This document shows positions 1 through 63,203 of a stretch of 63,203 nucleotides of DNA, piece after piece. The first letter of the stretch is position 1. Each line of letters starts with the position of its first letter. The position numbers and the translations under genes are program-made. The notes beneath the pieces were generated by a model. It was given only the letters and a program-made list of their open reading frames with translations. It did not search any database and was not told the DNA's origin. The DNA is from an uncultured Blautia sp. Lineage in GTDB: Bacteria; Bacillota; Clostridia; Lachnospirales; Lachnospiraceae. The stretch lies in contig UQMI01000016.1 of NCBI GenBank assembly GCA_900542045.1, positions 1 through 63,203 on the forward strand, given 5' to 3'.

Positions 1-182
1 TGAAATTCTTTTGTCTTTCTCTCTTCGATCAGCGCACTTACTTCCTGAGGCAGATCTTCCTCCTTAACTACGGTATATTCCAGATTTTGGGTCTTGTCGC
101 TGGACATATCCGTTACTTTGCACCCTGCAGCCAGCCATACACAGAGCACGGCCAGAAGAAAAATGCCTGTTCTTTTTTTCAT
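1..182 (-). CDS. Lipoprotein, possible PrcB-like (partial, runs off left edge)
   Basis: Only the first 60 or so codons are in the window. They begin at an ATG read leftward from 182. The N-terminus is a type II signal peptide: a basic MKKR start, a hydrophobic core, and the lipobox LAAGC with the lipidated Cys at residue 21. The protein should therefore be anchored on the outer face of the membrane. The following stretch (YTVVKEEDLPQEVSALIEE) resembles the start of the PrcB-like domain seen in many small Lachnospiraceae lipoproteins, but the diagnostic part lies outside the window, so the family name is a guess. The gene is divergent from plsC. No strong ribosome site is visible before the ATG. 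Confidence 0.6.
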   Translation of the reverse strand, partial: MKKRTGIFLLAVLCVWLAAGCKVTDMSSDKTQNLEYTVVKEEDLPQEVSALIEERKTKEF

Positions 183-245
183 ACCATTTTCACACCAGTC
201 AGATCCAATCTTACTAAGTATTGTATGTGCCAGGGAAAAGATTTA

Positions 246-274
246 TTGCATAAAATTTGGAAATTCCGTATAAT
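246..274 (+). promoter_or_regulatory. Predicted sigma-A promoter for plsC
   Basis: A perfect -10 box (TATAAT, 269-274) lies 17 bases after a poor -35 box (TTGCAT, 246-251). It is about 50 bases upstream of the plsC start. The -10 and spacing are good and the -35 matches only three of six positions. Confidence 0.5.
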
Positions 275-322
275 GAAAGATAGAATATCCAACATTGGAA
301 TACGAACAGAAAGAGGCAAACT

Positions 323-1063
323 ATGATTCGATTTATTTTAATCTGCATCGGTGTGGTCGGCTATCTGATCCTTTCCATTCCGATTCTGATCGCAGAATGG
401 ATCATCGGCAAATTTAATCCCGTGAAAAAAGATATCAGTTCTCTGCGGATTATTCAGGCTGTCTTTCGCTTTCTGCTGAAATTATCCGGCTGCCGCACCA
501 CCGTCATTGGTCTGGAAAATGTTCCTGAAGATACGGCTGTTCTTTATGTGGGAAATCACCGCAGCTACTTTGACATTCTTCTGACCTATGTCCGATGCCA
601 GAGACGTACCGGCTATATTGCCAAAAAAGAAATGCTCCGTTATCCCCTGCTCCGGGACTGGATGAAAAATCTTCACTGTCTGTTTCTCGACCGAAAAGAC
701 ATCAAAGAAGGCATGAAAACCATCCTGGAGGCCATTGACAAATTAAAAAACGGCATCTCCATCTGTGTGTTTCCAGAAGGAACAAGAAATAAAAAGGAAA
801 GCGATCTGGAGCTGATGTCTTTTCACGAAGGCAGCTTCAAAATGGCCACCAAAAGCGGATGTCCCATTGTTCCCATTGCTCTGAACAATACCTCCGCCAT
901 TTTTGAAAAACATCTGCCATTTGTGAAACCGGCCCATGTGGTTATTGAATACGGCAAACCCATCTATCCGGATCAGCTGGAAAAGGAAGACCGGAAACAT
1001 CTGGGGGAATATACCCAAAAGATTATTCTTGAAATGCTGGAGAAAAATCAGACTCTTGTATGA
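323..1063 (+). CDS. plsC: 1-acyl-sn-glycerol-3-phosphate acyltransferase (PlsC family)
   Basis: This is a 246-residue membrane-associated acyltransferase that makes phosphatidic acid by acylating lysophosphatidic acid, the second acylation step of phospholipid synthesis. The N-terminal 25 residues form a hydrophobic anchor. The family motifs are present in order: NHRSYFD (the catalytic NHxxxxD box), the FPEGTR substrate-binding box, and a later PIVPIALNN block. Length is normal for PlsC. A GAAAGAGG ribosome site precedes the ATG, and a predicted promoter lies at 246-274. The gene appears to be monocistronic and ends before a strong bidirectional terminator at 1121. The function is well supported. 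The preferred acyl donor cannot be read from the sequence. Confidence 0.93.
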   Translation: MIRFILICIGVVGYLILSIPILIAEWIIGKFNPVKKDISSLRIIQAVFRFLLKLSGCRTTVIGLENVPEDTAVLYVGNHRSYFDILLTYVRCQRRTGYIAKKEMLRYPLLRDWMKNLHCLFLDRKDIKEGMKTILEAIDKLKNGISICVFPEGTRNKKESDLELMSFHEGSFKMATKSGCPIVPIALNNTSAIFEKHLPFVKPAHVVIEYGKPIYPDQLEKEDRKHLGEYTQKIILEMLEKNQTLV

Positions 1064-1120
1064 GCAGACGGCAACGGAGAGTGTTTCGGAAAGACATACC
1101 TCTGCATGCTGCAAAAACAC

Positions 1121-1174
1121 AAACAGGCGCATCCGGCAGGATAGATCATCCTGCACAGGATACGCCTGTTTTTT
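1121..1174. terminator. Bidirectional intrinsic terminator
   Basis: A long hairpin pairs AAACAGGCG with CGCCTGTTT and has an inner arm GCAGGAT/ATCCTGC. A T-run follows on the plus strand, and a looser T-rich stretch follows on the minus strand. It sits between the convergent plsC and phosphotriesterase-family genes and would end both transcripts, including the long minus-strand sugar operon. Confidence 0.85.
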
Positions 1175-1285
1175 GTCAAAAGAAAGCCAGCTGCTGCTCT
1201 AAGCGCCCCGCCGCCGGCAAAAACTCCTGCCGGACAGAATTACTTTCTGACAGGAACTGCTCTCCTTCCTGATCCGTCTTTCGGA

Positions 1286-2242
1286 TTACTCCGCCTCAAA
1301 AAATCTCCTGGGATTCTCCACCAGAAGAGTATCCAGATCTTTCTCCGTCAGCCCGTGTTCCAGCAGCAGCGGCAGAACATAGCGGTGAATATACCGGTAA
1401 TTATAAGGCACATCATCGGGATCTGTTTTTTTCAGTTCCTCCCATTCAAACTGTCCCAGATCCACAAAACACACATAATCATGGGAAATGATCAGCTGTT
1501 CCTTCCAGCCCCGTTCCCAGAGGGCCAACAGGGTCTCTACCCTCTTTTCCAGCGGATTCTTGGCATCATCTCCGAACCGGTCCAGGCCGATATAGCAGCC
1601 CCGGGACAACAGTTCTTCCAAGTATCCCAGATCATTGGTATCTCCGCAGTGTCCGATAAGGATTTTCTTTGGATTCAGGGAATACTGTTCAAAGATATCC
1701 ATCTGTCCCAGCCCGCTGCGGTTTCCATAATAGGAGTGTGTACCGATGGGCAGTCCGCTCTCCACTGCCGCCATGGCATGGGCATGGAGCATGATCTCAT
1801 TGATGGGAGTAATCCCTGCCACATCCGTGGCACATTTGATGATTCCCGGCTTACTGTCCGTTCCCTGGATTCCTTCTCTGATATCGATCAGCATATATTT
1901 CAGAAAACTTTCTGCCTTCCGGTTAAAGGTCCACTGATTCTCTGTATAGAAGAAACCTGTGGCAGCGATCAGCTGGATCCCCGTCTTCTCTGCCACATCC
2001 CGCATGGCATGGATATCTCTTCCCAGGCATACCGGCGTCTGTTCCACCATGGTCTTTACGCCGTATTCCATCGTCCGCCCCACATCCGTCACTGCCCGCT
2101 CCAGAAATTCATCGTACTGAAACCACGCGGCATAAGACTGGCGCATGGACCAGTTGGCCTGCAGAATATGTTCGTGCATCAATGTCACACCCAATGCATC
2201 TGTGGATATGGGACCCAGTACACCATTGATCATTTTGCTCAT
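1286..2242 (-). CDS. Phosphotriesterase-family metal-dependent hydrolase, probable lactonase
   Basis: This 318-residue protein belongs to the phosphotriesterase branch of the amidohydrolase TIM barrels, whose characterised bacterial members are often sugar-lactone or acyl-homoserine-lactone hydrolases. All binuclear metal ligands are visible: H23 and H25 (HEH), K136 (GIIKCATD, the lysine that is carboxylated in the family), H169 (IGTHS), H198 (IGHCGD) and D255 (ISHD). The start was placed at the ATG at 2242 because GGAGG precedes it with good spacing; the longer frame is only an overlap with the upstream gene. It is the last gene of the minus-strand sugar operon, 29 bases after the glycyl radical enzyme. 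I infer a cytoplasmic lactonase or esterase acting on an intermediate of that pathway. The substrate is unknown. Confidence 0.85.
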   Translation of the reverse strand: MSKMINGVLGPISTDALGVTLMHEHILQANWSMRQSYAAWFQYDEFLERAVTDVGRTMEYGVKTMVEQTPVCLGRDIHAMRDVAEKTGIQLIAATGFFYTENQWTFNRKAESFLKYMLIDIREGIQGTDSKPGIIKCATDVAGITPINEIMLHAHAMAAVESGLPIGTHSYYGNRSGLGQMDIFEQYSLNPKKILIGHCGDTNDLGYLEELLSRGCYIGLDRFGDDAKNPLEKRVETLLALWERGWKEQLIISHDYVCFVDLGQFEWEELKKTDPDDVPYNYRYIHRYVLPLLLEHGLTEKDLDTLLVENPRRFFEAE

Positions 2243-2271
2243 CTGTATTCGCCTCCTTCTGCTGTCTGGCC

Positions 2272-4575
2272 CTATACCAGCTGCTCCGTCCTGTGGATCA
2301 TCTCTTCCTGGGCTTTCTTTCCCATCTCCACAAAGAACGCACTGTATCCAGTCACCCGCACACAGAGATTCCGGTATTTGTCCGGATCTGCCTGAGCAGC
2401 CCGAAGCGTCTCTGCATCCACCACATTCACCTGCAGCTGCAGGCCTCCGTTCTGCATATAGGTCAGAAACAGCGCGCACATGGCATCCAGTCCGTCTTCT
2501 CCCTTCACTGCCGATGGATGGATCCGCACATTCAGCGGCCCTCCTGTGATCCGTTGAAACGGTACTTTAGACAGAGAATTGAGCATGGCCGTCAGGCCGG
2601 AAATATCTGTACCCTCTGCCGGAGACTGATTTTCGCTGATCTGCTCTCCGGCCCGTCTGCCGTCCGGTGTGGCTCCCACATACCGCCCCATGGTGGTAAA
2701 ATCTCTGTCCGTAGAGTAAGTAGGCCACATCTGATAGAGGTAATCTTCTCCATTATAGCTGTCCACTGCATGAACAAAGCAGTCTGTCACAACTTTTGCG
2801 TATCTGTCCACATCATCCAGGTCATTTCCGAATTTGTGGATCTTCTTTTTGAGACGCATGGACAGAAATTCGTTTCCGGCGTAATCCTGACGCAGGATTT
2901 CTGCCAGCTCTTTCAGCGTATACTCATGATCTGTAAACACCAGCTTGTCAATGGCATAAAGGGCATTTACCACTGTGGCCAGCCCGCAGCCCTGGGTTAC
3001 GATCTTGTGATACTTGGTGCCGCCTCTGGTCCAGGTCACGGCATCTTCAATGGTTCCCCGCAGGAAGCAGTCCTCGATCCGCATCCGGTTTCCGGTAACT
3101 TCCTTTTCCACATCAAAATCCATTTCAAAGCCTTTGCGGAATTCTCCCACCAGATAGGTCAGCTGCTGCTGGTAGATTTCCACAAATTCTTCCATGGACC
3201 GGATCTCGTCCAGATCTTTCGTCTCCACTCCATAGTAAGCCCCTGTCATCAGTCCGGTCATGCGGTCCTCAATCTTAAACTCACAGTCCCGGGGCTGGCT
3301 GCCAGCTCTGGGCTCCATGGGATAATCTCCCTGGAACAGGGCCAGTTCCAGCGGCTTAGCCAGATTAATCCATACCTGCCGCAGTCCCCCTTCGTCTGCC
3401 GGGATATTCGGGTCATTGCAGCCGAAGAAACCATAATCATATACCTCCGGCTCCTCCACTCCATAATATTGCAGAGCAGGAATCATCGTCTCGTCATTGT
3501 AAATGACCACTGTAGTATTTTCCCGCATGGCTCTGCACACAAGCCTCCAGAAATCTGCCGGGATTCCTTCATAATAACGCACTACAATAAACGGATTGCG
3601 CAGCTTCAGATCTCTGGCCGCCTCGATCATGACATAAGACAATTCGTTGACGCCGCCGGTCTGATCTGCTTTCTTCCCGGCCAGAATAATATAGTTGGGA
3701 TCGTCGAAGGCCACTTCCAGGGTATAATCCGTAGACTCTGTTTCTATGGACATATGGTCTGTCTGTACCATGATCTCGTTATTTTTAAAATAAAACTCAT
3801 CCAGAAGCTCCTGCGCTCTTTCCTTTGTCAGAATGCCTGCTTCCAGATCCTTCTGATAATACGGATACAGATACTGGTCCATCCGGCTTAAATTCAGCAC
3901 ACCACAGCCGCATACCTTCTGCAGGACCAGAATCACCATCCACAGAAGCTGCAGTGCCTGGGCAAATGTCTTTGCTCCCTCTCCGGCCACCTGCTTCAGG
4001 TTTTCGGCCAGATCACTGCGTCCGGCCTGTTCTGCCGCCCTGGCATATTTTTCGATATAAGCGCGGATGGCTTTGCAGCAGATCTCCACACCTTCCAGGA
4101 AGTACGACTGGTCTGCGCTCAGTCCGCCCTGCTCCCTGCGTGTGCTCACCTTATCCAGGAAGCCGTTCATGCCATGCTCCAGCATCATCTCCCAGTCCAT
4201 AGCCAGATGTCCAAAGGACGGAAACCAGTAAGGACGGCAGCGGATCCAGTTCTCAGAATAATAAAACAGGATTTTTTTGTGGCGTTCCTCTGTGGGAATA
4301 TCCCACCATCTCTGATAGACAGCTCTTACTTCTTTTTCTTCCTGCTCTGTGGGAACCCGGGTCACCACAGAACCGGCCAGAAGCTCGTCCTTTCCCACCG
4401 GAAGGCTGATTCCCTGAAGAATATGCTCCAGTGTATGTCCATAGGCCAGTGCCGGCTCTTCGGCTCCATACAATTTCTCTGCCTCCAGCACCAGCTCGAT
4501 CCTCTCCATAAACGTTTCTCTGTAATCTTTCCTGAACCAGGCGTCAATTCTGTCCTGCAATTCCTTTCTGACCAT
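2272..4575 (-). CDS. Glycyl radical enzyme of unknown substrate
   Basis: This is a 767-residue glycyl radical enzyme of the pyruvate formate-lyase/dehydratase superfamily. The glycyl radical loop is clear (RVTGYSAFF, radical Gly743, 25 residues before the C-terminus). The thiyl Cys is Cys386 in the motif FFGCNDP. It is not a pyruvate formate-lyase, because the tandem Cys-Cys is absent. It also departs from the Cys-x-Glu seen in glycerol, choline, hydroxyproline and hydroxyphenylacetate enzymes, since the base position holds Asp388. The start was set at an ATG with AAGGAG eight bases upstream. Its activase is the preceding gene. Surrounding genes are all sugar-related, so a carbohydrate-derived substrate (elimination or C-O/C-C cleavage) is likely, but this is inference. 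The enzyme would work only without oxygen. Confidence 0.88.
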   Translation of the reverse strand: MVRKELQDRIDAWFRKDYRETFMERIELVLEAEKLYGAEEPALAYGHTLEHILQGISLPVGKDELLAGSVVTRVPTEQEEKEVRAVYQRWWDIPTEERHKKILFYYSENWIRCRPYWFPSFGHLAMDWEMMLEHGMNGFLDKVSTRREQGGLSADQSYFLEGVEICCKAIRAYIEKYARAAEQAGRSDLAENLKQVAGEGAKTFAQALQLLWMVILVLQKVCGCGVLNLSRMDQYLYPYYQKDLEAGILTKERAQELLDEFYFKNNEIMVQTDHMSIETESTDYTLEVAFDDPNYIILAGKKADQTGGVNELSYVMIEAARDLKLRNPFIVVRYYEGIPADFWRLVCRAMRENTTVVIYNDETMIPALQYYGVEEPEVYDYGFFGCNDPNIPADEGGLRQVWINLAKPLELALFQGDYPMEPRAGSQPRDCEFKIEDRMTGLMTGAYYGVETKDLDEIRSMEEFVEIYQQQLTYLVGEFRKGFEMDFDVEKEVTGNRMRIEDCFLRGTIEDAVTWTRGGTKYHKIVTQGCGLATVVNALYAIDKLVFTDHEYTLKELAEILRQDYAGNEFLSMRLKKKIHKFGNDLDDVDRYAKVVTDCFVHAVDSYNGEDYLYQMWPTYSTDRDFTTMGRYVGATPDGRRAGEQISENQSPAEGTDISGLTAMLNSLSKVPFQRITGGPLNVRIHPSAVKGEDGLDAMCALFLTYMQNGGLQLQVNVVDAETLRAAQADPDKYRNLCVRVTGYSAFFVEMGKKAQEEMIHRTEQLV

Positions 4576-4636
4576 ATTGGCCACTCCTTTCCTGATCACT
4601 TTTTGCTCCGTAACAAAGCAGGTGCTCTGTCCGCTT

Positions 4637-5512
4637 CTAAAAGACCACCCGCGCATCCATCCTGGCTTTCAGCGCCTCCAGACGCGCCTGCTCCGGCTTC
4701 TGGAATACCGGAGCATCCATTCCCAGACTTTTTGACTTTTCCAGCCCCATGGTATGGTAAGGCAGCAGACGGATTTCTTCCACATTGGGATATTCTTTCA
4801 CAAAAGCAAACAAAGCGTTCGCATTTTCTTCCGTATCGTTGATTCCTGCCATAAGAGGTACCCGGATATGCAGCCGGACACCCCGTTTCATCATTTTCTC
4901 TGCATTATCCAGGATCCGGTCATTGTACACTCCTGTATACTTCCGGTGAAGCTCCCGGTCCATAATCTTCAGGTCCAGCAGCACCAGATCCACAAAAGGC
5001 AGAATCGCTTCATAACATTCCCAGGGCAGATTTCCAGCCGTATCCAGTGCGGTGGAAATCCCTTCTTCCTTTACCAGCGGAAGAAACTCCTGCAAGAATT
5101 TCCACTGCAGCATCGGTTCCCCGCCGGACACCGTGAGTCCGCCGCCGGAATTGTCATAATAACGCCGGTCTCTCTTCACCACAGCCAGCAGCTCCTCTGC
5201 TCCTATCTCATAACCAGATACCTTAATGGCATCCTGCATACAGACCGACTCACATTTTCTGCACAAAATGCAGTTCTCCAGGCCGATCCGGCGGTTATCC
5301 ACAATCCGCACGCCGGCCGGACACACTTGTTCACACATTCCACAGTGAATACACTTGTCTGCAAAATACTGCAGCTGGATCTCCGGCTGGTAGGATTCCG
5401 GATTGTGGCACCACTGGCACCGCAGATTGCATCCCTTGAAAAATACTGTTGTCCGGATTCCCGGGCCATCGTGGACAGAAAACCGCTGTATATTAAAAAT
5501 CCGTCCCTTCAT
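4637..5512 (-). CDS. Glycyl radical enzyme activating protein (radical SAM)
   Basis: The 291-residue protein installs the glycyl radical on the enzyme encoded next. The radical SAM cluster ligands are C28, C32 and C35 (GCNLRCQWC). A ferredoxin-like insert carries two further four-cysteine sets at C54/57/60/64 and C81/84/87/91, as in the activases of glycerol dehydratase, choline lyase and hydroxyphenylacetate decarboxylase, and unlike the shorter pyruvate formate-lyase activase. SGGEP, the SAM-binding motif, is at 129-133. I chose the ATG at 5512 with GTGGAG upstream, 16 bases after the epimerase stop; a TTG at 5551 is possible but would overlap that gene. The ferredoxin-type activase supports a dehydratase/decarboxylase-class partner. 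Confidence 0.93.
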   Translation of the reverse strand: MKGRIFNIQRFSVHDGPGIRTTVFFKGCNLRCQWCHNPESYQPEIQLQYFADKCIHCGMCEQVCPAGVRIVDNRRIGLENCILCRKCESVCMQDAIKVSGYEIGAEELLAVVKRDRRYYDNSGGGLTVSGGEPMLQWKFLQEFLPLVKEEGISTALDTAGNLPWECYEAILPFVDLVLLDLKIMDRELHRKYTGVYNDRILDNAEKMMKRGVRLHIRVPLMAGINDTEENANALFAFVKEYPNVEEIRLLPYHTMGLEKSKSLGMDAPVFQKPEQARLEALKARMDARVVF

Positions 5513-5528
5513 CTCTGTCTCCACTTCT

Positions 5529-6797
5529 TCATGATTCTTCTTTTCCGGCAAGCTTTTCCAGACGCAGCAGGCATTCCAGCATGGCGCGTCCGGTGTGATA
5601 CATGGCTTTCCATGGATTTCCCATCTGGGGCACCAATACCTCTCCTTTTTCGGTCAGGAGCTGATGCCATTCTCCCACACTGTGGCAGATCATATATGTG
5701 GTATCAAATTCCCAGTTTTTCCGGAATGCCTGGAAATACTCCTCTTCGCCGGTCATTTCATAGATATCCAGCAGACCAACCAGCGATTCGCAGTTCTGCC
5801 ACCATTCTTTGTCCCGCACCAGGGGTTCCCCTTCGTGAGGTCCATCCCGGTAAACGCCGCCTCTCTCCCAGTCAAATCCATATTTCAGGCCGTGGTCCAC
5901 CAGTTTCTGGCAGATGGTATCATAACCTCCGGAGGTATCTCCCATCACCTCTGCCGCCCGGTGCAGCAGCCACGCCAGTTCCATATTATGTCCGTAAGAA
6001 GTGGTATCTTTCGGGCTGTCGATGACTTCTCCCGTCTCCCTTTCTGCATTCCAGGTCCGCCGGATGTTGATGGCCGGCTTTCTATGGAAAGCAATATCAA
6101 ACTGATTATAGCCGCAGCCGATTTCCGGATTCACCATATGATCCAGTATCACATGGATGACTTCCTCCAGCTTCCTCTTATGAATTTCTTTTCCGGAACA
6201 TTCATACAGCGTGGTAAAAGCTTCCAGGGTATGCATATGAATATCCAGAGATTTCAGGTCCCCTGCGGCAAATCCCGGCTCTGCCAGTGTCCAGTCCCGC
6301 TCCAGATTCTCAAAATAGCCGCCGTATCTGGTATCTGCACAGTATTTCTGCAGAAGATCAAATGTTTTCTCCGCATAGGCAAGACCAACGGCATCGCCGC
6401 TTGCCAGCGTATATTCCGACAGGGCATAAATGGCAAAGGTCTGTCCATAGACCACTTTTCCATTATCCAGCACCTTTCCCTCGCGGGTGGTCTTCCAGTA
6501 CCATCCGCCATATTCCTCATCCCAGAAGTGACGGATAAAAAATTCCACACCCTGCTTTGCCAGGGGAAGATATTCTTTCTTTCCATATTTTCTGGCATAA
6601 TACGAATACGCCCAGATCATCCGGGTCTGCGTTACAATATACTTATCTTCCTGCTCTCTGGGATTTCCCTGTTCGTCATAACAGACCAGGTATCCTCCCC
6701 AGGTCTGGTCCACTCCTCTTTTTTCCCAGAAGGGCAGCAATTCTTTGTCAATATGGCATTTTATTTCCTGATATGCCTGTTCCAACTGCTCTTTCAC
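5529..6797 (-). CDS. AGE-family (N-acylglucosamine 2-epimerase / cellobiose 2-epimerase-like) sugar epimerase or isomerase
   Basis: This is a 422-residue (alpha/alpha)6-barrel protein of the AGE superfamily, which epimerises or isomerises sugars at C2 through active-site histidines. Family blocks seen are GHNMELAWLL, a WWQNCESL block and the C-terminal GNPWKAMYHTGRA. Length fits cellobiose 2-epimerase and sugar ketoisomerases of the YihS type. Translation starts at GTG (6797) behind AGAGGG. The gene lies between the GH2 glycosidase and the glycyl radical activase in one operon, so it probably acts on the sugar released by the glycosidase or on a disaccharide. No signal peptide, so it is cytoplasmic. 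Epimerase versus aldose-ketose isomerase cannot be settled from the sequence. Confidence 0.85.
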   Translation of the reverse strand: MKEQLEQAYQEIKCHIDKELLPFWEKRGVDQTWGGYLVCYDEQGNPREQEDKYIVTQTRMIWAYSYYARKYGKKEYLPLAKQGVEFFIRHFWDEEYGGWYWKTTREGKVLDNGKVVYGQTFAIYALSEYTLASGDAVGLAYAEKTFDLLQKYCADTRYGGYFENLERDWTLAEPGFAAGDLKSLDIHMHTLEAFTTLYECSGKEIHKRKLEEVIHVILDHMVNPEIGCGYNQFDIAFHRKPAINIRRTWNAERETGEVIDSPKDTTSYGHNMELAWLLHRAAEVMGDTSGGYDTICQKLVDHGLKYGFDWERGGVYRDGPHEGEPLVRDKEWWQNCESLVGLLDIYEMTGEEEYFQAFRKNWEFDTTYMICHSVGEWHQLLTEKGEVLVPQMGNPWKAMYHTGRAMLECLLRLEKLAGKEES

Positions 6798-6898
6798 TGT
6801 CTTTCCCTCTTTTCCTTACTGTCACGGGAATTCCTGCCATTTCACCGTCTGCGGCTTTTCTGCCTGTATACGGTATCTCTGCCCTGACATAATCTGTC

Positions 6899-8674
6899 TT
6901 ATCCTTCCTCTTCTGTGGCCTGGGCAAAGATGCTGCAGATCTTCTGATTCAGTTCCCTGACCACATCCTCCTGCAGCTTCACAAATTCCCGGTCATAGGT
7001 CAAAATTCCATTTACCTCTTCTTCAATATCTGATACCTGGGTATACACTGCCGCGGAAAGTCCCCTGGCAATATTAGGCAGGATATCCCGCTCGATCAGT
7101 CCCCGGTATCCTTCGGTCAATTCTTCCCTGCTCTTATAATCTTTGTATCCATAAATCTCATCGCAATAGCTGTGGCCCGGCATTCTCCAGGAATACCCGC
7201 CGTACTCCGTCAGAGCTACAACCCGTTTTTCCGGCTTTACTTTCAGAGGTCTCCAGTAATTATGAATACTGTACATATCACCGCCGCCCTGATCGAACCA
7301 GCCGCTGGCCTCGTCAATATGACGGGTGGGATCCAGCTTTTGTACCAGAGCAGAAGCTTTTGCCGCGTCAAACTGTCCCCATCCCTCATTGAAAGGCACC
7401 CACACACAGATACTTGGCACATTGTAGAGCTGTTTGATCATCCCCGTCAGCTCTTTTCTGTATTCTTCCCGTCCGGCCTTATCCTGTCTGGAAAATGCCC
7501 GGTATTTATTGTCTTTGATACATCTTCCGGTCCACATCAGCGCATTGGGCATGATGCAGACAAATTTCATATGGTAATCTGTACCTCCGTTGATCATATC
7601 CTGCCATACCAGCATTCCGATCCGGTCGCAGTGGTAATACCATCTGGCAGGCTCAATCTTCACATGCTTCCGGATCATGTTAAAGCCCAGATCCTTCATT
7701 TTCTGGATGTCATAGATCATGGCTTCGTCACTGGGAGGGGTCAGCAGGCTCTCCGGCCAGTATCCCTGATCCAGCAGCCCGTTGTGAAAACAGGGCTTTC
7801 CATTGAGGAAAAACCGCTTGATTCCCTTCGCATCCTCCCCTACGGTAAATTCCCGCATGGCAAAATAGCTTTCTATCCGGTCATCTCCCATGACCAGTTC
7901 CATCTGGTACAGGAAGGGATCTTCCGGTGACCAGTAATGAAACTCTCCCATATCCAGGAAGATCTGCTTCTCACTGGAAAAGACTGCTTCCTGGATCAGT
8001 TTTCCCTCTTCCAGGATCCGCACTGTCACCGGCAGATGTTCTCTTTCCCGGGAAAAGACTTTCAGCTCCACGCCTCCTCTGGAACATCTGGGCGTGATGC
8101 GAATGGATTCTATGTACTGTTCCGGCACCCATTCCATCCATACGGTCTGCCAGATACCGCTCTGTGCCTGATAAAACATCCCTCCCCGTTCCAGCTTCTG
8201 CTTTCCTCTGGCATGGTAAGAGGTGTCCGAATCATCCTGTACCGCCACATGAATCTCATTTTCCCCTTCTTTTAAGTAAGGCGTGATATCAAATGTAAAG
8301 GACAGATACCCTCCCTCATGGGAACCGGCCAGTTTCTGATTCACATACACTCTGCACCGCTGATCCACTGCCCCAAAATGCAGAAGCAGTCTCTGCCGGT
8401 CTGCCTTCCTGTCCGGGGTAAAATTTCTCTTATAGTGAAGATATTCTCCCGGCATCAGCACCTTTCCCACGCCGGATGCTGCTGCTTCCGGCGAAAAAGG
8501 CACCAGGATCTCTCCATCATAAGACAGTGGCTCTCTTTCATTCCTTGTAATGGCATACTGCCAGATCCCATTTAAGATTTCATAATTTTCCCGCACCATC
8601 TGGGGTCTGGGATATTCTGACAATGGGATCGTATTACGGTTTTCTGCATTCCATCTTGTATAAAGCTGCTGCAT
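6899..8674 (-). CDS. Glycoside hydrolase family 2 protein
   Basis: A 591-residue retaining glycosidase with the GH2 layout: an N-terminal sugar-binding beta-sandwich (about 1-180), an immunoglobulin-like domain (about 185-275) and a TIM barrel (about 285-580). The acid/base is E430 in VPFNEGWG and the nucleophile is E490 in ALTEYGGY. It lacks a signal peptide, so it would cleave glycosides after import by the neighbouring ABC transporter. A clean GGAGG precedes the ATG. GH2 covers beta-galactosidase, beta-glucuronidase, beta-mannosidase and related activities, and the specificity is not evident. The furanose-type transporter next door makes a furanoside substrate worth testing. It is about half the length of classical LacZ, lacking the LacZ C-terminal domains. 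Confidence 0.88.
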   Translation of the reverse strand: MQQLYTRWNAENRNTIPLSEYPRPQMVRENYEILNGIWQYAITRNEREPLSYDGEILVPFSPEAAASGVGKVLMPGEYLHYKRNFTPDRKADRQRLLLHFGAVDQRCRVYVNQKLAGSHEGGYLSFTFDITPYLKEGENEIHVAVQDDSDTSYHARGKQKLERGGMFYQAQSGIWQTVWMEWVPEQYIESIRITPRCSRGGVELKVFSREREHLPVTVRILEEGKLIQEAVFSSEKQIFLDMGEFHYWSPEDPFLYQMELVMGDDRIESYFAMREFTVGEDAKGIKRFFLNGKPCFHNGLLDQGYWPESLLTPPSDEAMIYDIQKMKDLGFNMIRKHVKIEPARWYYHCDRIGMLVWQDMINGGTDYHMKFVCIMPNALMWTGRCIKDNKYRAFSRQDKAGREEYRKELTGMIKQLYNVPSICVWVPFNEGWGQFDAAKASALVQKLDPTRHIDEASGWFDQGGGDMYSIHNYWRPLKVKPEKRVVALTEYGGYSWRMPGHSYCDEIYGYKDYKSREELTEGYRGLIERDILPNIARGLSAAVYTQVSDIEEEVNGILTYDREFVKLQEDVVRELNQKICSIFAQATEEEG

Positions 8675-8754
8675 AAGGTTTCCTCCTGTTTCTGACTGCT
8701 TCTGTCAGTGATTCCACCGGATACAGACAGACATCTGCCGCACTGTCTCCGGCA

Positions 8755-9357
8755 TTATTCAATATTTCGGTGACGGCTCTCCATTTCTTCATCCGTCTGG
8801 CCCATGGCATCCTTCAGCAGAATGCTGATGATATCCAGGAGCAGATACAGATGCTGCTCATACTGATTGCCCATAGGCTGTTCCGTAGGTACCACGTCAT
8901 GCTGTCTGGGTGCATTGGGATCTTCCAGAGAATCCGCCATATACACTGTTGCATGAACGAACAGATACAGATCTGCATATTTTTTTACCAGATTTCCCTC
9001 CGGAAGGCAGGTAAGGAACGCAATCTTCGCCCCCGTTTTGGAGGCCTGCTCCACAATTCTTCTGTGAATCCCCACATCCCCCCGGCCATCGGTGATAATG
9101 AACAGATCTCCTTCTCCCATACCCACTGTAGTGTCATCAAAAAGCCAGTAGGTCTGTTTTCCCAGATGAGCCAGACGCATGGCAAAGCCTCTGGCGGAAA
9201 TGCCTTCCCGGCCAGTACCGTGGACAAAAATTCTTTTTGCTTCTATAATCGCATCCATAAACGCTTTCAGCTGCTCCATATCCAGACGCTGAAACACTTC
9301 TTCGTGTTCACGAAGAATCGCCTGATAGCACTTTTTATACTGTTCAATATAATTCAT
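8755..9357 (-). CDS. SIS-domain protein, 6-phospho-3-hexuloisomerase-like
   Basis: A single SIS (sugar isomerase) domain protein of 200 residues, the size of 6-phospho-3-hexuloisomerase (HxlB). Visible family features are VHGTGREG near residue 48, followed by AMRLAHLG and the conserved GEGDL block. The loop after GEGDL normally reads SGSGxT and holds the sugar phosphate, but here it reads ITDGRGDVG, with the serines and threonine lost. The start at 9357 follows GGAGG; the longer open frame overlaps the dehydrogenase gene and is rejected. Being placed between the dehydrogenase and the glycosidase, it probably handles a keto-sugar or serves as a sensor. No kinase gene is present in the cluster to make a phosphosugar. 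Confidence 0.75.
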   Translation of the reverse strand: MNYIEQYKKCYQAILREHEEVFQRLDMEQLKAFMDAIIEAKRIFVHGTGREGISARGFAMRLAHLGKQTYWLFDDTTVGMGEGDLFIITDGRGDVGIHRRIVEQASKTGAKIAFLTCLPEGNLVKKYADLYLFVHATVYMADSLEDPNAPRQHDVVPTEQPMGNQYEQHLYLLLDIISILLKDAMGQTDEEMESRHRNIE

Positions 9358-9415
9358 ACCGCTGCCTCCTGCAATTCCATTTTTGTTCTCCACACAGCCA
9401 TATTCGGCCAGACTG

Positions 9416-10486
9416 TCATAATTTCGGCGCATCCTTTGAAATGATGATCTTAATGGCCTTTTTGGAGCGGACCAGATCAAAGCCCCTGGACCAGTCTTCC
9501 AGCCGGATATGGTGAGAGATCATGCCTTTCAAATCCACCTTTCCCAGCTCCAGCAGATGCAGCACATTTTTCCAGGATACATAGTCGTAGCCAAAATGTC
9601 CCTTCAATGTAATACCCAGATCCAGCAGCTCATCCAGACTGTCTCCGTAAGGACGCTTGTCAAAACCAATCTTAATGATCTCGCCGCCTTTGCGTACGAT
9701 CTGGATAGCCTGCTTCAGAACAGAATTCACACCGGCTGCATCGATGACCACCGGCACTTTTTCACCTCCGGTAATCCGGTCCATCTCTGCAAACAGATCC
9801 TGCTCATCCGAGGCGATCACGTGGGTGGCGCCGTATTTCTTTGCGATCTCAAACCGGTCTTTGTCGCCGGACAGGCCAATGGCAATGATATTTCCACAGC
9901 CCATGACTCTGGCAATCTGAATGGAAAACAATCCCAGGGGGCCCACACCGAACACGGCAATATCTTCACCCGGAAGAATGCTGGATTCCTGTACCACTGC
10001 CTTATAGGCATTGCAGATGGGATCCAGGATCGCCGCCTCATCAAATGACACATTATCTGGTATGTGGAACAGCGCATTGGGATTTCGGGACAGCAGATCC
10101 CCCCGAATCTTCACATAGTCTGTAAATCCGCCGTCCATGCCATAACCCAGCCCCAGACGTTCCGGACACATCAGGTACTGTCCGGTGGTGCAGGCATGAC
10201 ATTTGCCGCACACATATCCAGTATTGTCAGAGACTACCCGGTCTCCAACCTTCCATTCTGTCACATTTTTTCCCACTTTGCTTACCACGCCGGAAAACTC
10301 ATGGCCCAAGACCACCGGACAATTCAAATGATTGGGATGATCTCCATTGTCATACGCAATATCCGAACCGCAGATTCCTGCTGCCTTCACTTCAATCAAC
10401 AGATCGTCGTCTCCGATCTCGGGAACCGGAACCTCACGCAATTCCGTTTCTCTGGGGCCTGTCCCATATTTTACAAGAGCTAACAT
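9416..10486 (-). CDS. Zinc-dependent medium-chain alcohol/polyol dehydrogenase
   Basis: A 356-residue medium-chain dehydrogenase of the sorbitol/threonine dehydrogenase type. Catalytic zinc ligands include C39 (GICGSD) and H62/E63 (GHEFSG). The structural zinc site is C93, C96, C99 and C107. The nucleotide-binding motif GVGPLG is at 180-185. It probably oxidises a sugar or polyol hydroxyl with NAD(P)+, or runs in reverse. AAGGAGG precedes the ATG. It lies 13 bases downstream of the second permease gene and begins the catabolic half of the operon. Together with the terminal phosphotriesterase-family protein it could make and open a sugar lactone, which is inference only. Confidence 0.87.
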   Translation of the reverse strand: MLALVKYGTGPRETELREVPVPEIGDDDLLIEVKAAGICGSDIAYDNGDHPNHLNCPVVLGHEFSGVVSKVGKNVTEWKVGDRVVSDNTGYVCGKCHACTTGQYLMCPERLGLGYGMDGGFTDYVKIRGDLLSRNPNALFHIPDNVSFDEAAILDPICNAYKAVVQESSILPGEDIAVFGVGPLGLFSIQIARVMGCGNIIAIGLSGDKDRFEIAKKYGATHVIASDEQDLFAEMDRITGGEKVPVVIDAAGVNSVLKQAIQIVRKGGEIIKIGFDKRPYGDSLDELLDLGITLKGHFGYDYVSWKNVLHLLELGKVDLKGMISHHIRLEDWSRGFDLVRSKKAIKIIISKDAPKL

Positions 10487-10499
10487 TTTGCCTTCCTCC

Positions 10500-11483
10500 T
10501 TATGCAGTTTCTGTCTCTTTCTTTCCGTTTCTTCCTTTTAATTTGAATACATCTGACTGTACACCAATAGAAATCAGAATCAATACGCCCATGATGATAT
10601 TCTGCCACCAGGAATTCAGATTTCCGGCATAGTTAAAGATCGTTGTAATTACTGTAATGATCAGGATACCAAAGAACGTTCCGGAAAACTTTCCTTCTCC
10701 GCCGGAAAGTTTAATGCCGCCTAAGGCACACATGGCAATTGCCGTAGTCTCCCAGGTATCACCTGCTGTAGGCTGACAGGTTAACAGACGGGATCCCAGC
10801 AGCATGCCCGCAATGGCGGAAAACAGTCCGCACATAGTATAAGCGCCGATCTTAATCCTTGCTACCGGAAGCCCCATCATTTTGGCCGCCTCTTCATTTC
10901 CGCCTACTGCATAAATTCCCAGACCAAACCGGGTATTTCTGGCAATATGCATACACACAAGAGTCAGAATTACCAGGAAATAAACCAGCAGATTAATTCT
11001 GGCAATGCTTTCCCCTCCCAGGGCTTTCAGTACTTCATTCTCCACAGGGATGGGTTTCTTATTGGTGAGCAGAAGAACCACGCCCCGCAGCCCCAGCATC
11101 ATGGCCAGTGTGGCAACCCAGGAAGAAATCCGAAGCTTTGCCACCAGCCATCCGGTAACAAGGCCGCAAACAATTCCTACCAGAAGTCCAAGAATAATTC
11201 CCAATAACGGATTGGTATTTCCAAACATGGCCATTACTACGCCAGAAAGAGCCAATACCGAACCGACAGACAGATCAATCTGTCCGATCAGAATAACAAA
11301 AGTCATTCCAAGAGCCAGAAATCCTCCGTCACTGGCGGCTTTTCGCATAAGATTTGCCAGAGAATTGAAAGAGAAGAAATTCCTGTCCGCAAACACGATC
11401 GATGAAAAAATAAACAAAATCAAAAATGCCGTTACATAACTTCTTGACGTAAACCAGCTGTATATTTTCTTGCCTTTACTCAT
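10500..11483 (-). CDS. Sugar ABC transporter permease (RbsC family, YjfF-like position)
   Basis: A 327-residue integral membrane protein of the RbsC/branched-chain permease family, with about nine or ten hydrophobic segments and the conserved IDLSVGSVLALSG block near residue 80. It forms the membrane channel with the adjacent paralogous permease. The ATG at 11483 is preceded by AAGGGGG. It begins 13 bases after the other permease stops. Two different permeases with one ATPase and one binding protein is the layout of the E. coli galactofuranose importer YtfQRT-YjfF, where ribose systems use a single permease gene. Confidence 0.88.
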   Translation of the reverse strand: MSKGKKIYSWFTSRSYVTAFLILFIFSSIVFADRNFFSFNSLANLMRKAASDGGFLALGMTFVILIGQIDLSVGSVLALSGVVMAMFGNTNPLLGIILGLLVGIVCGLVTGWLVAKLRISSWVATLAMMLGLRGVVLLLTNKKPIPVENEVLKALGGESIARINLLVYFLVILTLVCMHIARNTRFGLGIYAVGGNEEAAKMMGLPVARIKIGAYTMCGLFSAIAGMLLGSRLLTCQPTAGDTWETTAIAMCALGGIKLSGGEGKFSGTFFGILIITVITTIFNYAGNLNSWWQNIIMGVLILISIGVQSDVFKLKGRNGKKETETA

Positions 11484-11496
11484 TTCGAATTCCCCC

Positions 11497-12459
11497 TTAT
11501 GAAACCTTTTCACGCTGGATATACACAGCTACGATGATAATGATCGCTTTAAATACCTGCGCATATTCATAAGTAATGTTGTTCATATTTACCATGATCG
11601 TAATCAGCTGCATGATCAGTGCTCCGATCACGGATCCGAATACACGGGCACGTCCGCCGGACATACTGGTTCCGCCAACTGCAACTGCTGCGATGGCATC
11701 CAGTTCTGCCAGTTCCCCAAGAGAGTTTCCGTCTGCCGCCCCAATCTTCGCTGTGGCAAATACACCAGCCAGTGCAGCCAGAAATGCGCTGGACATATAG
11801 ACAAACATCAATGTCTTTCCGGTATTGATACCTGCCAGAGTAGCAGAATTGGGATTATCGCCAGTTGCCTGAATGTGCCGTCCCAAAATCGTCTTTTCCA
11901 GAATAAAATAAACAACTACAACAGAAAGCACAATGGGAATCAACTGAATCGGGAATAATCCTCCGATCTTGTAAGATCCCAGCATTTTATACATATCTGC
12001 ATTGGCACTTGTATCCATATACAGGATTTTTGCATCATTCAAAATCTGTGCCACACCTCTGACACCGATCATCAAAGCCAATGTAACAACCATGGACTGC
12101 ACACGCAGTTTACCTACCATAAATCCGGCAATCAATCCGGAGACCAGACATACGAGGAGAGCCGCAATGATAGCCGGAACTACCCCGTAAGACAACATTT
12201 TTACGGACACCATTCCTGACAGCGCCATTACCGCACCCACAGAAATATCGATTCCCCCCGTGGAAATAACCATGGTCATTCCCATACCGGTAAGAATAAT
12301 AGTACAGGACTGCGTGATCACATTCCATAAAGTACCAATGCTGAAAAAGTTTGGCGTAATAATCAGATTCAATATAATCATAATCGCCAGCAAAATCGCG
12401 GCACTGTATCTTCTGAGAGTTTCCATCTGATCCACTCTCGATGCTTTTGAGCCTGCCAT
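11497..12459 (-). CDS. Sugar ABC transporter permease (RbsC family, YtfT-like position)
   Basis: A 320-residue multi-spanning permease paralogous to the next gene. The family block GGIDISVGAVMALSG is near residue 70, and a second glycine-rich block (GGTSMSGG) near 245. The start at 12459 lies four bases after the ATPase stop and has a GGGGG ribosome site. The longer frame extends into the ATPase gene and is not used. It probably forms a heterodimer with the second permease for import of a pentose, hexofuranose or related sugar. Confidence 0.88.
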   Translation of the reverse strand: MAGSKASRVDQMETLRRYSAAILLAIMIILNLIITPNFFSIGTLWNVITQSCTIILTGMGMTMVISTGGIDISVGAVMALSGMVSVKMLSYGVVPAIIAALLVCLVSGLIAGFMVGKLRVQSMVVTLALMIGVRGVAQILNDAKILYMDTSANADMYKMLGSYKIGGLFPIQLIPIVLSVVVVYFILEKTILGRHIQATGDNPNSATLAGINTGKTLMFVYMSSAFLAALAGVFATAKIGAADGNSLGELAELDAIAAVAVGGTSMSGGRARVFGSVIGALIMQLITIMVNMNNITYEYAQVFKAIIIIVAVYIQREKVS

Positions 12460-12463
12460 AAAT

Positions 12464-13990
12464 CTATTCCCCCTTCTCTGCAAAAGCTTTTCCGGCACTT
12501 GCAATTGCTCCCATGATATTGTCCTGATTGATCTCATCGTCAATCAGTTCTGTCAGCTTCACGCCTTCACGCATTACCACAACCCGGTCACAATTACGCT
12601 GCAGCTCTGCGATTTCCGAAGAAATCATCAGAACGCTGATACCGGTTGATGCCAGTTCCTGGATCAGTTCCTCGATCTCTGCCTTGGCTCCCACATCAAT
12701 ACCGCGGGTAGGCTCATCCATGATCACAAGCTTCGGATTCATGCAAAGCCACCTGGCCAGCAGCACCTTCTGCTGATTACCGCCGCTTAAGTTTCGAATA
12801 GCCTGATTGGGCGACGGAGTTTTAATTTTCAGACGGTCAATATACTGCTTCACAATCTTATCCTGCTCTTTTCGATTGACCACACCAAGTTTGCTGATCC
12901 GGGGCAGCAGAGCAATGGTCATATTCTCTTTTACGGAAAGATGAGGAATAATTCCTTCCACTTTTCTGTCCTCTGTACAAAAGCCCATACCTGCTTTGAT
13001 CGCATCTCCCGGAGATTTCAAATGTACCTGACTTCCCATCCAGATCACTTTTCCCTCATCCGGCTGTGTAGCGCCAAACAGTACCTTTGCCAGTTCCGTA
13101 CGCCCGCTTCCCAGAAGGCCTGCCAGTCCCAGAACCTCACCTTCCTTGATATCGATGCCGATTCCATTTAAGCGCACACCCTGGCGAATATTTTTCATAG
13201 CGGCAACTTCTTTTTTATCATCAAAACAGTAGCCGGATTTTGTACGCTCCAGCTGCTTTGCTTCTTTTCCGATCATATAAGAGATCAGCTTCAGCTGATC
13301 CAGCTCTTCGATCCCAAGACTTCCGGAAAGTTCGCCGTCTTTCAGGATCGTAACCTTTTCACAGATTTCAAAAATCTCATCCAGTCGATGACTGATAAAG
13401 ATAACTGCAATATTTTTTTCTTTTAACTTCCGGATTACATCAAATAATACGGCAACCTCTTTTTTGTCCAGAGAAGAGGTCGGTTCATCCATAATCACCA
13501 GTTTTGCGTTAATGGAAATGGCACGTCCAATGGCCACCATCTGCTGAACAGCCGTACCATACTCTCTCAATGGTCTTGTCACATCAATATGTATACCCAT
13601 TTCTTTCAGAACTTCATCTGCTTCCCGGATCATTTTCTTGCGGTCCACAGTGCCGAAGCTGGTTCTTGGCTCTCTTCCCAGATACATGTTTTCATAAACG
13701 GTCTGAAAAGGCACCAGATTCAGTTCCTGATAGATGGTACTGATTCCTTCTTTCTGCGCTTCGATGGCAGTCTTCGGGTTAATGGATTTCCCGTCAAACA
13801 AAATCGTACCTTCATCCTTCTGATAAATACCGGTCAACGTTTTGATCAGTGTAGATTTACCTGCTCCGTTCTCTCCCATAAGAGCATGGATTTCTCCTTT
13901 ATTCACCACAAAGTCCACGCCTTTCAACGCACGGACGCCGGGAAAAGTTTTCACGATTCCCTTCATCTCTAACAATACTTCTTTACTCAT
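12464..13990 (-). CDS. Sugar ABC transporter ATP-binding protein (RbsA/YtfR type, two ABC domains)
   Basis: A 508-residue protein with two fused ABC domains, typical of sugar importers of the ribose/galactofuranose class. The first domain has Walker A GENGAGKS at 39-46. The second has the usual degenerate Walker A (GLLGSGRTE) and a clear LSGGNQQK signature followed by DEPTRGID. It energises the two permeases downstream. GAGGTGAG precedes the ATG. A hairpin-terminator separates it from the binding-protein gene, which should reduce its expression relative to that gene. Confidence 0.93.
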   Translation of the reverse strand: MSKEVLLEMKGIVKTFPGVRALKGVDFVVNKGEIHALMGENGAGKSTLIKTLTGIYQKDEGTILFDGKSINPKTAIEAQKEGISTIYQELNLVPFQTVYENMYLGREPRTSFGTVDRKKMIREADEVLKEMGIHIDVTRPLREYGTAVQQMVAIGRAISINAKLVIMDEPTSSLDKKEVAVLFDVIRKLKEKNIAVIFISHRLDEIFEICEKVTILKDGELSGSLGIEELDQLKLISYMIGKEAKQLERTKSGYCFDDKKEVAAMKNIRQGVRLNGIGIDIKEGEVLGLAGLLGSGRTELAKVLFGATQPDEGKVIWMGSQVHLKSPGDAIKAGMGFCTEDRKVEGIIPHLSVKENMTIALLPRISKLGVVNRKEQDKIVKQYIDRLKIKTPSPNQAIRNLSGGNQQKVLLARWLCMNPKLVIMDEPTRGIDVGAKAEIEELIQELASTGISVLMISSEIAELQRNCDRVVVMREGVKLTELIDDEINQDNIMGAIASAGKAFAEKGE

Positions 13991-14049
13991 ACTTACTCAC
14001 CTCAAGCTTAACCGGAAAAGTCCTGATACTCTTCCCCACACTGTTTTGT

Positions 14050-14100
14050 ACAAAAATCGGCCATTCTTGTCATAAACTCATGTATTCCAAGAATGGCCGG
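14050..14100 (-). terminator. Intra-operon hairpin, partial terminator
   Basis: CCGGCCATTCTTG and CAAGAATGGCCG form a 12-bp stem with an 18-base loop, followed on the minus strand by ATTTTTG. It lies between the binding protein and the ATPase genes. Partial termination here would give more binding protein than membrane components, a common arrangement in ABC import operons. Confidence 0.7.
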
Positions 14101-14204
14101 CTAAATCGTTTAGTGACAAATTCCTGCTGTCAATTCACTGCTCTAGTCCACATATTCTGTCTATGTATTGTTACAGCAATCGTACGTCTTCGAACCTTAT
14201 CAAA

Positions 14205-15335
14205 TTAGAAACCTAAAGATACATCTGCATTGTTGATGTCGTACAGGGTATCCTCATTCATAATTTCTGACGGAACCTCTTCTCCAGCTTCCAGTCTGGC
14301 AATTGTCTCAAAAGAGATTGGTCCGAACAATGGAGAACAAGAACAAGAGCAAAGCTGTTCACCAGCCAGGATAGCTTCCATAGCTGCTGCCGGTCCGTCA
14401 ATACCGCCTACCAGGATGTCTTCACCCGGTACATAACCAGCTGCCTTGATGGCTTCGATTGCACCCAAAGCCATATCATCGTTGTGTGCAAATACCATAT
14501 CGATCTCATCGCCCTGTGCCTGCAGAATATTTTCCATTACGGACTGTCCTTCTGCCATAGTATAGTTAGCCACCTGATCTGCCACAACTACGATGTCTGT
14601 TCCTTCAATGGCATTCATAAATCCTTCCTGTCTGTCATTGGTAGAGGTTGCACCCTGTGTACCCTGAAGGATTACGCAGTTTCCTTTTCCGCCGGTTGCT
14701 TCAATAAATTTGTTGGCAACCTGCTCTGCCTCCCAGATGAAGTCAGACATAATTGCGATCGTATAGTCTTCGCCTGCTGTTCCGTTGATTCCACGGTCAA
14801 CCAGGATTACCGGAATTCCTGCGTCCATAGCACTCTTGAAAGCAGTCTGAAGTCCGTCTTCTTCCTGCGGAGCAGCGATAATATAGTCAACGCCCTGCGC
14901 AACCATATCTTCAATATCGGATGCCTGTTTTGCAATATCAGCGCCGGCATCTGCAAATACCAGTTCCACGCCATACTCATCAGCTGCAGCCTGGATACTC
15001 TCTGTCTCTGCGATTCTCCAGCTGTTCATATTATCACACTGTGAGAAACCTACTCTTAATCCTTCCAGAACGGTCATATCTGTGTCGGAAGGATCCCCAT
15101 CCGGAATAGATGAATCAGCAGATGCCTCTTCTGTAGATGCTTCCTCTTCTGCTGCCGGTTCTTCAGTCTCCTCCGCAGGAGCCTCTGTCTCTTCTGCAGG
15201 AGCTTCTGTTTCTTCTGCAGGGGCCTCTGTTTCCGCTGCGTCTGTAGATGCTGTGTCACTGCTGCCGCCGCCACAGCCAAATAATGTCACACTCATTGCT
15301 GTTGCCAGCATCACTGCTACAATTTTTCTTTTCAT
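14205..15335 (-). CDS. Sugar ABC transporter substrate-binding lipoprotein (YtfQ-like)
   Basis: A 376-residue periplasmic-binding-protein type I lipoprotein. The signal peptide ends in the lipobox LFGC (Cys21), followed by an acidic low-complexity linker (about 30-80) built from EAPAEET repeats. The binding domain starts at LRVGFSQCD and contains the segments VILVDRGI and FAHNDDMALG typical of this family. The order GFSQ...SWR...ETESIQ resembles YtfQ, the galactofuranose-binding protein, more than ribose RbsB. It should capture the sugar outside the membrane for the permease pair. AAGGAGG precedes the ATG. In the upstream gap the -10-like TATTAT lacks a good -35, as expected for an activator-dependent promoter. 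Confidence 0.87.
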   Translation of the reverse strand: MKRKIVAVMLATAMSVTLFGCGGGSSDTASTDAAETEAPAEETEAPAEETEAPAEETEEPAAEEEASTEEASADSSIPDGDPSDTDMTVLEGLRVGFSQCDNMNSWRIAETESIQAAADEYGVELVFADAGADIAKQASDIEDMVAQGVDYIIAAPQEEDGLQTAFKSAMDAGIPVILVDRGINGTAGEDYTIAIMSDFIWEAEQVANKFIEATGGKGNCVILQGTQGATSTNDRQEGFMNAIEGTDIVVVADQVANYTMAEGQSVMENILQAQGDEIDMVFAHNDDMALGAIEAIKAAGYVPGEDILVGGIDGPAAAMEAILAGEQLCSCSCSPLFGPISFETIARLEAGEEVPSEIMNEDTLYDINNADVSLGF

Positions 15336-15454
15336 TTCTTATTCCTCCTTCTTTTTTGAAGTTGTCCTTACACATAATATTCTATCTGCTTACTTTCGCA
15401 TGGTACATAAAATATCTTTGAATTTTCTTTCAGATTTCTCCAATCACTTAAATT

Positions 15455-17047
15455 TTAAAGTTTTTTATTTTCTTTCTTATAAGCCGAAGGCGCAATTCCG
15501 TAAGCGCTTTTGAACACGGTGCTGAAATACGTGGGATTGGAAAAACCACACAGTTCTGCGATCTCATAATTTTTCAGTTCTGTTTCTTCCAGCAATTTTT
15601 TTGCCTGCTCCATCCGAAGCTCTGTCAGATACTCCACAAAGGTTTTTCCCGTCCCCTGCTTAATAATCACACTCAGATATGAATTGCTTACATAAGCTGC
15701 TTTAGCCACATCTTTGATCTGCAGAGTGGGATTCATGTATTCCTTCTGCATAAATTCTTTTGCTCTTTTTAAAATGCTGTCAAATTTTCCCTGATTGATA
15801 TTTTTAAAGAAATCATTAATAATATGACAGACATCCTTCAGATAATTCACAATATCTTTCCGGTCAGTATTTGTCACAATTTTCCGGTAATACTCCATGG
15901 GATCTCCCAGAACCTCCTCTGCTGTACTGGAAACCTCCTCCGGAAGCTTCATCAGTTCCGCATATAAATTGCTGACCAGCAGCATGACATGCATATGAGA
16001 ACTGACATTCTGTTTTTCCATCTCCATTTCAAAATAATCCAGTTCCCTGTCAATGGCATCATAACTGCCTGTCCGTACTTCTACCAGAAGATTTGTGGCA
16101 TCATAACTCATATAGCGAAAAGAACCTTCCCTGCTGCTTTCCACCCGGACAATATCATCCAGCACCTTACGATATTCCATCTGCTGCTTCTCCCGGACTC
16201 CCTGATAGACATGCCTCAGTCCTTCCAGTCCGTATCCCACTTTTCCTGAACAGATATGCATATGCTTTTTGTTCCCGTATTTTTCCTCCAGCTTCTTCTG
16301 CAGTGACTGGTTCATCTTCCGAAGGACTTCTTTCTCCTGATTCCACTGACAAATCACCCGCTCTCCCATGCTTACCCGGACACAGATGGTATTTTCAAAA
16401 TTCCGGACCACGCTCTGCACGTCCTCCTGAAATTCCCTGTCCGCATCTGCCAGCTGCAGGTAATCATAATTCAGTTCCACCACCGGAAATCCCTCCTGGG
16501 AAATGATCAGCACAGTAAAATAGAGTTCTTCTGCTTCTTCCCGGATTCTTCCATTTACCTGCCCCATATCTCCCTGCAGGATCACCATTTCAAACAAATT
16601 TTTCTGTGCCTGCAGACGGTTATAGTTTTCCCAGCTTTTCAGCCTCTGGTATTCCGCGTTTCTCTCCTTTTTGGTGGAATGCTCCTGATAGATCCGTCCC
16701 ATTACTTCTTCCAGTTTCCGTATATTCAGCGGTTTCAGGATATAATCAGACACTCCCAGCTTCATGGCGCTCCTGGCGTATTCAAAATCTTCATATCCGC
16801 TTAAGATCACTGCCGATGTATCGTTATTTTCGTTTCGAAGCTCCTGAAGCATCTGCAGGCCATCCATGACAGGCATCCGGATATCCGTCAGGATCACATC
16901 CGGATTTTTTTCCCGGACAATCTCCAGCCCCTGTTTTCCGTTCATTGCCTCTCCTACCACTTCATATCCCAGTTTATTCCAGTCTATGTAAGATATCAGT
17001 CCTTCCCTGATGATGTCCTCATCTTCCACGATCACCAGCTTCATCAT
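15455..17047 (-). CDS. AraC-type response regulator (YesN family)
   Basis: A 530-residue transcription factor with an N-terminal receiver domain (phosphoacceptor Asp55, acidic patch VEDED at 7-11, conserved Thr/Lys region), a central region of about 300 residues, and a C-terminal AraC double helix-turn-helix ending in the GFSNPTYFSTVFK block. AGGAGG lies nine bases before the first of two ATGs. It overlaps the kinase gene by 29 bases, so the two are translationally linked. Its most likely target is the binding-protein promoter just downstream. This family commonly activates carbohydrate uptake operons in Firmicutes. Confidence 0.9.
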   Translation of the reverse strand: MMKLVIVEDEDIIREGLISYIDWNKLGYEVVGEAMNGKQGLEIVREKNPDVILTDIRMPVMDGLQMLQELRNENNDTSAVILSGYEDFEYARSAMKLGVSDYILKPLNIRKLEEVMGRIYQEHSTKKERNAEYQRLKSWENYNRLQAQKNLFEMVILQGDMGQVNGRIREEAEELYFTVLIISQEGFPVVELNYDYLQLADADREFQEDVQSVVRNFENTICVRVSMGERVICQWNQEKEVLRKMNQSLQKKLEEKYGNKKHMHICSGKVGYGLEGLRHVYQGVREKQQMEYRKVLDDIVRVESSREGSFRYMSYDATNLLVEVRTGSYDAIDRELDYFEMEMEKQNVSSHMHVMLLVSNLYAELMKLPEEVSSTAEEVLGDPMEYYRKIVTNTDRKDIVNYLKDVCHIINDFFKNINQGKFDSILKRAKEFMQKEYMNPTLQIKDVAKAAYVSNSYLSVIIKQGTGKTFVEYLTELRMEQAKKLLEETELKNYEIAELCGFSNPTYFSTVFKSAYGIAPSAYKKENKKL

Positions 17048-18812
17048 CTTCAGGAGCCTCCTCTCTCTTCGGTATTGTCACATAAACCCTTGTCCCTTTA
17101 TGGTACTCACTTTCAAAGCGCAGGCCATATTCCGGTCCAAAGTATGTCTTGATTCTCTTCTGTACATTGATCACTCCATAAGATTTCGGATTATATTCAA
17201 TTTCTTCCTCTATCATACGTCGCAGCTCTTTCATCTTTTCTTCCGGTATTCCGATACCTGTATCTTCCACACAGAAAATGATTTTATCCGATAAGTTTTC
17301 TGCGCTGATCCTGATCCATCCCGGGTCCCCTTTTTCCTTCAGACCGTGATAAATGGCATTTTCCACAAGGGGCTGCAGGATCATCTTGATCGTAGTATAC
17401 CTGAAAATTTCACATGGCACATCTATTTTGTAATTTAAGATGCGGCTGTATCGGATTTTCAGAATCTGGAAATATTTCTCCACATGACACAGCTCTTCTT
17501 CTATGGTAATAAATGTGCGCCCTTTGCTCAGACTGATTCGAAACAGCATGATCAGAGCATCTATCATTTCGCTGACCTCATCATTCCGGTTCATCCGGAC
17601 CATCCAGTTGATAGAGTCCAGCGTATTATAGAGAAAGTGAGGATTGATCTGGGCCTGCAGAGCATTCAGTTCTGCTTTCAGGAGCATTTTCTGATTTTCC
17701 TGCTCTCTTTTTGTCATCTGTTCGATCTTACTGGTCATGACATTAAATCCATTGGTCAGATCCCCCAGCTCATCCTCCCGGTTATTGCCGACCCGTACAC
17801 TGAAATCCCCTTCTTCCACCTTCTGCATCCCATTTTTCAGCTTTCGGATAGGCACAGAAATCCAGTGTGACACACTGAACGCATAAAATACCGACAACAG
17901 CACACACATGACAATGATGAAACTCAGCAGATTCTGCACTTTCATTACATCGCCGAACACATCGTTATAAGGAATCAGGTTTACCAGCTTCCAGTCTGCG
18001 ATTCCCAGCGAATCTTCATACAAAAGATAATGGGTATCGCCTACCCATACTTCCTGGAGGATTTCTCCGTCCTGTTTCTGGCTGTTCCTCAATACTTCAG
18101 AAATCTGCTTATTCTTATCGTTTTTGATGTTTTCAAAATCCGCACAGTATATAATCTCATTTTGTCTGTTGGCCAGGTATGTTTCTCCATTAAACAGAGC
18201 AATATCATTGTCCAGCCCCAGGATAACCTCCATAGCCACATCCACTACCACGACACCCAGACTCCTGTAAGAAATCCTGTCACGGATCGGTATCACCAGA
18301 CTGATAACCGGATCATACAGATTATGTACCACAAACGAACCTGCGTGAGGCTCCATCCAGTAATCCTCTCCTGTATCCATGACATACAGATACCAGAATT
18401 CATTGCGATAATCCTGTTTATACAGAGTTCGTTCTGCCGAACGGTAAATCGAACCATTTTCACCGATCACAAATATACCCTGTATATTTTCATTCAGCTG
18501 GCCGGTATACCGCAGAGCATAATTAAAATTGCGCCGTTCTTTATATAACTCCTGCTGCTCCGTAGGAAGCTCCGAACGAAGAGCAACCTGCATATCAGAA
18601 TCCTGTGCGATCAGATATGCCATATCCTTTGCTTCTGTCAGCACTTTATTCATACTTTCATTCAGCTGCTCCATGCTCTTGGTTACCGACTCCTCCGACA
18701 GCCGGTAAATGGTAGTCTGTGATACGTTATAGATTAAAATGCTGCACACGACAAATATGGCCAACAGTGACAGAAACAGCAACAGTATTTTTATTCGTAT
18801 GGACTTTCTCAA
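17019..18812 (-). CDS. Sensor histidine kinase (YesM family)
   Basis: A 597-residue membrane kinase: a transmembrane helix near the N-terminus, an extracellular sensor (Cache-like) domain of about 250 residues, a second helix, HAMP, a His_kinase domain with NPHFLYNTLDSIN (phosphoacceptor His), and a C-terminal ATPase domain with N-box NAIYHGL and DTGIGIP. I prefer a TTG start at 18812 because AAGGAG sits eight bases upstream; the ATG at 18848 adds 12 residues and has no ribosome site. It pairs with the overlapping AraC-type regulator. The sensor probably detects the sugar directly or through the binding protein. A strong promoter lies at 18903-18931. Confidence 0.9.
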   Translation of the reverse strand: MRKSIRIKILLLFLSLLAIFVVCSILIYNVSQTTIYRLSEESVTKSMEQLNESMNKVLTEAKDMAYLIAQDSDMQVALRSELPTEQQELYKERRNFNYALRYTGQLNENIQGIFVIGENGSIYRSAERTLYKQDYRNEFWYLYVMDTGEDYWMEPHAGSFVVHNLYDPVISLVIPIRDRISYRSLGVVVVDVAMEVILGLDNDIALFNGETYLANRQNEIIYCADFENIKNDKNKQISEVLRNSQKQDGEILQEVWVGDTHYLLYEDSLGIADWKLVNLIPYNDVFGDVMKVQNLLSFIIVMCVLLSVFYAFSVSHWISVPIRKLKNGMQKVEEGDFSVRVGNNREDELGDLTNGFNVMTSKIEQMTKREQENQKMLLKAELNALQAQINPHFLYNTLDSINWMVRMNRNDEVSEMIDALIMLFRISLSKGRTFITIEEELCHVEKYFQILKIRYSRILNYKIDVPCEIFRYTTIKMILQPLVENAIYHGLKEKGDPGWIRISAENLSDKIIFCVEDTGIGIPEEKMKELRRMIEEEIEYNPKSYGVINVQKRIKTYFGPEYGLRFESEYHKGTRVYVTIPKREEAPEDDEAGDRGR

Positions 18813-18902
18813 AGTAAAACTCTCCTTGTATTCTGTATATCCCTTCATTTTCCAGGCAGAAAGAACTGTATTCTCACAATCTTCCTGTTTTTGGAGGTTT
18901 TA

Positions 18903-18931
18903 ATTATAAGTCACAGCCTACATTATGTAAA
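18903..18931 (-). promoter_or_regulatory. Predicted sigma-A promoter for the two-component/sugar operon
   Basis: On the minus strand TTTACA (18926-18931) is followed after 17 bases by a perfect TATAAT (18903-18908). It lies about 90 bases upstream of the kinase start and is one of the best promoter matches in the window. It suggests basal, constitutive sensor production. Confidence 0.75.
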
Positions 18932-19007
18932 TCAAAAATATGATTCAATTCTTTCTAATTTCTATATTTTTATCCAAAATTGTATATATGTGTCTTATTT
19001 TCTGAAA

Positions 19008-19538
19008 TCACCTGAGAACCCAGGGAGCAATGACTACGCTGGCTGCAATTCCCGCAGCTGTGGCTGCCAGCGCTCCGGCCAGTGTATAACGGGTTTTTGT
19101 AATTTTCGCTGCTGTAAAATAAATGCTCATGGTATAAAATACTGTCTCTGTACAGCTCATCATGATGGATGCAGTCAGTCCAATGAGAGAATCTGTTCCA
19201 TACTCCTTAAACAGATCCAGTACAAGACCCGTGGCGGCTCCGTTGGAAAAAAGGCGCAGAATAGCCACAGGGACCAGCTCCGGTGCCAGTCCGATTTTTT
19301 CTGTCACTCTGCCCAGAAGCCCGGATACAAAATCCAGAAAACCGGAAGCCCGCAAAATTCCCGTGGCTGCCAGCATCCCCACCAGTGTGGGAACCAGCCG
19401 GAAAACCAGCTTCAGGCCGTCCTGTGCGCCTTCCAGAAAATCTTCATAGACATTTCTTTTCCGTGAAAATCCCAGAGCCACAATATAAAAAATAAAAAGA
19501 GGTATTACCAGATAGGAAAAAAATGTCAGTACCTTCAT
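19008..19538 (-). CDS. spmB: Spore maturation protein B
   Basis: A 176-residue membrane protein matching SpmB, needed with SpmA for normal spore-core dehydration in Bacillus. Recognisable blocks are YEDFLEGAQDG, RLVPTLVGMLAATG, the SGFLDF motif and SCTETVFYT, with several hydrophobic helices. Start chosen at 19538 (AAAAAGGA six bases upstream); an in-frame TTG and another ATG lie slightly upstream. SpmA is normally encoded directly before it, but here an opposite-strand gene pair (19671-21442) separates them, so spmB must have its own promoter or depend on a long read-through transcript. Confidence 0.92.
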   Translation of the reverse strand: MKVLTFFSYLVIPLFIFYIVALGFSRKRNVYEDFLEGAQDGLKLVFRLVPTLVGMLAATGILRASGFLDFVSGLLGRVTEKIGLAPELVPVAILRLFSNGAATGLVLDLFKEYGTDSLIGLTASIMMSCTETVFYTMSIYFTAAKITKTRYTLAGALAATAAGIAASVVIAPWVLR

Positions 19539-19613
19539 AGACATTCCTTTTTCCAATTTATTACTACCCTATGCCGGTTCTGTCTGTTCTATGTATACTT
19601 TCTGTTTTTTCAC

Positions 19614-19641
19614 TGGATTTTTAAAAACAGGATCATATAAT
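19614..19641 (+). promoter_or_regulatory. Candidate promoter for the DUF4474 gene
   Basis: TATAAT at 19636-19641 with a weak TGGATT 16 bases upstream (19614-19619). It lies 30 bases before the ATG. Only the -10 box is convincing. Confidence 0.4.
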
Positions 19642-19670
19642 AAATCAAATCGCTAAGAAAGGATTATCTC

Positions 19671-20570
19671 ATGTATTTTTTATCAGGTATATTTTTATTG
19701 CTCTGCGCCCTTTTTCTGGTAATATTTCAATGCAGAAAGCGGCATATTATCCGCAGGATCTGTTCCATGGAGCTTTGCGAAAAAGTAAGGCTTCTGGATG
19801 AACTGCTTTCCCCGTTTGGATTTTATTACTGCTGTTCCCAGGACATTATCACCGCATCCCTGGACGCCTGGCAGAGAGAATTTGGCTATGGCGCGCTGTT
19901 CGACAGAACAGCCCCTCATTTTAATATGATTTTCGACTGTGAACCAGTTTACTTTGATTACAATGGCCAGACCTGGCTGATTGAATTCTGGAAAGGAGAA
20001 TACGGAATGAACACCGGAGGAGAAATCGGCATTTACTGTGCAGATCGACTGCTTTCCCCGGCAGAATACGAAGAGACTTTTTTTCAAAGCGCTGACGACT
20101 GTCAGCTGCTGCCTGTTTCCATGTCCCTTTTTCATAAAGGAAAGCAGCTTTTTACAATCCATGACTGCCACTGGTGGCTCACCGGCTTTTCCGTGGGGCA
20201 CTACTCCGAACCAGAGGATCTGACCATGCGCTGCTCCGTCACCTTTCCTGGCTGCGACATGGCAGAAGCCTTTGTCCAGAGCCTGCTGCAGAAAGGATAC
20301 AGCCGCTGCAGTCTGTGCTGGTCCGGACTACAGGTATCTTTTACCCTCTCTGCGCCTCACAGCAGACAGCCGGTGAAAGGCTTTCATTACACCCGGTGGA
20401 TCCAGTGGAAAAACCGGCTTTTCTGCCGCCTTTACCAGAGGATCACCCATCCCTTCGACTGCACACTGGATAAAATCCTGTATCTGTATTTCTATCTGCC
20501 CTTTGCCTTCCGTCATTCCGTCCGTTTCCGTAAAAACAAACGGCAGAAATGCAGAAGGAACTCCTTATGA
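19671..20570 (+). CDS. DUF4474 domain-containing membrane-anchored protein
   Basis: A 299-residue protein with one N-terminal transmembrane segment (about 1-20) followed by a soluble domain resembling DUF4474. Characteristic blocks are DAWQREFGYGALFD, FDCEPVYFDYNG and LIEFWKGEYGMNTGGEIG. The function of this family is unknown. AAAGGA precedes the ATG by eight bases. Its stop overlaps the start of the metallophosphoesterase gene by four bases (ATGA), so the two are translationally coupled and probably act together. The C-terminus is highly basic (RKNKRQKCRR). The pair is on the opposite strand to spmA and spmB, which flank it. Confidence 0.75.
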   Translation: MYFLSGIFLLLCALFLVIFQCRKRHIIRRICSMELCEKVRLLDELLSPFGFYYCCSQDIITASLDAWQREFGYGALFDRTAPHFNMIFDCEPVYFDYNGQTWLIEFWKGEYGMNTGGEIGIYCADRLLSPAEYEETFFQSADDCQLLPVSMSLFHKGKQLFTIHDCHWWLTGFSVGHYSEPEDLTMRCSVTFPGCDMAEAFVQSLLQKGYSRCSLCWSGLQVSFTLSAPHSRQPVKGFHYTRWIQWKNRLFCRLYQRITHPFDCTLDKILYLYFYLPFAFRHSVRFRKNKRQKCRRNSL

Positions 20571-21442
20571 GTACCGAAAAACGCATCACTGAAGCACTGG
20601 AGGGAGCCCTCCATCTTCCTCTGACCCCGCAGTCCAGATATATTCTCATGAGTGACTGTCATCGGGGAACCGGAAATGCCAACGATAATTTTCTGAAAAA
20701 TGAGTACTTATATCTGGCTGCTCTTCAATATTACTTTGCCGGAAACTTCACTTATATCGAACTGGGGGACGGAGATGAATTATGGGAAAACCGCTCCCTT
20801 TGCAGAATCAAGGAAACACATACAGAAAGCTTTTCTCTTCTGGCCGACTTCTACCGGGCCGGAAGACTTTATATGCTCTACGGAAATCACGACATTCAGA
20901 AAAAACAGCCCTCTTTTGTCCAAAAACACCTGCAGACCTGTTACTGCGGACAAAAGCTGTGCGAAATCCCGCTTTTTCCAGGAATGCCCTTTTATTCCGG
21001 CATTATTCTGGAGTCTGGCCCGGGGCAGCAAAAAATCTGCCTGACCCACGGCCATCAGGCAGATTTTCTAAACAGTACTCTGTGGAAGCTGTCCCGCTTC
21101 CTGGTTCGTTATCTCTGGAAGCCTCTGGAAGGACTGGGCATTCCAGATCCCACCAGCGCCGCCAGGAACAATACTCTGAAAAAAAAGTCCGAACAGCGGC
21201 TCTCCCGGTGGGCCAGTGAACATCAGTGTCTGCTGATCACCGGCCATACCCACCACCCCATTGCCGGTACCCCCGGCTGTTCCTATCTGAACACCGGAAG
21301 CTGTGTCTCCCCCTATGGGATCACCGGCATCGAAGTCTCCGGTCTCACTCTGACACTGGTCAAGTGGGGGCTTCATACCCGGGAGGACCAGAGCCTTCAG
21401 GTGGCCCGTCAGGTACTGGGAGAACCACTGATCCTGGGGTAG
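20567..21442 (+). CDS. Calcineurin-like metallophosphoesterase
   Basis: A 291-residue metallophosphoesterase. All five family motifs appear in order: SDCHRG (in place of GDxHG), GDGDE, GNHD, THGHQ and GHTHHP, giving a binuclear metal site. No signal peptide is seen. The start at 20567 has AGAAGGA seven bases before and overlaps the DUF4474 stop. UDP-diacylglucosamine and other nucleotide or phospholipid head groups are substrates of relatives, but none can be assigned. The gene pair with DUF4474 may hydrolyse a membrane-associated phosphoester. This is inference from the coupling alone. Confidence 0.82.
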   Translation: MSTEKRITEALEGALHLPLTPQSRYILMSDCHRGTGNANDNFLKNEYLYLAALQYYFAGNFTYIELGDGDELWENRSLCRIKETHTESFSLLADFYRAGRLYMLYGNHDIQKKQPSFVQKHLQTCYCGQKLCEIPLFPGMPFYSGIILESGPGQQKICLTHGHQADFLNSTLWKLSRFLVRYLWKPLEGLGIPDPTSAARNNTLKKKSEQRLSRWASEHQCLLITGHTHHPIAGTPGCSYLNTGSCVSPYGITGIEVSGLTLTLVKWGLHTREDQSLQVARQVLGEPLILG

Positions 21443-21531
21443 CCTGCAAATGTTTCCGCTGCCGGGAACAAAGCTATGCGCTGGTCTTCTGCAGACCGGC
21501 TGTCCCATGTGGATTCTTCCGTCTGAATGGC

Positions 21532-22161
21532 TCAGCGGTTCCGAGGAGTTGTTTCACGCTTCAGCTCCATGATCTTGCAGAAGATCACCGCCACACCGGT
21601 GCTTGCGGCAGTGGCCAGGATCCCTGCCCCTACAATGACTGCCGGATCAGCGCTTCCATACTGGCTCCGATAGGCGATCATATTCATGGGGATCAGCTGC
21701 AGAGAAGAAATATTGATAATAAGAAATGCACACATTTCATTTCCGGCAATTCCGGCGTTCCTTACCGGTCCCGGCATTTTCCCGGCTCTCCGGTCATCCT
21801 CCAGACTTTGCAGACTTTCCATGGCTTTTAGTCCGGCAGGCGTGGCCGCAGAGCCAAGGCCCAGAAGATTGGCAATCAGATTGGTGGCAATCAGTTTTCC
21901 GGCCGGATGTCCCTCTGGCAGAGAAGGAAATAAAAAATGGAGCAGCGGTTTCATTTTCCCTGTAAGCTGCTCCAAAATACCGGCATTTTCTGCCACCTTT
22001 AAAATCCCTGTCCAGAAAGCTGTGATCCCGGCCATGGAAATACACAGAGTCACCGCCTCATGGGCAGAATCAATGACTGCATCCGTAACCGCCGGAAGAT
22101 TACCGGAAATCACTCCATAAATAATTCCTGCTAACAGCATTCCTCCCCAAATATAATCCAT
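21532..22161 (-). CDS. spmA: Spore maturation protein A
   Basis: A 209-residue membrane protein matching SpmA, with the blocks WTGILKVAENAGI, NLIANLLGLGSAATPAGL and the segment NISSLQLIPMN. It works with SpmB in spore-core dehydration. The nucleoside-recognition (Gate) fold is characteristic. The ribosome site before the ATG is weak. The gene is convergent with the metallophosphoesterase gene, and its partner spmB lies 2 kb further along, beyond the inserted opposite-strand pair. Confidence 0.92.
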   Translation of the reverse strand: MDYIWGGMLLAGIIYGVISGNLPAVTDAVIDSAHEAVTLCISMAGITAFWTGILKVAENAGILEQLTGKMKPLLHFLFPSLPEGHPAGKLIATNLIANLLGLGSAATPAGLKAMESLQSLEDDRRAGKMPGPVRNAGIAGNEMCAFLIINISSLQLIPMNMIAYRSQYGSADPAVIVGAGILATAASTGVAVIFCKIMELKRETTPRNR

Positions 22162-22258
22162 CTGCCGTTACCATCTCTTTTCCGTTTTTCCTAAATATAT
22201 GAAAAACAACGAAAAAAATGACCGTTCTTTTTTAACGGCCGGCATCATCCGGATTCCA

Positions 22259-22286
22259 TTGACGGTTTTCCCTATAATGTTATATT
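22259..22286 (+). promoter_or_regulatory. Predicted promoter for the PNPOx-like gene
   Basis: TTGACG (22259-22264) with TATATT (22281-22286) 16 bases later; overlapping AT-rich boxes (TATAAT, TATTAT) make the exact -10 uncertain. It lies about 95 bases before the ATG, in the 219-base gap divergent from spmA. Confidence 0.55.
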
Positions 22287-22380
22287 ATATTGGAATTATA
22301 ACCAGGTATTCACCTGATCGTATTCTGTCTCATTTTGAACAGAAACAGATAAAAAATATTTTTCAGCAGGAGGAATTTTT

Positions 22381-22899
22381 ATGTTTCGTGAAATGCGCAG
22401 AAAACGGCAGTCTCTGACCTTACAGGAATGCACTGCCGTCTTACAGAAAGGAACATCCGGCGTTCTGGCTCTTTCCGGAGACAACGACTATCCATATGCC
22501 GTCCCCATCAGTTATCTGTACGAAGACGGCAGACTTTATTTTCACTGTGCCAGGTCCGGCCATAAGCTGGACGCAATCCGCAGAAACCCCAAGGCTTCCT
22601 TTTGCGTCATCGACCAGGATCAGGTAGTGCCCCGGGAATATACCACCTATTTCCGCAGTGTCATTGCCTTCGGCACTATACACATTCTAGAAAAAGATGA
22701 GGAAAAAAGAGCTGCCATTGAAAAGCTGGCTCTCCGATATGCTCCGGACGACAGCGCTTACAGCCGCTCACAGCTAATTGAGAAAGAATGGACCCCCCTC
22801 TGCATGCTGGAAATGACGATTGAACACCTCACCGGAAAAGAAGCTATCGAACTTGTCAGGAAAAAGCAGAGCACGGAAACAGAGAAGTCTTCGATCTGA
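22381..22899 (+). CDS. Pyridoxamine 5'-phosphate oxidase family flavoprotein (NimA-like)
   Basis: A 172-residue split-barrel flavin-binding protein. Family blocks are GVLALSGDNDYPYAVPISYLY, LYFHCARSGHKLDAI and CVIDQDQVVP. Relatives include 5-nitroimidazole reductases (Nim) and uncharacterised FMN-binding proteins, so a reductase role in anaerobic detoxification is plausible but unproven. AGGAGG lies eight bases before the ATG. It stands alone, flanked by a promoter upstream and a bidirectional hairpin downstream. Confidence 0.82.
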   Translation: MFREMRRKRQSLTLQECTAVLQKGTSGVLALSGDNDYPYAVPISYLYEDGRLYFHCARSGHKLDAIRRNPKASFCVIDQDQVVPREYTTYFRSVIAFGTIHILEKDEEKRAAIEKLALRYAPDDSAYSRSQLIEKEWTPLCMLEMTIEHLTGKEAIELVRKKQSTETEKSSI

Positions 22900-22946
22900 A
22901 GACAGTGAATGTGAATCTGAGGACTGGGGCTGATGACGGATGAAAA

Positions 22947-22998
22947 GCCGATGAAAATCCAGGATTCTTTATGATCCTGAATCTTCATCGGCCTGTCC
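22947..22998. terminator. Bidirectional terminator-like hairpin
   Basis: GCCGATGAA pairs with TTCATCGGC and an inner arm CCAGGAT/ATCCTG extends the stem. T-rich sequence flanks both sides. It lies between the convergent PNPOx-like and rsmI genes. Confidence 0.75.
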
Positions 22999-23038
22999 TT
23001 TTCACATATAAATGATTTTGGTAACAACATTGCCCCAT

Positions 23039-23878
23039 TTACTGAAGCAGCTGCTGATAAATCTCCCGTTTTCCCACTCCCCGATCCTTTGCCACCAGCT
23101 TCATGGCTTCCTTCCGGGAAATTCCCTGGCTCTCATAATGAGCCATGTGTTCTTCCAGAGAAAGCTCCATCCATTCCTGCTGCTTTTCCTTCTCAATATC
23201 CGTCCGGCTCTTTCCTTCGATCACCAGAACGCATTCGCCCTTGGGTTCATTTTCCCGGTAGTATTCCACCAGTTCCTTCAAATCGGCACGGAAGGCTGTC
23301 TCATGCTTCTTGGTCAGTTCCCGGCAGAGCGTGGCCCGTCTGTTTCCCAGTGTTTCCAGTAATTCCTCCAGAGTCTTCCGCAGACGATGGGGCGCTTCAT
23401 AGAGAAGGATGGTCCGGGTCTCATTTTGCAATTCCTCCAGAACCTTTCCCCGCTCCTTCTTATCTGCCGGCAGAAAGGCTTCGAAGGCAAACCGGCGGGT
23501 AGAAAGTCCGGACAGAGTCAGTGCCGTGATGCAGGCTGCCGGCCCGGGAAGGGAAGTGACTTCAATCCCGGCCTCGCAGCACATGGATACCAGTTCTTCC
23601 CCCGGGTCTGAAATTCCCGGCGTGCCGGCGTCGGTGATCAGGGCCACCGCCATACCTTCCAGCATCTTATTTACCAGAATCTTTCCTTTTTCAATCTTAT
23701 TGTATTCGTGATAACTGGTCATGGGCGTATGGATATCAAAATGATTCAGAAGCTTGATGCTGTTTCTCGTATCCTCCGCCGCAATGAGATCCACTTCTTT
23801 TAATGTGCGCAGCACCCGATACGTAATATCTTCCAGATTCCCAATGGGTGTGGCGCATAAATATAATTTTCCCTTCAT
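23039..23878 (-). CDS. rsmI: 16S rRNA (cytidine-1402-2'-O)-methyltransferase
   Basis: A 279-residue tetrapyrrole-methylase-fold enzyme that adds a 2'-O-methyl group to C1402 of 16S rRNA with SAM. Recognisable blocks are YLCATPIGNLEDIT near the start, AAEDTR, ITDAGTPGISDPG and LPGPAA. A C-terminal helical extension (about 230-279) is present as in other Firmicutes. The ATG at 23878 was chosen with AAAGG upstream; an in-frame ATG at 23893 overlaps the preceding gene. It is the last gene of the holB-ricT-trmN6 operon, matching Bacillus yabC. Confidence 0.95.
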   Translation of the reverse strand: MKGKLYLCATPIGNLEDITYRVLRTLKEVDLIAAEDTRNSIKLLNHFDIHTPMTSYHEYNKIEKGKILVNKMLEGMAVALITDAGTPGISDPGEELVSMCCEAGIEVTSLPGPAACITALTLSGLSTRRFAFEAFLPADKKERGKVLEELQNETRTILLYEAPHRLRKTLEELLETLGNRRATLCRELTKKHETAFRADLKELVEYYRENEPKGECVLVIEGKSRTDIEKEKQQEWMELSLEEHMAHYESQGISRKEAMKLVAKDRGVGKREIYQQLLQ

Positions 23879-23882
23879 GTCT

Positions 23883-24629
23883 CTACCTTTCATGGCCCAT
23901 TACCTGATAGATTTCCCGTATTTCCTGGGTATAGTTTCCACATGAATCATAAATAATCAAAGGTTTTTCCACAAGAAGCCTGGATTTTCCACCGTAAAGG
24001 GCTTCTATGAGTACCATGGACGGTTCCCTGTCCACATAGGAATGTACCATGCGCATCCGTTTCGGCTCCAGCCGGTACTTCTGCAGCGTCGCAAAAATCT
24101 CTGCCAGCCGAAAAGGTCTGTGGATCAGAAATAATCTTCCTCTGGAAGTCAGCACTCTGGCCGCCTGGCGGGCCACATCCTCAAATGTGCACAGGATTTC
24201 ATGCCGGGCAATAGCTTTGGGCAGATCCGGATTCTTCAGCCCATGCTGACCGATCATATAGGGAGGATTGCAGGTAACGGCATCGAACACAGAATTTCCG
24301 AAAATTTCCCCTGCCTCCTTGATATCGCCTGTCACAATGGAAATATCCTCTTCCAGATGGTTGTAACGCACACTTCTCCTGGCCATATCCGCACATTCTT
24401 CCTGAATCTCCAGACCGGTGAAGTGTCCTCCCTTTGTCCGGGCTTTTAAAAGGACGGGCACGATTCCCGTGCCTGTCCCCATATCCAATACCCGCTGATT
24501 CTCTCCGATCCTGGCAAAATCTGCCAGAAGCACGGCATCAATGCCAAAACAGAATTTCTGCGGATCCTGTATTATCTTGTATCCATTTTGCAAATCATCC
24601 AGGCGTTCGCCTTCTAAAAGTTCTGTCAT
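23883..24629 (-). CDS. tRNA1(Val) (adenine-37-N6)-methyltransferase-like protein (YabB family)
   Basis: A 248-residue SAM-dependent methyltransferase. The SAM-binding motif is LDMGTGTGIVPVLL near residue 47, and the catalytic motif is NPPY near residue 118, characteristic of N6-adenine methylation. It is the counterpart of E. coli TrmN6 (YfiC) and Bacillus YabB in this conserved position between ricT and rsmI. Its ATG overlaps the ricT stop by four bases. The tRNA substrate is inferred from the family. Confidence 0.88.
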   Translation of the reverse strand: MTELLEGERLDDLQNGYKIIQDPQKFCFGIDAVLLADFARIGENQRVLDMGTGTGIVPVLLKARTKGGHFTGLEIQEECADMARRSVRYNHLEEDISIVTGDIKEAGEIFGNSVFDAVTCNPPYMIGQHGLKNPDLPKAIARHEILCTFEDVARQAARVLTSRGRLFLIHRPFRLAEIFATLQKYRLEPKRMRMVHSYVDREPSMVLIEALYGGKSRLLVEKPLIIYDSCGNYTQEIREIYQVMGHER

Positions 24630-25522
24630 TCTAATTTGGACTTTCCTTCCCCATCCTCCAGAGCTTTCAGTTCTTTGATCTCCTGCTCGGAAAGCTTTGT
24701 CTTCTTCTTTCTCGGATGAAATTTTAGTTCATCTGAATGAAATTCCCGGATTTCCTTCTCATCGTCCACCTCGATCAGCACCTTAACCAGCTGACGGAGG
24801 ATATTGACACTCTGCACAGTCCCTTTCAGTCCGTCAGAAGTGGTCACTGTATCTCCCACACTGGGAAGCTTCTTGTTCAGCTCTTCATAAGTCTCCTGTT
24901 CATTTTTCAGACAGCACATCAGACGTCCGCAGCATCCGGATATCTTTGTCTGATTCAGAGAAAGATTCTGTTCCTTTGCCATCTTGATGGAAACCGGTGC
25001 AAACTCGGACAGATACGTATGGCAGCAGAGTTCTCTTCCGCAGATACCGATTCCGCCCAGGATCTTCGTCTCATCCCGCACGCCGATCTGCCGCAGTTCG
25101 ATCCTGGTCTTGAACACAGACGCCAGATCCTTTACCAGCTGACGGAAATCAATTCTTCCATCTGCGGTAAAATAAAACAGCACCTTATTGTTATCAAAAG
25201 TGTATTCCGCATCGATCAGCTTCATTTCCAGTCCGTGCTCACGGATTTTCTTCAGACAGATCTGAAACGCATCCTTTTCCTTGCTTCGGTTCTTTGCTTC
25301 TCTGGCATCATCCTCAGGAGTGGCGATCCGAAGAACCTCTTTCAGAGGCTGCACCACCTTATTATCCTCCACATCCCTGGGAGAAAGCACCACATTTCCA
25401 TATTCCACCCCTCTGGCAGTTTCAACGATCACATGATCTCCTACCTGAATGTCCAGATCTTTGGGACTGAAATAATATATTTTTCCAACATTTCTAAATC
25501 TTACGCCAATTACTCTCGTCAT
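24626..25522 (-). CDS. ricT: PSP1-domain protein RicT (YaaT), regulatory iron-sulfur protein
   Basis: A 298-residue protein matching YaaT/RicT, which with RicA and RicF forms an iron-sulfur complex that stimulates RNase Y mRNA maturation and, in Bacillus, sporulation and competence. The PSP1 domain occupies the first two-thirds. Cysteines in GICGRELCC and SGCCGRLMCC are those expected to hold the cluster. The C-terminal tail is charged. It starts one base after the holB stop and overlaps the next gene by four bases, so all are in one operon. ricA and ricF are not in the window. Confidence 0.93.
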   Translation of the reverse strand: MTRVIGVRFRNVGKIYYFSPKDLDIQVGDHVIVETARGVEYGNVVLSPRDVEDNKVVQPLKEVLRIATPEDDAREAKNRSKEKDAFQICLKKIREHGLEMKLIDAEYTFDNNKVLFYFTADGRIDFRQLVKDLASVFKTRIELRQIGVRDETKILGGIGICGRELCCHTYLSEFAPVSIKMAKEQNLSLNQTKISGCCGRLMCCLKNEQETYEELNKKLPSVGDTVTTSDGLKGTVQSVNILRQLVKVLIEVDDEKEIREFHSDELKFHPRKKKTKLSEQEIKELKALEDGEGKSKLE

Positions 25523-25523
25523 T

Positions 25524-26513
25524 TTATTTCTCCCTGATCGTCAGGAACAAAAGCTCCATTACAAGGTCAAAGTTTACATTGGCGCGCAGACGGGTTTTTG
25601 CTTTCTCCACGGCATCCAGTATCTTCTCCAGACCTTCATAAGAACGCTCTCTTGCCTGATCTTTTATCAAATTTATCTCCTGCTTGAAAACCAGGTTATC
25701 CACATCTCTGGTGGCCTTAAACATCAATACATCCCGGAACCACAGCAAAAACAGATCCAGGTAATCATATACATTCTCCTTATCCGGCGCCAGCTCCTTC
25801 ATGATATCCACAAGCTCATATACTTCCATATCGTTGACATAACGAAGAAGCTGCAGGACCTTCCTGGTCATTTCCGCAAACTCTTCAGAAGTCGCCGCTT
25901 CTTTGGCTTTTCCGATATTTCCCTGTGCAAAGGATGCATCCACCTCTGCCTGGTAATCCGGAATATGCAGGCGCTCCATCAGATAATTCTTTACCAGATT
26001 ATCCGGAACCACCCGCAGATCCAGTCTGACACATCTGGATAAAATAGTGGGCAGAAGTCCATCTATGTTGTTGGTCAGCAGCAGGATCACTGCATAGGCC
26101 GGCGGTTCTTCAATGGTTTTCAGCAGGGCATTCTGTGCCTGTACTGTCATTTTATCTGCATCATTTACAATGTAAATCTTATAAGGACCATAATAAGGTT
26201 TGATCTGTACATCTTCCACGATCTGGCGTCTGATCTCCTCAATACTGATGGTATTAGGTTTCTCATGCACCACGCCGATGATATCCGGATGATTCTTACT
26301 GAGGGTACGTTTACAGGATTCACACTTCAGGCATGGATCCGTTCCTTTCTCTTCACATTGAAGGGTCATGGCAAATGTAGTTGCCAGAAGCTTCTTACCT
26401 GAACCGGATTCTCCGGAAAAAACATATGCATGGGATACTTTTCCCGTTGAGATTGCACTTTGCAGATGCTCAATCACCTCTTCATGCCCTACAATCGCTT
26501 TAAATCCTTCCAT
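25524..26513 (-). CDS. holB: DNA polymerase III subunit delta'
   Basis: A 329-residue clamp-loader subunit. Visible are the P-loop-like GESGSGKKL (lysine where Ser/Thr is usual), a cysteine zinc module (CxxCxxC near residue 70), the sensor-type SRC motif in ILSRCVRL and the arm TIEEPPAYAVILLLTN. It helps load the DnaN clamp at the fork. AGGAGG lies eight bases before the ATG at 26513. Embedded in the conserved yaaO-holB-ricT order. Confidence 0.95.
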   Translation of the reverse strand: MEGFKAIVGHEEVIEHLQSAISTGKVSHAYVFSGESGSGKKLLATTFAMTLQCEEKGTDPCLKCESCKRTLSKNHPDIIGVVHEKPNTISIEEIRRQIVEDVQIKPYYGPYKIYIVNDADKMTVQAQNALLKTIEEPPAYAVILLLTNNIDGLLPTILSRCVRLDLRVVPDNLVKNYLMERLHIPDYQAEVDASFAQGNIGKAKEAATSEEFAEMTRKVLQLLRYVNDMEVYELVDIMKELAPDKENVYDYLDLFLLWFRDVLMFKATRDVDNLVFKQEINLIKDQARERSYEGLEKILDAVEKAKTRLRANVNFDLVMELLFLTIREK

Positions 26514-26566
26514 AAGAATCACCTCCTGCGAGTTTTGCTATCATTATAGCATAATTCCTTATTCTA

Positions 26567-27181
26567 TTACAGCATTTCTTCTGATTTCTGTCCGGCCATC
26601 TCACTTCTGATATAATTTTTAATCTCTTCCGTGCAGATGTCCAGATTCTCATTCTCAAACCGGCGGCTGATCCCCGACTTTAAAATATTTTCTTCGGAAA
26701 AGTCCTCCTCATCTGCCAGAAAACGCCGACAGACTTCGTTATAATTCGGCACAGACTGCTTTCCTTCCCGTTTGGTGGCCCTGCGCAGACGCTCTCCGTC
26801 CTCCACTTCAATATAAATCGGACAGATTTTTTTTTCTCCAAAATATTTTTTCAGCTGTTCATACGATTCCAGTGTTCCGATTCCCAGATAAGAATCTGCA
26901 TCCAGATCCAGCTGCCCGTCATCGGCAGTAAAATAGGTCCAGATTCCATGCACGGTATGGTAATCTCTCCGTTCAATGACCTTTCCTGCCTTTTCCAGTT
27001 CATCCAGCTTCCTGTTATCCACAAAGAAGTACTGTTTTCCCTGCTCTTCTCCACTTCGGATGGGTCTTGTTGTGTATAACACCAGTGTTTTCAGATGCAG
27101 CTCCGGAGATTCTGCCAGTCTCCCATATATTTTATCCTTACCGGAAGCACTTTTACCCATAATATAAAAAATTTTTCCCAA
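26567..27181 (-). CDS. Guanylate kinase-like protein (paralogue)
   Basis: A 204-residue P-loop protein of the guanylate kinase family. The P-loop is GKSASGKD, with Asp where Ser/Thr normally follows GK, and the nucleotide-binding TTRPIRSGE block resembles Gmk. The middle and C-terminal helical parts are more divergent than in true Gmk, so substrate and activity are uncertain. Start is TTG at 27181 behind GGAGG. It takes the slot occupied by tmk (thymidylate kinase) in the Bacillus yaaO-tmk-yaaQ-yaaR-holB order, which makes a nucleotide kinase role likely. Confidence 0.75.
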   Translation of the reverse strand: MGKIFYIMGKSASGKDKIYGRLAESPELHLKTLVLYTTRPIRSGEEQGKQYFFVDNRKLDELEKAGKVIERRDYHTVHGIWTYFTADDGQLDLDADSYLGIGTLESYEQLKKYFGEKKICPIYIEVEDGERLRRATKREGKQSVPNYNEVCRRFLADEEDFSEENILKSGISRRFENENLDICTEEIKNYIRSEMAGQKSEEML

Positions 27182-27184
27182 ATC

Positions 27185-28609
27185 TTATTCCTCCACAACA
27201 CAAATACTCTGTCCGGAATAATCAGACAAGCCCTGCACATGCAGACCCTCTTCCCGCCAGGCAAAAATTTTTCCCACACATTCAAAGGTAATCCTCTCAC
27301 CCGGAACCAGTACCGGAATTCCCGGAGGATACAGATAGACGAATTCGCCTGAAATCTTGCCGGGACTCAACGAAAGCGCACAGCGGATCTTTCCCGCATC
27401 CACGGCTTTCGCTATGGTCATTTTCTGTTCCGGTATCTCCCGGATCTTATTTCTTCCATGTGCCTGACATTCTTTTAAAACTGCATCGATTTCTTTCATG
27501 GCCTGTATCAGACGCCGGAAGCCTTCTTCCGTATCACAGACACTGGTTAGCGCCAGCACATACTCTGCAGATTCCATTTCCATTTCCAGATGGTATCTGT
27601 CACGCAGACGATTGGAAAGCTGGGTTCCATTGATAGACGTACCCCTCACTGAAAAAACCAGTTTGGACAGGTCATAATCATAGATTCCTGCCTTGCCCTT
27701 AATCTCTTCTCCTGCCAGACGAATATGAGACAGAGATGCCAGTTCTTCCCTGATCCACTGCAGCCGTTTTACATAGTTTCCAAATTCTCCGGCGCCTATG
27801 GTAAACATCCGGCAGATGCAGGCATCCATGCTTGCCATCAACACATAAGAAGGACTGCTGGACTGATAGATTCCCATATATCTCTGCAGCTTTTCATGGG
27901 AAACTCTGTCGCTGTTCCGATGAAGAAGCGCTGTCTGTGTCATGGAAGGCATAGTCTTATGCAGACTCTGGATGATCAGATCCGCGCCGCCTGCCACCGC
28001 TGAATTTGGAAAATAAGAATGAAATTTCAGATGTGCACCGTGGGCTTCATCCACGATCAGAATACAGCCTGCTTCATGAGCTGCCTCTGCGATTCCCTGG
28101 ATATCTGATACTACCCCGTCATAAGTGGGCGATGTGATCAGTACGGCCTGGATATCCGGCTCTTTGTGAAGAGCTTTCCTCACTGCCTCCGGCGTGATCC
28201 CACCGTTTAATCCAAATTGTTCTTCCATCTCCGGATACAGATACGAAGTCTGAAGTTCCCACAGATAAGCTGCATGATACACTGCCTTATGGCAGTTTCT
28301 TGCCATCAGAAGCTTTCCGCCCCGTGTACAGGATGCACAGACAGCCGCCAACAGTGCCGCTGTACTTCCATTGACACTGAAGAAACTTTCTTTTACCTGA
28401 TACAGTCTGGCTGCTCTTTGCTGTGCCTCTTTGATCAATCCCTCCGGATGATGGAGATTGTCAAATCCGTGAATTTCTGTAATATCCATAGAAAAGCCGG
28501 AGCCCTCATGGGGAGCAAAAAGAGGATTTCTTTTGTGTCCCGGCATGTGAAAAGGATAAATATCTTCCTTATCGTACTGCTCCAGCTTTTTATATAATTC
28601 CTGTTTCAT
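27185..28609 (-). CDS. speA: Orn/Lys/Arg decarboxylase family PLP enzyme (SpeA/YaaO type)
   Basis: A 474-residue fold-type I PLP enzyme of the short arginine/lysine/ornithine decarboxylase branch. FHMPGHKRNP at the N-terminus, DEAHGAH (187-193) and the PLP Lys218 (SLHKTMPSM) are diagnostic. It probably decarboxylates arginine or lysine to a polyamine precursor. It lacks the large wing domain of the inducible enterobacterial enzymes. The ribosome site is weak and sits beside a repeated GGGAATCAG sequence. Counterpart of Bacillus yaaO. Arginine versus lysine specificity is not decided. Confidence 0.85.
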   Translation of the reverse strand: MKQELYKKLEQYDKEDIYPFHMPGHKRNPLFAPHEGSGFSMDITEIHGFDNLHHPEGLIKEAQQRAARLYQVKESFFSVNGSTAALLAAVCASCTRGGKLLMARNCHKAVYHAAYLWELQTSYLYPEMEEQFGLNGGITPEAVRKALHKEPDIQAVLITSPTYDGVVSDIQGIAEAAHEAGCILIVDEAHGAHLKFHSYFPNSAVAGGADLIIQSLHKTMPSMTQTALLHRNSDRVSHEKLQRYMGIYQSSSPSYVLMASMDACICRMFTIGAGEFGNYVKRLQWIREELASLSHIRLAGEEIKGKAGIYDYDLSKLVFSVRGTSINGTQLSNRLRDRYHLEMEMESAEYVLALTSVCDTEEGFRRLIQAMKEIDAVLKECQAHGRNKIREIPEQKMTIAKAVDAGKIRCALSLSPGKISGEFVYLYPPGIPVLVPGERITFECVGKIFAWREEGLHVQGLSDYSGQSICVVEE

Positions 28610-28664
28610 TTGCTGATTCCCTGACTGATTCCCCTCAAAACTGTCTGTACGGACAGTTTCATCC

Positions 28665-29354
28665 TTAAACTTTAAACCGATATCCTACACCCCAGATTGT
28701 TTCAATGTACTGAGGTTTCGCTGTGTCAAATTCAATCTTCTCACGGATCTTTTTAATATGGACTGTCACAGTAGCAATATCTCCCACGGACTCCATATCC
28801 CAGATTTCCCGGAACAGTTCTTCCTTCGTGAAGACTCTGTTGGGATTCTCTGCCAGAAATGTAAGCAGATCAAATTCCTTAGTAGTAAATGTGGTCTCTT
28901 CTCCGTTGACCCAGACCCTTCTTGCCGTCTTGTCAATCTTGATGCCGCGGATCTCCACAATATCATTCTTGGGCATTGCGCTTCCCACCAGACGGTTATA
29001 CCGTTCCAGATGGGCCTTCACCCTTGCCACCAGTTCACTGGGACTAAAGGGCTTTGTCATATAATCATCGGCGCCCAGCCCCAGCCCCCGTATCTTATCA
29101 ATGTCATCCTTCTTGGCGGACACCATGATGATCGGCGTATTTTTCTTGTCTCTAACCTGGCGGCAGATTTCAAAACCATCCACACCGGGAAGCATCAGAT
29201 CCAGGATCACCAGATCAAAATCTTCTTCCAGAGCCCGCCGAAGCCCCACATCTCCCTGATGGGCAATTTCCACGTCAAAACCGCTCAGTTCCAGATAATC
29301 TTTCTCCAGATCTGCGATTGCTTCTTCATCTTCAATGATCAGTATCTTACTCAT
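28665..29354 (-). CDS. OmpR-family response regulator
   Basis: A 229-residue two-domain regulator: receiver (Asp52 phosphoacceptor, acidic pocket IIEDEE, conserved SAKKDD-type Lys) and a winged-helix OmpR DNA-binding domain (about 130-229). It overlaps its kinase gene by eight bases. The regulated genes are not apparent. It lies 55 bases upstream of the decarboxylase operon. Confidence 0.92.
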   Translation of the reverse strand: MSKILIIEDEEAIADLEKDYLELSGFDVEIAHQGDVGLRRALEEDFDLVILDLMLPGVDGFEICRQVRDKKNTPIIMVSAKKDDIDKIRGLGLGADDYMTKPFSPSELVARVKAHLERYNRLVGSAMPKNDIVEIRGIKIDKTARRVWVNGEETTFTTKEFDLLTFLAENPNRVFTKEELFREIWDMESVGDIATVTVHIKKIREKIEFDTAKPQYIETIWGVGYRFKV

Positions 29355-30492
29355 GAACAGGTACCTCCTGATATTTTCTTAAAACAAAGTACATAATTGT
29401 TCCAATTCCTTCCCGGCTGGTAGCCCATACCTTTCCGCCGTGATCTTCCATAATCTTCTTTACAATGGACAGGCCGATGCCGCTGCCGCCTTTGGATGAG
29501 TTTCTGGATACATCTGTACGATAGAACCGGTTAAAAATATTAACAAGGTCTTTGGATGCAATTCCGCGGCCGTTATCTTCCACTTCCACCTGGATAAAAT
29601 CTCCCACATCCTTCACCCGAATCTGAATGATCTCCCGTTCTTTATCCATATATTTAATGGCATTGCTCACCAGATTATGAATCACTCTCCGGATCTGCTC
29701 TCCATCGGCAATCACCAGCACATCCGGTCCCACATAATTGGAATAGACCAGTTCGATTCCTCTCGTCTTCAATTCCAGACCAACTTCTTCAGCACAGTCA
29801 TTAAAGTAATCTTCCACGTTCAGCTTACTGAACGTATAAGGAATACGGTTGGTATCCACCTTGGAATAAAAAGTCAGTTCATTGATCAGATGATCCATCT
29901 CATTTGTTTTATTGTAAATGGTCCGTACATACCGGTCCATCTTCTCCGGTGTATCCGCCACACCGTCCATGATTCCTTCCACATATCCCTTTACAGCCGT
30001 AATCGGTGTCTTCAGATCATGGGAAATATTACTGATCAATTCTTTATTTTCTTTGTCCATAAGGATCTTTTCTTCTGCATTTTCCTTCAGACGCTTGCGC
30101 ATCTCCTCAAAATCCTGACAAAGCTCTGCGAATTCATCGTCCCCTTCCACATCCAGAACGAAATCCAGATTGCCTTCTTTTATATTGTGGGTCGCCCGCT
30201 TCAGCTTCACCAGAGGTATGGCAACACTGCGGTATATCCAAAGTCCTACGGCAAGGCTGGTAAATACCAGAATCACAAGCGCGGAAAAAAGCACATCCTT
30301 TGCCATCAGACTTACTCTCGCGCCGCCGTCTGCGTCATTTTCAATGGAAAAATCATATACAATATTGGAATTTACCTGGGGCGTATCCTGAGACTGCACT
30401 CTCTGAAAGCCATAAAGAGCTGCCGTAAAAAGAAGCAAAGGAACCAGAATCACCATCAAAAATCCCACGATAATTCTTGTCTTTAATTTCAT
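29347..30492 (-). CDS. Sensor histidine kinase
   Basis: A 381-residue membrane kinase with two transmembrane helices (about 7-28 and 75-100) around a short extracellular loop, HAMP, HisKA with SHDLKTPIT, and an ATPase domain (DNGRGIA, GGSGIGLSIV). I chose the ATG at 30492, preceded by GGGGA at good spacing. The ATG at 30555 abuts a TATAAT that looks like the gene's own -10 box, so it cannot easily be a start. Pairs with the downstream OmpR-type regulator. The small extracellular loop suggests sensing of membrane or envelope state. Confidence 0.9.
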   Translation of the reverse strand: MKLKTRIIVGFLMVILVPLLLFTAALYGFQRVQSQDTPQVNSNIVYDFSIENDADGGARVSLMAKDVLFSALVILVFTSLAVGLWIYRSVAIPLVKLKRATHNIKEGNLDFVLDVEGDDEFAELCQDFEEMRKRLKENAEEKILMDKENKELISNISHDLKTPITAVKGYVEGIMDGVADTPEKMDRYVRTIYNKTNEMDHLINELTFYSKVDTNRIPYTFSKLNVEDYFNDCAEEVGLELKTRGIELVYSNYVGPDVLVIADGEQIRRVIHNLVSNAIKYMDKEREIIQIRVKDVGDFIQVEVEDNGRGIASKDLVNIFNRFYRTDVSRNSSKGGSGIGLSIVKKIMEDHGGKVWATSREGIGTIMYFVLRKYQEVPVHE

Positions 30493-30591
30493 AAACAGAA
30501 TCCCCATTCTATGATATATTCGATTCCTGAGAGTATCTCTTTTTTCGATTTTCATTATATCATAAAATGGGGGAGCTTATTTCTTAATTTT

Positions 30592-31785
30592 CTATAAATA
30601 CTTTTTCAGAATTTCTACTTTATCCAGTTTTTCCCATGGAAGATCCAGGTCGTTCCTTCCAAAGTGTCCGTAAGCAGCCGTCTGTTTGTAGATCGGACGG
30701 CGCAGATCCAGCATTTTAATGATTCCTGCCGGACGCAGATCAAAGTTTTCCCGGATAATTTTTACAAGTTCCGTATCTTCCAGTTTTCCGGTGCCAAAGG
30801 TATCTACACGTACGGAAGTAGGCTGCGCCACACCGATGGCATAGGATAACTGGATCTCACACTTGTCTGCCAGACCGGCCGCTACTATATTCTTGGCCAC
30901 ATAGCGGGCTGCATAAGCGGCAGAACGGTCCACCTTGGTGCAGTCTTTTCCGGAAAAAGCGCCGCCGCCGTGACGTCCGTATCCACCATAGGTATCTACG
31001 ATGATCTTACGTCCGGTCAGTCCGCTGTCTCCGTTTGGTCCTCCGATCACAAATCTTCCTGTGGGATTGATGAAGAATTTTGTCTCTTCGTCCACCATAT
31101 TTGCCGGAATAATGGGATCAAATACATATTTTTTGATATCCTGATGAATCTGTTCCTGCGTCACATCCGGATCATGCTGAGTAGAGCATACCACTGCATC
31201 CAGACGGAAGGGCTTTCCTTCTCTGTCATATTCCACAGTAACCTGGGTTTTTCCATCGGGACGGAGATAGGACAAAGTTCCGTCCTTTCTTACTTTTGTC
31301 AGCTGTCTGGCCAGCTTATGCGCCATATTAATGGCATATGGCATATATTCTTCGGTTTCATTTGTTGCAAATCCGAACATCATTCCCTGGTCGCCTGCGC
31401 CGATAGCTTCAATATCATCATCAGACATTTTATGTTCTTTTGCCTCCAGCGCCTTATCCACACCCATGGCAATATCTGCAGACTGTTCATCAATGGCTGT
31501 GATCACACCGCAGGTATCCGCATCAAATCCATATTTTCCTCTGGTATAACCGATCTCACGCACGGTATCCCGCACGATTTTCTGAATATCCACATAGGCT
31601 TTTGTGGTGATCTCTCCCATAACCAGCACCAGTCCTGTCGTGGTGGCTGTCTCACAGGCCACACGGCTCATGGGATCCTGCTCCATCAAAGCATCCAGAA
31701 TAGCATCTGAAATAGCATCACACATTTTATCCGGATGACCTTCTGTTACGGATTCAGATGTAAATAAAATTTTTTCATTTTCCAT
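30592..31785 (-). CDS. metK: S-adenosylmethionine synthetase
   Basis: A 397-residue enzyme making SAM from methionine and ATP. Blocks [28 protein letters not shown] and GGGAFSGKD are family signatures, and the length is normal. It has its own promoter and SAM-I riboswitch upstream (32069-32233), so high SAM should stop its transcription. The leader between the riboswitch terminator and the gene (31786-32020) is unusually long and holds a repeat element. Confidence 0.97.
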
Positions 31786-32020
31786 TCGTATAGTCCTTTC
31801 TTTTTTAATCTGTATGCATCACCCTGTAACAGGATTCTCCGCCTGCGGGAGGCTGCCTCTGGCAGCATTTTTCCTCTCCGCCGCAGTGCGGTCTCTGTTC
31901 CACTTCGGCCAGCGCAAAGCAGATATCCACCGGACATCCTGCGCCCCCGAAGAGCGTTTTTATGTGGCAGGGTTTTTATGTGGCAGGAAAGTCAGAATGA
32001 AATATTCTGTTTTTCGTCAC
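31786..32020 (-). other. Long metK leader with repeat element and hairpins, no gene
   Basis: This 235-base stretch lies between the riboswitch terminator and metK. It holds a tandem pair of 16-base units reading GTTTTTATGTGGCAGG (about 31956-31987 on the plus strand), a GCTGCC/GGCAGC hairpin at 31852-31866, and the first copy of the CAGCGCAAAGCAGATATCC repeat. A 63-codon minus-strand frame crosses it, but its composition and position make it unlikely to be a gene. Confidence 0.5.
31910..31928. repeat. Intergenic direct repeat, copy 1
   Basis: CAGCGCAAAGCAGATATCC occurs exactly here and at 32288-32306. On the minus strand both copies lie downstream of an intrinsic terminator whose T-run continues as TTTATGTGA. 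The pattern resembles a dispersed intergenic repeat family; the number of genomic copies cannot be counted from here. Confidence 0.75.
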
Positions 32021-32048
32021 ATAAAAAAAATCCGCTAAAAGCGGACTT
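32021..32048 (-). terminator. SAM riboswitch terminator
   Basis: On the minus strand TCCGC TTTTA GCGGA is followed by eight Ts. It is the expression-platform terminator of the riboswitch. Its 5' arm is shared with an alternative antiterminator hairpin at 32043-32067. Confidence 0.85.
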
Positions 32049-32068
32049 AATATCTCATATCAAATCCC

Positions 32069-32167
32069 CTTATTGTTCGAAACTTGTTTCGCTCCGGCTG
32101 GCACCTTCCTCAAAAGGGGTTGCCGTGGTTTCACAGGTCCTTTTACCTCCGCCACTCTGAATAAGAG
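32069..32167 (-). promoter_or_regulatory. SAM-I (S-box) riboswitch controlling metK
   Basis: The aptamer core is visible on the minus strand: GAGTGGCGGAGG, then GGACC, GAAACC, CGGCAACC and GGTGCC in the correct order. P1 pairs CTTATT (about 32161-32166) with AATAAG (32069-32074). Downstream, GGATTTGATAT (32057-32067) and ATATTAAGTCC (32043-32053) can form an 11-bp antiterminator around a GAG loop. That structure takes the 5' arm of the terminator at 32021-32048 and reaches P1 sequence. SAM binding should therefore favour termination. Confidence 0.93.
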
Positions 32168-32204
32168 AAACTGCATAACTGTTTATTGAATTGTTACTTG
32201 TCTA

Positions 32205-32233
32205 AAGATACCTCTTTTTCACAGCTTCGTCAA
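32205..32233 (-). promoter_or_regulatory. Predicted promoter of the metK riboswitch transcript
   Basis: TTGACG (32228-32233) and TATCTT (32205-32210) with a 17-base spacer on the minus strand. The predicted start lies about 30 bases upstream of the aptamer. Confidence 0.75.
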
Positions 32234-32287
32234 GTACTTTTTGACAATATGTCGAAAAAGATATCCTGATCTTGGTCTCACTCCAGT

Positions 32288-32306
32288 CAGCGCAAAGCAG
32301 ATATCC
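32288..32306. repeat. Intergenic direct repeat, copy 2
   Basis: Second exact copy of CAGCGCAAAGCAGATATCC. It is just past the murA terminator and upstream of the metK promoter. In the minus-strand frame it could encode GYLLCAD, but no start or ribosome site supports translation. Confidence 0.75.
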
Positions 32307-32334
32307 TGTGCTCCGCATAGCTTTCCTATCACAT

Positions 32335-32366
32335 AAAAAACCGAAGCAGTCTGCTCCGGTTTTTTA
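32335..32366. terminator. murA terminator
   Basis: AACCGAAGCAG / CTGCTCCGGTT hairpin with A-run and T-run on the two sides. On the minus strand it ends the murA transcript 19 bases past the stop codon. Confidence 0.9.
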
Positions 32367-32384
32367 TGTTACACGTTCATTTCT

Positions 32385-33677
32385 TTACCCAACTCTTAAA
32401 CGGAACTTCTGAATTTCTTTTTCAGAAGATACCTTTTCAATTTCAGCGCCAAGTCCACGCAGCTTCTCTTCGAAGTTCTCATATCCACGCTGAATGTATA
32501 CTATATCGTCAACAATCGTAATACCGTCTGCCGCCAGACCTGCTATTACCAAAGCAGCTCCTGCACGCAGATCCGGTGCGCTGACTCTGGCCCCTGTCAG
32601 CTTGGGAACGCCGTCAATGATCGCCGTATTTCCTTCCACCTTAATATCTGCTCCCATCCTGGCAAGCTCGTCCACATATTTGAAACGATTCTCAAAAATG
32701 CTTTCTGTTACAATACTGGTCCCTTCCGCCAATGTAAGAGTAGCCGCGATCTGAGGCTGCATATCTGTGGGATACCCCGGATATGGAAGTGTTTTTACAT
32801 GAGTCCTGTGCAGACGTCCTCTTGCCGCAACCCGTACAGAATCATCAAATTCTTCCACAATACAGCCAATCTCTTCCAGCTTGGCAGTTGTAGCTTCCAG
32901 ATGCTTCGGAATTACATTCTTCACAAGAATATCTCCGCCTGTGGCTGCAGCTGCAAAAAGAAATGTCCCCGCTTCAATCTGATCCGGAATAATAGAATAT
33001 TCTGTGCGATGAAGTTTTTCCACACCTTTAATACGAATTACATCCGTACCTGCGCCTTTGATGTTTGCTCCCATACTGTTCAGGAAATTGGCCACATCTA
33101 CCACATGAGGCTCTCTTGCCGCATTTTCAATGATAGTCCTTCCCGAAGCCATGGATGCTGCCATCATGATATTAATCGTAGCTCCTACCGATACCATATC
33201 CAGATAAATATGATTTCCCCGCAGTTCTTCTGCTCTCGCCACGATAGCGCCATGAAAAATATCCACTTTTGCTCCTAAAGCACGGAATCCCTTCAGATGC
33301 TGATCAATGGGTCTGCTCCCAATGTTGCATCCTCCCGGCAGCGGTACTTCTGCATGTCTGTATTTTCCAAGCAATGCGCCTAATAAATAATAAGATGCAC
33401 GGATTTTCTTAATATACTCGTAATCAACACTTACATCCTGAATCGTAGAACCATTAATCTTTACCGTGGACTTGTCAATCCGATTCACCTGGGCACCAAT
33501 GCCTTCAATCGCTTCAAGCAAAACATTGATATCCCTCACATCCGGTAAATTTTCGATCAATATGGTCTCGTCAGTCATAATTGCTGCTGCCAGGATTGCC
33601 AACGCCGCATTCTTCGCTCCGGCAATGTCAACTTCTCCCACCAGCGGTGTTCCACCTTTTATTACGTATTGTTCCAT
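32385..33677 (-). CDS. murA: UDP-N-acetylglucosamine 1-carboxyvinyltransferase
   Basis: A 430-residue EPSP-synthase-like enzyme, the first committed step of peptidoglycan synthesis, transferring enolpyruvate from PEP to UDP-GlcNAc. The mobile-loop Cys117 (PLPGGCNIGSRPID), the target of fosfomycin, is present. The N-terminal GAKNAAL block and the PHVVDVANFL and PDQIEAGTF segments fit. Strong promoter upstream (33814-33842), GAGGTG ribosome site, and its own terminator downstream, so it is monocistronic. Confidence 0.96.
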   Translation of the reverse strand: MEQYVIKGGTPLVGEVDIAGAKNAALAILAAAIMTDETILIENLPDVRDINVLLEAIEGIGAQVNRIDKSTVKINGSTIQDVSVDYEYIKKIRASYYLLGALLGKYRHAEVPLPGGCNIGSRPIDQHLKGFRALGAKVDIFHGAIVARAEELRGNHIYLDMVSVGATINIMMAASMASGRTIIENAAREPHVVDVANFLNSMGANIKGAGTDVIRIKGVEKLHRTEYSIIPDQIEAGTFLFAAAATGGDILVKNVIPKHLEATTAKLEEIGCIVEEFDDSVRVAARGRLHRTHVKTLPYPGYPTDMQPQIAATLTLAEGTSIVTESIFENRFKYVDELARMGADIKVEGNTAIIDGVPKLTGARVSAPDLRAGAALVIAGLAADGITIVDDIVYIQRGYENFEEKLRGLGAEIEKVSSEKEIQKFRLRVG

Positions 33678-33813
33678 AACACACCTCTATAATATACTCC
33701 TTGCACTCCTCTAAAGGACACGGGAAATACCGTTGCAGCTTTCCGAATGATCTTCTTCCGGCCAAACAGTCATATATTATTTTTCTTTTAATATTCTTGA
33801 CGATATATGATAT

Positions 33814-33842
33814 ATTCTATAACATATTCTTAACTTTGTAAA
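33814..33842 (-). promoter_or_regulatory. Predicted promoter of murA
   Basis: TTTACA (33837-33842) and TAGAAT (33814-33819), 17-base spacer, on the minus strand. The leader to the ATG is about 130 bases. Confidence 0.65.
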
Positions 33843-33863
33843 TATTAAACAACAATTTCCCGC

Positions 33864-34388
33864 CTAAACAGGGTTTTCCCCTTTTTCCCTTCCAAGGGTA
33901 TCCAAAACTGCCTGCAGACTTTCTTCCAGACACTGGTTGCTGCAGTCCACAGTGATGTCTGCATATTTTTCATACAATGGCACCCGTTCCTCATACAGAT
34001 TCTCCAGAGTTTGCCCTTCTTTCAGCAGAACACCTCTTCCCCGCAGATTTCCCAGTCTCTTTGACAGTTCGTCCAACGGTAATTTCAGATAAACAACAGT
34101 TCCTATGGATTTCAGATGTTTCATTGCATTGTCACAGTAAACTACACTCCCTCCTGTAGATATTACTGTTTTCTCTGCTGCAATGGACGCGTTGACTCTG
34201 TCCTCCACCTTCATAAACCCTTCCAGCCCTTTTTCATTAATGATCTGGTACAGCTTTTTCTTTTCCTGTTTCTGGATCAGCAGATCTGAATCCAGAAACT
34301 GATATCCAAGTACTTTGGCCAATACCACACCAATCGTGCTTTTACCTACGCCAGGCATTCCAATTAAAACTATATTTTCCATCTTCAT
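33864..34388 (-). CDS. aroK: Shikimate kinase
   Basis: A 174-residue P-loop kinase phosphorylating shikimate for aromatic amino acid synthesis. Walker A GMPGVGKST (10-18), DSDLLIQ (shikimate-binding Asp), STGGSVVY and the lid R in LRGRGVLL are seen. Length is normal. The start is uncertain: 34388 was chosen among an ATG pair, with no strong ribosome site. Promoter at 34495-34523. Confidence 0.9.
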   Translation of the reverse strand: MKMENIVLIGMPGVGKSTIGVVLAKVLGYQFLDSDLLIQKQEKKKLYQIINEKGLEGFMKVEDRVNASIAAEKTVISTGGSVVYCDNAMKHLKSIGTVVYLKLPLDELSKRLGNLRGRGVLLKEGQTLENLYEERVPLYEKYADITVDCSNQCLEESLQAVLDTLGREKGENPV

Positions 34389-34494
34389 CTGTATGCAGCT
34401 TTCTGGATTCGTCCGCAATTTTAGTACAGAATTTAAATCCTCTTACGCTGACATTATACATCTCCCATCTGCTGTAATGGTATAACGGTAAGAT

Positions 34495-34523
34495 ATTTTA
34501 GCATAATACCTGTGTTATTTCAA
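34495..34523 (-). promoter_or_regulatory. Predicted promoter of aroK
   Basis: TTGAAA (34518-34523) and TAAAAT (34495-34500) with a 17-base spacer on the minus strand, giving a leader of about 100 bases. Confidence 0.6.
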
Positions 34524-34557
34524 GAAAATAATCTTCTTTGCCTTTCAAGACAAATAT

Positions 34558-35136
34558 TCATTTTCTGTTTCTTTTCTTTTTCTGTACACTGTATCCGAAT
34601 TTTCCAAGCTTTTTTCCCATAGCATAATATTCTCCATGAGAATAGACCAGAGGACGGGAAAGGCTCAGATCAAACTTCTGATTCTTATCCAGATATCTTT
34701 CATCTGCATGCACAGCCAGAACTTTTGCCAGAAACATGTCATGGGATCCCAGATTCGCAACTGATTCCACTTTGCATTCGATGGATACCGGAGATTCTTT
34801 GATCATGGGGGCCTGTACAAAAGAAGCTTTTTCCTTTGTCAGATGCATGGTCTTAAATTTGTCCACATCTCTTCCCGATCGGACACCGCAGAAATCTGTT
34901 GCAAAAGCCAGTTCCTCTGTCGTCAGATTAATGACAAATTCTCCGGTCTTACGGAGCATTTCGTAGGAATACCGTTCCGGTCTTACGGAAATATATACCA
35001 TTGCAGGATTGGTACAGACCGTTCCGGTCCAGGCAAGGGTTATGATATTATCATTCCCATTTCCATCGGTTACACTCGCCATAATTACTGGAAGAGGATA
35101 CAACATATTTCCAGCTTTCCATTCTACTTTGCTCAT
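34558..35136 (-). CDS. Flavin reductase family protein
   Basis: A 192-residue FMN-binding split-barrel protein of the flavin reductase-like (DIM6/NTAB) family. Blocks include LPVIMASVTDG, AWTGTVCTNPAMV and GVRSGRDVDKF. It may reduce flavin or bind FMN for an unknown partner. AAGGAGACAGAC precedes the ATG. It lies 11 bases after the pyrophosphatase-like gene, last in the S1-pyrophosphatase-flavin reductase operon. Confidence 0.85.
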   Translation of the reverse strand: MSKVEWKAGNMLYPLPVIMASVTDGNGNDNIITLAWTGTVCTNPAMVYISVRPERYSYEMLRKTGEFVINLTTEELAFATDFCGVRSGRDVDKFKTMHLTKEKASFVQAPMIKESPVSIECKVESVANLGSHDMFLAKVLAVHADERYLDKNQKFDLSLSRPLVYSHGEYYAMGKKLGKFGYSVQKKKRNRK

Positions 35137-35147
35137 GTCTGTCTCCT

Positions 35148-36809
35148 TTAAGAATTCATATCCTGAGAAGCTTCCATCAGTGCAGGAATCAGCTGTTTCT
35201 TTCTGGATACGACACCCTTCAGGAAATAAGCCCCATCATGAGGCTCCACATGGAAAGCAGTTTCCACCAGTCTTTCACTGTCTTCGCCATAATACAGAAG
35301 CTCTGTTGATTCATCTAAAATACTGGTTAACATAAAATAAACTCTGGTAACACCATGGCGTCCGCATTCGCTTTTCATAAATGGCAAAAGACGTTTTTTG
35401 ACATTTTTCAGCTCATCACGATTCATAGAACTGATCTGTCCAACGCCAAAAGTAATCTCATCTTCTGCAATAAATTTCTTATAATCCTGATAGAAGATTT
35501 CTTCTGCAGATTTGTTTTTCAGATCACTGCCCGCCGCAAACATCTCTTTTGCAAAAGTTTCAATATTGATTCCGGCAATTACAGAAAGAGCTCCTGCAGC
35601 CATCTTATCTGTCAGCGTACAGGTAGGCGAACGGAACATAAGGGTATCCGAAATAATAGCCGCACACAGAAGACCGGCTATATTTGGCATGATCTCTAAT
35701 TTTTCTTCGATATACATCTGATAGAGGATTGTTGCCGTACATCCCACCGGCTGGTTGCGGAACAGAACCGGCGAAATGGTCTGCAGGCTTCCCAGACGGT
35801 GATGGTCGATGATTTCCAGGATTTCCGCATCCTCAATATTCTCCACTGCCTGGTCTTTTTCATTATGATCCACAAGAACCACCTGTTTTTTATGCATGCC
35901 CAGAAAATTTCTTCTGGAAATGGTTCCCAGACACTTTCCTTTTTTGCTGATTACCGGAAATGCCCTGTGTCTGTGCTTCACCATAACGTCTTTGATATCA
36001 TCCGTATAATCTTCTGTATGGAAAGTAACCAGATTTTCTTTTTTCATGATATATTTCACAGGAATACTCTGATTGATCAGTCTTGCCACTGTAAATGTAT
36101 CAAAAGATGTTACAATAATCACGACCTGCTTTTCTTCAGCAATCTTTTTTACCTTTTCCGTCACTTGTCCGCTGAGGCAGACAATCATACAGCTGATATT
36201 ATTTTCCAGAGCCCGAAGATGATCTTCTTCTCTGTTTCCCATAATAATCAGATCATTTTCTTCAATATAGGATTTCATTACATCCGGATCGGACGCACCG
36301 ATCAGAACTTTTCCGCTGACAAAATATCCATGTTCATTCCCGGTGATCATTTCACCTTCCAGCGTTTCTGCAATCCTGCGGTACTGTGTTCTGGCATTGG
36401 AAAGAAGATAGCTGTCTGTGGCATCCATATATGTTTTCGCAATATCTCCAATGGTTACAAGTCCTTCCAGACGTCCTTCTTCGTCTGTAATGGGCAGCGT
36501 TACCACACTGTTTTCCATCATAATCTTCCATGCATTTTTCAGGGACAGATAATTTCTCGCTTCCGGGCAGAGACGGATATCCATATCTTTCACCTGGGTT
36601 CCCACATTGGAAATATAACCAGGCGGCTCCATTCCAAACCGGTTCAGCACATATTCTGTTTCATCACTGATCTGTCCGGCCCGCTTTGCTATATATTTTT
36701 TCCCAACGGTACTTCTGTTTTTGATGTCCGCATAGGCAATGGCAGAACATATAGAATCTGTATCTGGATTTTTATGACCTATGACAAATATTTTTTTCTG
36801 TTCTTTCAT
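35148..36809 (-). CDS. ppaC: Manganese-dependent inorganic pyrophosphatase with CBS and DRTGG domains
   Basis: A 553-residue family II pyrophosphatase. DHH-type motifs GHKNPDTDSI (N-terminus) and DHHRLG (about 335), with DHHA2 at the C-terminus. Between them lie two CBS domains flanking a DRTGG domain (about 70-310). In characterised members the CBS pair binds adenine nucleotides and modulates hydrolysis. It removes pyrophosphate from biosynthesis. AAGAGAAT before the ATG is a weak ribosome site. It starts 12 bases after the S1-protein stop. Confidence 0.92.
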   Translation of the reverse strand: MKEQKKIFVIGHKNPDTDSICSAIAYADIKNRSTVGKKYIAKRAGQISDETEYVLNRFGMEPPGYISNVGTQVKDMDIRLCPEARNYLSLKNAWKIMMENSVVTLPITDEEGRLEGLVTIGDIAKTYMDATDSYLLSNARTQYRRIAETLEGEMITGNEHGYFVSGKVLIGASDPDVMKSYIEENDLIIMGNREEDHLRALENNISCMIVCLSGQVTEKVKKIAEEKQVVIIVTSFDTFTVARLINQSIPVKYIMKKENLVTFHTEDYTDDIKDVMVKHRHRAFPVISKKGKCLGTISRRNFLGMHKKQVVLVDHNEKDQAVENIEDAEILEIIDHHRLGSLQTISPVLFRNQPVGCTATILYQMYIEEKLEIMPNIAGLLCAAIISDTLMFRSPTCTLTDKMAAGALSVIAGINIETFAKEMFAAGSDLKNKSAEEIFYQDYKKFIAEDEITFGVGQISSMNRDELKNVKKRLLPFMKSECGRHGVTRVYFMLTSILDESTELLYYGEDSERLVETAFHVEPHDGAYFLKGVVSRKKQLIPALMEASQDMNS

Positions 36810-36821
36810 ATTCTCTTTTTC

Positions 36822-37730
36822 TCAATCCAATTTTATATTGGCAAACAGGGAACCAAGAGAAGTAGTCACTTCTTCTGATTTTGGAAGTTCATAAGTTTCC
36901 TCTTCGATATCTTTTGCCAGAACATCGCTGAGAGCTTTCATGCTCAGACTGATCTTTCCATCTTTGATACCGATCACTTTTACTTTTACCTTATCCCCAA
37001 CAGAAAGTACTTCTGATGGTTTTTTCAGGCGTTTTTCGCTGATCTGGGAAATATGCACCAGTCCGGACAGACCATTGGAAAGATTCACAAAAGCACCGTA
37101 TGGCTGAAGACTTTCCACAATTCCTTCTGTTACAAGTCCCACCTCCACATTGGATACTTTGGCTTTCCTTTCTTCTTCTGCTTTTTCCCGCAGCACTTCA
37201 CGGGCAGAAAGGATCAATCGGTTCTTTTCCGGTTGTATATCAAATACCTGTACCTGTATGGACTGATTCAGATAATCGTTCAGCTGATCTTCTTCTACGT
37301 AATGCAGCGCCAGTTTGGACGCGGGAATAAATCCTCTGATTCCTTCCACATAAGCGATCACACCAGATTTTACGATTCCCTTTATTACAACATCCAATAC
37401 TGTTTTATTTTCTTTTAATTCCTTTAATTTATTCCAGGCAAGAACATCATTGGCCTCAACTTTGGAAAGAAGGATGTTTCCATGACCGTCATCCTTTTTT
37501 ACAACAGTCGCAGAAACTTCATCTCCCACATGTACTGCATCTTTTGCCACAAAACCAGGTTCTCTGCTGAAATCTTCTGCAGGAATAATACCTTCTGCAT
37601 AATATTTCAGATCCAGCGTAATTTCTTTTTCATCTACACCGATCACTGTTCCTGTTAAGATATCACCTTCTTCGATCTGTTTAAAAGAAGCTTCTAGTTC
37701 TGCTTCGTAATCCTTCATTGATTCTGACAT
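36822..37730 (-). CDS. S1 RNA-binding domain protein (RpsA-like, three S1 repeats)
   Basis: A 302-residue protein with three S1 repeats, starting near residues 20, 105 and 198. The third carries the classical block GAFVNLSNGLSGLVHISQIS. Ribosomal S1 of proteobacteria has six repeats, so this is the shorter Firmicutes form, possibly a translation or RNA-decay factor. GGGAG precedes the ATG. A promoter is predicted at 37779-37808. Confidence 0.9.
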   Translation of the reverse strand: MSESMKDYEAELEASFKQIEEGDILTGTVIGVDEKEITLDLKYYAEGIIPAEDFSREPGFVAKDAVHVGDEVSATVVKKDDGHGNILLSKVEANDVLAWNKLKELKENKTVLDVVIKGIVKSGVIAYVEGIRGFIPASKLALHYVEEDQLNDYLNQSIQVQVFDIQPEKNRLILSAREVLREKAEEERKAKVSNVEVGLVTEGIVESLQPYGAFVNLSNGLSGLVHISQISEKRLKKPSEVLSVGDKVKVKVIGIKDGKISLSMKALSDVLAKDIEEETYELPKSEEVTTSLGSLFANIKLD

Positions 37731-37778
37731 GAAATTCTCCCTTCCTTTCTTTCACAATTCGTAGTATCAGTGTTTTTC

Positions 37779-37808
37779 ATTATATCATAGATTTAACAGC
37801 TATGTACA
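37779..37808 (-). promoter_or_regulatory. Predicted promoter of the S1-protein operon
   Basis: On the minus strand TGTACA (37803-37808) and a perfect TATAAT (37779-37784), 18-base spacer. Confidence 0.6.
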
Positions 37809-37951
37809 GAAAACATCCGTTTCTATCCATCTTTCTGGAAATATTCTTTCCCATCAATTCCTTACCGAAATTCATTTTTAATAAAAAACAGGAATACCTT
37901 TTATGCATAATCACTAATTCTTATTTTTTTATAAAAAATACCAAGAAAAGT

Positions 37952-37980
37952 ATGACAAACTTTCCAGAAAATGATATAAT
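37952..37980 (+). promoter_or_regulatory. Predicted promoter with no obvious gene downstream
   Basis: ATGACA (five of six) and a perfect TATAAT with a 17-base spacer, pointing right into noncoding sequence that holds two perfect hairpins. Confidence 0.65.
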
Positions 37981-38107
37981 AGCTTCGGAATGTGCAAAAT
38001 TAGTTTTTTCGATAAATATATTTTTATTTCCATTATGACGATTAACTCTCCTGTATGATTATTGTGTCATAATGATACAGGGGCTTGATCAAAGTTCCCA
38101 ATAAAAA

Positions 38108-38158
38108 TACGAGGGTATTGCAGTATATCATATATTGGTACACTGCAATACCCTCGTA
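38108..38158. repeat. Perfect 17-bp inverted repeat
   Basis: Arms at 38108-38124 and 38142-38158 are exact complements separated by 17 bases. The 3' side continues with ACCTTTTC, so terminator activity is weak at best. It could be an RNA stem or a protein-binding site. Confidence 0.85.
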
Positions 38159-38226
38159 CCTTTTCTGCAAAATGCAGAAAACAGGCAATATTTTCCTTCA
38201 CTTTGTTTTTCTTAATAATGAGGAGT

Positions 38227-38250
38227 GCCCCGGTTGTGCGACCGGGGCAA
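38227..38250. repeat. Perfect 9-bp GC-rich hairpin
   Basis: TGCCCCGGT and ACCGGGGCA separated by TGTGCG. No T-run follows on either strand, so it is not a typical terminator. Confidence 0.8.
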
Positions 38251-38456
38251 TTATTATGAAAAAATTTATATGTGTAATGAAAACATTACCTATATACAAG
38301 AGGTCGTTCTCTCGAACTTTTTTTATCATAACAAGTAATTATGAATAATTCATGAACAAACAGTGAATATTTTTTATATTTGCACAATTTTATTTTATTT
38401 TTATTTTCTTTTTTATTATTTTTGCACTATATATTTTGATATTTTATTATCAATAC

Positions 38457-39359
38457 TCATGAATTAAACAGATTTGTGAAAAAATCTACAATTTTATTGA
38501 ACAAATTAGACAAAAATCCTTTTTGTTCCTCTGTCAGATTAATGTTCAAATCCAGATCCTGAATTCTGTCATACAGATTGCTTACCTGTTCCTGCAGCTT
38601 GCTCACATCAAGATCCAGCCCCTTGATCTGTTCCATCAGATCCACGATTTTCTGTCTGTCCTCTTCTGAAAGCTCAACCTGAAATTCTTCCGCGGCCTGT
38701 GTAACAAGGGAATCAATTTCTTCTTCTGACAAATCCTTATCCACTACTTCATTCTTGATAAATCCTACCAGTTCTTCTGCTGTTCCCGAATCACTCAGCG
38801 TATCCGCAAGTTCACTGGTTATCACCAGTTCATTGGTAGCCGCATCAATCTGTTCCTCATCCACTGCTTCTCCAGTCATATTTTCATAAGCCTTAATTGC
38901 GCCTACCAGTCCTGCAGTTCCCGATATCTGAAATGGCCCTACAACTGTAATATCTGCGTTTTCTATTCCAGCCGTTGCCAGTGCATTCTGATACATGCCC
39001 ACCGTACAGTAAGAAATATTCTGAGTGGTCACTTTTATTCCGTTTCCTTCTCCTTTTCCTACAACCATTACGGAAGACAGAGCACGGGATCCGATGATAC
39101 TGCTGCTTAAATAAGAATCCAGATATTTATGCTCTTCTTCATTAGTAATCTCCACAACTGTATAATTTGCCAGATCACTTTCCTTTACTCCCAGCAGCTC
39201 CAGTACCTTTGCTCTTTCTGTTTCTGTCAGATCAGCTCCCAGCGCGATATAAGGCGTACCGCTGTCTGCCAGAACAGAAATTGGAGATAATATCAGCATA
39301 AGACATGCCAATAAAGCTATACTCAGTTTTTTTAAAAGTTTTTTCTGTTTTATTTTCAT
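38457..39359 (-). CDS. Secreted DUF1002 domain protein
   Basis: A 300-residue protein with a Sec signal peptide (basic start, hydrophobic core to about 28, cleavage after VLA at 31). The mature part matches DUF1002 (YpuA-like), with GTPYIALGADLTETER at the start and VVGPFQISGTAGLVGAI in the middle. The C-terminal third is charged and predicted helical (LEEQ/SKLQEQVS-type heptads), ending in an aromatic-rich amphipathic FLSNLFNKIVDFFTNLF tail that may contact the membrane. Function is unknown. Start at 39359 has GGGAAG seven bases upstream. Confidence 0.85.
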   Translation of the reverse strand: MKIKQKKLLKKLSIALLACLMLILSPISVLADSGTPYIALGADLTETERAKVLELLGVKESDLANYTVVEITNEEEHKYLDSYLSSSIIGSRALSSVMVVGKGEGNGIKVTTQNISYCTVGMYQNALATAGIENADITVVGPFQISGTAGLVGAIKAYENMTGEAVDEEQIDAATNELVITSELADTLSDSGTAEELVGFIKNEVVDKDLSEEEIDSLVTQAAEEFQVELSEEDRQKIVDLMEQIKGLDLDVSKLQEQVSNLYDRIQDLDLNINLTEEQKGFLSNLFNKIVDFFTNLFNS

Positions 39360-39602
39360 AAAAATCTTCCCTTCTGTTTTCATCTTCAAATGAAAAAATA
39401 AGTTCACAAATCATTGCTATTATAACATAACCTAATTTTTACTTCTCTTAAGTTTCTATAAAAAAAATATAAAGTGCTCTTTCACTTCTTCAAATTAATC
39501 CAATTATTTCAATTTCCTTCAAGATTATGGATAATTCTGCTAATTCTTATACCCCTTCATTGGCTGTTATTCATAAATGTTTTCATTTTCGTTCATTTTT
39601 TA

Positions 39603-39632
39603 TTTACAAGTTCAACATTTTTTTCTCATAAT
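39603..39632 (+). promoter_or_regulatory. Candidate promoter for a short noncoding transcript
   Basis: TTTACA (39603-39608) and CATAAT (39627-39632) with an 18-base spacer on the plus strand. The downstream 130 bases hold a hairpin at 39703-39726 and end at a terminator at 39747-39776. No open frame with a ribosome site follows. Confidence 0.4.
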
Positions 39633-39702
39633 TCTTGGATATACTGACAGTATAAAAATACTAAACCAACAGTAGTTATTTTTATTAATTTCTTTTTCAT
39701 AT

Positions 39703-39726
39703 GTCGGTTGGAAACAACCAGCCGAC
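39703..39726 (+). repeat. Hairpin GTCGGTTGG / CCAGCCGAC
   Basis: A 9-bp stem (one G-U wobble) closing an AAACAA loop, between the candidate promoter and the terminator on the plus strand. The flanking sequence is AT-rich. Confidence 0.65.
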
Positions 39727-39746
39727 TCTCCTTCCTTTTAAATAAA

Positions 39747-39776
39747 AAGAACGCAGTGCATGCGTTCTTTTTTTGT
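39747..39776. terminator. Bidirectional terminator downstream of rsmA
   Basis: AAGAACGCA and TGCGTTCTT flank a five-base loop. Seven Ts follow on the plus strand and TTTTTATTT on the minus strand. It ends the rsmA operon and could end a plus-strand short RNA. Confidence 0.88.
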
Positions 39777-39777
39777 A

Positions 39778-40668
39778 TTATTGATTTTCCAATATATCCG
39801 AAAGCTCTGCAAACTCTTCCAGACGAAGTGCTTCTCCTCTGACCGTGAGAGGCAGATCCATTTTTCTGAGGGCTCCCTCAATCTGTTCTTTTCCAAAGGA
39901 AAGCTGCTGACTGTTCTTCAGACTGTTGATCAGAGTTTTTCTTCTCTGGTTGAATGCTGCCCGTATGATCTGAAAAAGCAGCTTTTCATTGTGGACCTGT
40001 ACAGGCTTTTCCTCATAGCATACCATCTCAATGACTGCGCTTCCTACCTTTGGCCGGGGCATAAAACAATTCTGCGGAACATTTGCCACAATCCTTGGAC
40101 TAGAGTAATACTGGACCGCCAGAGACAAGGCTCCATAATCCTTTGTACCTGGTCCGGCCTTCATCCGATCCGCCACTTCCTTCTGCACCATGACGGTAAT
40201 GGATTTTACTGGAATATGTTCTTCAAACAATCCCATGATAATAGGTGTGGTGATATAATAGGGCAAATTCGCTACCACCTTAATGGGATTTCCATTATTT
40301 TTTTCCTGCACAAGCTTCCTGATATCCATTTTCAGGATGTCATTATGGATAACTATCGCATTCGGATAATCCTGCAGGGTATCTTTTAATATGGGAATCA
40401 GGCTGTCATCAATCTCCACAGCTGTTACTTCTCTGGCTGCGCAGGCCAGATATTGTGTCATGGTTCCAATACCCGGCCCGATTTCCAGTACAAAATCATC
40501 TGCGGAAATCTCTGCGGAATCTATAATTTTATGAAGCACATGAGGATCGATGAGAAAATTCTGTCCAAATCTCTTTTGAAAATTAAAATTGTATTTTTTT
40601 AAAACTTCAATAGTTTCTTTAGGATTTCCCAAATAGGGCTCTTTTTTTTCATTTACCAATTCACTCAT
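39778..40668 (-). CDS. rsmA: 16S rRNA dimethyladenosine transferase (A1518/A1519)
   Basis: A 296-residue KsgA/RsmA methyltransferase dimethylating two adjacent adenines in helix 45 of 16S rRNA. Blocks are FGQNFLID, LEIGPGIGTMTQYL, EIDDSLI and the catalytic NLPYYI. Length is normal. The ATG overlaps the preceding stop (TGATG), with AAGGA nine bases before, so translation is coupled to the TPR gene. Confidence 0.96.
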   Translation of the reverse strand: MSELVNEKKEPYLGNPKETIEVLKKYNFNFQKRFGQNFLIDPHVLHKIIDSAEISADDFVLEIGPGIGTMTQYLACAAREVTAVEIDDSLIPILKDTLQDYPNAIVIHNDILKMDIRKLVQEKNNGNPIKVVANLPYYITTPIIMGLFEEHIPVKSITVMVQKEVADRMKAGPGTKDYGALSLAVQYYSSPRIVANVPQNCFMPRPKVGSAVIEMVCYEEKPVQVHNEKLLFQIIRAAFNQRRKTLINSLKNSQQLSFGKEQIEGALRKMDLPLTVRGEALRLEEFAELSDILENQ

Positions 40669-43061
40669 CAACCAAAATCCTTTTCGTAAAGAATTACACG
40701 GCCATCCGCATCTGTTCTCTTATTTGAAAGATTTCTCTTAAATTTCCTGGTTCCGCTCTCTGCGCGGTTAATGGCGTCATCCAGCATTTCTTTCACTTTT
40801 CCGATAGTCATGGGTTCATCTTCTTTTTGATTATCACCAATCAGATTATACAGTGCCAATACTCCCATCTGATCCATCACATATCCATTTTCTTTTGTAT
40901 AAATTTTTGCAAATCTCACCAGTTCGTCATTGGTAAAAACGGGAATATTTATCATGGATGTGAATTTTTCCGCAAATTTTTCATATTTGGCAATGAGTTT
41001 ACGCATTCCTATCTTTTCATCTTCAATGATCACCGTCAGACCATCTGTACGGAATTCCATGGCCTTATTCAATTTGTCAATGGTTTCCGCAGTCATGGAA
41101 GCCGCATCCTGGATCACCAGAAATCCTCCGGCCAGTTTGTCCACTACTTCCGCCGGTTCCAGTTCATTCAGCTGTTTACCGGATATATTTGCGGTTTTTA
41201 CTGCTTCCATATGCAGTTCTTTGCAGGCAGCCAGAATAAATCCCTGGGACAGACGGGTCTTTCCTGTCTGCAGTCCTCCCATAATGATCACGTTTCCGGT
41301 TTTAGAAGTCTTTTCCGCTGCCGCCTGCTGCACATCTGCCAGTGCGTCCACAAGCTGCTCGGGAATTCCGGGAATCGAAGAAAAATACGTAAACAGTTTC
41401 TTTTCTTCATCCGTCAGCTTCATTTCCCTCGGGATCAGGTAAAGGGGATTTACTTCCGCGGCATTTCTGTCATCAATAAAACGTTCCAGCCGTTCTTCTT
41501 CTGATTCTTCTTTTTTCTCTTCTTCCTGAAAAGACTGTATGATTTTTTCTTCCAGATCTCCAATTTCCGGTTCCGGTACAGCAGGAATTTCTTCTTCCGT
41601 CTGTTCTTTCTCTGCAAGATCCTCTGATTCTTCCAGATTTGCCGGCTCTTCTTCCGGTTCTTCCAATACAGCTTCTTCCGGTTCATTTTCTTCTGGTTCC
41701 TTTACAATCTCCTCCGGAGCTTCTTCTTCCAGAGCAGGAACTTCTTCTGCTGTTTTCTGGAAATTCTCTTCCTGTTCAGTCTCCGTTTCAGATTCCATCA
41801 CCGGCTGTATTTTATTTTCTTCCTGAACTTCCGTTTCTTCCGGAAGTTCGATTCCCTGTGCAGAAGCGGCTGCAAGGATCGTATCTTCCAGATTGAATTC
41901 AAAATTTCTGGTCTGTTCCGGTTCTTCTATTTCTGCAGGTTCCGGATTCTTTTTTTCTTCCCGATACATTTGATTCTGCTTATCTGCTTCAATGGCAGCG
42001 TCGATTTCTTCCTGCGTCGGGACAAATACAGGTGCCGCCACCAGTTCCGGCGCTTTTACCGGTTCCGGGATCTTAATGGATGATGGAATCTTGATTTCTT
42101 CCGGGATGTTTTCCATCCGTTTAGAACTGCCGGTTTCTTCCGGTTCCAGCTGAGGAATATCATCTTTATTCACATGATCTTCCAGCATATTTTCGATTGC
42201 TTCATCTTCCTGCTCTTCCTTTTCCGGCTTCTTTATTTCTTCTTCCGCAGAATCTTCTCTCTTACCGGAAAAAATATCCTTAATCCCCCGTGCTATTTTT
42301 TCCTGGAACATTCCCGTGGTTTCCCGAATGCCGCTTTCTTCTCCTGCAGGTTTAGGAATGCGGATACTTTCTATCTGCGGTTCTGTACCTGTACTCTCTT
42401 CTCTGGACTGTACGTTCTTTTCCAGTTCTTCTTTTGAACGAAGCTTTGGTGTCAACGCCTCTTCATACTGTCTTTTCTGTGATTCTGTCAAAGCTCCAAG
42501 ACGCATCTTCAGATCCAGAGCCTTTGTTACATACTTGCCTTCGTTAAACCACAGAACCAGATCATCGCAGACTTCAATACATTTTTCTTTATTTCCCGCT
42601 TTATAATAAAGCTTTGCAAGTTCATAAGACCACCGCTCTGTATACTCATGTTCTTTATAATCCTCCAATACAGAAATCTGCTCATCCAGCGGTGCTTTTT
42701 TTGCGCTTAATATTTTATAATACAAAATAAATTTCGTGTTGTCATTGGGAGCAACTTCCAGAAATTCGTCGTAAAATTCTTCTGCTTCTTCCAGATCTCC
42801 CATTTTCAGTGAAACCTCGATCAGGCGATACAGAATCGTCTTGCCAATGGGTGCCCGATGATAAGCCAGAAGAAAAATCTCTTTACTGTCCTCATATTTT
42901 TTGTTGGCTGCGTAAATTTCTCCAACTACACACAAAGTACGGACATTTTTCACACGCCGCCAGTCAATGCTGTCAACAATTTCCATTGCCCCCTGATAGT
43001 CTTTTCGTTCTACCAGCTTGTTGATCTCTTCAAGCTTGATTCGAAATTCTTCTTTATCCAC
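40668..43061 (-). CDS. TPR protein with acidic linker and degenerate AAA-like C-terminus
   Basis: A 797-residue cytoplasmic protein without a named function. Residues 1-170 form TPR-like helices (DYQGAMEIVDSIDW, DLEEAEEFYDEFLE). Residues 215-545 are a low-complexity, strongly acidic Pro/Glu-rich linker. The C-terminal 240 residues resemble the AAA domain of SpoVK/CbbX: a P-loop (GGLQTGKT), then a Walker B that reads VIQDA instead of the usual DE, and a lid region ending DDAINRAESG. ATP binding is plausible, but hydrolysis is doubtful. Start is GTG. It lies between recF and rsmA, where gyrB often follows recF in other Firmicutes, and overlaps rsmA. A role in assembly at the origin, membrane or ribosome is open. 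Confidence 0.75.
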   Translation of the reverse strand: MDKEEFRIKLEEINKLVERKDYQGAMEIVDSIDWRRVKNVRTLCVVGEIYAANKKYEDSKEIFLLAYHRAPIGKTILYRLIEVSLKMGDLEEAEEFYDEFLEVAPNDNTKFILYYKILSAKKAPLDEQISVLEDYKEHEYTERWSYELAKLYYKAGNKEKCIEVCDDLVLWFNEGKYVTKALDLKMRLGALTESQKRQYEEALTPKLRSKEELEKNVQSREESTGTEPQIESIRIPKPAGEESGIRETTGMFQEKIARGIKDIFSGKREDSAEEEIKKPEKEEQEDEAIENMLEDHVNKDDIPQLEPEETGSSKRMENIPEEIKIPSSIKIPEPVKAPELVAAPVFVPTQEEIDAAIEADKQNQMYREEKKNPEPAEIEEPEQTRNFEFNLEDTILAAASAQGIELPEETEVQEENKIQPVMESETETEQEENFQKTAEEVPALEEEAPEEIVKEPEENEPEEAVLEEPEEEPANLEESEDLAEKEQTEEEIPAVPEPEIGDLEEKIIQSFQEEEKKEESEEERLERFIDDRNAAEVNPLYLIPREMKLTDEEKKLFTYFSSIPGIPEQLVDALADVQQAAAEKTSKTGNVIIMGGLQTGKTRLSQGFILAACKELHMEAVKTANISGKQLNELEPAEVVDKLAGGFLVIQDAASMTAETIDKLNKAMEFRTDGLTVIIEDEKIGMRKLIAKYEKFAEKFTSMINIPVFTNDELVRFAKIYTKENGYVMDQMGVLALYNLIGDNQKEDEPMTIGKVKEMLDDAINRAESGTRKFKRNLSNKRTDADGRVILYEKDFG

Positions 43062-43133
43062 AGTCTTTTCACCAACTTTCCATTACTGTACACATAGTTA
43101 CCCATATTATGACCAGTGTATCACAGGCTCTGA

Positions 43134-44219
43134 TTAATTTGCAATATAAATCTCACCCTTTATTACTTTAAAAATTTTATTCATCTGAAACGGCTTCTGC
43201 ATCAGGTCATCCAGACCTGTGCAGGTGATCAGCGTCTGAATATCATGAATACTATCCAGCAGATACATCTGCCGGCTGCTGTCCAGCTCCGACAATACAT
43301 CATCCAGCAGAAGGACCGGTGTATCTTTTATGATTTTTTTTACCAGATAAATTTCAGATAACTTCAGCGACAGAGCTGCTGTCCGCTGCTGTCCCTGAGA
43401 ACCAAACTTCCGGATATCTATACCATTAACCATTACACAGAAATCATCTCTGTGGGGACCTACAGAAGTCAGCTTCATTTTTTTGTCCCGTTCCTGATTT
43501 TCCTGCAATTTTGCTTCAAAATTTTCCGGATCCACATTGGGCTCATAGATCAGCTCAATGGTTTCCGTATCTCCAGTCAGATTTCTATGAATTTTTCGGA
43601 TGATCTCATTCAGTTCCTGTATAAATTCTTTTCTTTTTCGAATCAGACGCATACCATAATCTGCCAGCTGACGGTCCCAGATTTCCATGGTCTCTTCCAG
43701 ATATGGCTGAAAAACCAAATCCTTCAGAAGTTTATTTCTCTGATTCAGGATATGATTGTAGTCTGTCAGTTCAGATAAGTAAATCTTATCTAACTGGCAA
43801 AGTTCAAAATCCAAAAACCTTCTTCTCTCCGCCGGTCCGTCTTTGATAATATTCAGATCTTCCGGCGAAAAGAAGACAAGATTCACGATTCCGAACAGTT
43901 CTTTTGCTTTCTTAATAGGGACTCCGTTAATCGCCACGCCTTTTGCCTTGTTCTTTTTCAGATGCATGTCTATTTTGTATGTTATAAATTCTTTGTGAAC
44001 GATCATTCGGATATGCGATTCTTCCTCCCCGAACCGGATCATATCTCTGTCTCTGCTTCCTTTGTGAGATTTTGTAGTCCCGCAGAGATAAACAGCTTCC
44101 AGAACATTTGTTTTTCCCTGCGCATTATCTCCATACAAGATATTAGTCCCCTGGTCAAAATCTAACTCAAGGGACTGATAATTTCTGAAATTTTTTAGTT
44201 GAATTGATTCAATATACAT
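43134..44219 (-). CDS. recF: DNA replication and repair protein RecF
   Basis: A 361-residue SMC-like ATPase promoting RecA loading at gaps and stalled forks. Walker A GDNAQGKTN near residue 31, the FFSPEDLNIIKDGP block, signature QGQQRTAALSLKL, and Walker B LLLDDVLSELD are visible. Length is normal. Six bases downstream of rlbA, in the usual dnaN-rlbA-recF order. Confidence 0.96.
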   Translation of the reverse strand: MYIESIQLKNFRNYQSLELDFDQGTNILYGDNAQGKTNVLEAVYLCGTTKSHKGSRDRDMIRFGEEESHIRMIVHKEFITYKIDMHLKKNKAKGVAINGVPIKKAKELFGIVNLVFFSPEDLNIIKDGPAERRRFLDFELCQLDKIYLSELTDYNHILNQRNKLLKDLVFQPYLEETMEIWDRQLADYGMRLIRKRKEFIQELNEIIRKIHRNLTGDTETIELIYEPNVDPENFEAKLQENQERDKKMKLTSVGPHRDDFCVMVNGIDIRKFGSQGQQRTAALSLKLSEIYLVKKIIKDTPVLLLDDVLSELDSSRQMYLLDSIHDIQTLITCTGLDDLMQKPFQMNKIFKVIKGEIYIAN

Positions 44220-44225
44220 GAGACA

Positions 44226-44432
44226 TCACCCGATAATGTGAATTACTTCTCCTTCATAATTGACAACATCGCCTGCATAAAGCTTTCTTCCCCGGCGAAC
44301 TTCTGTCTCTCCATTTACCATGACAAGTCCATCCTGGATCGCGTACTTTGCTTCCACACCATCTTCTGCCAATCCGGCCAGTTTCAGTGCCTGACCCAGT
44401 TTGATAAAATCATCTTTTAATTTAATTTCCAC
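44226..44432 (-). CDS. rlbA: S4-domain RNA-binding protein (RlbA/YaaA)
   Basis: A 68-residue single S4 domain protein, with the block IKLGQALKLAGLAEDG and then GETEVRRGRKLY. It matches the small YaaA/RlbA protein found between dnaN and recF in most Firmicutes, implicated in ribosome assembly. Short spacing on both sides keeps it in the dnaN-recF transcript. Confidence 0.93.
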   Translation of the reverse strand: MEIKLKDDFIKLGQALKLAGLAEDGVEAKYAIQDGLVMVNGETEVRRGRKLYAGDVVNYEGEVIHIIG

Positions 44433-44451
44433 AGTTATGACTCCTTTTTCT

Positions 44452-45555
44452 TTAATGGTTAAAGTTCACAGGAAGGATCAGATACGTATAGAGTCCTTCA
44501 TCATCTCTGATAAAACAGGGAGCTTTCGGGTTCACCAGGTAAATGTTAATGGTCTCATCATCAATTACCTTCAGCGCATCGATCAGGAATTTTGGATTAA
44601 ATCCGATGAGGATATCCTTTCCTTCTTTCATAATATCGATATCTTCATTCATGGATCCCATGGCGGAATCAATTTTCAGTTCCATCGTGGTATCTGTAAT
44701 GTGAATAATAATAGGACGCTTGTCTCCCTCCCGCACCAGCAGCGTAGCACGGTCAATACAATCCAGAAATTCTTTTTTATTTATTTTCAGTTTCGTTTCA
44801 TAATCGCTGGACAACATCTGATCAATCTTAAAATATTCTCCTTCGATCAGACGTGATACAACTACTGTCTGGTCAAATTCAAAAATAATATGATTTTGTG
44901 AGAAAAAGATACTTACCTGATCATCAATCTCTCCGGAAAGAATCTTGCTGATCTCATTTAATGTCTTTCCAGGTACGATCACCTTGCGGTTTGTGTATTC
45001 TCTTTTCAGTTCCATCTTACGGATAGAGATGCGATGTCCATCCAGAGAAACAATTTTCAGATAATTATCATTAATTTCAAATAATTCACCAGTCATCAGT
45101 TTGTTATTTTCGTTCACTGCTATGGAAAAAATTGTCTGACGAATCATTTCCTTTAGTGTATACTGCGAGATAGTCAGAGATTCTTCTCTTTCTATAGCAG
45201 GAAGGTAAGCAAAATCTTCTCCGGATTTTCCAGGAATATTAAACTTTGCTTTTTCGCAGGTAATTGTAGTGTTGTAATTGGAATCCGTCACGATCGTTAC
45301 TTCATTATCCGGAAGTTTTCGAATAATTTCAGAAAAAATTTTTGCATCAAGCGCAACCATACCTTTTTCTTCTATTATTCCGGTCACGACTGTTTCAATT
45401 CCCAGTTCCATATCGTTGGATGTGAATTTGATTTGGCTGGTGGTGGCATCGATCAAAATACATTCAAGGATAGGCATTGTTGTTTTGGATGGCACTGCTT
45501 TCAGTGAAATGTTAACGCTTTTTGACAAATTAGCTTTAGAACAGATGATTTTCAT
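44452..45555 (-). CDS. dnaN: DNA polymerase III beta subunit (sliding clamp)
   Basis: A 367-residue clamp protein, ending in YLILPVNFNH, the family-typical C-terminus of the hydrophobic partner-binding pocket. Blocks VSLDGHRISIRK and the MPILECILIDA segment are seen. Start at ATG 45555 with AAGGGAG upstream; an ATG at 45576 adds seven residues. It follows dnaA by 280 bases that hold further DnaA boxes. Confidence 0.96.
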   Translation of the reverse strand: MKIICSKANLSKSVNISLKAVPSKTTMPILECILIDATTSQIKFTSNDMELGIETVVTGIIEEKGMVALDAKIFSEIIRKLPDNEVTIVTDSNYNTTITCEKAKFNIPGKSGEDFAYLPAIEREESLTISQYTLKEMIRQTIFSIAVNENNKLMTGELFEINDNYLKIVSLDGHRISIRKMELKREYTNRKVIVPGKTLNEISKILSGEIDDQVSIFFSQNHIIFEFDQTVVVSRLIEGEYFKIDQMLSSDYETKLKINKKEFLDCIDRATLLVREGDKRPIIIHITDTTMELKIDSAMGSMNEDIDIMKEGKDILIGFNPKFLIDALKVIDDETINIYLVNPKAPCFIRDDEGLYTYLILPVNFNH

Positions 45556-45835
45556 AATGTGAATAACTCCCTTCATGAAAAAAATGTGGCTTATATAAAA
45601 GTAATTATAAAAGTTATCCGCAGTCGTAGTCTTAGGGGATGTGAATTTGTGAAAAAGTCATTTTCTGCTTGAAAATACAGGACTTTTGCTTATGGATAAC
45701 TCTGTGTGAAGTTCATGTATATTTTGTGAATCTTTTGTGCACAACGAAAAGGAAAAAATTGGCTGCGGAAGATATACACATCTGTTCACACAAAATAAAC
45801 ATCTTGTACCCTATGTAATGTGGATAAACAGAGCT
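45556..45835. promoter_or_regulatory. dnaA-dnaN intergenic region with DnaA boxes (second part of origin)
   Basis: Two boxes match TTATNCACA: 45558-45566 (minus) and 45819-45827 (minus). One-mismatch boxes lie at 45614-45622, 45691-45699 and 45772-45780. Together with the cluster on the other side of dnaA this gives a bipartite origin as in Bacillus. A DNA-unwinding element is not obvious to the eye. Confidence 0.7.
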
Positions 45836-47191
45836 TCAATGTGGATGAATTTTTTTTGTTAGTATATCAATGGTGTTTTTCATGGAATCAGAGGTTTCTA
45901 GCTCCTGTTCAATTTTTTCAATACCATGCATGACAGTGGTATGATCCCGTCCTCCCAGACATTTTCCAATGTTTTTTAACGGTGTATCTGTAATTTTCCG
46001 GCAAAGGTACATGGCAATCTGCCGGGGAACGACAATTTTGGAGCTTCTTTTGTTTCCTGTAAGCTCCGAGACAGTCACATCAAAATGTTCCGCAATGACG
46101 GAGATAATATATTCTGGCGTAATAATACGTTTTTCATCTGGAGAAATAATATCTTTGAGAACCTGTTCAGCCAGTTCTACGGTAACTTCTCTTTGCTCCA
46201 GACGGGAAAACGCCATGACTTTATTCAGTGATCCCTCCAGTTCACGAATATTGGATTTGATGTTTGTTGCGATATATTTAATGACATCTTCATTAATGTT
46301 ATAACCGTCAGTTTCTTCTTTTTTCTTCAGAATAGCGACTCTGGTCTCATAGTCAGGAGAGGAAATATCCGCGATCAGACCCCATTCGAAACGGGAACGG
46401 ATCCGGTCTTCCAGGATTTCCATATCTTTCGGCGGTTTATCGGAAGATATGATAATCTGTTTTTTGGCTCCATGGAGAGTATTAAAGGTATGGAAAAATT
46501 CTTCCTGCGTAGATTCCTTACCTATAATAAATTGAACGTCATCAACTAACAGAACATCAATATTTCTGTATTTTTCACGAAATTCCATCATGGATTTGTT
46601 GTTTCCGTTACGAATGGCATCAATAACTTCATTTGTAAATTCTTCACTTGTAACATACAGAACTTTGCTGTTTGGTTTGTTTTCCAGAACAAAATGGGCA
46701 ATCGAATGCATCAGGTGAGTTTTGCCGAGTCCCACTCCCCCATAGATAAAAAGAGGATTATAGATTTCTCCCGGTGATTCAGCCACGGCAAGAGAAGCTG
46801 CATGCGCAAATTTGTTATTGCTTCCTACAACAAAAGTATCAAAGGTGTATTTTGGATTTAAGTGAGCTTCCTGACTCCGTTCATCCACAGAAGCAGAAGA
46901 AGCGGGTGTTTTGGCTTCTTCCGCAGGAATGTCCTCTGGTAAAATAAAGCGCACTTCACAGGGAGCGATTCCTGTAACTTCAGAAATTGCCACCTGGAGA
47001 GGAAGTTTATATTTTTTGCTGATGTAATTAAGCCCCATCTGTTCAGTAGGAACTATAATAGTAACAATGTTATCCACAACACTGTGTACTTTCAGGGGCT
47101 GAAGCCAGGTATTAAAGGAAACATCGGATAATTCATGTTCTGTTTTTACGATATTTAGTATTTTGTTCCAGTTTTCAGTTACTGCGTTCAT
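45836..47191 (-). CDS. dnaA: Chromosomal replication initiator protein DnaA
   Basis: A 451-residue initiator. Domain I (1-75), a short linker with the acidic/Ser-rich segment (about 85-110), AAA+ domain III with Walker A GGVGLGKT (151-158) and Walker B VLLVDDVQ, and domain IV with the DNA-binding signature CLGGRDHTTVMHG. Length is normal. TAGGAG precedes the ATG. It opens oriC and is autoregulated through DnaA boxes. An inverted repeat lies in its leader (47215-47251). Confidence 0.98.
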   Translation of the reverse strand: MNAVTENWNKILNIVKTEHELSDVSFNTWLQPLKVHSVVDNIVTIIVPTEQMGLNYISKKYKLPLQVAISEVTGIAPCEVRFILPEDIPAEEAKTPASSASVDERSQEAHLNPKYTFDTFVVGSNNKFAHAASLAVAESPGEIYNPLFIYGGVGLGKTHLMHSIAHFVLENKPNSKVLYVTSEEFTNEVIDAIRNGNNKSMMEFREKYRNIDVLLVDDVQFIIGKESTQEEFFHTFNTLHGAKKQIIISSDKPPKDMEILEDRIRSRFEWGLIADISSPDYETRVAILKKKEETDGYNINEDVIKYIATNIKSNIRELEGSLNKVMAFSRLEQREVTVELAEQVLKDIISPDEKRIITPEYIISVIAEHFDVTVSELTGNKRSSKIVVPRQIAMYLCRKITDTPLKNIGKCLGGRDHTTVMHGIEKIEQELETSDSMKNTIDILTKKIHPH

Positions 47192-47480
47192 TCTCTATCT
47201 CCTAACTTATGGTAAATTAGAAACTATATAATAGAAGAAAAATTTCTAATTAGACACTTATTCTAGTATATATTATAATAAAAGCAAATTTTTAGCAATG
47301 GCAAAATCTGCAGAAGATGTGAATAACCTTATACACATCAGAAGTCCTTGAAAATATGGGGAATTTTGTCATCAAATGTGGAAAAAAGTGGATTTTACAC
47401 TTCAAATCCACAAGTTATCCACAAGTTATCCACAAAATGTGGATAATATTACGTAAACCATTGAGAGAGGCAGCCATAAA
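47192..47480. other. oriC: Chromosomal replication origin oriC, DnaA-box cluster
   Basis: Five matches to TTATNCACA occur in under 130 bases: 47318-47326 (minus), 47329-47337 (plus), 47415-47423 (plus), 47426-47434 (plus) and 47438-47446 (minus). The middle pair are in tandem with 11-base periodicity. The stretch is AT-rich and lies between divergent dnaA and rpmH, the place of the origin in most Firmicutes. Gene orientation also switches here. Confidence 0.93.
47215..47251. repeat. Inverted repeat in the dnaA leader
   Basis: AATTAGAAA (47215-47223) and TTTCTAATT (47243-47251), exact complements separated by 19 bases, lie just upstream of the dnaA ribosome site. It could be an operator or an RNA hairpin affecting dnaA translation. 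Confidence 0.8.
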
Positions 47481-47521
47481 GAAAGTAAATAAAATTTTCT
47501 GACAAGGTTAAAAGATATGAA

Positions 47522-47556
47522 AAATGCCGTAAGAACTTCGGATTTCGGTATTTTTT
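47522..47556 (+). terminator. Hairpin with T-run upstream of rpmH promoter
   Basis: AATGCCG pairs with CGGTATT (one wobble) followed by TTTTT on the plus strand. It lies before the rpmH promoter and may block transcription passing out of oriC into rpmH. The stem is weak. Confidence 0.4.
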
Positions 47557-47558
47557 AC

Positions 47559-47587
47559 TTGACGAACACGAAGTTTATGAATATAAT
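47559..47587 (+). promoter_or_regulatory. Promoter of the rpmH operon
   Basis: TTGACG (47559-47564), 17-base spacer, perfect TATAAT (47582-47587). It is about 70 bases upstream of rpmH. Confidence 0.85.
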
Positions 47588-47655
47588 TGAAATGATGTTC
47601 TACGAGAAAAAATTATAGATTTATTCTATATAGATGAAGGAGGTGCTTAAGCCCT

Positions 47656-47790
47656 ATGAAAATGACATTTCAGCCTAAAAAAAGACAGAGAGCTAAAGTT
47701 CACGGTTTCAGATCCAGAATGAGCACGAAGGGTGGACGTAAGGTGTTAGCTGCTAGAAGATTAAAAGGAAGAAAGAGATTATCAGCATAA
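47656..47790 (+). CDS. rpmH: 50S ribosomal protein L34
   Basis: A 44-residue, highly basic protein beginning [18 protein letters not shown] and ending GRKRLSA, matching bL34 over its whole length. AAGGAGGTG precedes the ATG. First gene of the rpmH-rnpA-yidD-yidC-jag cluster. A GACCGCA/TGTGGTC hairpin directly after its stop may attenuate the downstream genes. Confidence 0.98.
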
Positions 47791-47826
47791 GACCGCAGTT
47801 TTGTGGTCTTTTCTTCTCTTTTTTGA
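47791..47826 (+). terminator. Attenuator-like hairpin between rpmH and rnpA
   Basis: GACCGCA and TGTGGTC form a 7-bp stem with a GTTT loop, immediately after the rpmH stop, followed by TTTTCTTCTCTTTTTT. Incomplete termination would give more L34 than RNase P protein, as reported for this operon in other bacteria. Confidence 0.7.
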
Positions 47827-47870
47827 ATTTAATCAAAATTAAAACAATTTAATAGAGGACACTTGCTTAT

Positions 47871-48236
47871 ATGAAATATTCGGAATCATTGAAAAAAAAC
47901 GTGGATTTTCAGAAGGTTTACAAAAATGGAACATCACATGCAAACCGGTATCTGGTAATGTACGTATTAAAAAATGAGAAAAAAATGAATCGTCTGGGCA
48001 TATCAGTAAGTAAAAAAGTCGGAAACAGCATCGTACGTCATCGTATTACAAGATTAATTCGGGAAGTTTATCGATTGAACGAAGAACATTTTAGCAGAGG
48101 TTTTGATATTGTAGTGATTGCAAGAAACAGTTTAAGAAACTGTGGATATGAAACGGTGGAAAAATCGTTTCTGCAGTTGGGCGGGCATCACTGTTTGATT
48201 GTAAAAGAGAAAGAAAATGAAATATCTGTTTATTAA
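47871..48236 (+). CDS. rnpA: Ribonuclease P protein component
   Basis: A 121-residue basic protein assisting RNase P RNA in tRNA 5' maturation. The RNR-type signature appears as [18 protein letters not shown]. Length is normal. Its 3' end overlaps yidD by 20 bases, so their translation is coupled. The upstream GAGG is spaced a little far from the ATG. Confidence 0.95.
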
Positions 48237-48426
48237 GCTGATTAAATTGTATCAGAAATATCTGTCTCCAATGAAGAGAACAAAGTGTCCCTACTTTCCT
48301 ACATGTTCTCAATATGGATTGGAGGCCATTGAAAAATATGGTGCACTCAAAGGAGGTTTACTGGCCGCCTGGAGAATTCTTCGGTGTAATCCTTTTTCAA
48401 AGGGAGGCTATGACCCGGTACCTTAA
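48217..48426 (+). CDS. yidD: Membrane protein insertion efficiency factor YidD
   Basis: A 69-residue protein with the family core [20 protein letters not shown] and [14 protein letters not shown], with its conserved cysteines. It assists YidC-dependent membrane insertion. Overlaps rnpA by 20 bases and precedes yidC, the universal order. Confidence 0.95.
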
Positions 48427-48451
48427 TTGAGAATCTTAGGAGGAAATGATT

Positions 48452-49735
48452 TTGGAAGTAATATTTGCAACCCAGAGCAGTATGCCTATTCTTGGACAGA
48501 TTGCTTATGTATTAGGATGGGTTATGGACGGAATTTTCCGTGCTTTAGACAGTCTGTTCAATATACAGAATATTGGTTTATGTATCATTATATTTACTTT
48601 GTTGATTTATCTGCTGATGACACCTCTTCAGATCAAACAGCAGAAGTTTTCAAAATTAAGCGCGGTAATGCAGCCTGAAATTCAGGCAATTCAGAATAAG
48701 TACAAGAACAAAAGAGATCAGGTATCCATGCAGAAGATGCAGGAAGAAACATCCATGGTCTATCAGAAATATGGGGTTTCTCCTACAGGAAGCTGTGTGC
48801 AGCTGTTGATCACACTGCCTATTCTGATGTCTTTGTGGCAGGTAATCTATAAGATTCCCGGGTACGTTGGAAGTGTTAAGGCCGTATTTGAAGGTGTAGT
48901 TTCACAGATTGTAAATGTGAATGGGTATACAGAGATTATTCAGAATTTTGTTAGCGATAATAAAATAACAAGAGCACAGGTAATTCTGGAAAATGGACAG
49001 GCCACCAGTGATTCAATCATTGATGTGTTGTATGCATTATCCCCATCACAATGGGAAAAATTTGCAGATATTTCGCAGTTTTCCGGTTTTTCTGACATTA
49101 TAGACAGTACTGCTTCCCAGATTTCTCATATGCAGAATTTTCTTGGATTGAACATTGCAGATCAACCGTGGACGATCTTTACGTCTGCGCTTGCTGCGGG
49201 AAGCATTATATTAGTAATTGCGGCGGTATTGATTCCGGTTCTTGCATGGTTTACCCAGTGGCTGAACTACAAGTTAATGCCCCAGGCTTCTTCTCAGGAC
49301 GATCAGCAGAATGCAATGATGAATTCTATGAAGACTATGAATACTATGATGCCGATCATGTCAGCAGTTTTCTGTGTGACATTTCCGGTCGGTGTCAGTC
49401 TTTACTGGATCGCGGGCGCAGTATTCCGAAGTATTCAGCAGGTGATCATCAACCGTCATATGAGTAAGATTAATATGGATGATCTGATTGCGGAAAACAT
49501 GAAAAAGTTGGAAAAGAAACGGGAAAAAGAAGGACTTCCCGCACAGAAGATAACCAGTCAGGCTCACCAGAATGTAAGAAATATCGAATCAAAGAACAGA
49601 AAAGAAATCAGCGAAGAAAACAGAAAGAAATTAGAAGCGTCTTACGAAAATTCCAGAAATGCGAAGCCGGGAAGTCTGGCAGCGAAAGCGAATATGGTAA
49701 GAGACTTTGATGAAAGAAATAAAAAGAAAAAGTAA
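48452..49735 (+). CDS. yidC: Membrane protein insertase YidC (SpoIIIJ type)
   Basis: A roughly 427-residue insertase with five hydrophobic segments: residues about 15-55, 110-130, 225-250 and 295-315 among them. It starts at a TTG (48452) eight bases after AGGAGG; an ATG at 48446 is only two bases from it. The C-terminal 90 residues are very basic and predicted disordered. It inserts membrane proteins alone or with Sec, and in spore formers one YidC (SpoIIIJ) is needed for engulfed forespore gene expression. Only one YidC is in the window. Confidence 0.94.
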   Translation: MEVIFATQSSMPILGQIAYVLGWVMDGIFRALDSLFNIQNIGLCIIIFTLLIYLLMTPLQIKQQKFSKLSAVMQPEIQAIQNKYKNKRDQVSMQKMQEETSMVYQKYGVSPTGSCVQLLITLPILMSLWQVIYKIPGYVGSVKAVFEGVVSQIVNVNGYTEIIQNFVSDNKITRAQVILENGQATSDSIIDVLYALSPSQWEKFADISQFSGFSDIIDSTASQISHMQNFLGLNIADQPWTIFTSALAAGSIILVIAAVLIPVLAWFTQWLNYKLMPQASSQDDQQNAMMNSMKTMNTMMPIMSAVFCVTFPVGVSLYWIAGAVFRSIQQVIINRHMSKINMDDLIAENMKKLEKKREKEGLPAQKITSQAHQNVRNIESKNRKEISEENRKKLEASYENSRNAKPGSLAAKANMVRDFDERNKKKK

Positions 49736-49778
49736 TCTGAAGATCAGGCGATGAACCATTAGATGGGAGGGTTTGGCG

Positions 49779-50720
49779 ATGGATGAATATATCCAGATTT
49801 CCGCTAAAAATAAAGACGAAGCCATTATTAAAGCTTCTATAGAGCTGGGAACGTCCAGTGACCAGCTGGATATTATTGTGGTCAGTGAAGGAAGTTCAGG
49901 TTTTTTTGGAATTGGCAGCCGTCCGGCGATCATTAAGGCAAGAAGAAAAGCCGGAATTGATACGGTTGAAGAAGATATTATGGAATCTATTAAACTGGTT
50001 TCTGAAAAACCGGAAGAACCAAAACCGGTAAAAAAAGAGAAGGAATCAGTGAAACAGGAAAAGAAAAAAGAACAGCCGAAACGTGAAGTAAAAAAAGAAG
50101 CAGTAAAAAAAGAATCTGTAAAAGAGCCAAAGCCGGAAAAAGCAAAAGAGAAACCGGTGAAGGAAAAAACAGTCAAAGAAAAACCTGCCAAGGAAAAGCC
50201 AAACAAAGAAAAACCATCGAAAGCTGCAAAACCCATTGAGCCCCTGACGGATCCTGCAGAGATTGCAGAAATTGAACAGAGAGCTGTTGAATTCCTGAAA
50301 GGTGTATTTGGCGCCATGAACCTGAATGTGGAGATCCGCGCGAAATACAATGGACAGGATGGTTGTCTGGAAGTGGATTTCGAAGGAGATGACATGGGCA
50401 TTCTCATTGGAAAAAGAGGACAGACCCTGGATTCTCTGCAGTATCTCACCAGCCTTGTGGTGAACAAGAAGAAATCTAATTATATCCGGGTGAAGCTGGA
50501 TACAGAGGATTACCGGAGAAGAAGAAAAGAAACTCTGGAAAACCTTGCAAGAGGAATTGCCTACAAAGTAAGGAAGACCAGAAAACCTGTAGTTCTGGAG
50601 CCTATGAATCCGTATGAAAGAAGGATCATTCACTCTGCACTGCAGGGCAACAAGTTTGTGGAGACCACCAGCGAAGGAGAGGAACCTTATCGCCATGTGG
50701 TTGTAAAATTAAAACGATAA
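49779..50720 (+). CDS. jag: RNA-binding protein Jag (KhpB)
   Basis: A 313-residue protein: Jag_N domain (1-50), a Lys/Glu-rich linker (about 80-155) with repeated KEKP units, a KH domain (GILIGKRGQTLDSLQYL) and a C-terminal R3H domain (NPYERRIIHSAL). It binds RNA and, with KhpA, influences cell elongation and division in related bacteria. AAGGGAGG-like site eight bases before the ATG at 49779. In the canonical slot after yidC. The linker is long. Confidence 0.93.
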   Translation: MDEYIQISAKNKDEAIIKASIELGTSSDQLDIIVVSEGSSGFFGIGSRPAIIKARRKAGIDTVEEDIMESIKLVSEKPEEPKPVKKEKESVKQEKKKEQPKREVKKEAVKKESVKEPKPEKAKEKPVKEKTVKEKPAKEKPNKEKPSKAAKPIEPLTDPAEIAEIEQRAVEFLKGVFGAMNLNVEIRAKYNGQDGCLEVDFEGDDMGILIGKRGQTLDSLQYLTSLVVNKKKSNYIRVKLDTEDYRRRRKETLENLARGIAYKVRKTRKPVVLEPMNPYERRIIHSALQGNKFVETTSEGEEPYRHVVVKLKR

Positions 50721-50729
50721 TTTTAAAAA

Positions 50730-50759
50730 CTGCCAGTTGAGATTTGTCTTAACTGGCAG
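50730..50759 (+). terminator. Hairpin between jag and mnmE
   Basis: CTGCCAGTT pairs with AACTGGCAG, and the inner arm AGA/TCT extends it. It is followed by AATGTTTA, not a solid T-run, so termination is probably partial. Confidence 0.5.
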
Positions 50760-50806
50760 AATGTTTATATCACAGGAATAAGAACAGGGTCAAAGGTGAT
50801 GATGAT

Positions 50807-52186
50807 ATGATTATGAGTACAACCATTGCTGCAGTAGCAACTGCAATGAGCGCTTCAGGAATCGGGATCATCCGCATCAGCGGAGATGAGGCCATGGATG
50901 TGATCGCCCGGGTCTACCGCTCTAAAAACGGAAAAAAGAAGATAAAGGAAGTGCCGACTCACACCATCCATTACGGATATATTTATGATGGAGAAGAAGT
51001 CATCGATGAAGTTCTGGTCATGATCATGCACGGACCCAGAACATTTACAGGAGAGGATACTGTGGAAATCGACTGCCATGGCGGAGTCTATGCTATGCAG
51101 AGAGTTCTGGAAACGGTTCTGAAGAACGGGGCAAGAATCGCAGAACCAGGAGAATTCACAAAAAGAGCGTTTTTGAACGGGAAGCTGGATTTGTCGCAGG
51201 CGGAAGCAGTTATTGATGTGATACAGGCAAAAAATGAATATGCGCTGAAAAGCTCCATGAACCAGCTGAAGGGCTCTGTGCTGCAGGCCATAAAAGAGAT
51301 CAGAAGCCATATTTTATACCATATTGCATTTATTGAATCAGCGCTGGACGATCCGGAGCATGTTAGTGTGGATGGATATGGAGAACAGCTTCTGGTTTCA
51401 GTAAAAGAAGAATCCGCAAAGATCCGCCGGCTGCTTTCTACTGTTTCGGAGGGAAGACTGATTCGGGAAGGAATCAAAACAGTCATACTGGGCAAGCCCA
51501 ATGCAGGAAAGTCTTCCCTGCTGAATGTGCTGGTTGGGGAAAATAAAGCGATCGTGACAGATATCGCAGGAACCACCAGAGATGTACTGGAAGAATATAT
51601 TACATTAAATGGAATTTCTCTGAAGATCATTGATACAGCAGGAATCCGAGAAACCAAGGATGTGGTGGAACAGATCGGTGTGGAAAGGGCTATTGCACAT
51701 GGAGAAGATGCAGACCTGATCCTGTATGTGGTGGATGCCTCGCTTCCGCTGGATGAAAATGATGAGAAGATCATAGAACTGATCCGGGATAAGAAAGCCA
51801 TTGTACTGCTGAATAAGACAGATCTGGAGGGGGTCGTTACCAGAGAACAGCTGGAAGAAAAAATAAATCATCCAGTCGTATCAATTTCTGCCAAAGAAGA
51901 GACTGGTATAGAAGAGATGGAAGAAAAGATCAAGGAAATGTTTTTTGCCGGAGATATTTCTTTTAACGATGAAGTCTACATTACTAATGTCAGACATAAA
52001 GAAGCACTGGAAGAAGCCGGCAAAAGTCTGGAGATGGTGAAAGATAGCATTGAAATGGGAATGCCGGAGGATTTTTATTCAATCGATCTGATGAATGCCT
52101 ATGAAGTATTGGGAAGAATTCTGGGCGAATCTGTGGGAGAAGATCTGATTAATGAAATTTTCAGCAAGTTTTGTACCGGAAAATAA
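50807..52186 (+). CDS. mnmE: tRNA modification GTPase MnmE
   Basis: A 459-residue GTPase that with MnmG modifies U34 of certain tRNAs (cmnm5U). N-terminal folate-binding domain, G domain with GKPNAGKS (G1), DTAG (G3) and NKTD (G4), and the C-terminal CTGK motif. Length is normal. The AAGGTG ribosome site suits the first ATG; an in-frame ATG two codons later is possible. Confidence 0.97.
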
Positions 52187-52200
52187 TGGAGGAACAGGGA

Positions 52201-54090
52201 ATGAAACGGAGATTGGAAGAAAGTTATGATATTGTAGTGGTGGGAGCCGGACATGCAGGATGTGAAGCGGCTCTGGCAGGTGCAAGACTGGGATTGCAGA
52301 CAGTTTTATTTACAGTCAGTGTGGACAGTATTGCGCTAATGCCGTGCAATCCGAATATTGGCGGAAGCTCCAAGGGACATCTGGTACGGGAAGTAGATGC
52401 CCTGGGAGGAGAAATGGGAAAAAATATTGATAAAACATTTATCCAATCCAAAATGCTGAATCGCTCCAAAGGACCGGCAGTGCATTCCCTCCGGGCCCAG
52501 GCGGACAAGCAGGCATACAGTACAGCCATGCGCCAGACACTGGAAGAAACGGAGAATCTGACGATCCGTCAGCAGGAAGTAGTCCGGCTCCTGGCAGAAG
52601 AAGGAACGATCACGGGTGTAGAAACAGCGTCCGGCGCCATTTACCACGCAAAAGCAGTAGTACTCTGTACGGGAACCTATCTGAAGGCAAGATGCATTTA
52701 CGGAGATGTAAGCAATTATACCGGACCGAATGGTCTGCAGGCCGCCAACCATCTGTCCGATTCTCTGCGGGAGCTGGGAATCGAACTGTTTCGTTTTAAG
52801 ACAGGAACACCGGCCAGAATTGATGGAAAGACTATTGATTACAGTAAGATGGAGGAACAGTTCGGAGATGAGAGAATCGTGCCTTTTTCCTTTTCCACAG
52901 ATCCGGAATCGGTGCAGAAGGAACAGGTGTCCTGCTGGCTGACTTATACTAATGAGAAGACCCATGAGATTATCCGGGAAAATCTGGACCGGTCGCCGCT
53001 GTTCTCAGGTATGATCGAAGGAACCGGTCCCCGGTACTGTCCTTCCATAGAAGATAAAGTAGTGAAATTCGCAGACAAGAACCGTCATCAGGTTTTTATT
53101 GAGCCGGAAGGACTTTATACCAATGAAATGTATGTGGGAGGAATGTCCAGTTCTCTGCCAGAAGATGTGCAGTATGCCATGTATCATACAGTTCCCGGAC
53201 TGGAAAATGCCCGTATTGTGAGAAATGCCTATGCCATTGAATATGATTGTATCAATCCCAGACAGCTGAATCCCACACTGGAATTTAAGAATATCAAGGG
53301 TCTTTTCAGTGGAGGCCAGTTCAATGGAAGCTCTGGATATGAAGAAGCAGCGGCCCAGGGATTGATTGCGGGGATCAATGCGGCCATGAAGATAAAGGGC
53401 GAAGAAATGCTGATCCTGGACCGCTCAGAGGCATACATAGGGGTTCTGATCGATGATCTGGTAACGAAGGAGAATCATGAGCCATACCGTATGATGACCA
53501 GCCGGGCAGAGTACCGTCTTCTGCTGCGTCAGGACAACGCAGATCTCAGACTTCGGGAAAAAGGACACAGAGTAGGGCTTGTGGACGATGCCGCTTATGA
53601 GAAAGTCCTGGAAAAACAAAAGCAGATCGAAGCCGAAATCCAGCGTGTGTCCCATGTAAATATCGGTGCTTCCAGAGAAGTACAGGAACTGTTGGAAAGG
53701 TATCAGAGCACACCTCTGAAAAATGGAATTACATTGTCAGAACTGATCCGCCGGCCGGAATTGAATTATGAGATTCTGGCGCCGCTGGATAAAGACAGAC
53801 CCTCGCTTCCCTGGGATGTACGGGAGCAGGTTAATATTAACATTAAATACGATGGTTATATCCGCAGACAGTTAAAGCAGGTAGAACAGTATAAAAAACT
53901 GGAATCAAAGAAAATACCGGAAAATATGGACTATGAAGACGTAAAAGGATTGCGGATTGAAGCAAAACAGAAACTAAATCTGTACCGGCCGGTTTCCATT
54001 GGACAGGCATCCAGAATTTCAGGAGTTTCGCCGGCAGACATTTCTGTTCTTCTGGTTTATATGGAACAGATGTACAAGAAGGAATCGTAA
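52201..54090 (+). CDS. mnmG: tRNA uridine-5-carboxymethylaminomethyl modification enzyme MnmG
   Basis: A 629-residue FAD/NAD-binding enzyme, partner of MnmE. Rossmann motif [17 protein letters not shown] near the N-terminus, the CNPNIGG motif, and the conserved TRAEYR-like block ([15 protein letters not shown]). GGAGG precedes the ATG at 52201 by eight bases, 14 bases after the mnmE stop. The longer frame starting 30 bases earlier is rejected. Confidence 0.97.
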
Positions 54091-54092
54091 GA

Positions 54093-54827
54093 ATGGAAAA
54101 AAAAGAATATATATATGAAATAGAGAAATTTAAAAAAGAAGCGTCTCAGTTTGGAATTTCCCTGACAGAACAGCAGACGGATCAGTTTGTTACGTATTAT
54201 GAGATGCTGGTGGAAAAAAATAAAGTAATGAATCTTACTGGCATTACGGAATTTTCCCAGGTATTAAAAAAACACTTTGTGGACAGTCTGGCAGTGGCAA
54301 AAGTAGTAGATCTGCACAAGATCTCTGCAGGAATCGATATCGGGACCGGAGCCGGATTTCCCGGGCTGCCTCTGAAAATTGCATTTCCTCATCTGCAGAT
54401 CACACTGCTGGATTCTCTGAAAAAGAGGCTGGTCTTTCTGGACGAAGTGATTCAGGAGCTTCAGTTGTCCGGCATTTCCACACTGCACGGGCGTGCGGAA
54501 GATTTTTCAAGAAACGGAGATTACAGAGAACAATATGATTTCTGTGTTTCCAGAGCAGTGGCGAATCTGTCCACGCTGTCAGAATACTGTCTTCCCTATG
54601 TGAAAACCGGAGGAATTTTTGTATCTTACAAGTCCGGAAAAGTACAAGAAGAAATGAAACAGTCGGAAAATGCTGTAAAACTGTTGGGAGGAAAGCTGGA
54701 AGAACCGGTACTTTTTTCGCTGCCGAATTCTGATATCGACCGTTCATTTGTAATTATAAAAAAGATAAAAACAACTCCAAAAAAATATCCCAGAAAAGCC
54801 GGTGTGCCGGGAAAAAATCCTTTATAA
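54093..54827 (+). CDS. rsmG: 16S rRNA (guanine-527-N7)-methyltransferase
   Basis: A 244-residue methyltransferase modifying G527 of 16S rRNA; loss gives low-level streptomycin resistance. SAM motif DIGTGAGFPGLPLKI and catalytic-region motif SRAVANLSTL are present. Starts two bases after mnmG. It ends before a strong terminator (54844-54898). In many Firmicutes parA/parB follow; here an ABC exporter does. Confidence 0.95.
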   Translation: MEKKEYIYEIEKFKKEASQFGISLTEQQTDQFVTYYEMLVEKNKVMNLTGITEFSQVLKKHFVDSLAVAKVVDLHKISAGIDIGTGAGFPGLPLKIAFPHLQITLLDSLKKRLVFLDEVIQELQLSGISTLHGRAEDFSRNGDYREQYDFCVSRAVANLSTLSEYCLPYVKTGGIFVSYKSGKVQEEMKQSENAVKLLGGKLEEPVLFSLPNSDIDRSFVIIKKIKTTPKKYPRKAGVPGKNPL

Positions 54828-54843
54828 GATCGAGTGGTATGGA

Positions 54844-54898
54844 AACCCTGTCAAGAAGCATATATCTATTGATATGGCTTGTTGGCAGGGATTTTTTT
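54844..54898 (+). terminator. Terminator of the rpmH-rsmG operon
   Basis: CCCTGTCAA...TATC pairs with GATA...TTGGCAGGG, a roughly 20-bp stem with minor mismatches, followed by seven Ts. Confidence 0.9.
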
Positions 54899-55012
54899 CT
54901 GCCTTCCGTTTCACAGAAAATTCACTTGTTAAACACAGATTAATCCCAGATTAAACACAAACATTTTATAAAATAAAGTACATTTGAAAAAAAGAATAAA
55001 GGAGGGAGTCAT

Positions 55013-55999
55013 TTGATTACAGTCAGAAATTTAGTGAAAAAATATGGAGATCATTTGGCTGTAGACAATTTGTCATTTGAAGTGGAGGATGGACAAATTT
55101 ATGGCTTTCTTGGACCAAATGGTGCAGGAAAAACAACTACTATGAATATCATGACGGGTTATACGGCTTCAACAAGCGGTGAGGTAATTATCAATGGTCA
55201 TGATATTTTGAAAGAACCGGAGCTTGCAAAAAAATCAATTGGTTATTTGCCGGAGCTTCCGCCTTTATACTATGAGATGACTGTTTTAGAATATCTGAAA
55301 TTTGCGGCAGAGTTGAAAAAAATACCAAAAGATCAGAGAAGCAAGCAGATTGCAGAAGTTATGGAAATGGTCCAGTTGATGGATATGAAAAACAGACTGA
55401 TCCGAAATCTTTCCAAAGGATATAAACAGAGAGTGGGTCTGGCACAGGCAATTCTGGGATATCCGGAAATTATTATTTTGGATGAACCTACAGTGGGGTT
55501 GGATCCAAAGCAGATCATTGAAATACGGGATCTGATCCGGAATCTTGGAAAAAAACATACGGTAATTTTAAGTTCTCACATTTTATCAGAAGTAAGTGCT
55601 GTCTGTGATTATATCATGATCATTTCTCATGGAAAGCTTGTGGCCAGCGATACGCCGGAAAATCTGGAACGTATGGCTGCTGGAGGAAATACCATTGAAG
55701 TTGTAGTGCGCGGGGATAAGGAAGGTGCAGAAAATGTGTTTAAGGCCATTCCCGGCATCGCGCATCTGGAATGTAAAGTTTCAAAAGAGGAAGAACATGC
55801 TGTAGAGGCCAGGATCCAGATGGATAATTACGATATCCGGGAAGAATTGTTCTATCGCCTGGCAGAAGCCAGATATCCGATTTTGAGGATGCAGTATGTA
55901 AGTATGTCTCTTGAGGATGTATTCCTTGAACTGACAGAAGATGAGAAAGAAACAGAGGAAAGGGAGCAGGAGGAATTGGAAAATGTCAGCAATTTATAA
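55013..55999 (+). CDS. ABC transporter ATP-binding protein (GldA-like)
   Basis: A 328-residue single-domain ATPase with Walker A GPNGAGKT (34-41), Q-loop LPELPPLYYEMT, signature LSKGYKQRVGLA, and Walker B IIILDEPTVGLD. A C-terminal 90-residue extension follows the core. It starts at TTG (55013) after GGAGGG. It forms an exporter with the permease and the two auxiliary proteins that follow, similar to the Gld/NatA groups. Substrate is unknown. A tandem TTAAACACA repeat lies in its promoter gap (about 54928-54960). Confidence 0.9.
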   Translation: MITVRNLVKKYGDHLAVDNLSFEVEDGQIYGFLGPNGAGKTTTMNIMTGYTASTSGEVIINGHDILKEPELAKKSIGYLPELPPLYYEMTVLEYLKFAAELKKIPKDQRSKQIAEVMEMVQLMDMKNRLIRNLSKGYKQRVGLAQAILGYPEIIILDEPTVGLDPKQIIEIRDLIRNLGKKHTVILSSHILSEVSAVCDYIMIISHGKLVASDTPENLERMAAGGNTIEVVVRGDKEGAENVFKAIPGIAHLECKVSKEEEHAVEARIQMDNYDIREELFYRLAEARYPILRMQYVSMSLEDVFLELTEDEKETEEREQEELENVSNL

Positions 56000-56846
56000 A
56001 AAAGAATTAAGAGGCTATCTTACATCAATGATTGGATATGTATTCATATTTCTGTTGTTAATACTGGTTGGTGTTTATTTTACAGCGTACAATATTGATG
56101 GAGCATATCCTGAATTAGAGACAGCTTTAAGCGCCGTTACTTTTGTATTTCTTATTGCAGTTCCCGTTTTAAGTATGCGTATATTAGCAGAAGAAAGAAA
56201 GCAGAAGACAGATCAGATGCTTCTTACAGCTCCCGTAAAAATTTATGAAATTGTAATCGGAAAATATCTGGCTCTGGAAACTATTTTTTTGATTCCATTG
56301 ATCATAATATGCTTTTATCCGTTGATCATGGGTAATTATGGATCAATTTCCTATACTTCTGCATATACAGGGGTGTTTGGATTTTTTCTTCTTGGAAGTG
56401 CACAGCTTGCCGTCGGTGTATTTTTATCTGCTGTTACAGAAAGTCAGGTAATTGCAGCTGTATTAACTTTTCTCGTTCTATTTGTCAGTTACGTGATATC
56501 AGGAATTTCTTCCTTTATACCGGATTCTGCGTCTGGTTCTGTATTTATTCTGGCAGTTCTGATCATGATACTGGCTCTTGTAATTTATTCAATGATTCAG
56601 AATGGAATCATTTCAGTAATTATAGGGCTTGTTCTTGAAATTATTTTGTTTGCTGCTTACTTCATTAAATCCAGTGCATTTGAAGGAGCTGTTCAGGATA
56701 TTTTAAACGTTTTCGATATTACAGCTCATTATGATAACTTTACGAATGGTCTGTTTGATATTCAGGGAATCGTATATTTCCTGTCTATTATCGGAATCTG
56801 TTTATTTTTGGCGATACAGTCGATCAGTAAAAGACGTTGGAATTAG
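55983..56846 (+). CDS. ABC transporter permease (GldF-like)
   Basis: A 287-residue protein of the ABC-2 family with six hydrophobic segments. AGGAGG lies nine bases before the ATG at 55983, and the gene overlaps the ATPase gene by 17 bases, so they are translationally coupled. The block PVLSMRILAEERKQKTDQ is seen in Gld-type permeases. It probably forms the membrane channel. Confidence 0.87.
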   Translation: MSAIYKKELRGYLTSMIGYVFIFLLLILVGVYFTAYNIDGAYPELETALSAVTFVFLIAVPVLSMRILAEERKQKTDQMLLTAPVKIYEIVIGKYLALETIFLIPLIIICFYPLIMGNYGSISYTSAYTGVFGFFLLGSAQLAVGVFLSAVTESQVIAAVLTFLVLFVSYVISGISSFIPDSASGSVFILAVLIMILALVIYSMIQNGIISVIIGLVLEIILFAAYFIKSSAFEGAVQDILNVFDITAHYDNFTNGLFDIQGIVYFLSIIGICLFLAIQSISKRRWN

Positions 56847-56858
56847 GAGGGGAGAAAC

Positions 56859-58346
56859 GTGAAATTCAAATTAAAATTAAAAAGAAAAAAGCCTGGCAAA
56901 AAATTTAGTCTGAAGGAATTTATAAATGGAATTAACAGAAAAACCTTAAAAAACGGTTCCTACAGCGTGGCAATCACTGCTGTTGTGATTGCAGGGGTAG
57001 TATTAGTAAATCTGATCATTGGAGAAATTCCTGCCAGTGCCAGACAGATTGATGTAACTGAGCAGCAGTTATATACAATAACGGAAGATACAGAAACTTT
57101 ATTGGATGGACTGGAGGAAGAAGTAACAATTTATCATGTGGTCGAGAGCGGAAACGAAGATGAAACAATTACAAAACTGCTGGAAAGATATGAAGATGCC
57201 AGTTCCAATATTACCGTAGATGAAATCGATCCGGTACTTCATCCTAATTTTACATCAGAATATACAGACAGCGATGTGGAAGACAACAGCCTGATTGTTG
57301 TATGCGGGGATAAGAATCGAATTGTCAATTACAGCGATATGTATGAATATGAAATGGATTATTATACTTATTCATACAGTATGACCGGCTTTGACGGAGA
57401 GGGACAGCTGACCAGTGCCATAAACTATGTAACAACAGAAAATATGCCGGTAATCTATACTCTGGAAGGACATAATGAACAGTCTCTAGGTTCTTCTCTG
57501 ACAGAGTTGATCGAAAAAAGCAATATAGAAATCCAGTCTTTGAATTTACTTACCAGTGAAAGCGTACCAGAAGATGCACAATGCCTGATCATCAATTCTC
57601 CTGCATCGGATATTTCTGAAGATGAGAGAGATAAGATTTTGGAATATCTGGAAAATGGAGGAAAAGCCATGATCTTTTCCGATTATATCACAGAGGATAT
57701 GACAAACTTTGATTCTCTTTTGGAAAATTATGGTGTTATGAGAGAAGATGGGATTGTAATAGAAGGAGATAATCAGCATTATGCGGCAGGAATGCCTTAT
57801 TATCTGATTCCAACAGTAGAATATACGGAGATTTGTCAGGAAGCGTATTCCAGCGGAAAATATGTTCTGGTGCCTATGGCACAGGGAATTACAACTTTGG
57901 AAAATGTGAGGGATACACTTACGGTAGAAGAACTTCTGACCACTTCTGACAGTGCATATTCAAAAGTAGACATTCAGAGTCAGACGCTGGAACAGGAAGA
58001 GGAAGATATTTCAGGCCCGTTTGCTCTTGGAGTTTATATTACAGAAACGGTGGAAAGTGAAACACAAACACAGGTAGCTTATTTTTCTTCTTCTTTTCTT
58101 GCGCAGGATGAAGTAGATCAGATGGTGAGCGGCGGAAACAGTGAGATGTTAATGGAAGTTCTGAGTTATATGTGCGGCACAGAGGATGTGGAGACGGTCA
58201 GCATTCCATCTAAAAGTTTATCTGTTTCGTATCTTACCTGGACAGAGTCTTCAGCAAGTTTCTGGAAAATAGTGACGATAGGGGTTATCCCAGCGGTATT
58301 TTTGTTAAGCGGTTTTTGTGTATGGTATAAAAGGAGAAGACAGTGA
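56859..58346 (+). CDS. GldG family ABC-transporter auxiliary membrane protein
   Basis: A 495-residue protein with N-terminal (about 37-57) and C-terminal (about 470-488) transmembrane helices around a large extracellular domain of the GldG/ABC_transp_aux type. YTITEDTETLLDGLEEEVTIYHV at the start and MPVIYTLEGHNEQSLG in the middle are family-like. GTG start after AGGAGGGG. It probably associates with the ABC exporter complex. The extracellular part is strongly acidic. Confidence 0.85.
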   Translation: MKFKLKLKRKKPGKKFSLKEFINGINRKTLKNGSYSVAITAVVIAGVVLVNLIIGEIPASARQIDVTEQQLYTITEDTETLLDGLEEEVTIYHVVESGNEDETITKLLERYEDASSNITVDEIDPVLHPNFTSEYTDSDVEDNSLIVVCGDKNRIVNYSDMYEYEMDYYTYSYSMTGFDGEGQLTSAINYVTTENMPVIYTLEGHNEQSLGSSLTELIEKSNIEIQSLNLLTSESVPEDAQCLIINSPASDISEDERDKILEYLENGGKAMIFSDYITEDMTNFDSLLENYGVMREDGIVIEGDNQHYAAGMPYYLIPTVEYTEICQEAYSSGKYVLVPMAQGITTLENVRDTLTVEELLTTSDSAYSKVDIQSQTLEQEEEDISGPFALGVYITETVESETQTQVAYFSSSFLAQDEVDQMVSGGNSEMLMEVLSYMCGTEDVETVSIPSKSLSVSYLTWTESSASFWKIVTIGVIPAVFLLSGFCVWYKRRRQ

Positions 58347-59914
58347 TGAGCAAAAAAGGTTGGAAATTATTGACAGGTCTTCTTGTACTTTCTCTTCTTT
58401 TGGTTTCTTATTTTGTGTTGAAAAATAAAAACCAGGAAGAAACGGAAGAGGAAGAGGTTTATCTTTTGGACATCGAAACAGAAAATGTTACAAATTTAGA
58501 TATAAAGAATGGAGATTCCACAATTTCTTTTGCAAAGGAAGAGGATAATTGGACAGTTTCTGGTGAAGATGGATTTCCGCTAAATGAAACGGAATTAGAA
58601 AATGTGCTGACGGATTTATCTGAATTAAGTGTAGAAAAGACTTTGGAGGATATAGATGATCTGTCTGAATTTGAATTGGACAGTGCAGATAAAACGGTTA
58701 CTATCCAAATGGATGATGGAACGGAACATGTGATTACTGTAGGAATGGAAAATACTTCCTTAAGCCAGTATTATATTACCATTGATGGAGAACAGCCGGT
58801 ATATCTGGTGGAGACAGGAAATTTATCATTTTTGGATAATGATCTATACAACTACGCGCAGACAACAGAATTTCCGGTGATAGCGTCCAGTGAGATACGG
58901 ACAGTAAATGTAGAAACAGCAGATAGCACCTATCAGTATATATATGAAGGAGTAGAAGGAAGCAACAGCTCCTGGTCAGTAAGCGAAGATGGAGAGGCAT
59001 ACGAAGCTGCAGACAGTTCTGTGATCAGTGATATTAATACTTCTATCAACAGCCTGTCATATACTGAAATGGTAGATTATAACTGTCAGGATAAAACGCA
59101 ATATGGTTTGGATGATCCTACAGCTGTGATTACCATTCAATATGAAGTGGAGGTGGAAGAGGAGGATTCATCAGAAGATAGTTCGGAAGACGATTCCGGG
59201 GATGAGGAAGATACAACAACAACGGAAAGCCGTCAGGTAATTCTGTATGTAGGAAGTGAAAATGATAATGGATACTATTATGTAAGTCAGGATGATTCCA
59301 ATGAGGTATACACTGTTTATACAGATACTATAAATACGATTATAAGTGAGGATTATTCTTCTCTTTTGGACACTACGGTAAGTTATGTGGCAATGTCTGA
59401 CCTGGAAAATCTTAGAATTGTATCTGATGGAGAAGAGTATATTTTAGAAACAGTGGAAGAAACGACAGAAGAAGAGGAATCTGATGCGGACAATGCATCA
59501 GAAAGCGAAAGTACCTCGGACTCCGAAAATACAGACAGTACGTCAGATAGTGAAGACACTGCAGATTCAGAAAGTGAAGATGATACATCTACAATCATGA
59601 AATATTATGTAAACCAAGAAGAGGTAGAATCTGGAGATTTTACAACATTTTATTCTAAATTGATTACCGCAGGCGGTCAATCTCGGGATGACGGTTTGAG
59701 TGAAGAAGGATTAACCTGTGATTTGGAACTTCATTTTACTGAAACAGATGGGACCGTAACAGATGTTTATTATTATCCATATGATACAAATTTCTATCTT
59801 GCTGTAAATGGAGAAAAGAAATTGCTCGTCAATAAAATGAATGTGAAAGAAATAAAAGACACGCTGGTGGAATTGGCATCAGGGACAGAAAATACGGAAA
59901 GTGCAGAGGAATAA
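58346..59914 (+). CDS. DUF4340 domain-containing exported protein
   Basis: A 522-residue membrane-anchored protein with one N-terminal helix (about 7-26). The extracellular part has repeats of the DUF4340 fold, with pairs such as VTNLDIKNGD and IRTVNVETAD. Two acidic Ser/Asp/Glu-rich inserts lie at about 268-298 and 380-420, the second with serine-aspartate/glutamate runs. Its ATG overlaps the GldG-like stop by one base. It probably completes the exporter complex. Function is unknown. Confidence 0.82.
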   Translation: MSKKGWKLLTGLLVLSLLLVSYFVLKNKNQEETEEEEVYLLDIETENVTNLDIKNGDSTISFAKEEDNWTVSGEDGFPLNETELENVLTDLSELSVEKTLEDIDDLSEFELDSADKTVTIQMDDGTEHVITVGMENTSLSQYYITIDGEQPVYLVETGNLSFLDNDLYNYAQTTEFPVIASSEIRTVNVETADSTYQYIYEGVEGSNSSWSVSEDGEAYEAADSSVISDINTSINSLSYTEMVDYNCQDKTQYGLDDPTAVITIQYEVEVEEEDSSEDSSEDDSGDEEDTTTTESRQVILYVGSENDNGYYYVSQDDSNEVYTVYTDTINTIISEDYSSLLDTTVSYVAMSDLENLRIVSDGEEYILETVEETTEEEESDADNASESESTSDSENTDSTSDSEDTADSESEDDTSTIMKYYVNQEEVESGDFTTFYSKLITAGGQSRDDGLSEEGLTCDLELHFTETDGTVTDVYYYPYDTNFYLAVNGEKKLLVNKMNVKEIKDTLVELASGTENTESAEE

Positions 59915-59987
59915 TTAACAAATGATTGCATTGATATTTTAAAATGTATATCACAGAAATAAATATGCACAATTAGAATGTAAAAGA

Positions 59988-60047
59988 AAAAGAGTTATCA
60001 ACAATTATAGGATTTTTTCCAGACAAATGTTGATAACTCTTTTTTTA
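59988..60047. terminator. Strong bidirectional terminator
   Basis: AGAGTTATCAACA (59991-60003) pairs exactly with TGTTGATAACTCT (60028-60040), followed by seven Ts; the reverse side also has an A-rich arm. It ends the Gld-like operon. Confidence 0.93.
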
Positions 60048-60258
60048 TTTTACAGGAAAGTGGAATACTCAACCTTTTAATCACCGTATAAAATATTCTG
60101 TGGAAAGACAAAAACAGGCACGCCCTCGGTAACCTTATTAAAATGGTGGAGGCTGCAATATAGCGGTATGAAGATAATTATTTATAAAAAGATTTTCACA
60201 CACCGCTATGCAGTTTTCTGCGATACCAGAGTCCTTTTACAAATACCGGGTACAATTT
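60048..60258. other. Intergenic stretch with imperfect inverted repeat
   Basis: No gene is supported. ATAGCGGT (60160-60167) and ACCGCTAT (60202-60209) are exact complements separated by 34 bases, flanked by CTGC and GCAG with a two-base offset. The purpose is unknown. Confidence 0.5.
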
Positions 60259-61212
60259 TTAAAAGAAAATACCGATTTGTTCCATGAAAACGTCTGGTTT
60301 TTCCATATGTGGGAGATGTTTTGTCTGGGCAATCGATGCTGTTTCGATTGCCGGATTCAAATTGATATACTCCTGTGCAATTGTACCTTCGTCAGTTTCC
60401 TTATCCCCTGTGATTAGATAAATGCTGTTGTCGATGGATTTGAGGCCATGGATAATGTTAAGATTAATGTAATGGGAAACAAGGCTGGAATACAGATATT
60501 TGGCATTCTGGCTGTTTCTGTGTGATCCCTCGTAGTAAGCATCTACCATATCGTTAGTGACATGGAAGGGATTAAAGAAGTATTGTTCCATAAATAAATT
60601 TTGTATATTTTCCTGGCATGTGAGCATGTGATAAATCAATGTACCAAATACGGGAATTTCGATAGTAAATTTCAAAAGTTTTCGTTTTTTATTTGGCATA
60701 GATTTTAAAGAATCAATACTTGGAGGATTTATAAGCATCAGTTTTCCAAAAAGTTCTTTTTCATTATGACATGCCATAATGGTAAATGAAGAAGAAAATC
60801 CGCTGGCAATGATATCCGTTTTTTCTTTGATAACATTTTTTATGAAATCACAGACCAGTTGAACATAAATAAAATTTGTATATGTAATCTTCGGTTTGTC
60901 GGAACGTCCGCAGCCTAATAAATCAATTGTATAAACTGTATGTTCCTGCCTGAGATGCTTTACAATCTGTTCCCATTCGTACCCGGAAGAGCCTGGAGTT
61001 AAATCGTGAATCAGCAGAATAGGGCTGCCGGTACCCTGTTTCGTATAATAAATTCTTCCAAATCTCCAACGGTAAAAATTTTTATCAGATATGTGGAGCA
61101 TATCTTTTAAAACTGCAGTTGCAGCTATAGTTTTATTGATTACATGTATAATTGCAGTAGCTGTTGCTGTTAAAACAGCAAGAGTGACTAATTTGTGACG
61201 GTGTTTTTTCAT
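60259..61212 (-). CDS. Membrane-anchored alpha/beta hydrolase
   Basis: A 317-residue alpha/beta-hydrolase with one N-terminal hydrophobic helix (about 8-30). The oxyanion HDLTPG block, the LLGCGRSDKP block and a C-terminal HLPHMEKPD with the catalytic His are typical. The nucleophile elbow reads GFSSS, in place of the usual GxSxG. GAGAGGAGC precedes the ATG. A promoter (61303-61331) and an overlapping palindrome suggest regulation. The substrate is unknown. Confidence 0.85.
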   Translation of the reverse strand: MKKHRHKLVTLAVLTATATAIIHVINKTIAATAVLKDMLHISDKNFYRWRFGRIYYTKQGTGSPILLIHDLTPGSSGYEWEQIVKHLRQEHTVYTIDLLGCGRSDKPKITYTNFIYVQLVCDFIKNVIKEKTDIIASGFSSSFTIMACHNEKELFGKLMLINPPSIDSLKSMPNKKRKLLKFTIEIPVFGTLIYHMLTCQENIQNLFMEQYFFNPFHVTNDMVDAYYEGSHRNSQNAKYLYSSLVSHYINLNIIHGLKSIDNSIYLITGDKETDEGTIAQEYINLNPAIETASIAQTKHLPHMEKPDVFMEQIGIFF

Positions 61213-61302
61213 TTATATTGCTCCTCTCGTTCGTTTTTTGAATCAGTGCATCTTCAAAAGAAACAATGTCTTTGAAATAAAAAATATTTACAGTATGTTT
61301 TT

Positions 61303-61331
61303 ATTATACGTCAATTATGAAAAACTATCAA
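61303..61331 (-). promoter_or_regulatory. Promoter of the alpha/beta hydrolase gene
   Basis: TTGATA (61326-61331) and TATAAT (61303-61308), 17-base spacer, minus strand. The -35 overlaps one arm of a palindrome at 61329-61351. Confidence 0.75.
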
Positions 61332-61351
61332 TGTTCTTTTTTGGAACATTG
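61329..61351. promoter_or_regulatory. Candidate operator palindrome
   Basis: CAATGTTC (61329-61336) and GAACATTG (61344-61351) are perfect complements with a seven-base spacer. The palindrome overlaps three bases of the -35 box, a usual place for a repressor or activator. Confidence 0.6.
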
Positions 61352-61479
61352 TGTCGAAAATTGTATCTGACGGATAGATTGAAGTATGATTCGATTCACC
61401 AGCTTTAAAAAGCTTTTTTCAGAGTGAGAGTAACAGAGATTCTGTTATGGACAGCGGGAATATATGCAGAGATAGAACA

Positions 61480-61522
61480 AAAATCCTCTGTATATAAGAA
61501 AATTTCTTATGCAGAGGATTTT
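61480..61522. terminator. Terminator of the PTS-IIC-like gene
   Basis: AAAATCCTCTG and CAGAGGATTTT with an inner arm ATAAGAAA/TTTCTTAT, followed on the minus strand by TTTTTG. It lies downstream of the PTS-IIC-like gene. Confidence 0.88.
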
Positions 61523-61560
61523 ATGATATAGATTATTTTGAGATATATGAAAGAGAGCTT

Positions 61561-62628
61561 TTACAGATCATCCAGTTTCATATCTCCATATTTGATCCAA
61601 CCGTTTTTACGCATGAATTCTGAAATCAACAGTGTAACGGCTGCAGGAAGAATAATTTGGATGATAAGAATTTTAATCAGTACAATAGCCGGAGATTCAG
61701 TAGCTGTCATTGTTTGATAAGTCATGATCTGACCAACCAGTCCGGCGGTACCCATTCCAGATCCGGTGGCATTGCTTGTCATGTGCAGCACCAGAGTTCC
61801 TACGGGTCCGAGAATGGCGCTGGATAGAATGGCAGGTATCCAAATGATTGGTTTCTTGACAATATTTGGGACCTGGAGCATGGATGTTCCGATTCCTTGG
61901 GCAAGAAGTCCGGCCATTTTATTTTCTCTGTAGCTGGCTACCGCAAAGCCCACCATATTACAGCAGCATCCAATGGTAGCGGCACCGGCGGCAAGTCCGG
62001 ATAGATTAAGAATGATACCAAGAGCAGCAGAACTTATGGGAAGAGTAAGTATCATACCCATGAGAACAGATACTACAATACCCATGATCAAAGGCTGCTG
62101 TTCAGTTCCCCAATTTACGATTGCACCCAGCCCTGTCATAAAATTCGAAATAGGAGGTCCTGCCAGAAGTCCAACTATGGAGCCAATTAAGATGGTTGTG
62201 AGTGGTGTGACAAGAATATCAATCTTTGTTTTGCCACTTACAAAATGACCTGCTTCAATGGCCGCATAGGCTGCGAGAAATGCTCCCAGTGGTTCGCCGG
62301 GGCCATCTAAGTGAATGACATTTTCTACGAGAATGCTTTCAGACAGTATTTTGCTGGCAAATCCTCCAACCATCCCAGCGGTTGCAGCCGAGAGGACAAC
62401 CAGGGGAGGTTCTCTGAATTTATAAGCCACGCCAACTCCAATGCCGGCGCTGGTCATGGCGGAGGCAAATTTTCCAAGCAGATAAAGGGTATCTCCGATA
62501 TTTCCGCCTATTAATAAGCCAATTTGTTGGATGATTGTTCCAATAATGAGAGTAGAGAATAATCCCAGGGCCATTCCGCTGAGACCATCAATAAAGACTC
62601 GGTTTAGCCATTTTTTGAATTTTTCCAT
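61561..62628 (-). CDS. PTS transporter subunit IIC-like membrane protein
   Basis: A 355-residue protein with about nine or ten transmembrane segments matching the PTS_EIIC_2 family. Blocks PPLVVLSAATAGMVGGF, VTPLTTILIGSIVGLLAGPP and GIGTSMLQVPNI are typical. AGGAGAAATACACC before the ATG. No EIIA or EIIB domain or gene is present nearby, so sugar phosphorylation would require partners elsewhere, or the protein may transport without phosphorylation. Alone between two terminators. Confidence 0.85.
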   Translation of the reverse strand: MEKFKKWLNRVFIDGLSGMALGLFSTLIIGTIIQQIGLLIGGNIGDTLYLLGKFASAMTSAGIGVGVAYKFREPPLVVLSAATAGMVGGFASKILSESILVENVIHLDGPGEPLGAFLAAYAAIEAGHFVSGKTKIDILVTPLTTILIGSIVGLLAGPPISNFMTGLGAIVNWGTEQQPLIMGIVVSVLMGMILTLPISSAALGIILNLSGLAAGAATIGCCCNMVGFAVASYRENKMAGLLAQGIGTSMLQVPNIVKKPIIWIPAILSSAILGPVGTLVLHMTSNATGSGMGTAGLVGQIMTYQTMTATESPAIVLIKILIIQIILPAAVTLLISEFMRKNGWIKYGDMKLDDL

Positions 62629-62680
62629 TGGTGTATTTCTCCTGTTTGTTTTATGTTTTATAAATCAATGCCCGTAACAT

Positions 62681-62710
62681 AGAGTATTCCATATCCTGTA
62701 TATCTGTAAA
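62681..62710 (-). promoter_or_regulatory. Candidate promoter of the PTS-IIC-like gene
   Basis: TTTACA (62705-62710) and TACTCT (62681-62686), 18-base spacer, minus strand, about 50 bases upstream of the ATG. The -10 is poor. Confidence 0.35.
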
Positions 62711-62923
62711 TTAGAAGATATATAAAATTCTGGTCTTTATTTACAGAGTTTTATAATAGTTTGTGACAGAGAAAAATTATTTTTTCTATGTAAAATGTTA
62801 TTTTTACTGTTGTAGTCTCTATATATGGAATATCTTGTTTCGGCTCAACTGTGTTGGCATCAATGTAGCATATTTTACTTTAAATTACAAGCATGTGAAT
62901 AATATTTGTTGTGGACATAAGGA

Positions 62924-62939
62924 TGTTTCACGTGAAACA
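62924..62939. other. parS: parS chromosome-segregation site (ParB binding)
   Basis: TGTTTCACGTGAAACA is a perfect 16-bp palindrome equal to the bacterial parS consensus. ParB (Spo0J) should nucleate here. It lies 15.5 kb to the right of oriC. The parA and parB genes are not in the window. No other perfect copy was seen. Confidence 0.95.
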
Positions 62940-63203
62940 TCTATGAGTGTGGAGAAGATAAGTAAATAAGTTGATAAAAACCTTCAGATATAATATGATT
63001 AATTTTAAAATATTGTAATAGGTATACGGTATTGAATAAAGAAATTAAAGCTTATATAGAATATTTGTAAATGAAAATAAGAGCAGAAGTTAAAATATTA
63101 AAAACTGTGTGAGCATGCTCAAAAAAGCTCGCGTTGATAGAGCAAAACCAAAATATATATTTTGCGATAGGTTTTATTGATTAACGAAGATAATCAAAGT
63201 ATT
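62940..63203. other. AT-rich right edge, no gene recognised
   Basis: About 260 AT-rich bases with a GAGCATGCTC palindrome near 63110 and no convincing open frame on either strand. A gene may begin beyond the edge. Confidence 0.5.

Follow-up and report, generated by a model that had tools for sequence, protein, structure and literature searches.

A candidate furanoside catabolic gene cluster that carries a glycyl radical enzyme with an altered cysteine loop

The window analyzed here (the whole stretch of 63,203 nucleotides, from an uncultured Blautia sp.) holds thirteen open reading frames (ORFs) at positions 1286 to 18848, all on the minus strand. They encode a YesM/YesN pair, a GafABCD/YtfQ-type importer, a Zn-dehydrogenase, an SIS protein, a GH2 glycosidase, an AGE protein, a glycyl radical enzyme (GRE) with its activase, and a PTE-family hydrolase. 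The ORFs and profile matches bear out the initial annotation, which had named these families in thirteen same-strand genes. The features are as follows.

17019 to 18848, minus strand: YesM-type sensor histidine kinase (dCache, HAMP, His_kinase), 609 aa (Pfam)
15455 to 17047, minus strand: YesN-type response regulator (receiver and AraC HTH), 530 aa (Pfam)
14205 to 15335, minus strand: GafA/YtfQ-type substrate-binding protein (SBP), 376 aa, with the Arg38/Asp111 pair of E. coli YtfQ kept (PMC10191376)
12464 to 13990, minus strand: ABC transporter ATPase with two ABC domains, 508 aa (Pfam)
11497 to 12459, minus strand: ABC permease 1, 320 aa (ORF and NCBIfam scan)
10500 to 11483, minus strand: ABC permease 2, 327 aa (ORF and NCBIfam scan)
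9416 to 10486, minus strand: Zn-dependent MDR dehydrogenase (Zn-ADH), 356 aa, a putative sugar dehydrogenase (Pfam, NCBIfam)
8755 to 9357, minus strand: SIS-domain isomerase, HxlB-like, 200 aa (Pfam, NCBIfam)
6899 to 8674, minus strand: GH2 glycosidase, 591 aa, nearest GH2 group III (furanosidases) (Pfam; PMC12243196)
5529 to 6797, minus strand: AGE-family epimerase, 422 aa, GTG start (Pfam)
4637 to 5512, minus strand: GRE activase (radical SAM and ferredoxin-type domains), 291 aa (Pfam, NCBIfam)
2272 to 4575, minus strand: GRE, 767 aa, CXD subfamily (Pfam, NCBIfam, homologue alignment)
3412 to 3423, minus strand: GRE cysteine loop Gly385-Cys386-Asn387-Asp388, C-X-D and not C-X-E (alignment)
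2347 to 2349, minus strand: GRE Gly743 codon, in the glycyl-radical loop RVTGYS (Pfam, alignment)
1286 to 2242, minus strand: PTE-family metal hydrolase, 318 aa, a putative sugar lactonase (Pfam, NCBIfam)
18903 to 18931, minus strand: promoter-like TTTACA-17-TATAAT upstream of yesM (pattern scan; such matches occur near chance frequency)

Each of the ten proteins scanned with Pfam has at least one match over the gathering score; for the SBP and both permeases the scan covered NCBIfam only, and none of the three reached an equivalog cut-off there. A Shine-Dalgarno-like stretch, judged by eye, lies 5' of most starts. Promoter-like matches in the region are near chance (33, against a shuffle mean of 27.6); the end coordinate of the initial annotation, 18931, is the beginning of the TTTACA-17-TATAAT match. 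Terminator-like sites on both strands (27, shuffled mean 14.9) were left out of the interpretation. The window has two one-mismatch matches to the catabolite-repression cre site, fewer than the shuffled mean of 8, and neither lies in the cluster. No kinase or aldolase lies in the cluster, as had been observed before, and tblastn with queries from relatives gave zero matches to DgoD, DgoA, or DgoK in the 63-kb window. The arrangement of the cluster is not due to chance, because gene order is conserved in relatives.

The importer and the glycosidase both point to a furanose. Alignment to E. coli YtfQ places equivalents of Arg38 and Asp111 in the SBP, in keeping with the furanose-type import that had been proposed. 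PMC10191376 already reports Gaf importers that are encoded alongside furanosidases and catabolic genes. The GH2 matches 7sf2, 9j6n/9j6m, and 7xyr score far above every other GH2 structure; 9J6M and 7XYR belong to GH2 group III (GH2_18/GH2_19), and the top match, 7sf2, is known by family name alone. The NE acid/base motif is kept (VWVPFNEGWGQ, versus TWVPFNEAWGQ in 7sf2), and no signal peptide was seen by eye.

For the Zn-dehydrogenase, the top NCBIfam models are threonine dehydrogenase and IolM, all under their cut-offs; both of these enzymes oxidize secondary alcohols, which counts against the scheme proposed below. The PTE-type family includes lactonases, in keeping with the earlier proposal of a dehydrogenase and a hydrolase for lactone steps, and at the level of family the two proteins are compatible with a galactose dehydrogenase and a galactonolactonase. 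The SIS protein scores 132.4 bits against the curated HxlB-type model (cut-off, 160), and the AGE protein matches 8h1k at 399 bits, versus 39.7 bits for the sulfoquinovose isomerase 7ag4. Neither has a required role in the scheme proposed below. The activase scores 339.8 bits on TIGR02494 (cut-off, 174.35), as a dedicated radical-SAM activase does.

The GRE scores 85.9 bits on PF01228 and 330.1 bits on PF02901, and its key residues are present, in support of the initial annotation as a GRE with its activase. In the family alignment the catalytic Cys and the cysteine loop C-N-D occur in 23 of 23 rows (L004 and L005, identical copies on one contig, each count in these 23 and in the 27 loci considered below). 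Among the 22 rows that reach the Gly loop, 21 have VTGYS and one ITGYS; L010 lacks the loop at a contig end. Twenty-six other GRE ORFs of more than 600 aa in the same alignment have CXE in 21 cases and CXD in none (ORFs of 600 aa or less were excluded, namely L017, L021, the main GRE of L024, L025, and L031). In the homologue search (A1 took 43 of the best 120, plus the window), GCNDP was found in 115 and GCNNP in 2 of 117 full-length homologues among the matches listed, the best 120 of 472 proteins. The C-X-E motif, a conserved feature of GRE eliminases according to PMC7077986, is thus absent from the window GRE.

Other positions also set the family apart, as placed by one automatic alignment at 23 to 32% identity; the pocket residues were judged by alignment. 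Arg399, DDPN at 291 to 294, and Asp-Arg at 623 and 624 occur in 0 of the 26 other GREs, Gly-Val at 225 and 226 in 10, and His274 in 3; Arg114 was rejected as a family mark, since 9 of the 26 also have Arg at this position. In the alignment to glycerol dehydratase, His281/Ser282 and Asp447, residues with roles in that enzyme, correspond to Gly225/Val226 and Arg399. All 12 curated GRE models matched score under cut-off (HpfG, 344.6 of 1000; HypD, 297.2 of 1100; CutC, 230.1 of 1050), and no equivalog cut-off is reached for HypD, CutC, HpfG, HpsG, HPAD, indoleacetate decarboxylase, or PFL. Glycerol/propanediol dehydratases are the best sequence matches, but membership of that group was rejected, as the Glu, His-Ser, and Asp positions are altered. 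The predicted fold is close to those of eliminases; in the structure comparison (VIA-align) the GRE rows tie within 1 Z, with no single closest GRE. Sulfonate-type eliminases are no closer than one decarboxylase, and therefore fold alone is no proof of elimination. We conclude from residues and predicted structure that this GRE, an oxygen-sensitive radical enzyme, forms a subfamily of its own; its fold is eliminase-like, and the catalytic Cys, the Gly loop, and the activase are kept. That it is a new radical enzyme class, a C-X-D-loop eliminase that uses active-site Arg399 to dehydrate an unphosphorylated sugar acid or furanose, we regard as an attractive but doubtful extension. According to PMC11574389, many abundant human-gut GREs are of unknown function.

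Among the relatives, Lactonifactor longoviformis (L057) has the entire cluster together with DgoA, DgoD, and DgoK but without the GRE, which is encoded elsewhere in that genome. A complete Dgo set also adjoins orthologous genes in L003 and L011. The non-phosphorylative route once suggested for the cluster is unsupported, because a KDGal kinase (L003, L011, L057) and a KDPGal-type aldolase (L001, L003, L011, L057) lie beside the same genes. Nor do the genes form one obligatory unit, as had been supposed, because the Lactonifactor cluster has all else without the GRE and, within the stretch seen, GH2 and AGE are missing from L003, and SIS and AGE from L011. The 27 loci were collected by way of the GRE, so the frequency of the GRE-less cluster cannot be read from them. 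In 9 of the 23 GRE genomes DgoD was not matched at 1e-40; from this and the GRE-free Lactonifactor cluster, it follows that the GRE also serves other contexts. These include an FGGY kinase with a PF04115 protein, GldA with an aldolase, and URO-D proteins.

Among 397 sampled Lachnospiraceae genomes the GRE occurs in 3, on which the statistics rest, and the dehydrogenase orthologue (E <= 1e-110) in 2, both GRE positive; one of the two carries it apart from the GRE. The initial annotation had proposed co-occurrence of the six catabolic families across Lachnospiraceae as a check and homologous clusters that keep only the transporter and glycosidase, without the GRE, as contrary evidence: the Lactonifactor cluster is literally a case of the second kind, yet in the sampled genomes the dehydrogenase is confined to GRE-positive ones. 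Of the 397 genomes, 77 that are GRE negative contain GH2 relatives. The surroundings of the GH2 homologues with ranks 3 to 12 were compared for nine of the ten, G228 being excluded for its short contig; there, tblastn at 1e-8 gave no cluster SBP, permease, dehydrogenase, SIS, AGE, PTE, or Dgo; only distant ATPase (L112, L117) or YesM/YesN (L116, L118) matches were present. Ten DgoD-positive, GRE-negative genomes were viewed around DgoD. In L090, DgoD and a KDPG-type aldolase accompany a GafABCD-like importer (SBP, 41%; ATPase, 56%). In L091 and L092, DgoK, DgoA, and DgoD lie with a distant ABC system and adjoin weak activase/GRE matches (52 to 119 bits) of another kind. Thus, the pairing of DgoD with sugar importers is not peculiar to the window-type GRE.

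Our preferred reading, which we hold tentatively and a little short of evenly balanced, is that the cluster is a furanoside catabolic module, most likely for a beta-D-galactofuranoside, with the GRE in an auxiliary role, as a radical eliminase for one of the pathway's sugars or sugar acids. As we infer the order of steps, YesM/YesN would sense the furanoside, the GafABCD-type importer would take it up, and the furanosidase-related GH2 would cleave it inside the cell. The Zn-dehydrogenase could then convert the released hexofuranose to a 1,4-lactone, which the PTE-family enzyme would open to the aldonate. Because some relatives carry DgoD, DgoA, and DgoK, the phosphorylative De Ley-Doudoroff route is the likely backbone: in relatives the aldonate would pass via DgoD, DgoK, and DgoA to pyruvate and glyceraldehyde 3-phosphate, and in the window's organism these enzymes would be encoded elsewhere. 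The GRE, turned on by its own activase and marked by the C-X-D loop, invariant Arg399, DDPN, and Asp623-Arg624, would most likely expel water or another C-O leaving group from the pathway sugar or sugar acid. Its product, probably a deoxy-keto compound or an aldehyde, might feed the same end reactions or act as an electron acceptor.

The GRE could instead be the aldonate dehydratase itself, abstracting the C2 hydrogen and expelling the C3 hydroxyl to give a 2-keto-3-deoxy acid in place of DgoD. We consider this improbable, although several loci suggest it. The window's activase and GRE occupy the gap between AGE and PTE that holds DgoA in L057, and the DgoD-DgoK that follows PTE there is missing; L002 and L018 have a second PTE and a KDPG-type aldolase with no recognized dehydratase gene except the GRE; and L012/L014 keep PTE, SIS, and AGE with the GRE in genomes that gave no DgoD match, although these are MAGs and may be incomplete. 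Arg399, at the position of Asp447 in glycerol dehydratase, could bind a carboxylate, but the candidate second ligand, Arg114, is the residue shared with other GREs. Moreover, DgoD and GRE occur together in 8 of 27 loci, several clusters holding both, and the genomes of L006 and L002 have DgoD also on another contig; therefore, the GRE would often be redundant in this role.

Less probable again is a C-O lyase like YbiW that opens an anhydro-sugar ring or cuts a glycosidic ether, freeing the sugar for oxidation, given that the identity to YbiW and PflD is low, both are CXE enzymes, no PTS gene is among the thirteen, and the cluster has no aldolase. Slightly less likely still, in our view, is that the GRE is a mere neighbor, handling an unrelated co-imported substrate and sharing regulation with the cluster but not its pathway. 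The GRE-free cluster of L057 and the several other gene contexts of the family would fit this, but in the 397 genomes the dehydrogenase is confined to GRE-positive ones (once unlinked), and the GRE-DgoD neighborhood recurs in Lachnospiraceae, Synergistaceae (L007), and Spirochaetales (L026). Least probable of all is an L-arabinofuranoside as the sugar: GafA proteins bind both galactofuranose and L-arabinofuranose compounds (PMC10191376) and GH2 group III covers arabinofuranosidases acting on L-arabinofuranose compounds too (PMC12243196), but DgoD of relatives scores at equivalog level for galactonate dehydratase, and at the position of Phe40 in the arabinose-only GafA the window SBP has Glu, like E. 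coli YtfQ.

The GRE subfamily is recognizable by GCND, DDPN, and Arg399 and is present in a DSM-deposited species (L. longoviformis DSM 17459). Its candidate substrates are few (galactofuranosides, galactonate, and related aldonates); therefore, its reaction is directly testable. Should it prove a new radical class, sugar breakdown of the De Ley-Doudoroff/Entner-Doudoroff type would have a radical branch in anaerobes, one that occurs in Lachnospiraceae, other Clostridia, Synergistaceae, and Spirochaetes. The combination had been called unfamiliar, and searches of the open PMC literature (most subscription papers lie outside it) listed no paper that links a GRE to galactonate, to galactofuranose, or to this set of genes; papers in which such words co-occur are, from title and abstract, on other subjects.

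Among known systems, the sulfoquinovose pathway, which also combines an AGE-family isomerase, a lactonase, and a GRE, was rejected, as the AGE protein is far nearer 8h1k and the GRE scores far under the HpsG/HpfG cut-offs. The GafABCD (YtfQRT-YjfF) importer resembles that of the window in its homologous SBP; the window adds YesMN, a GH2 of group III, a PTE-family hydrolase, and the GRE, and some relatives also add Dgo genes. The best characterized relative of the GH2 is the group III beta-D-galactofuranosidase/alpha-L-arabinofuranosidase (9J6M, GH2_18). The De Ley-Doudoroff galactose pathway is represented by all its Dgo genes next to orthologues of the cluster in L057, L003, and L011, whereas the window has no Dgo gene, a putative dehydrogenase and lactonase of the MDR and PTE families, and an added GRE. 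The known GRE eliminases (B12-independent glycerol/propanediol dehydratase, CutC, HypD, IslA, and HpsG/HpfG) have C-X-E where the window GRE has C-N-D. YbiW/PflD (1,5-anhydroglucitol-/anhydromannitol-6-phosphate lyases) share the fold (8id7, 8id0) and are GREs that work on a sugar-like ring, but at 28% identity they keep CXE (GCIE/GCVE versus GCND), and their substrates are phosphorylated and made by a PTS, according to PMC12441222.

Furanoside import and cleavage followed by De Ley-Doudoroff oxidation is the probable backbone of the pathway encoded by the cluster. The closest structures to the importer SBP are those of YtfQ and GafA. Aligned with them, it has a Trp-Arg motif at the position of Arg38 and an Asp-Arg motif at that of Asp111 (fixing the Arg as 38 places the Asp at 111), residues that a published account describes as giving galactofuranose room (PMC10191376). 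As we read the alignment, both this SBP and Escherichia coli YtfQ carry Glu at the Phe40 site of the arabinose-only GafA. The structure ranking for the GH2 protein is led by 7sf2, then the beta-D-galactofuranosidase 9j6n/9j6m, then 7xyr, with a large gap to others; 9J6M (GH2_18) and 7XYR (GH2_19) are both assigned to furanosidase group III in PMC12243196. Together with the NE motif present in the GH2 protein, these resemblances support furanoside use by the cluster at the family level, and the Dgo genes of its relatives favor galactose over arabinose as the sugar.

All thirteen cluster genes are tightly packed on the minus strand according to ORF calls, and a Shine-Dalgarno-like stretch is visible by eye upstream of most refined starts. 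Pfam and NCBIfam are in line with the families that the initial annotation gave these genes. Tblastn with queries from relatives gave no match to galactonate dehydratase (DgoD), KDGal kinase (DgoK), or KDPGal aldolase (DgoA) in the 63-kb window. Other features of the window are as follows.

45836-47191 and 52171-54090: dnaA and mnmG
32067-32167: SAM riboswitch, 5' of the S-adenosylmethionine synthetase gene (30592-31785)

Because dnaA and mnmG are also present, the window would cover the likely replication origin region, placing the cluster near the origin. The riboswitch and synthetase form an ordinary arrangement.

The glycyl radical enzyme (GRE; 2272-4575, minus strand, 767 aa) has its closest named relative, among the best 120 of 472 homologues, in a Blautia MAG (80%). 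Scanning genomes with the GRE alignment and two peptide patterns, which makes the scan nonexhaustive, yielded 49 loci, of which 27 (L001 to L026 and the fragment L031; ≥43% identity) were taken as true relatives; the other 22 matched at 26 to 32%. Neighboring genes within 10 kb were called by script and tblastn, and representatives were named with Pfam and NCBIfam. The activase occurs at 25 of the 27 loci, the other two ending inside the GRE at contig ends. As many loci stop at contig ends, the remaining counts are lower bounds.

Neighbors of the GRE at 27 loci (identity threshold in parentheses)
GafA-like SBP (≥40%): at least 13
Importer ATPase (45%): at least 15
PTE (55%): at least 9
DgoD (55%): at least 8
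SIS (60%): at least 7
Dehydrogenase (60%): at least 6
GH2 (50%): at least 5
AGE (55%): at least 5
DgoA (45%): at least 3
DgoK (27%): at least 2

The galactonate link is most explicit in two relatives, ordered by tblastn as importer-ADH-SIS-DgoA-activase-GRE-PTE-DgoK-DgoD (L003) and importer-ADH-GH2-DgoA-PTE-DgoD-activase-GRE-DgoK (L011). DgoD scores 641.7 (L001), 640.3 (L007), and 688.9 (L026) bits versus a cutoff of 311; DgoK is PF05035 (106 and 136 bits) and the aldolase PF01081. Since DgoD adjoins the GRE in both L007 (Synergistaceae) and L026 (Spirochaetales), the association spans phyla. DgoD matches at E ≤ 1e-40 were found in 14 of 23 GRE genomes, 13 at ≥57% identity (one partial, in G412; one in two pieces, in G124) and one at 44%, with no match at that threshold in nine; DgoK occurs in seven of the 23. 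In the L006 genome, DgoA and DgoD occur together, on a different contig from its GRE locus. L004 and L005 are two letter-identical copies of a 22,319-bp stretch that carries the GRE cluster, ~37 kb apart on one contig (JAQVCW010000004.1, 59022-81340 and 96139-118457), reflecting either recent duplication or an assembly artifact. The cluster may be mobile, since a phage-type integrase lies downstream of it in an uncultured Blautia MAG (L001:11074-11991).

The initial annotation rightly singled out the GRE, but the nonphosphorylative, GRE-ended pathway it proposed stays hypothetical. It had named a GRE-free cluster as the finding that would speak against it, and exactly such a cluster exists in Lactonifactor (L057, 20 kb), on one strand: YesM-YesN-SBP-ATP-PERM1-PERM2-ADH-SIS-GH2-AGE-DgoA-PTE-DgoD-DgoK. 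The Dgo set is complete, and neither GRE nor activase has a match in the 20 kb. In this genome the dehydrogenase orthologue and the GRE (L002) are on different contigs; the latter neighbors GldA, a cupin-type GPI, a second PTE, a KDPG-type aldolase, a 2-hydroxyacid dehydrogenase, an ADH, and a protein without a Pfam match, which by resemblance we take to be AroE-like.

Among 397 Lachnospiraceae genomes drawn from a larger group, three encode the GRE (E ≤ 1e-150); in the genus of the L001 genome, one of 64 genomes does. In the sample of 397, the dehydrogenase (E ≤ 1e-110) is confined to two genomes, both GRE positive (Fisher P = 3.8e-5). The GRE-negative L090, whose GafABCD-like importer lies with DgoD and an aldolase, counts against exclusivity. 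DgoD (E ≤ 1e-130) occurs in 15 of the 397 genomes, two GRE positive (P = 0.004); the third GRE genome has DgoD in two pieces adjoining the GRE. At E ≤ 1e-120, 79 genomes have a GH2 relative, and 77 of these are GRE negative; the two top-scoring relatives (60 to 61%) belong to GRE genomes, and tblastn recognized none of the specific partner genes around nine of the next ten loci. At L091 and L092 (~10.8 to 12.4 kb), in genomes without the cluster GRE, weak activase/GRE matches of another kind adjoin DgoD, DgoA, and DgoK. From these counts, which are small, and L090, the full cluster and GRE travel together between genomes, if not always at one place, and simpler importer-DgoD sets occur without the GRE.

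Elsewhere the GRE keeps other company. A PF04115-type protein accompanies it in L013, L016, L018, and L023, where an FGGY kinase is present too, and in the Spirochaetes loci L019, L020, L025, and L026. Relatives of this small, ureidoglycolate lyase-like protein (L018:8511-8999; assigned by Pfam in L013 and L018 only) adjoin the activase or GRE at 8 of 27 loci, possibly as a partner enzyme for the GRE product. Other neighbors are an FGGY-like kinase, GldA, and a DeoC/LacD-type aldolase (L008, L022); AGE, SIS, PTE, another ADH, and a Gfo/Idh protein (L012, L014); and URO-D family proteins (L015:7775-8734, L015:12318-13304, L008:16244-17233). L002, L018, and L026 share the AroE-like protein without a Pfam match, a GPI-type cupin, and a 2-hydroxyacid dehydrogenase; L002 and L018 further carry a KDPG-type aldolase and a second PTE. 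This recurrent set may represent another sugar pathway linked to the GRE. Because the neighbors are recurrently sugar importers, dehydrogenases, lactonase-type hydrolases, and aldolases but belong to no one fixed pathway, the best reading is that the substrates of the GRE family form a class of compounds derived from carbohydrates. Two listed homologues (P0055, P0098) have GCNNP in place of GCNDP, so even this Asp might be unnecessary, unless the two proteins are inactive. The proposed backbone and our reading of the GRE, taken jointly as stated, fall just short of an even chance; by itself, the reading of the GRE as an eliminase that acts on carbohydrates and belongs to a new CXD subfamily is likely, its cysteine loop having C-N-D in place of the CXE described as conserved among GRE eliminases.
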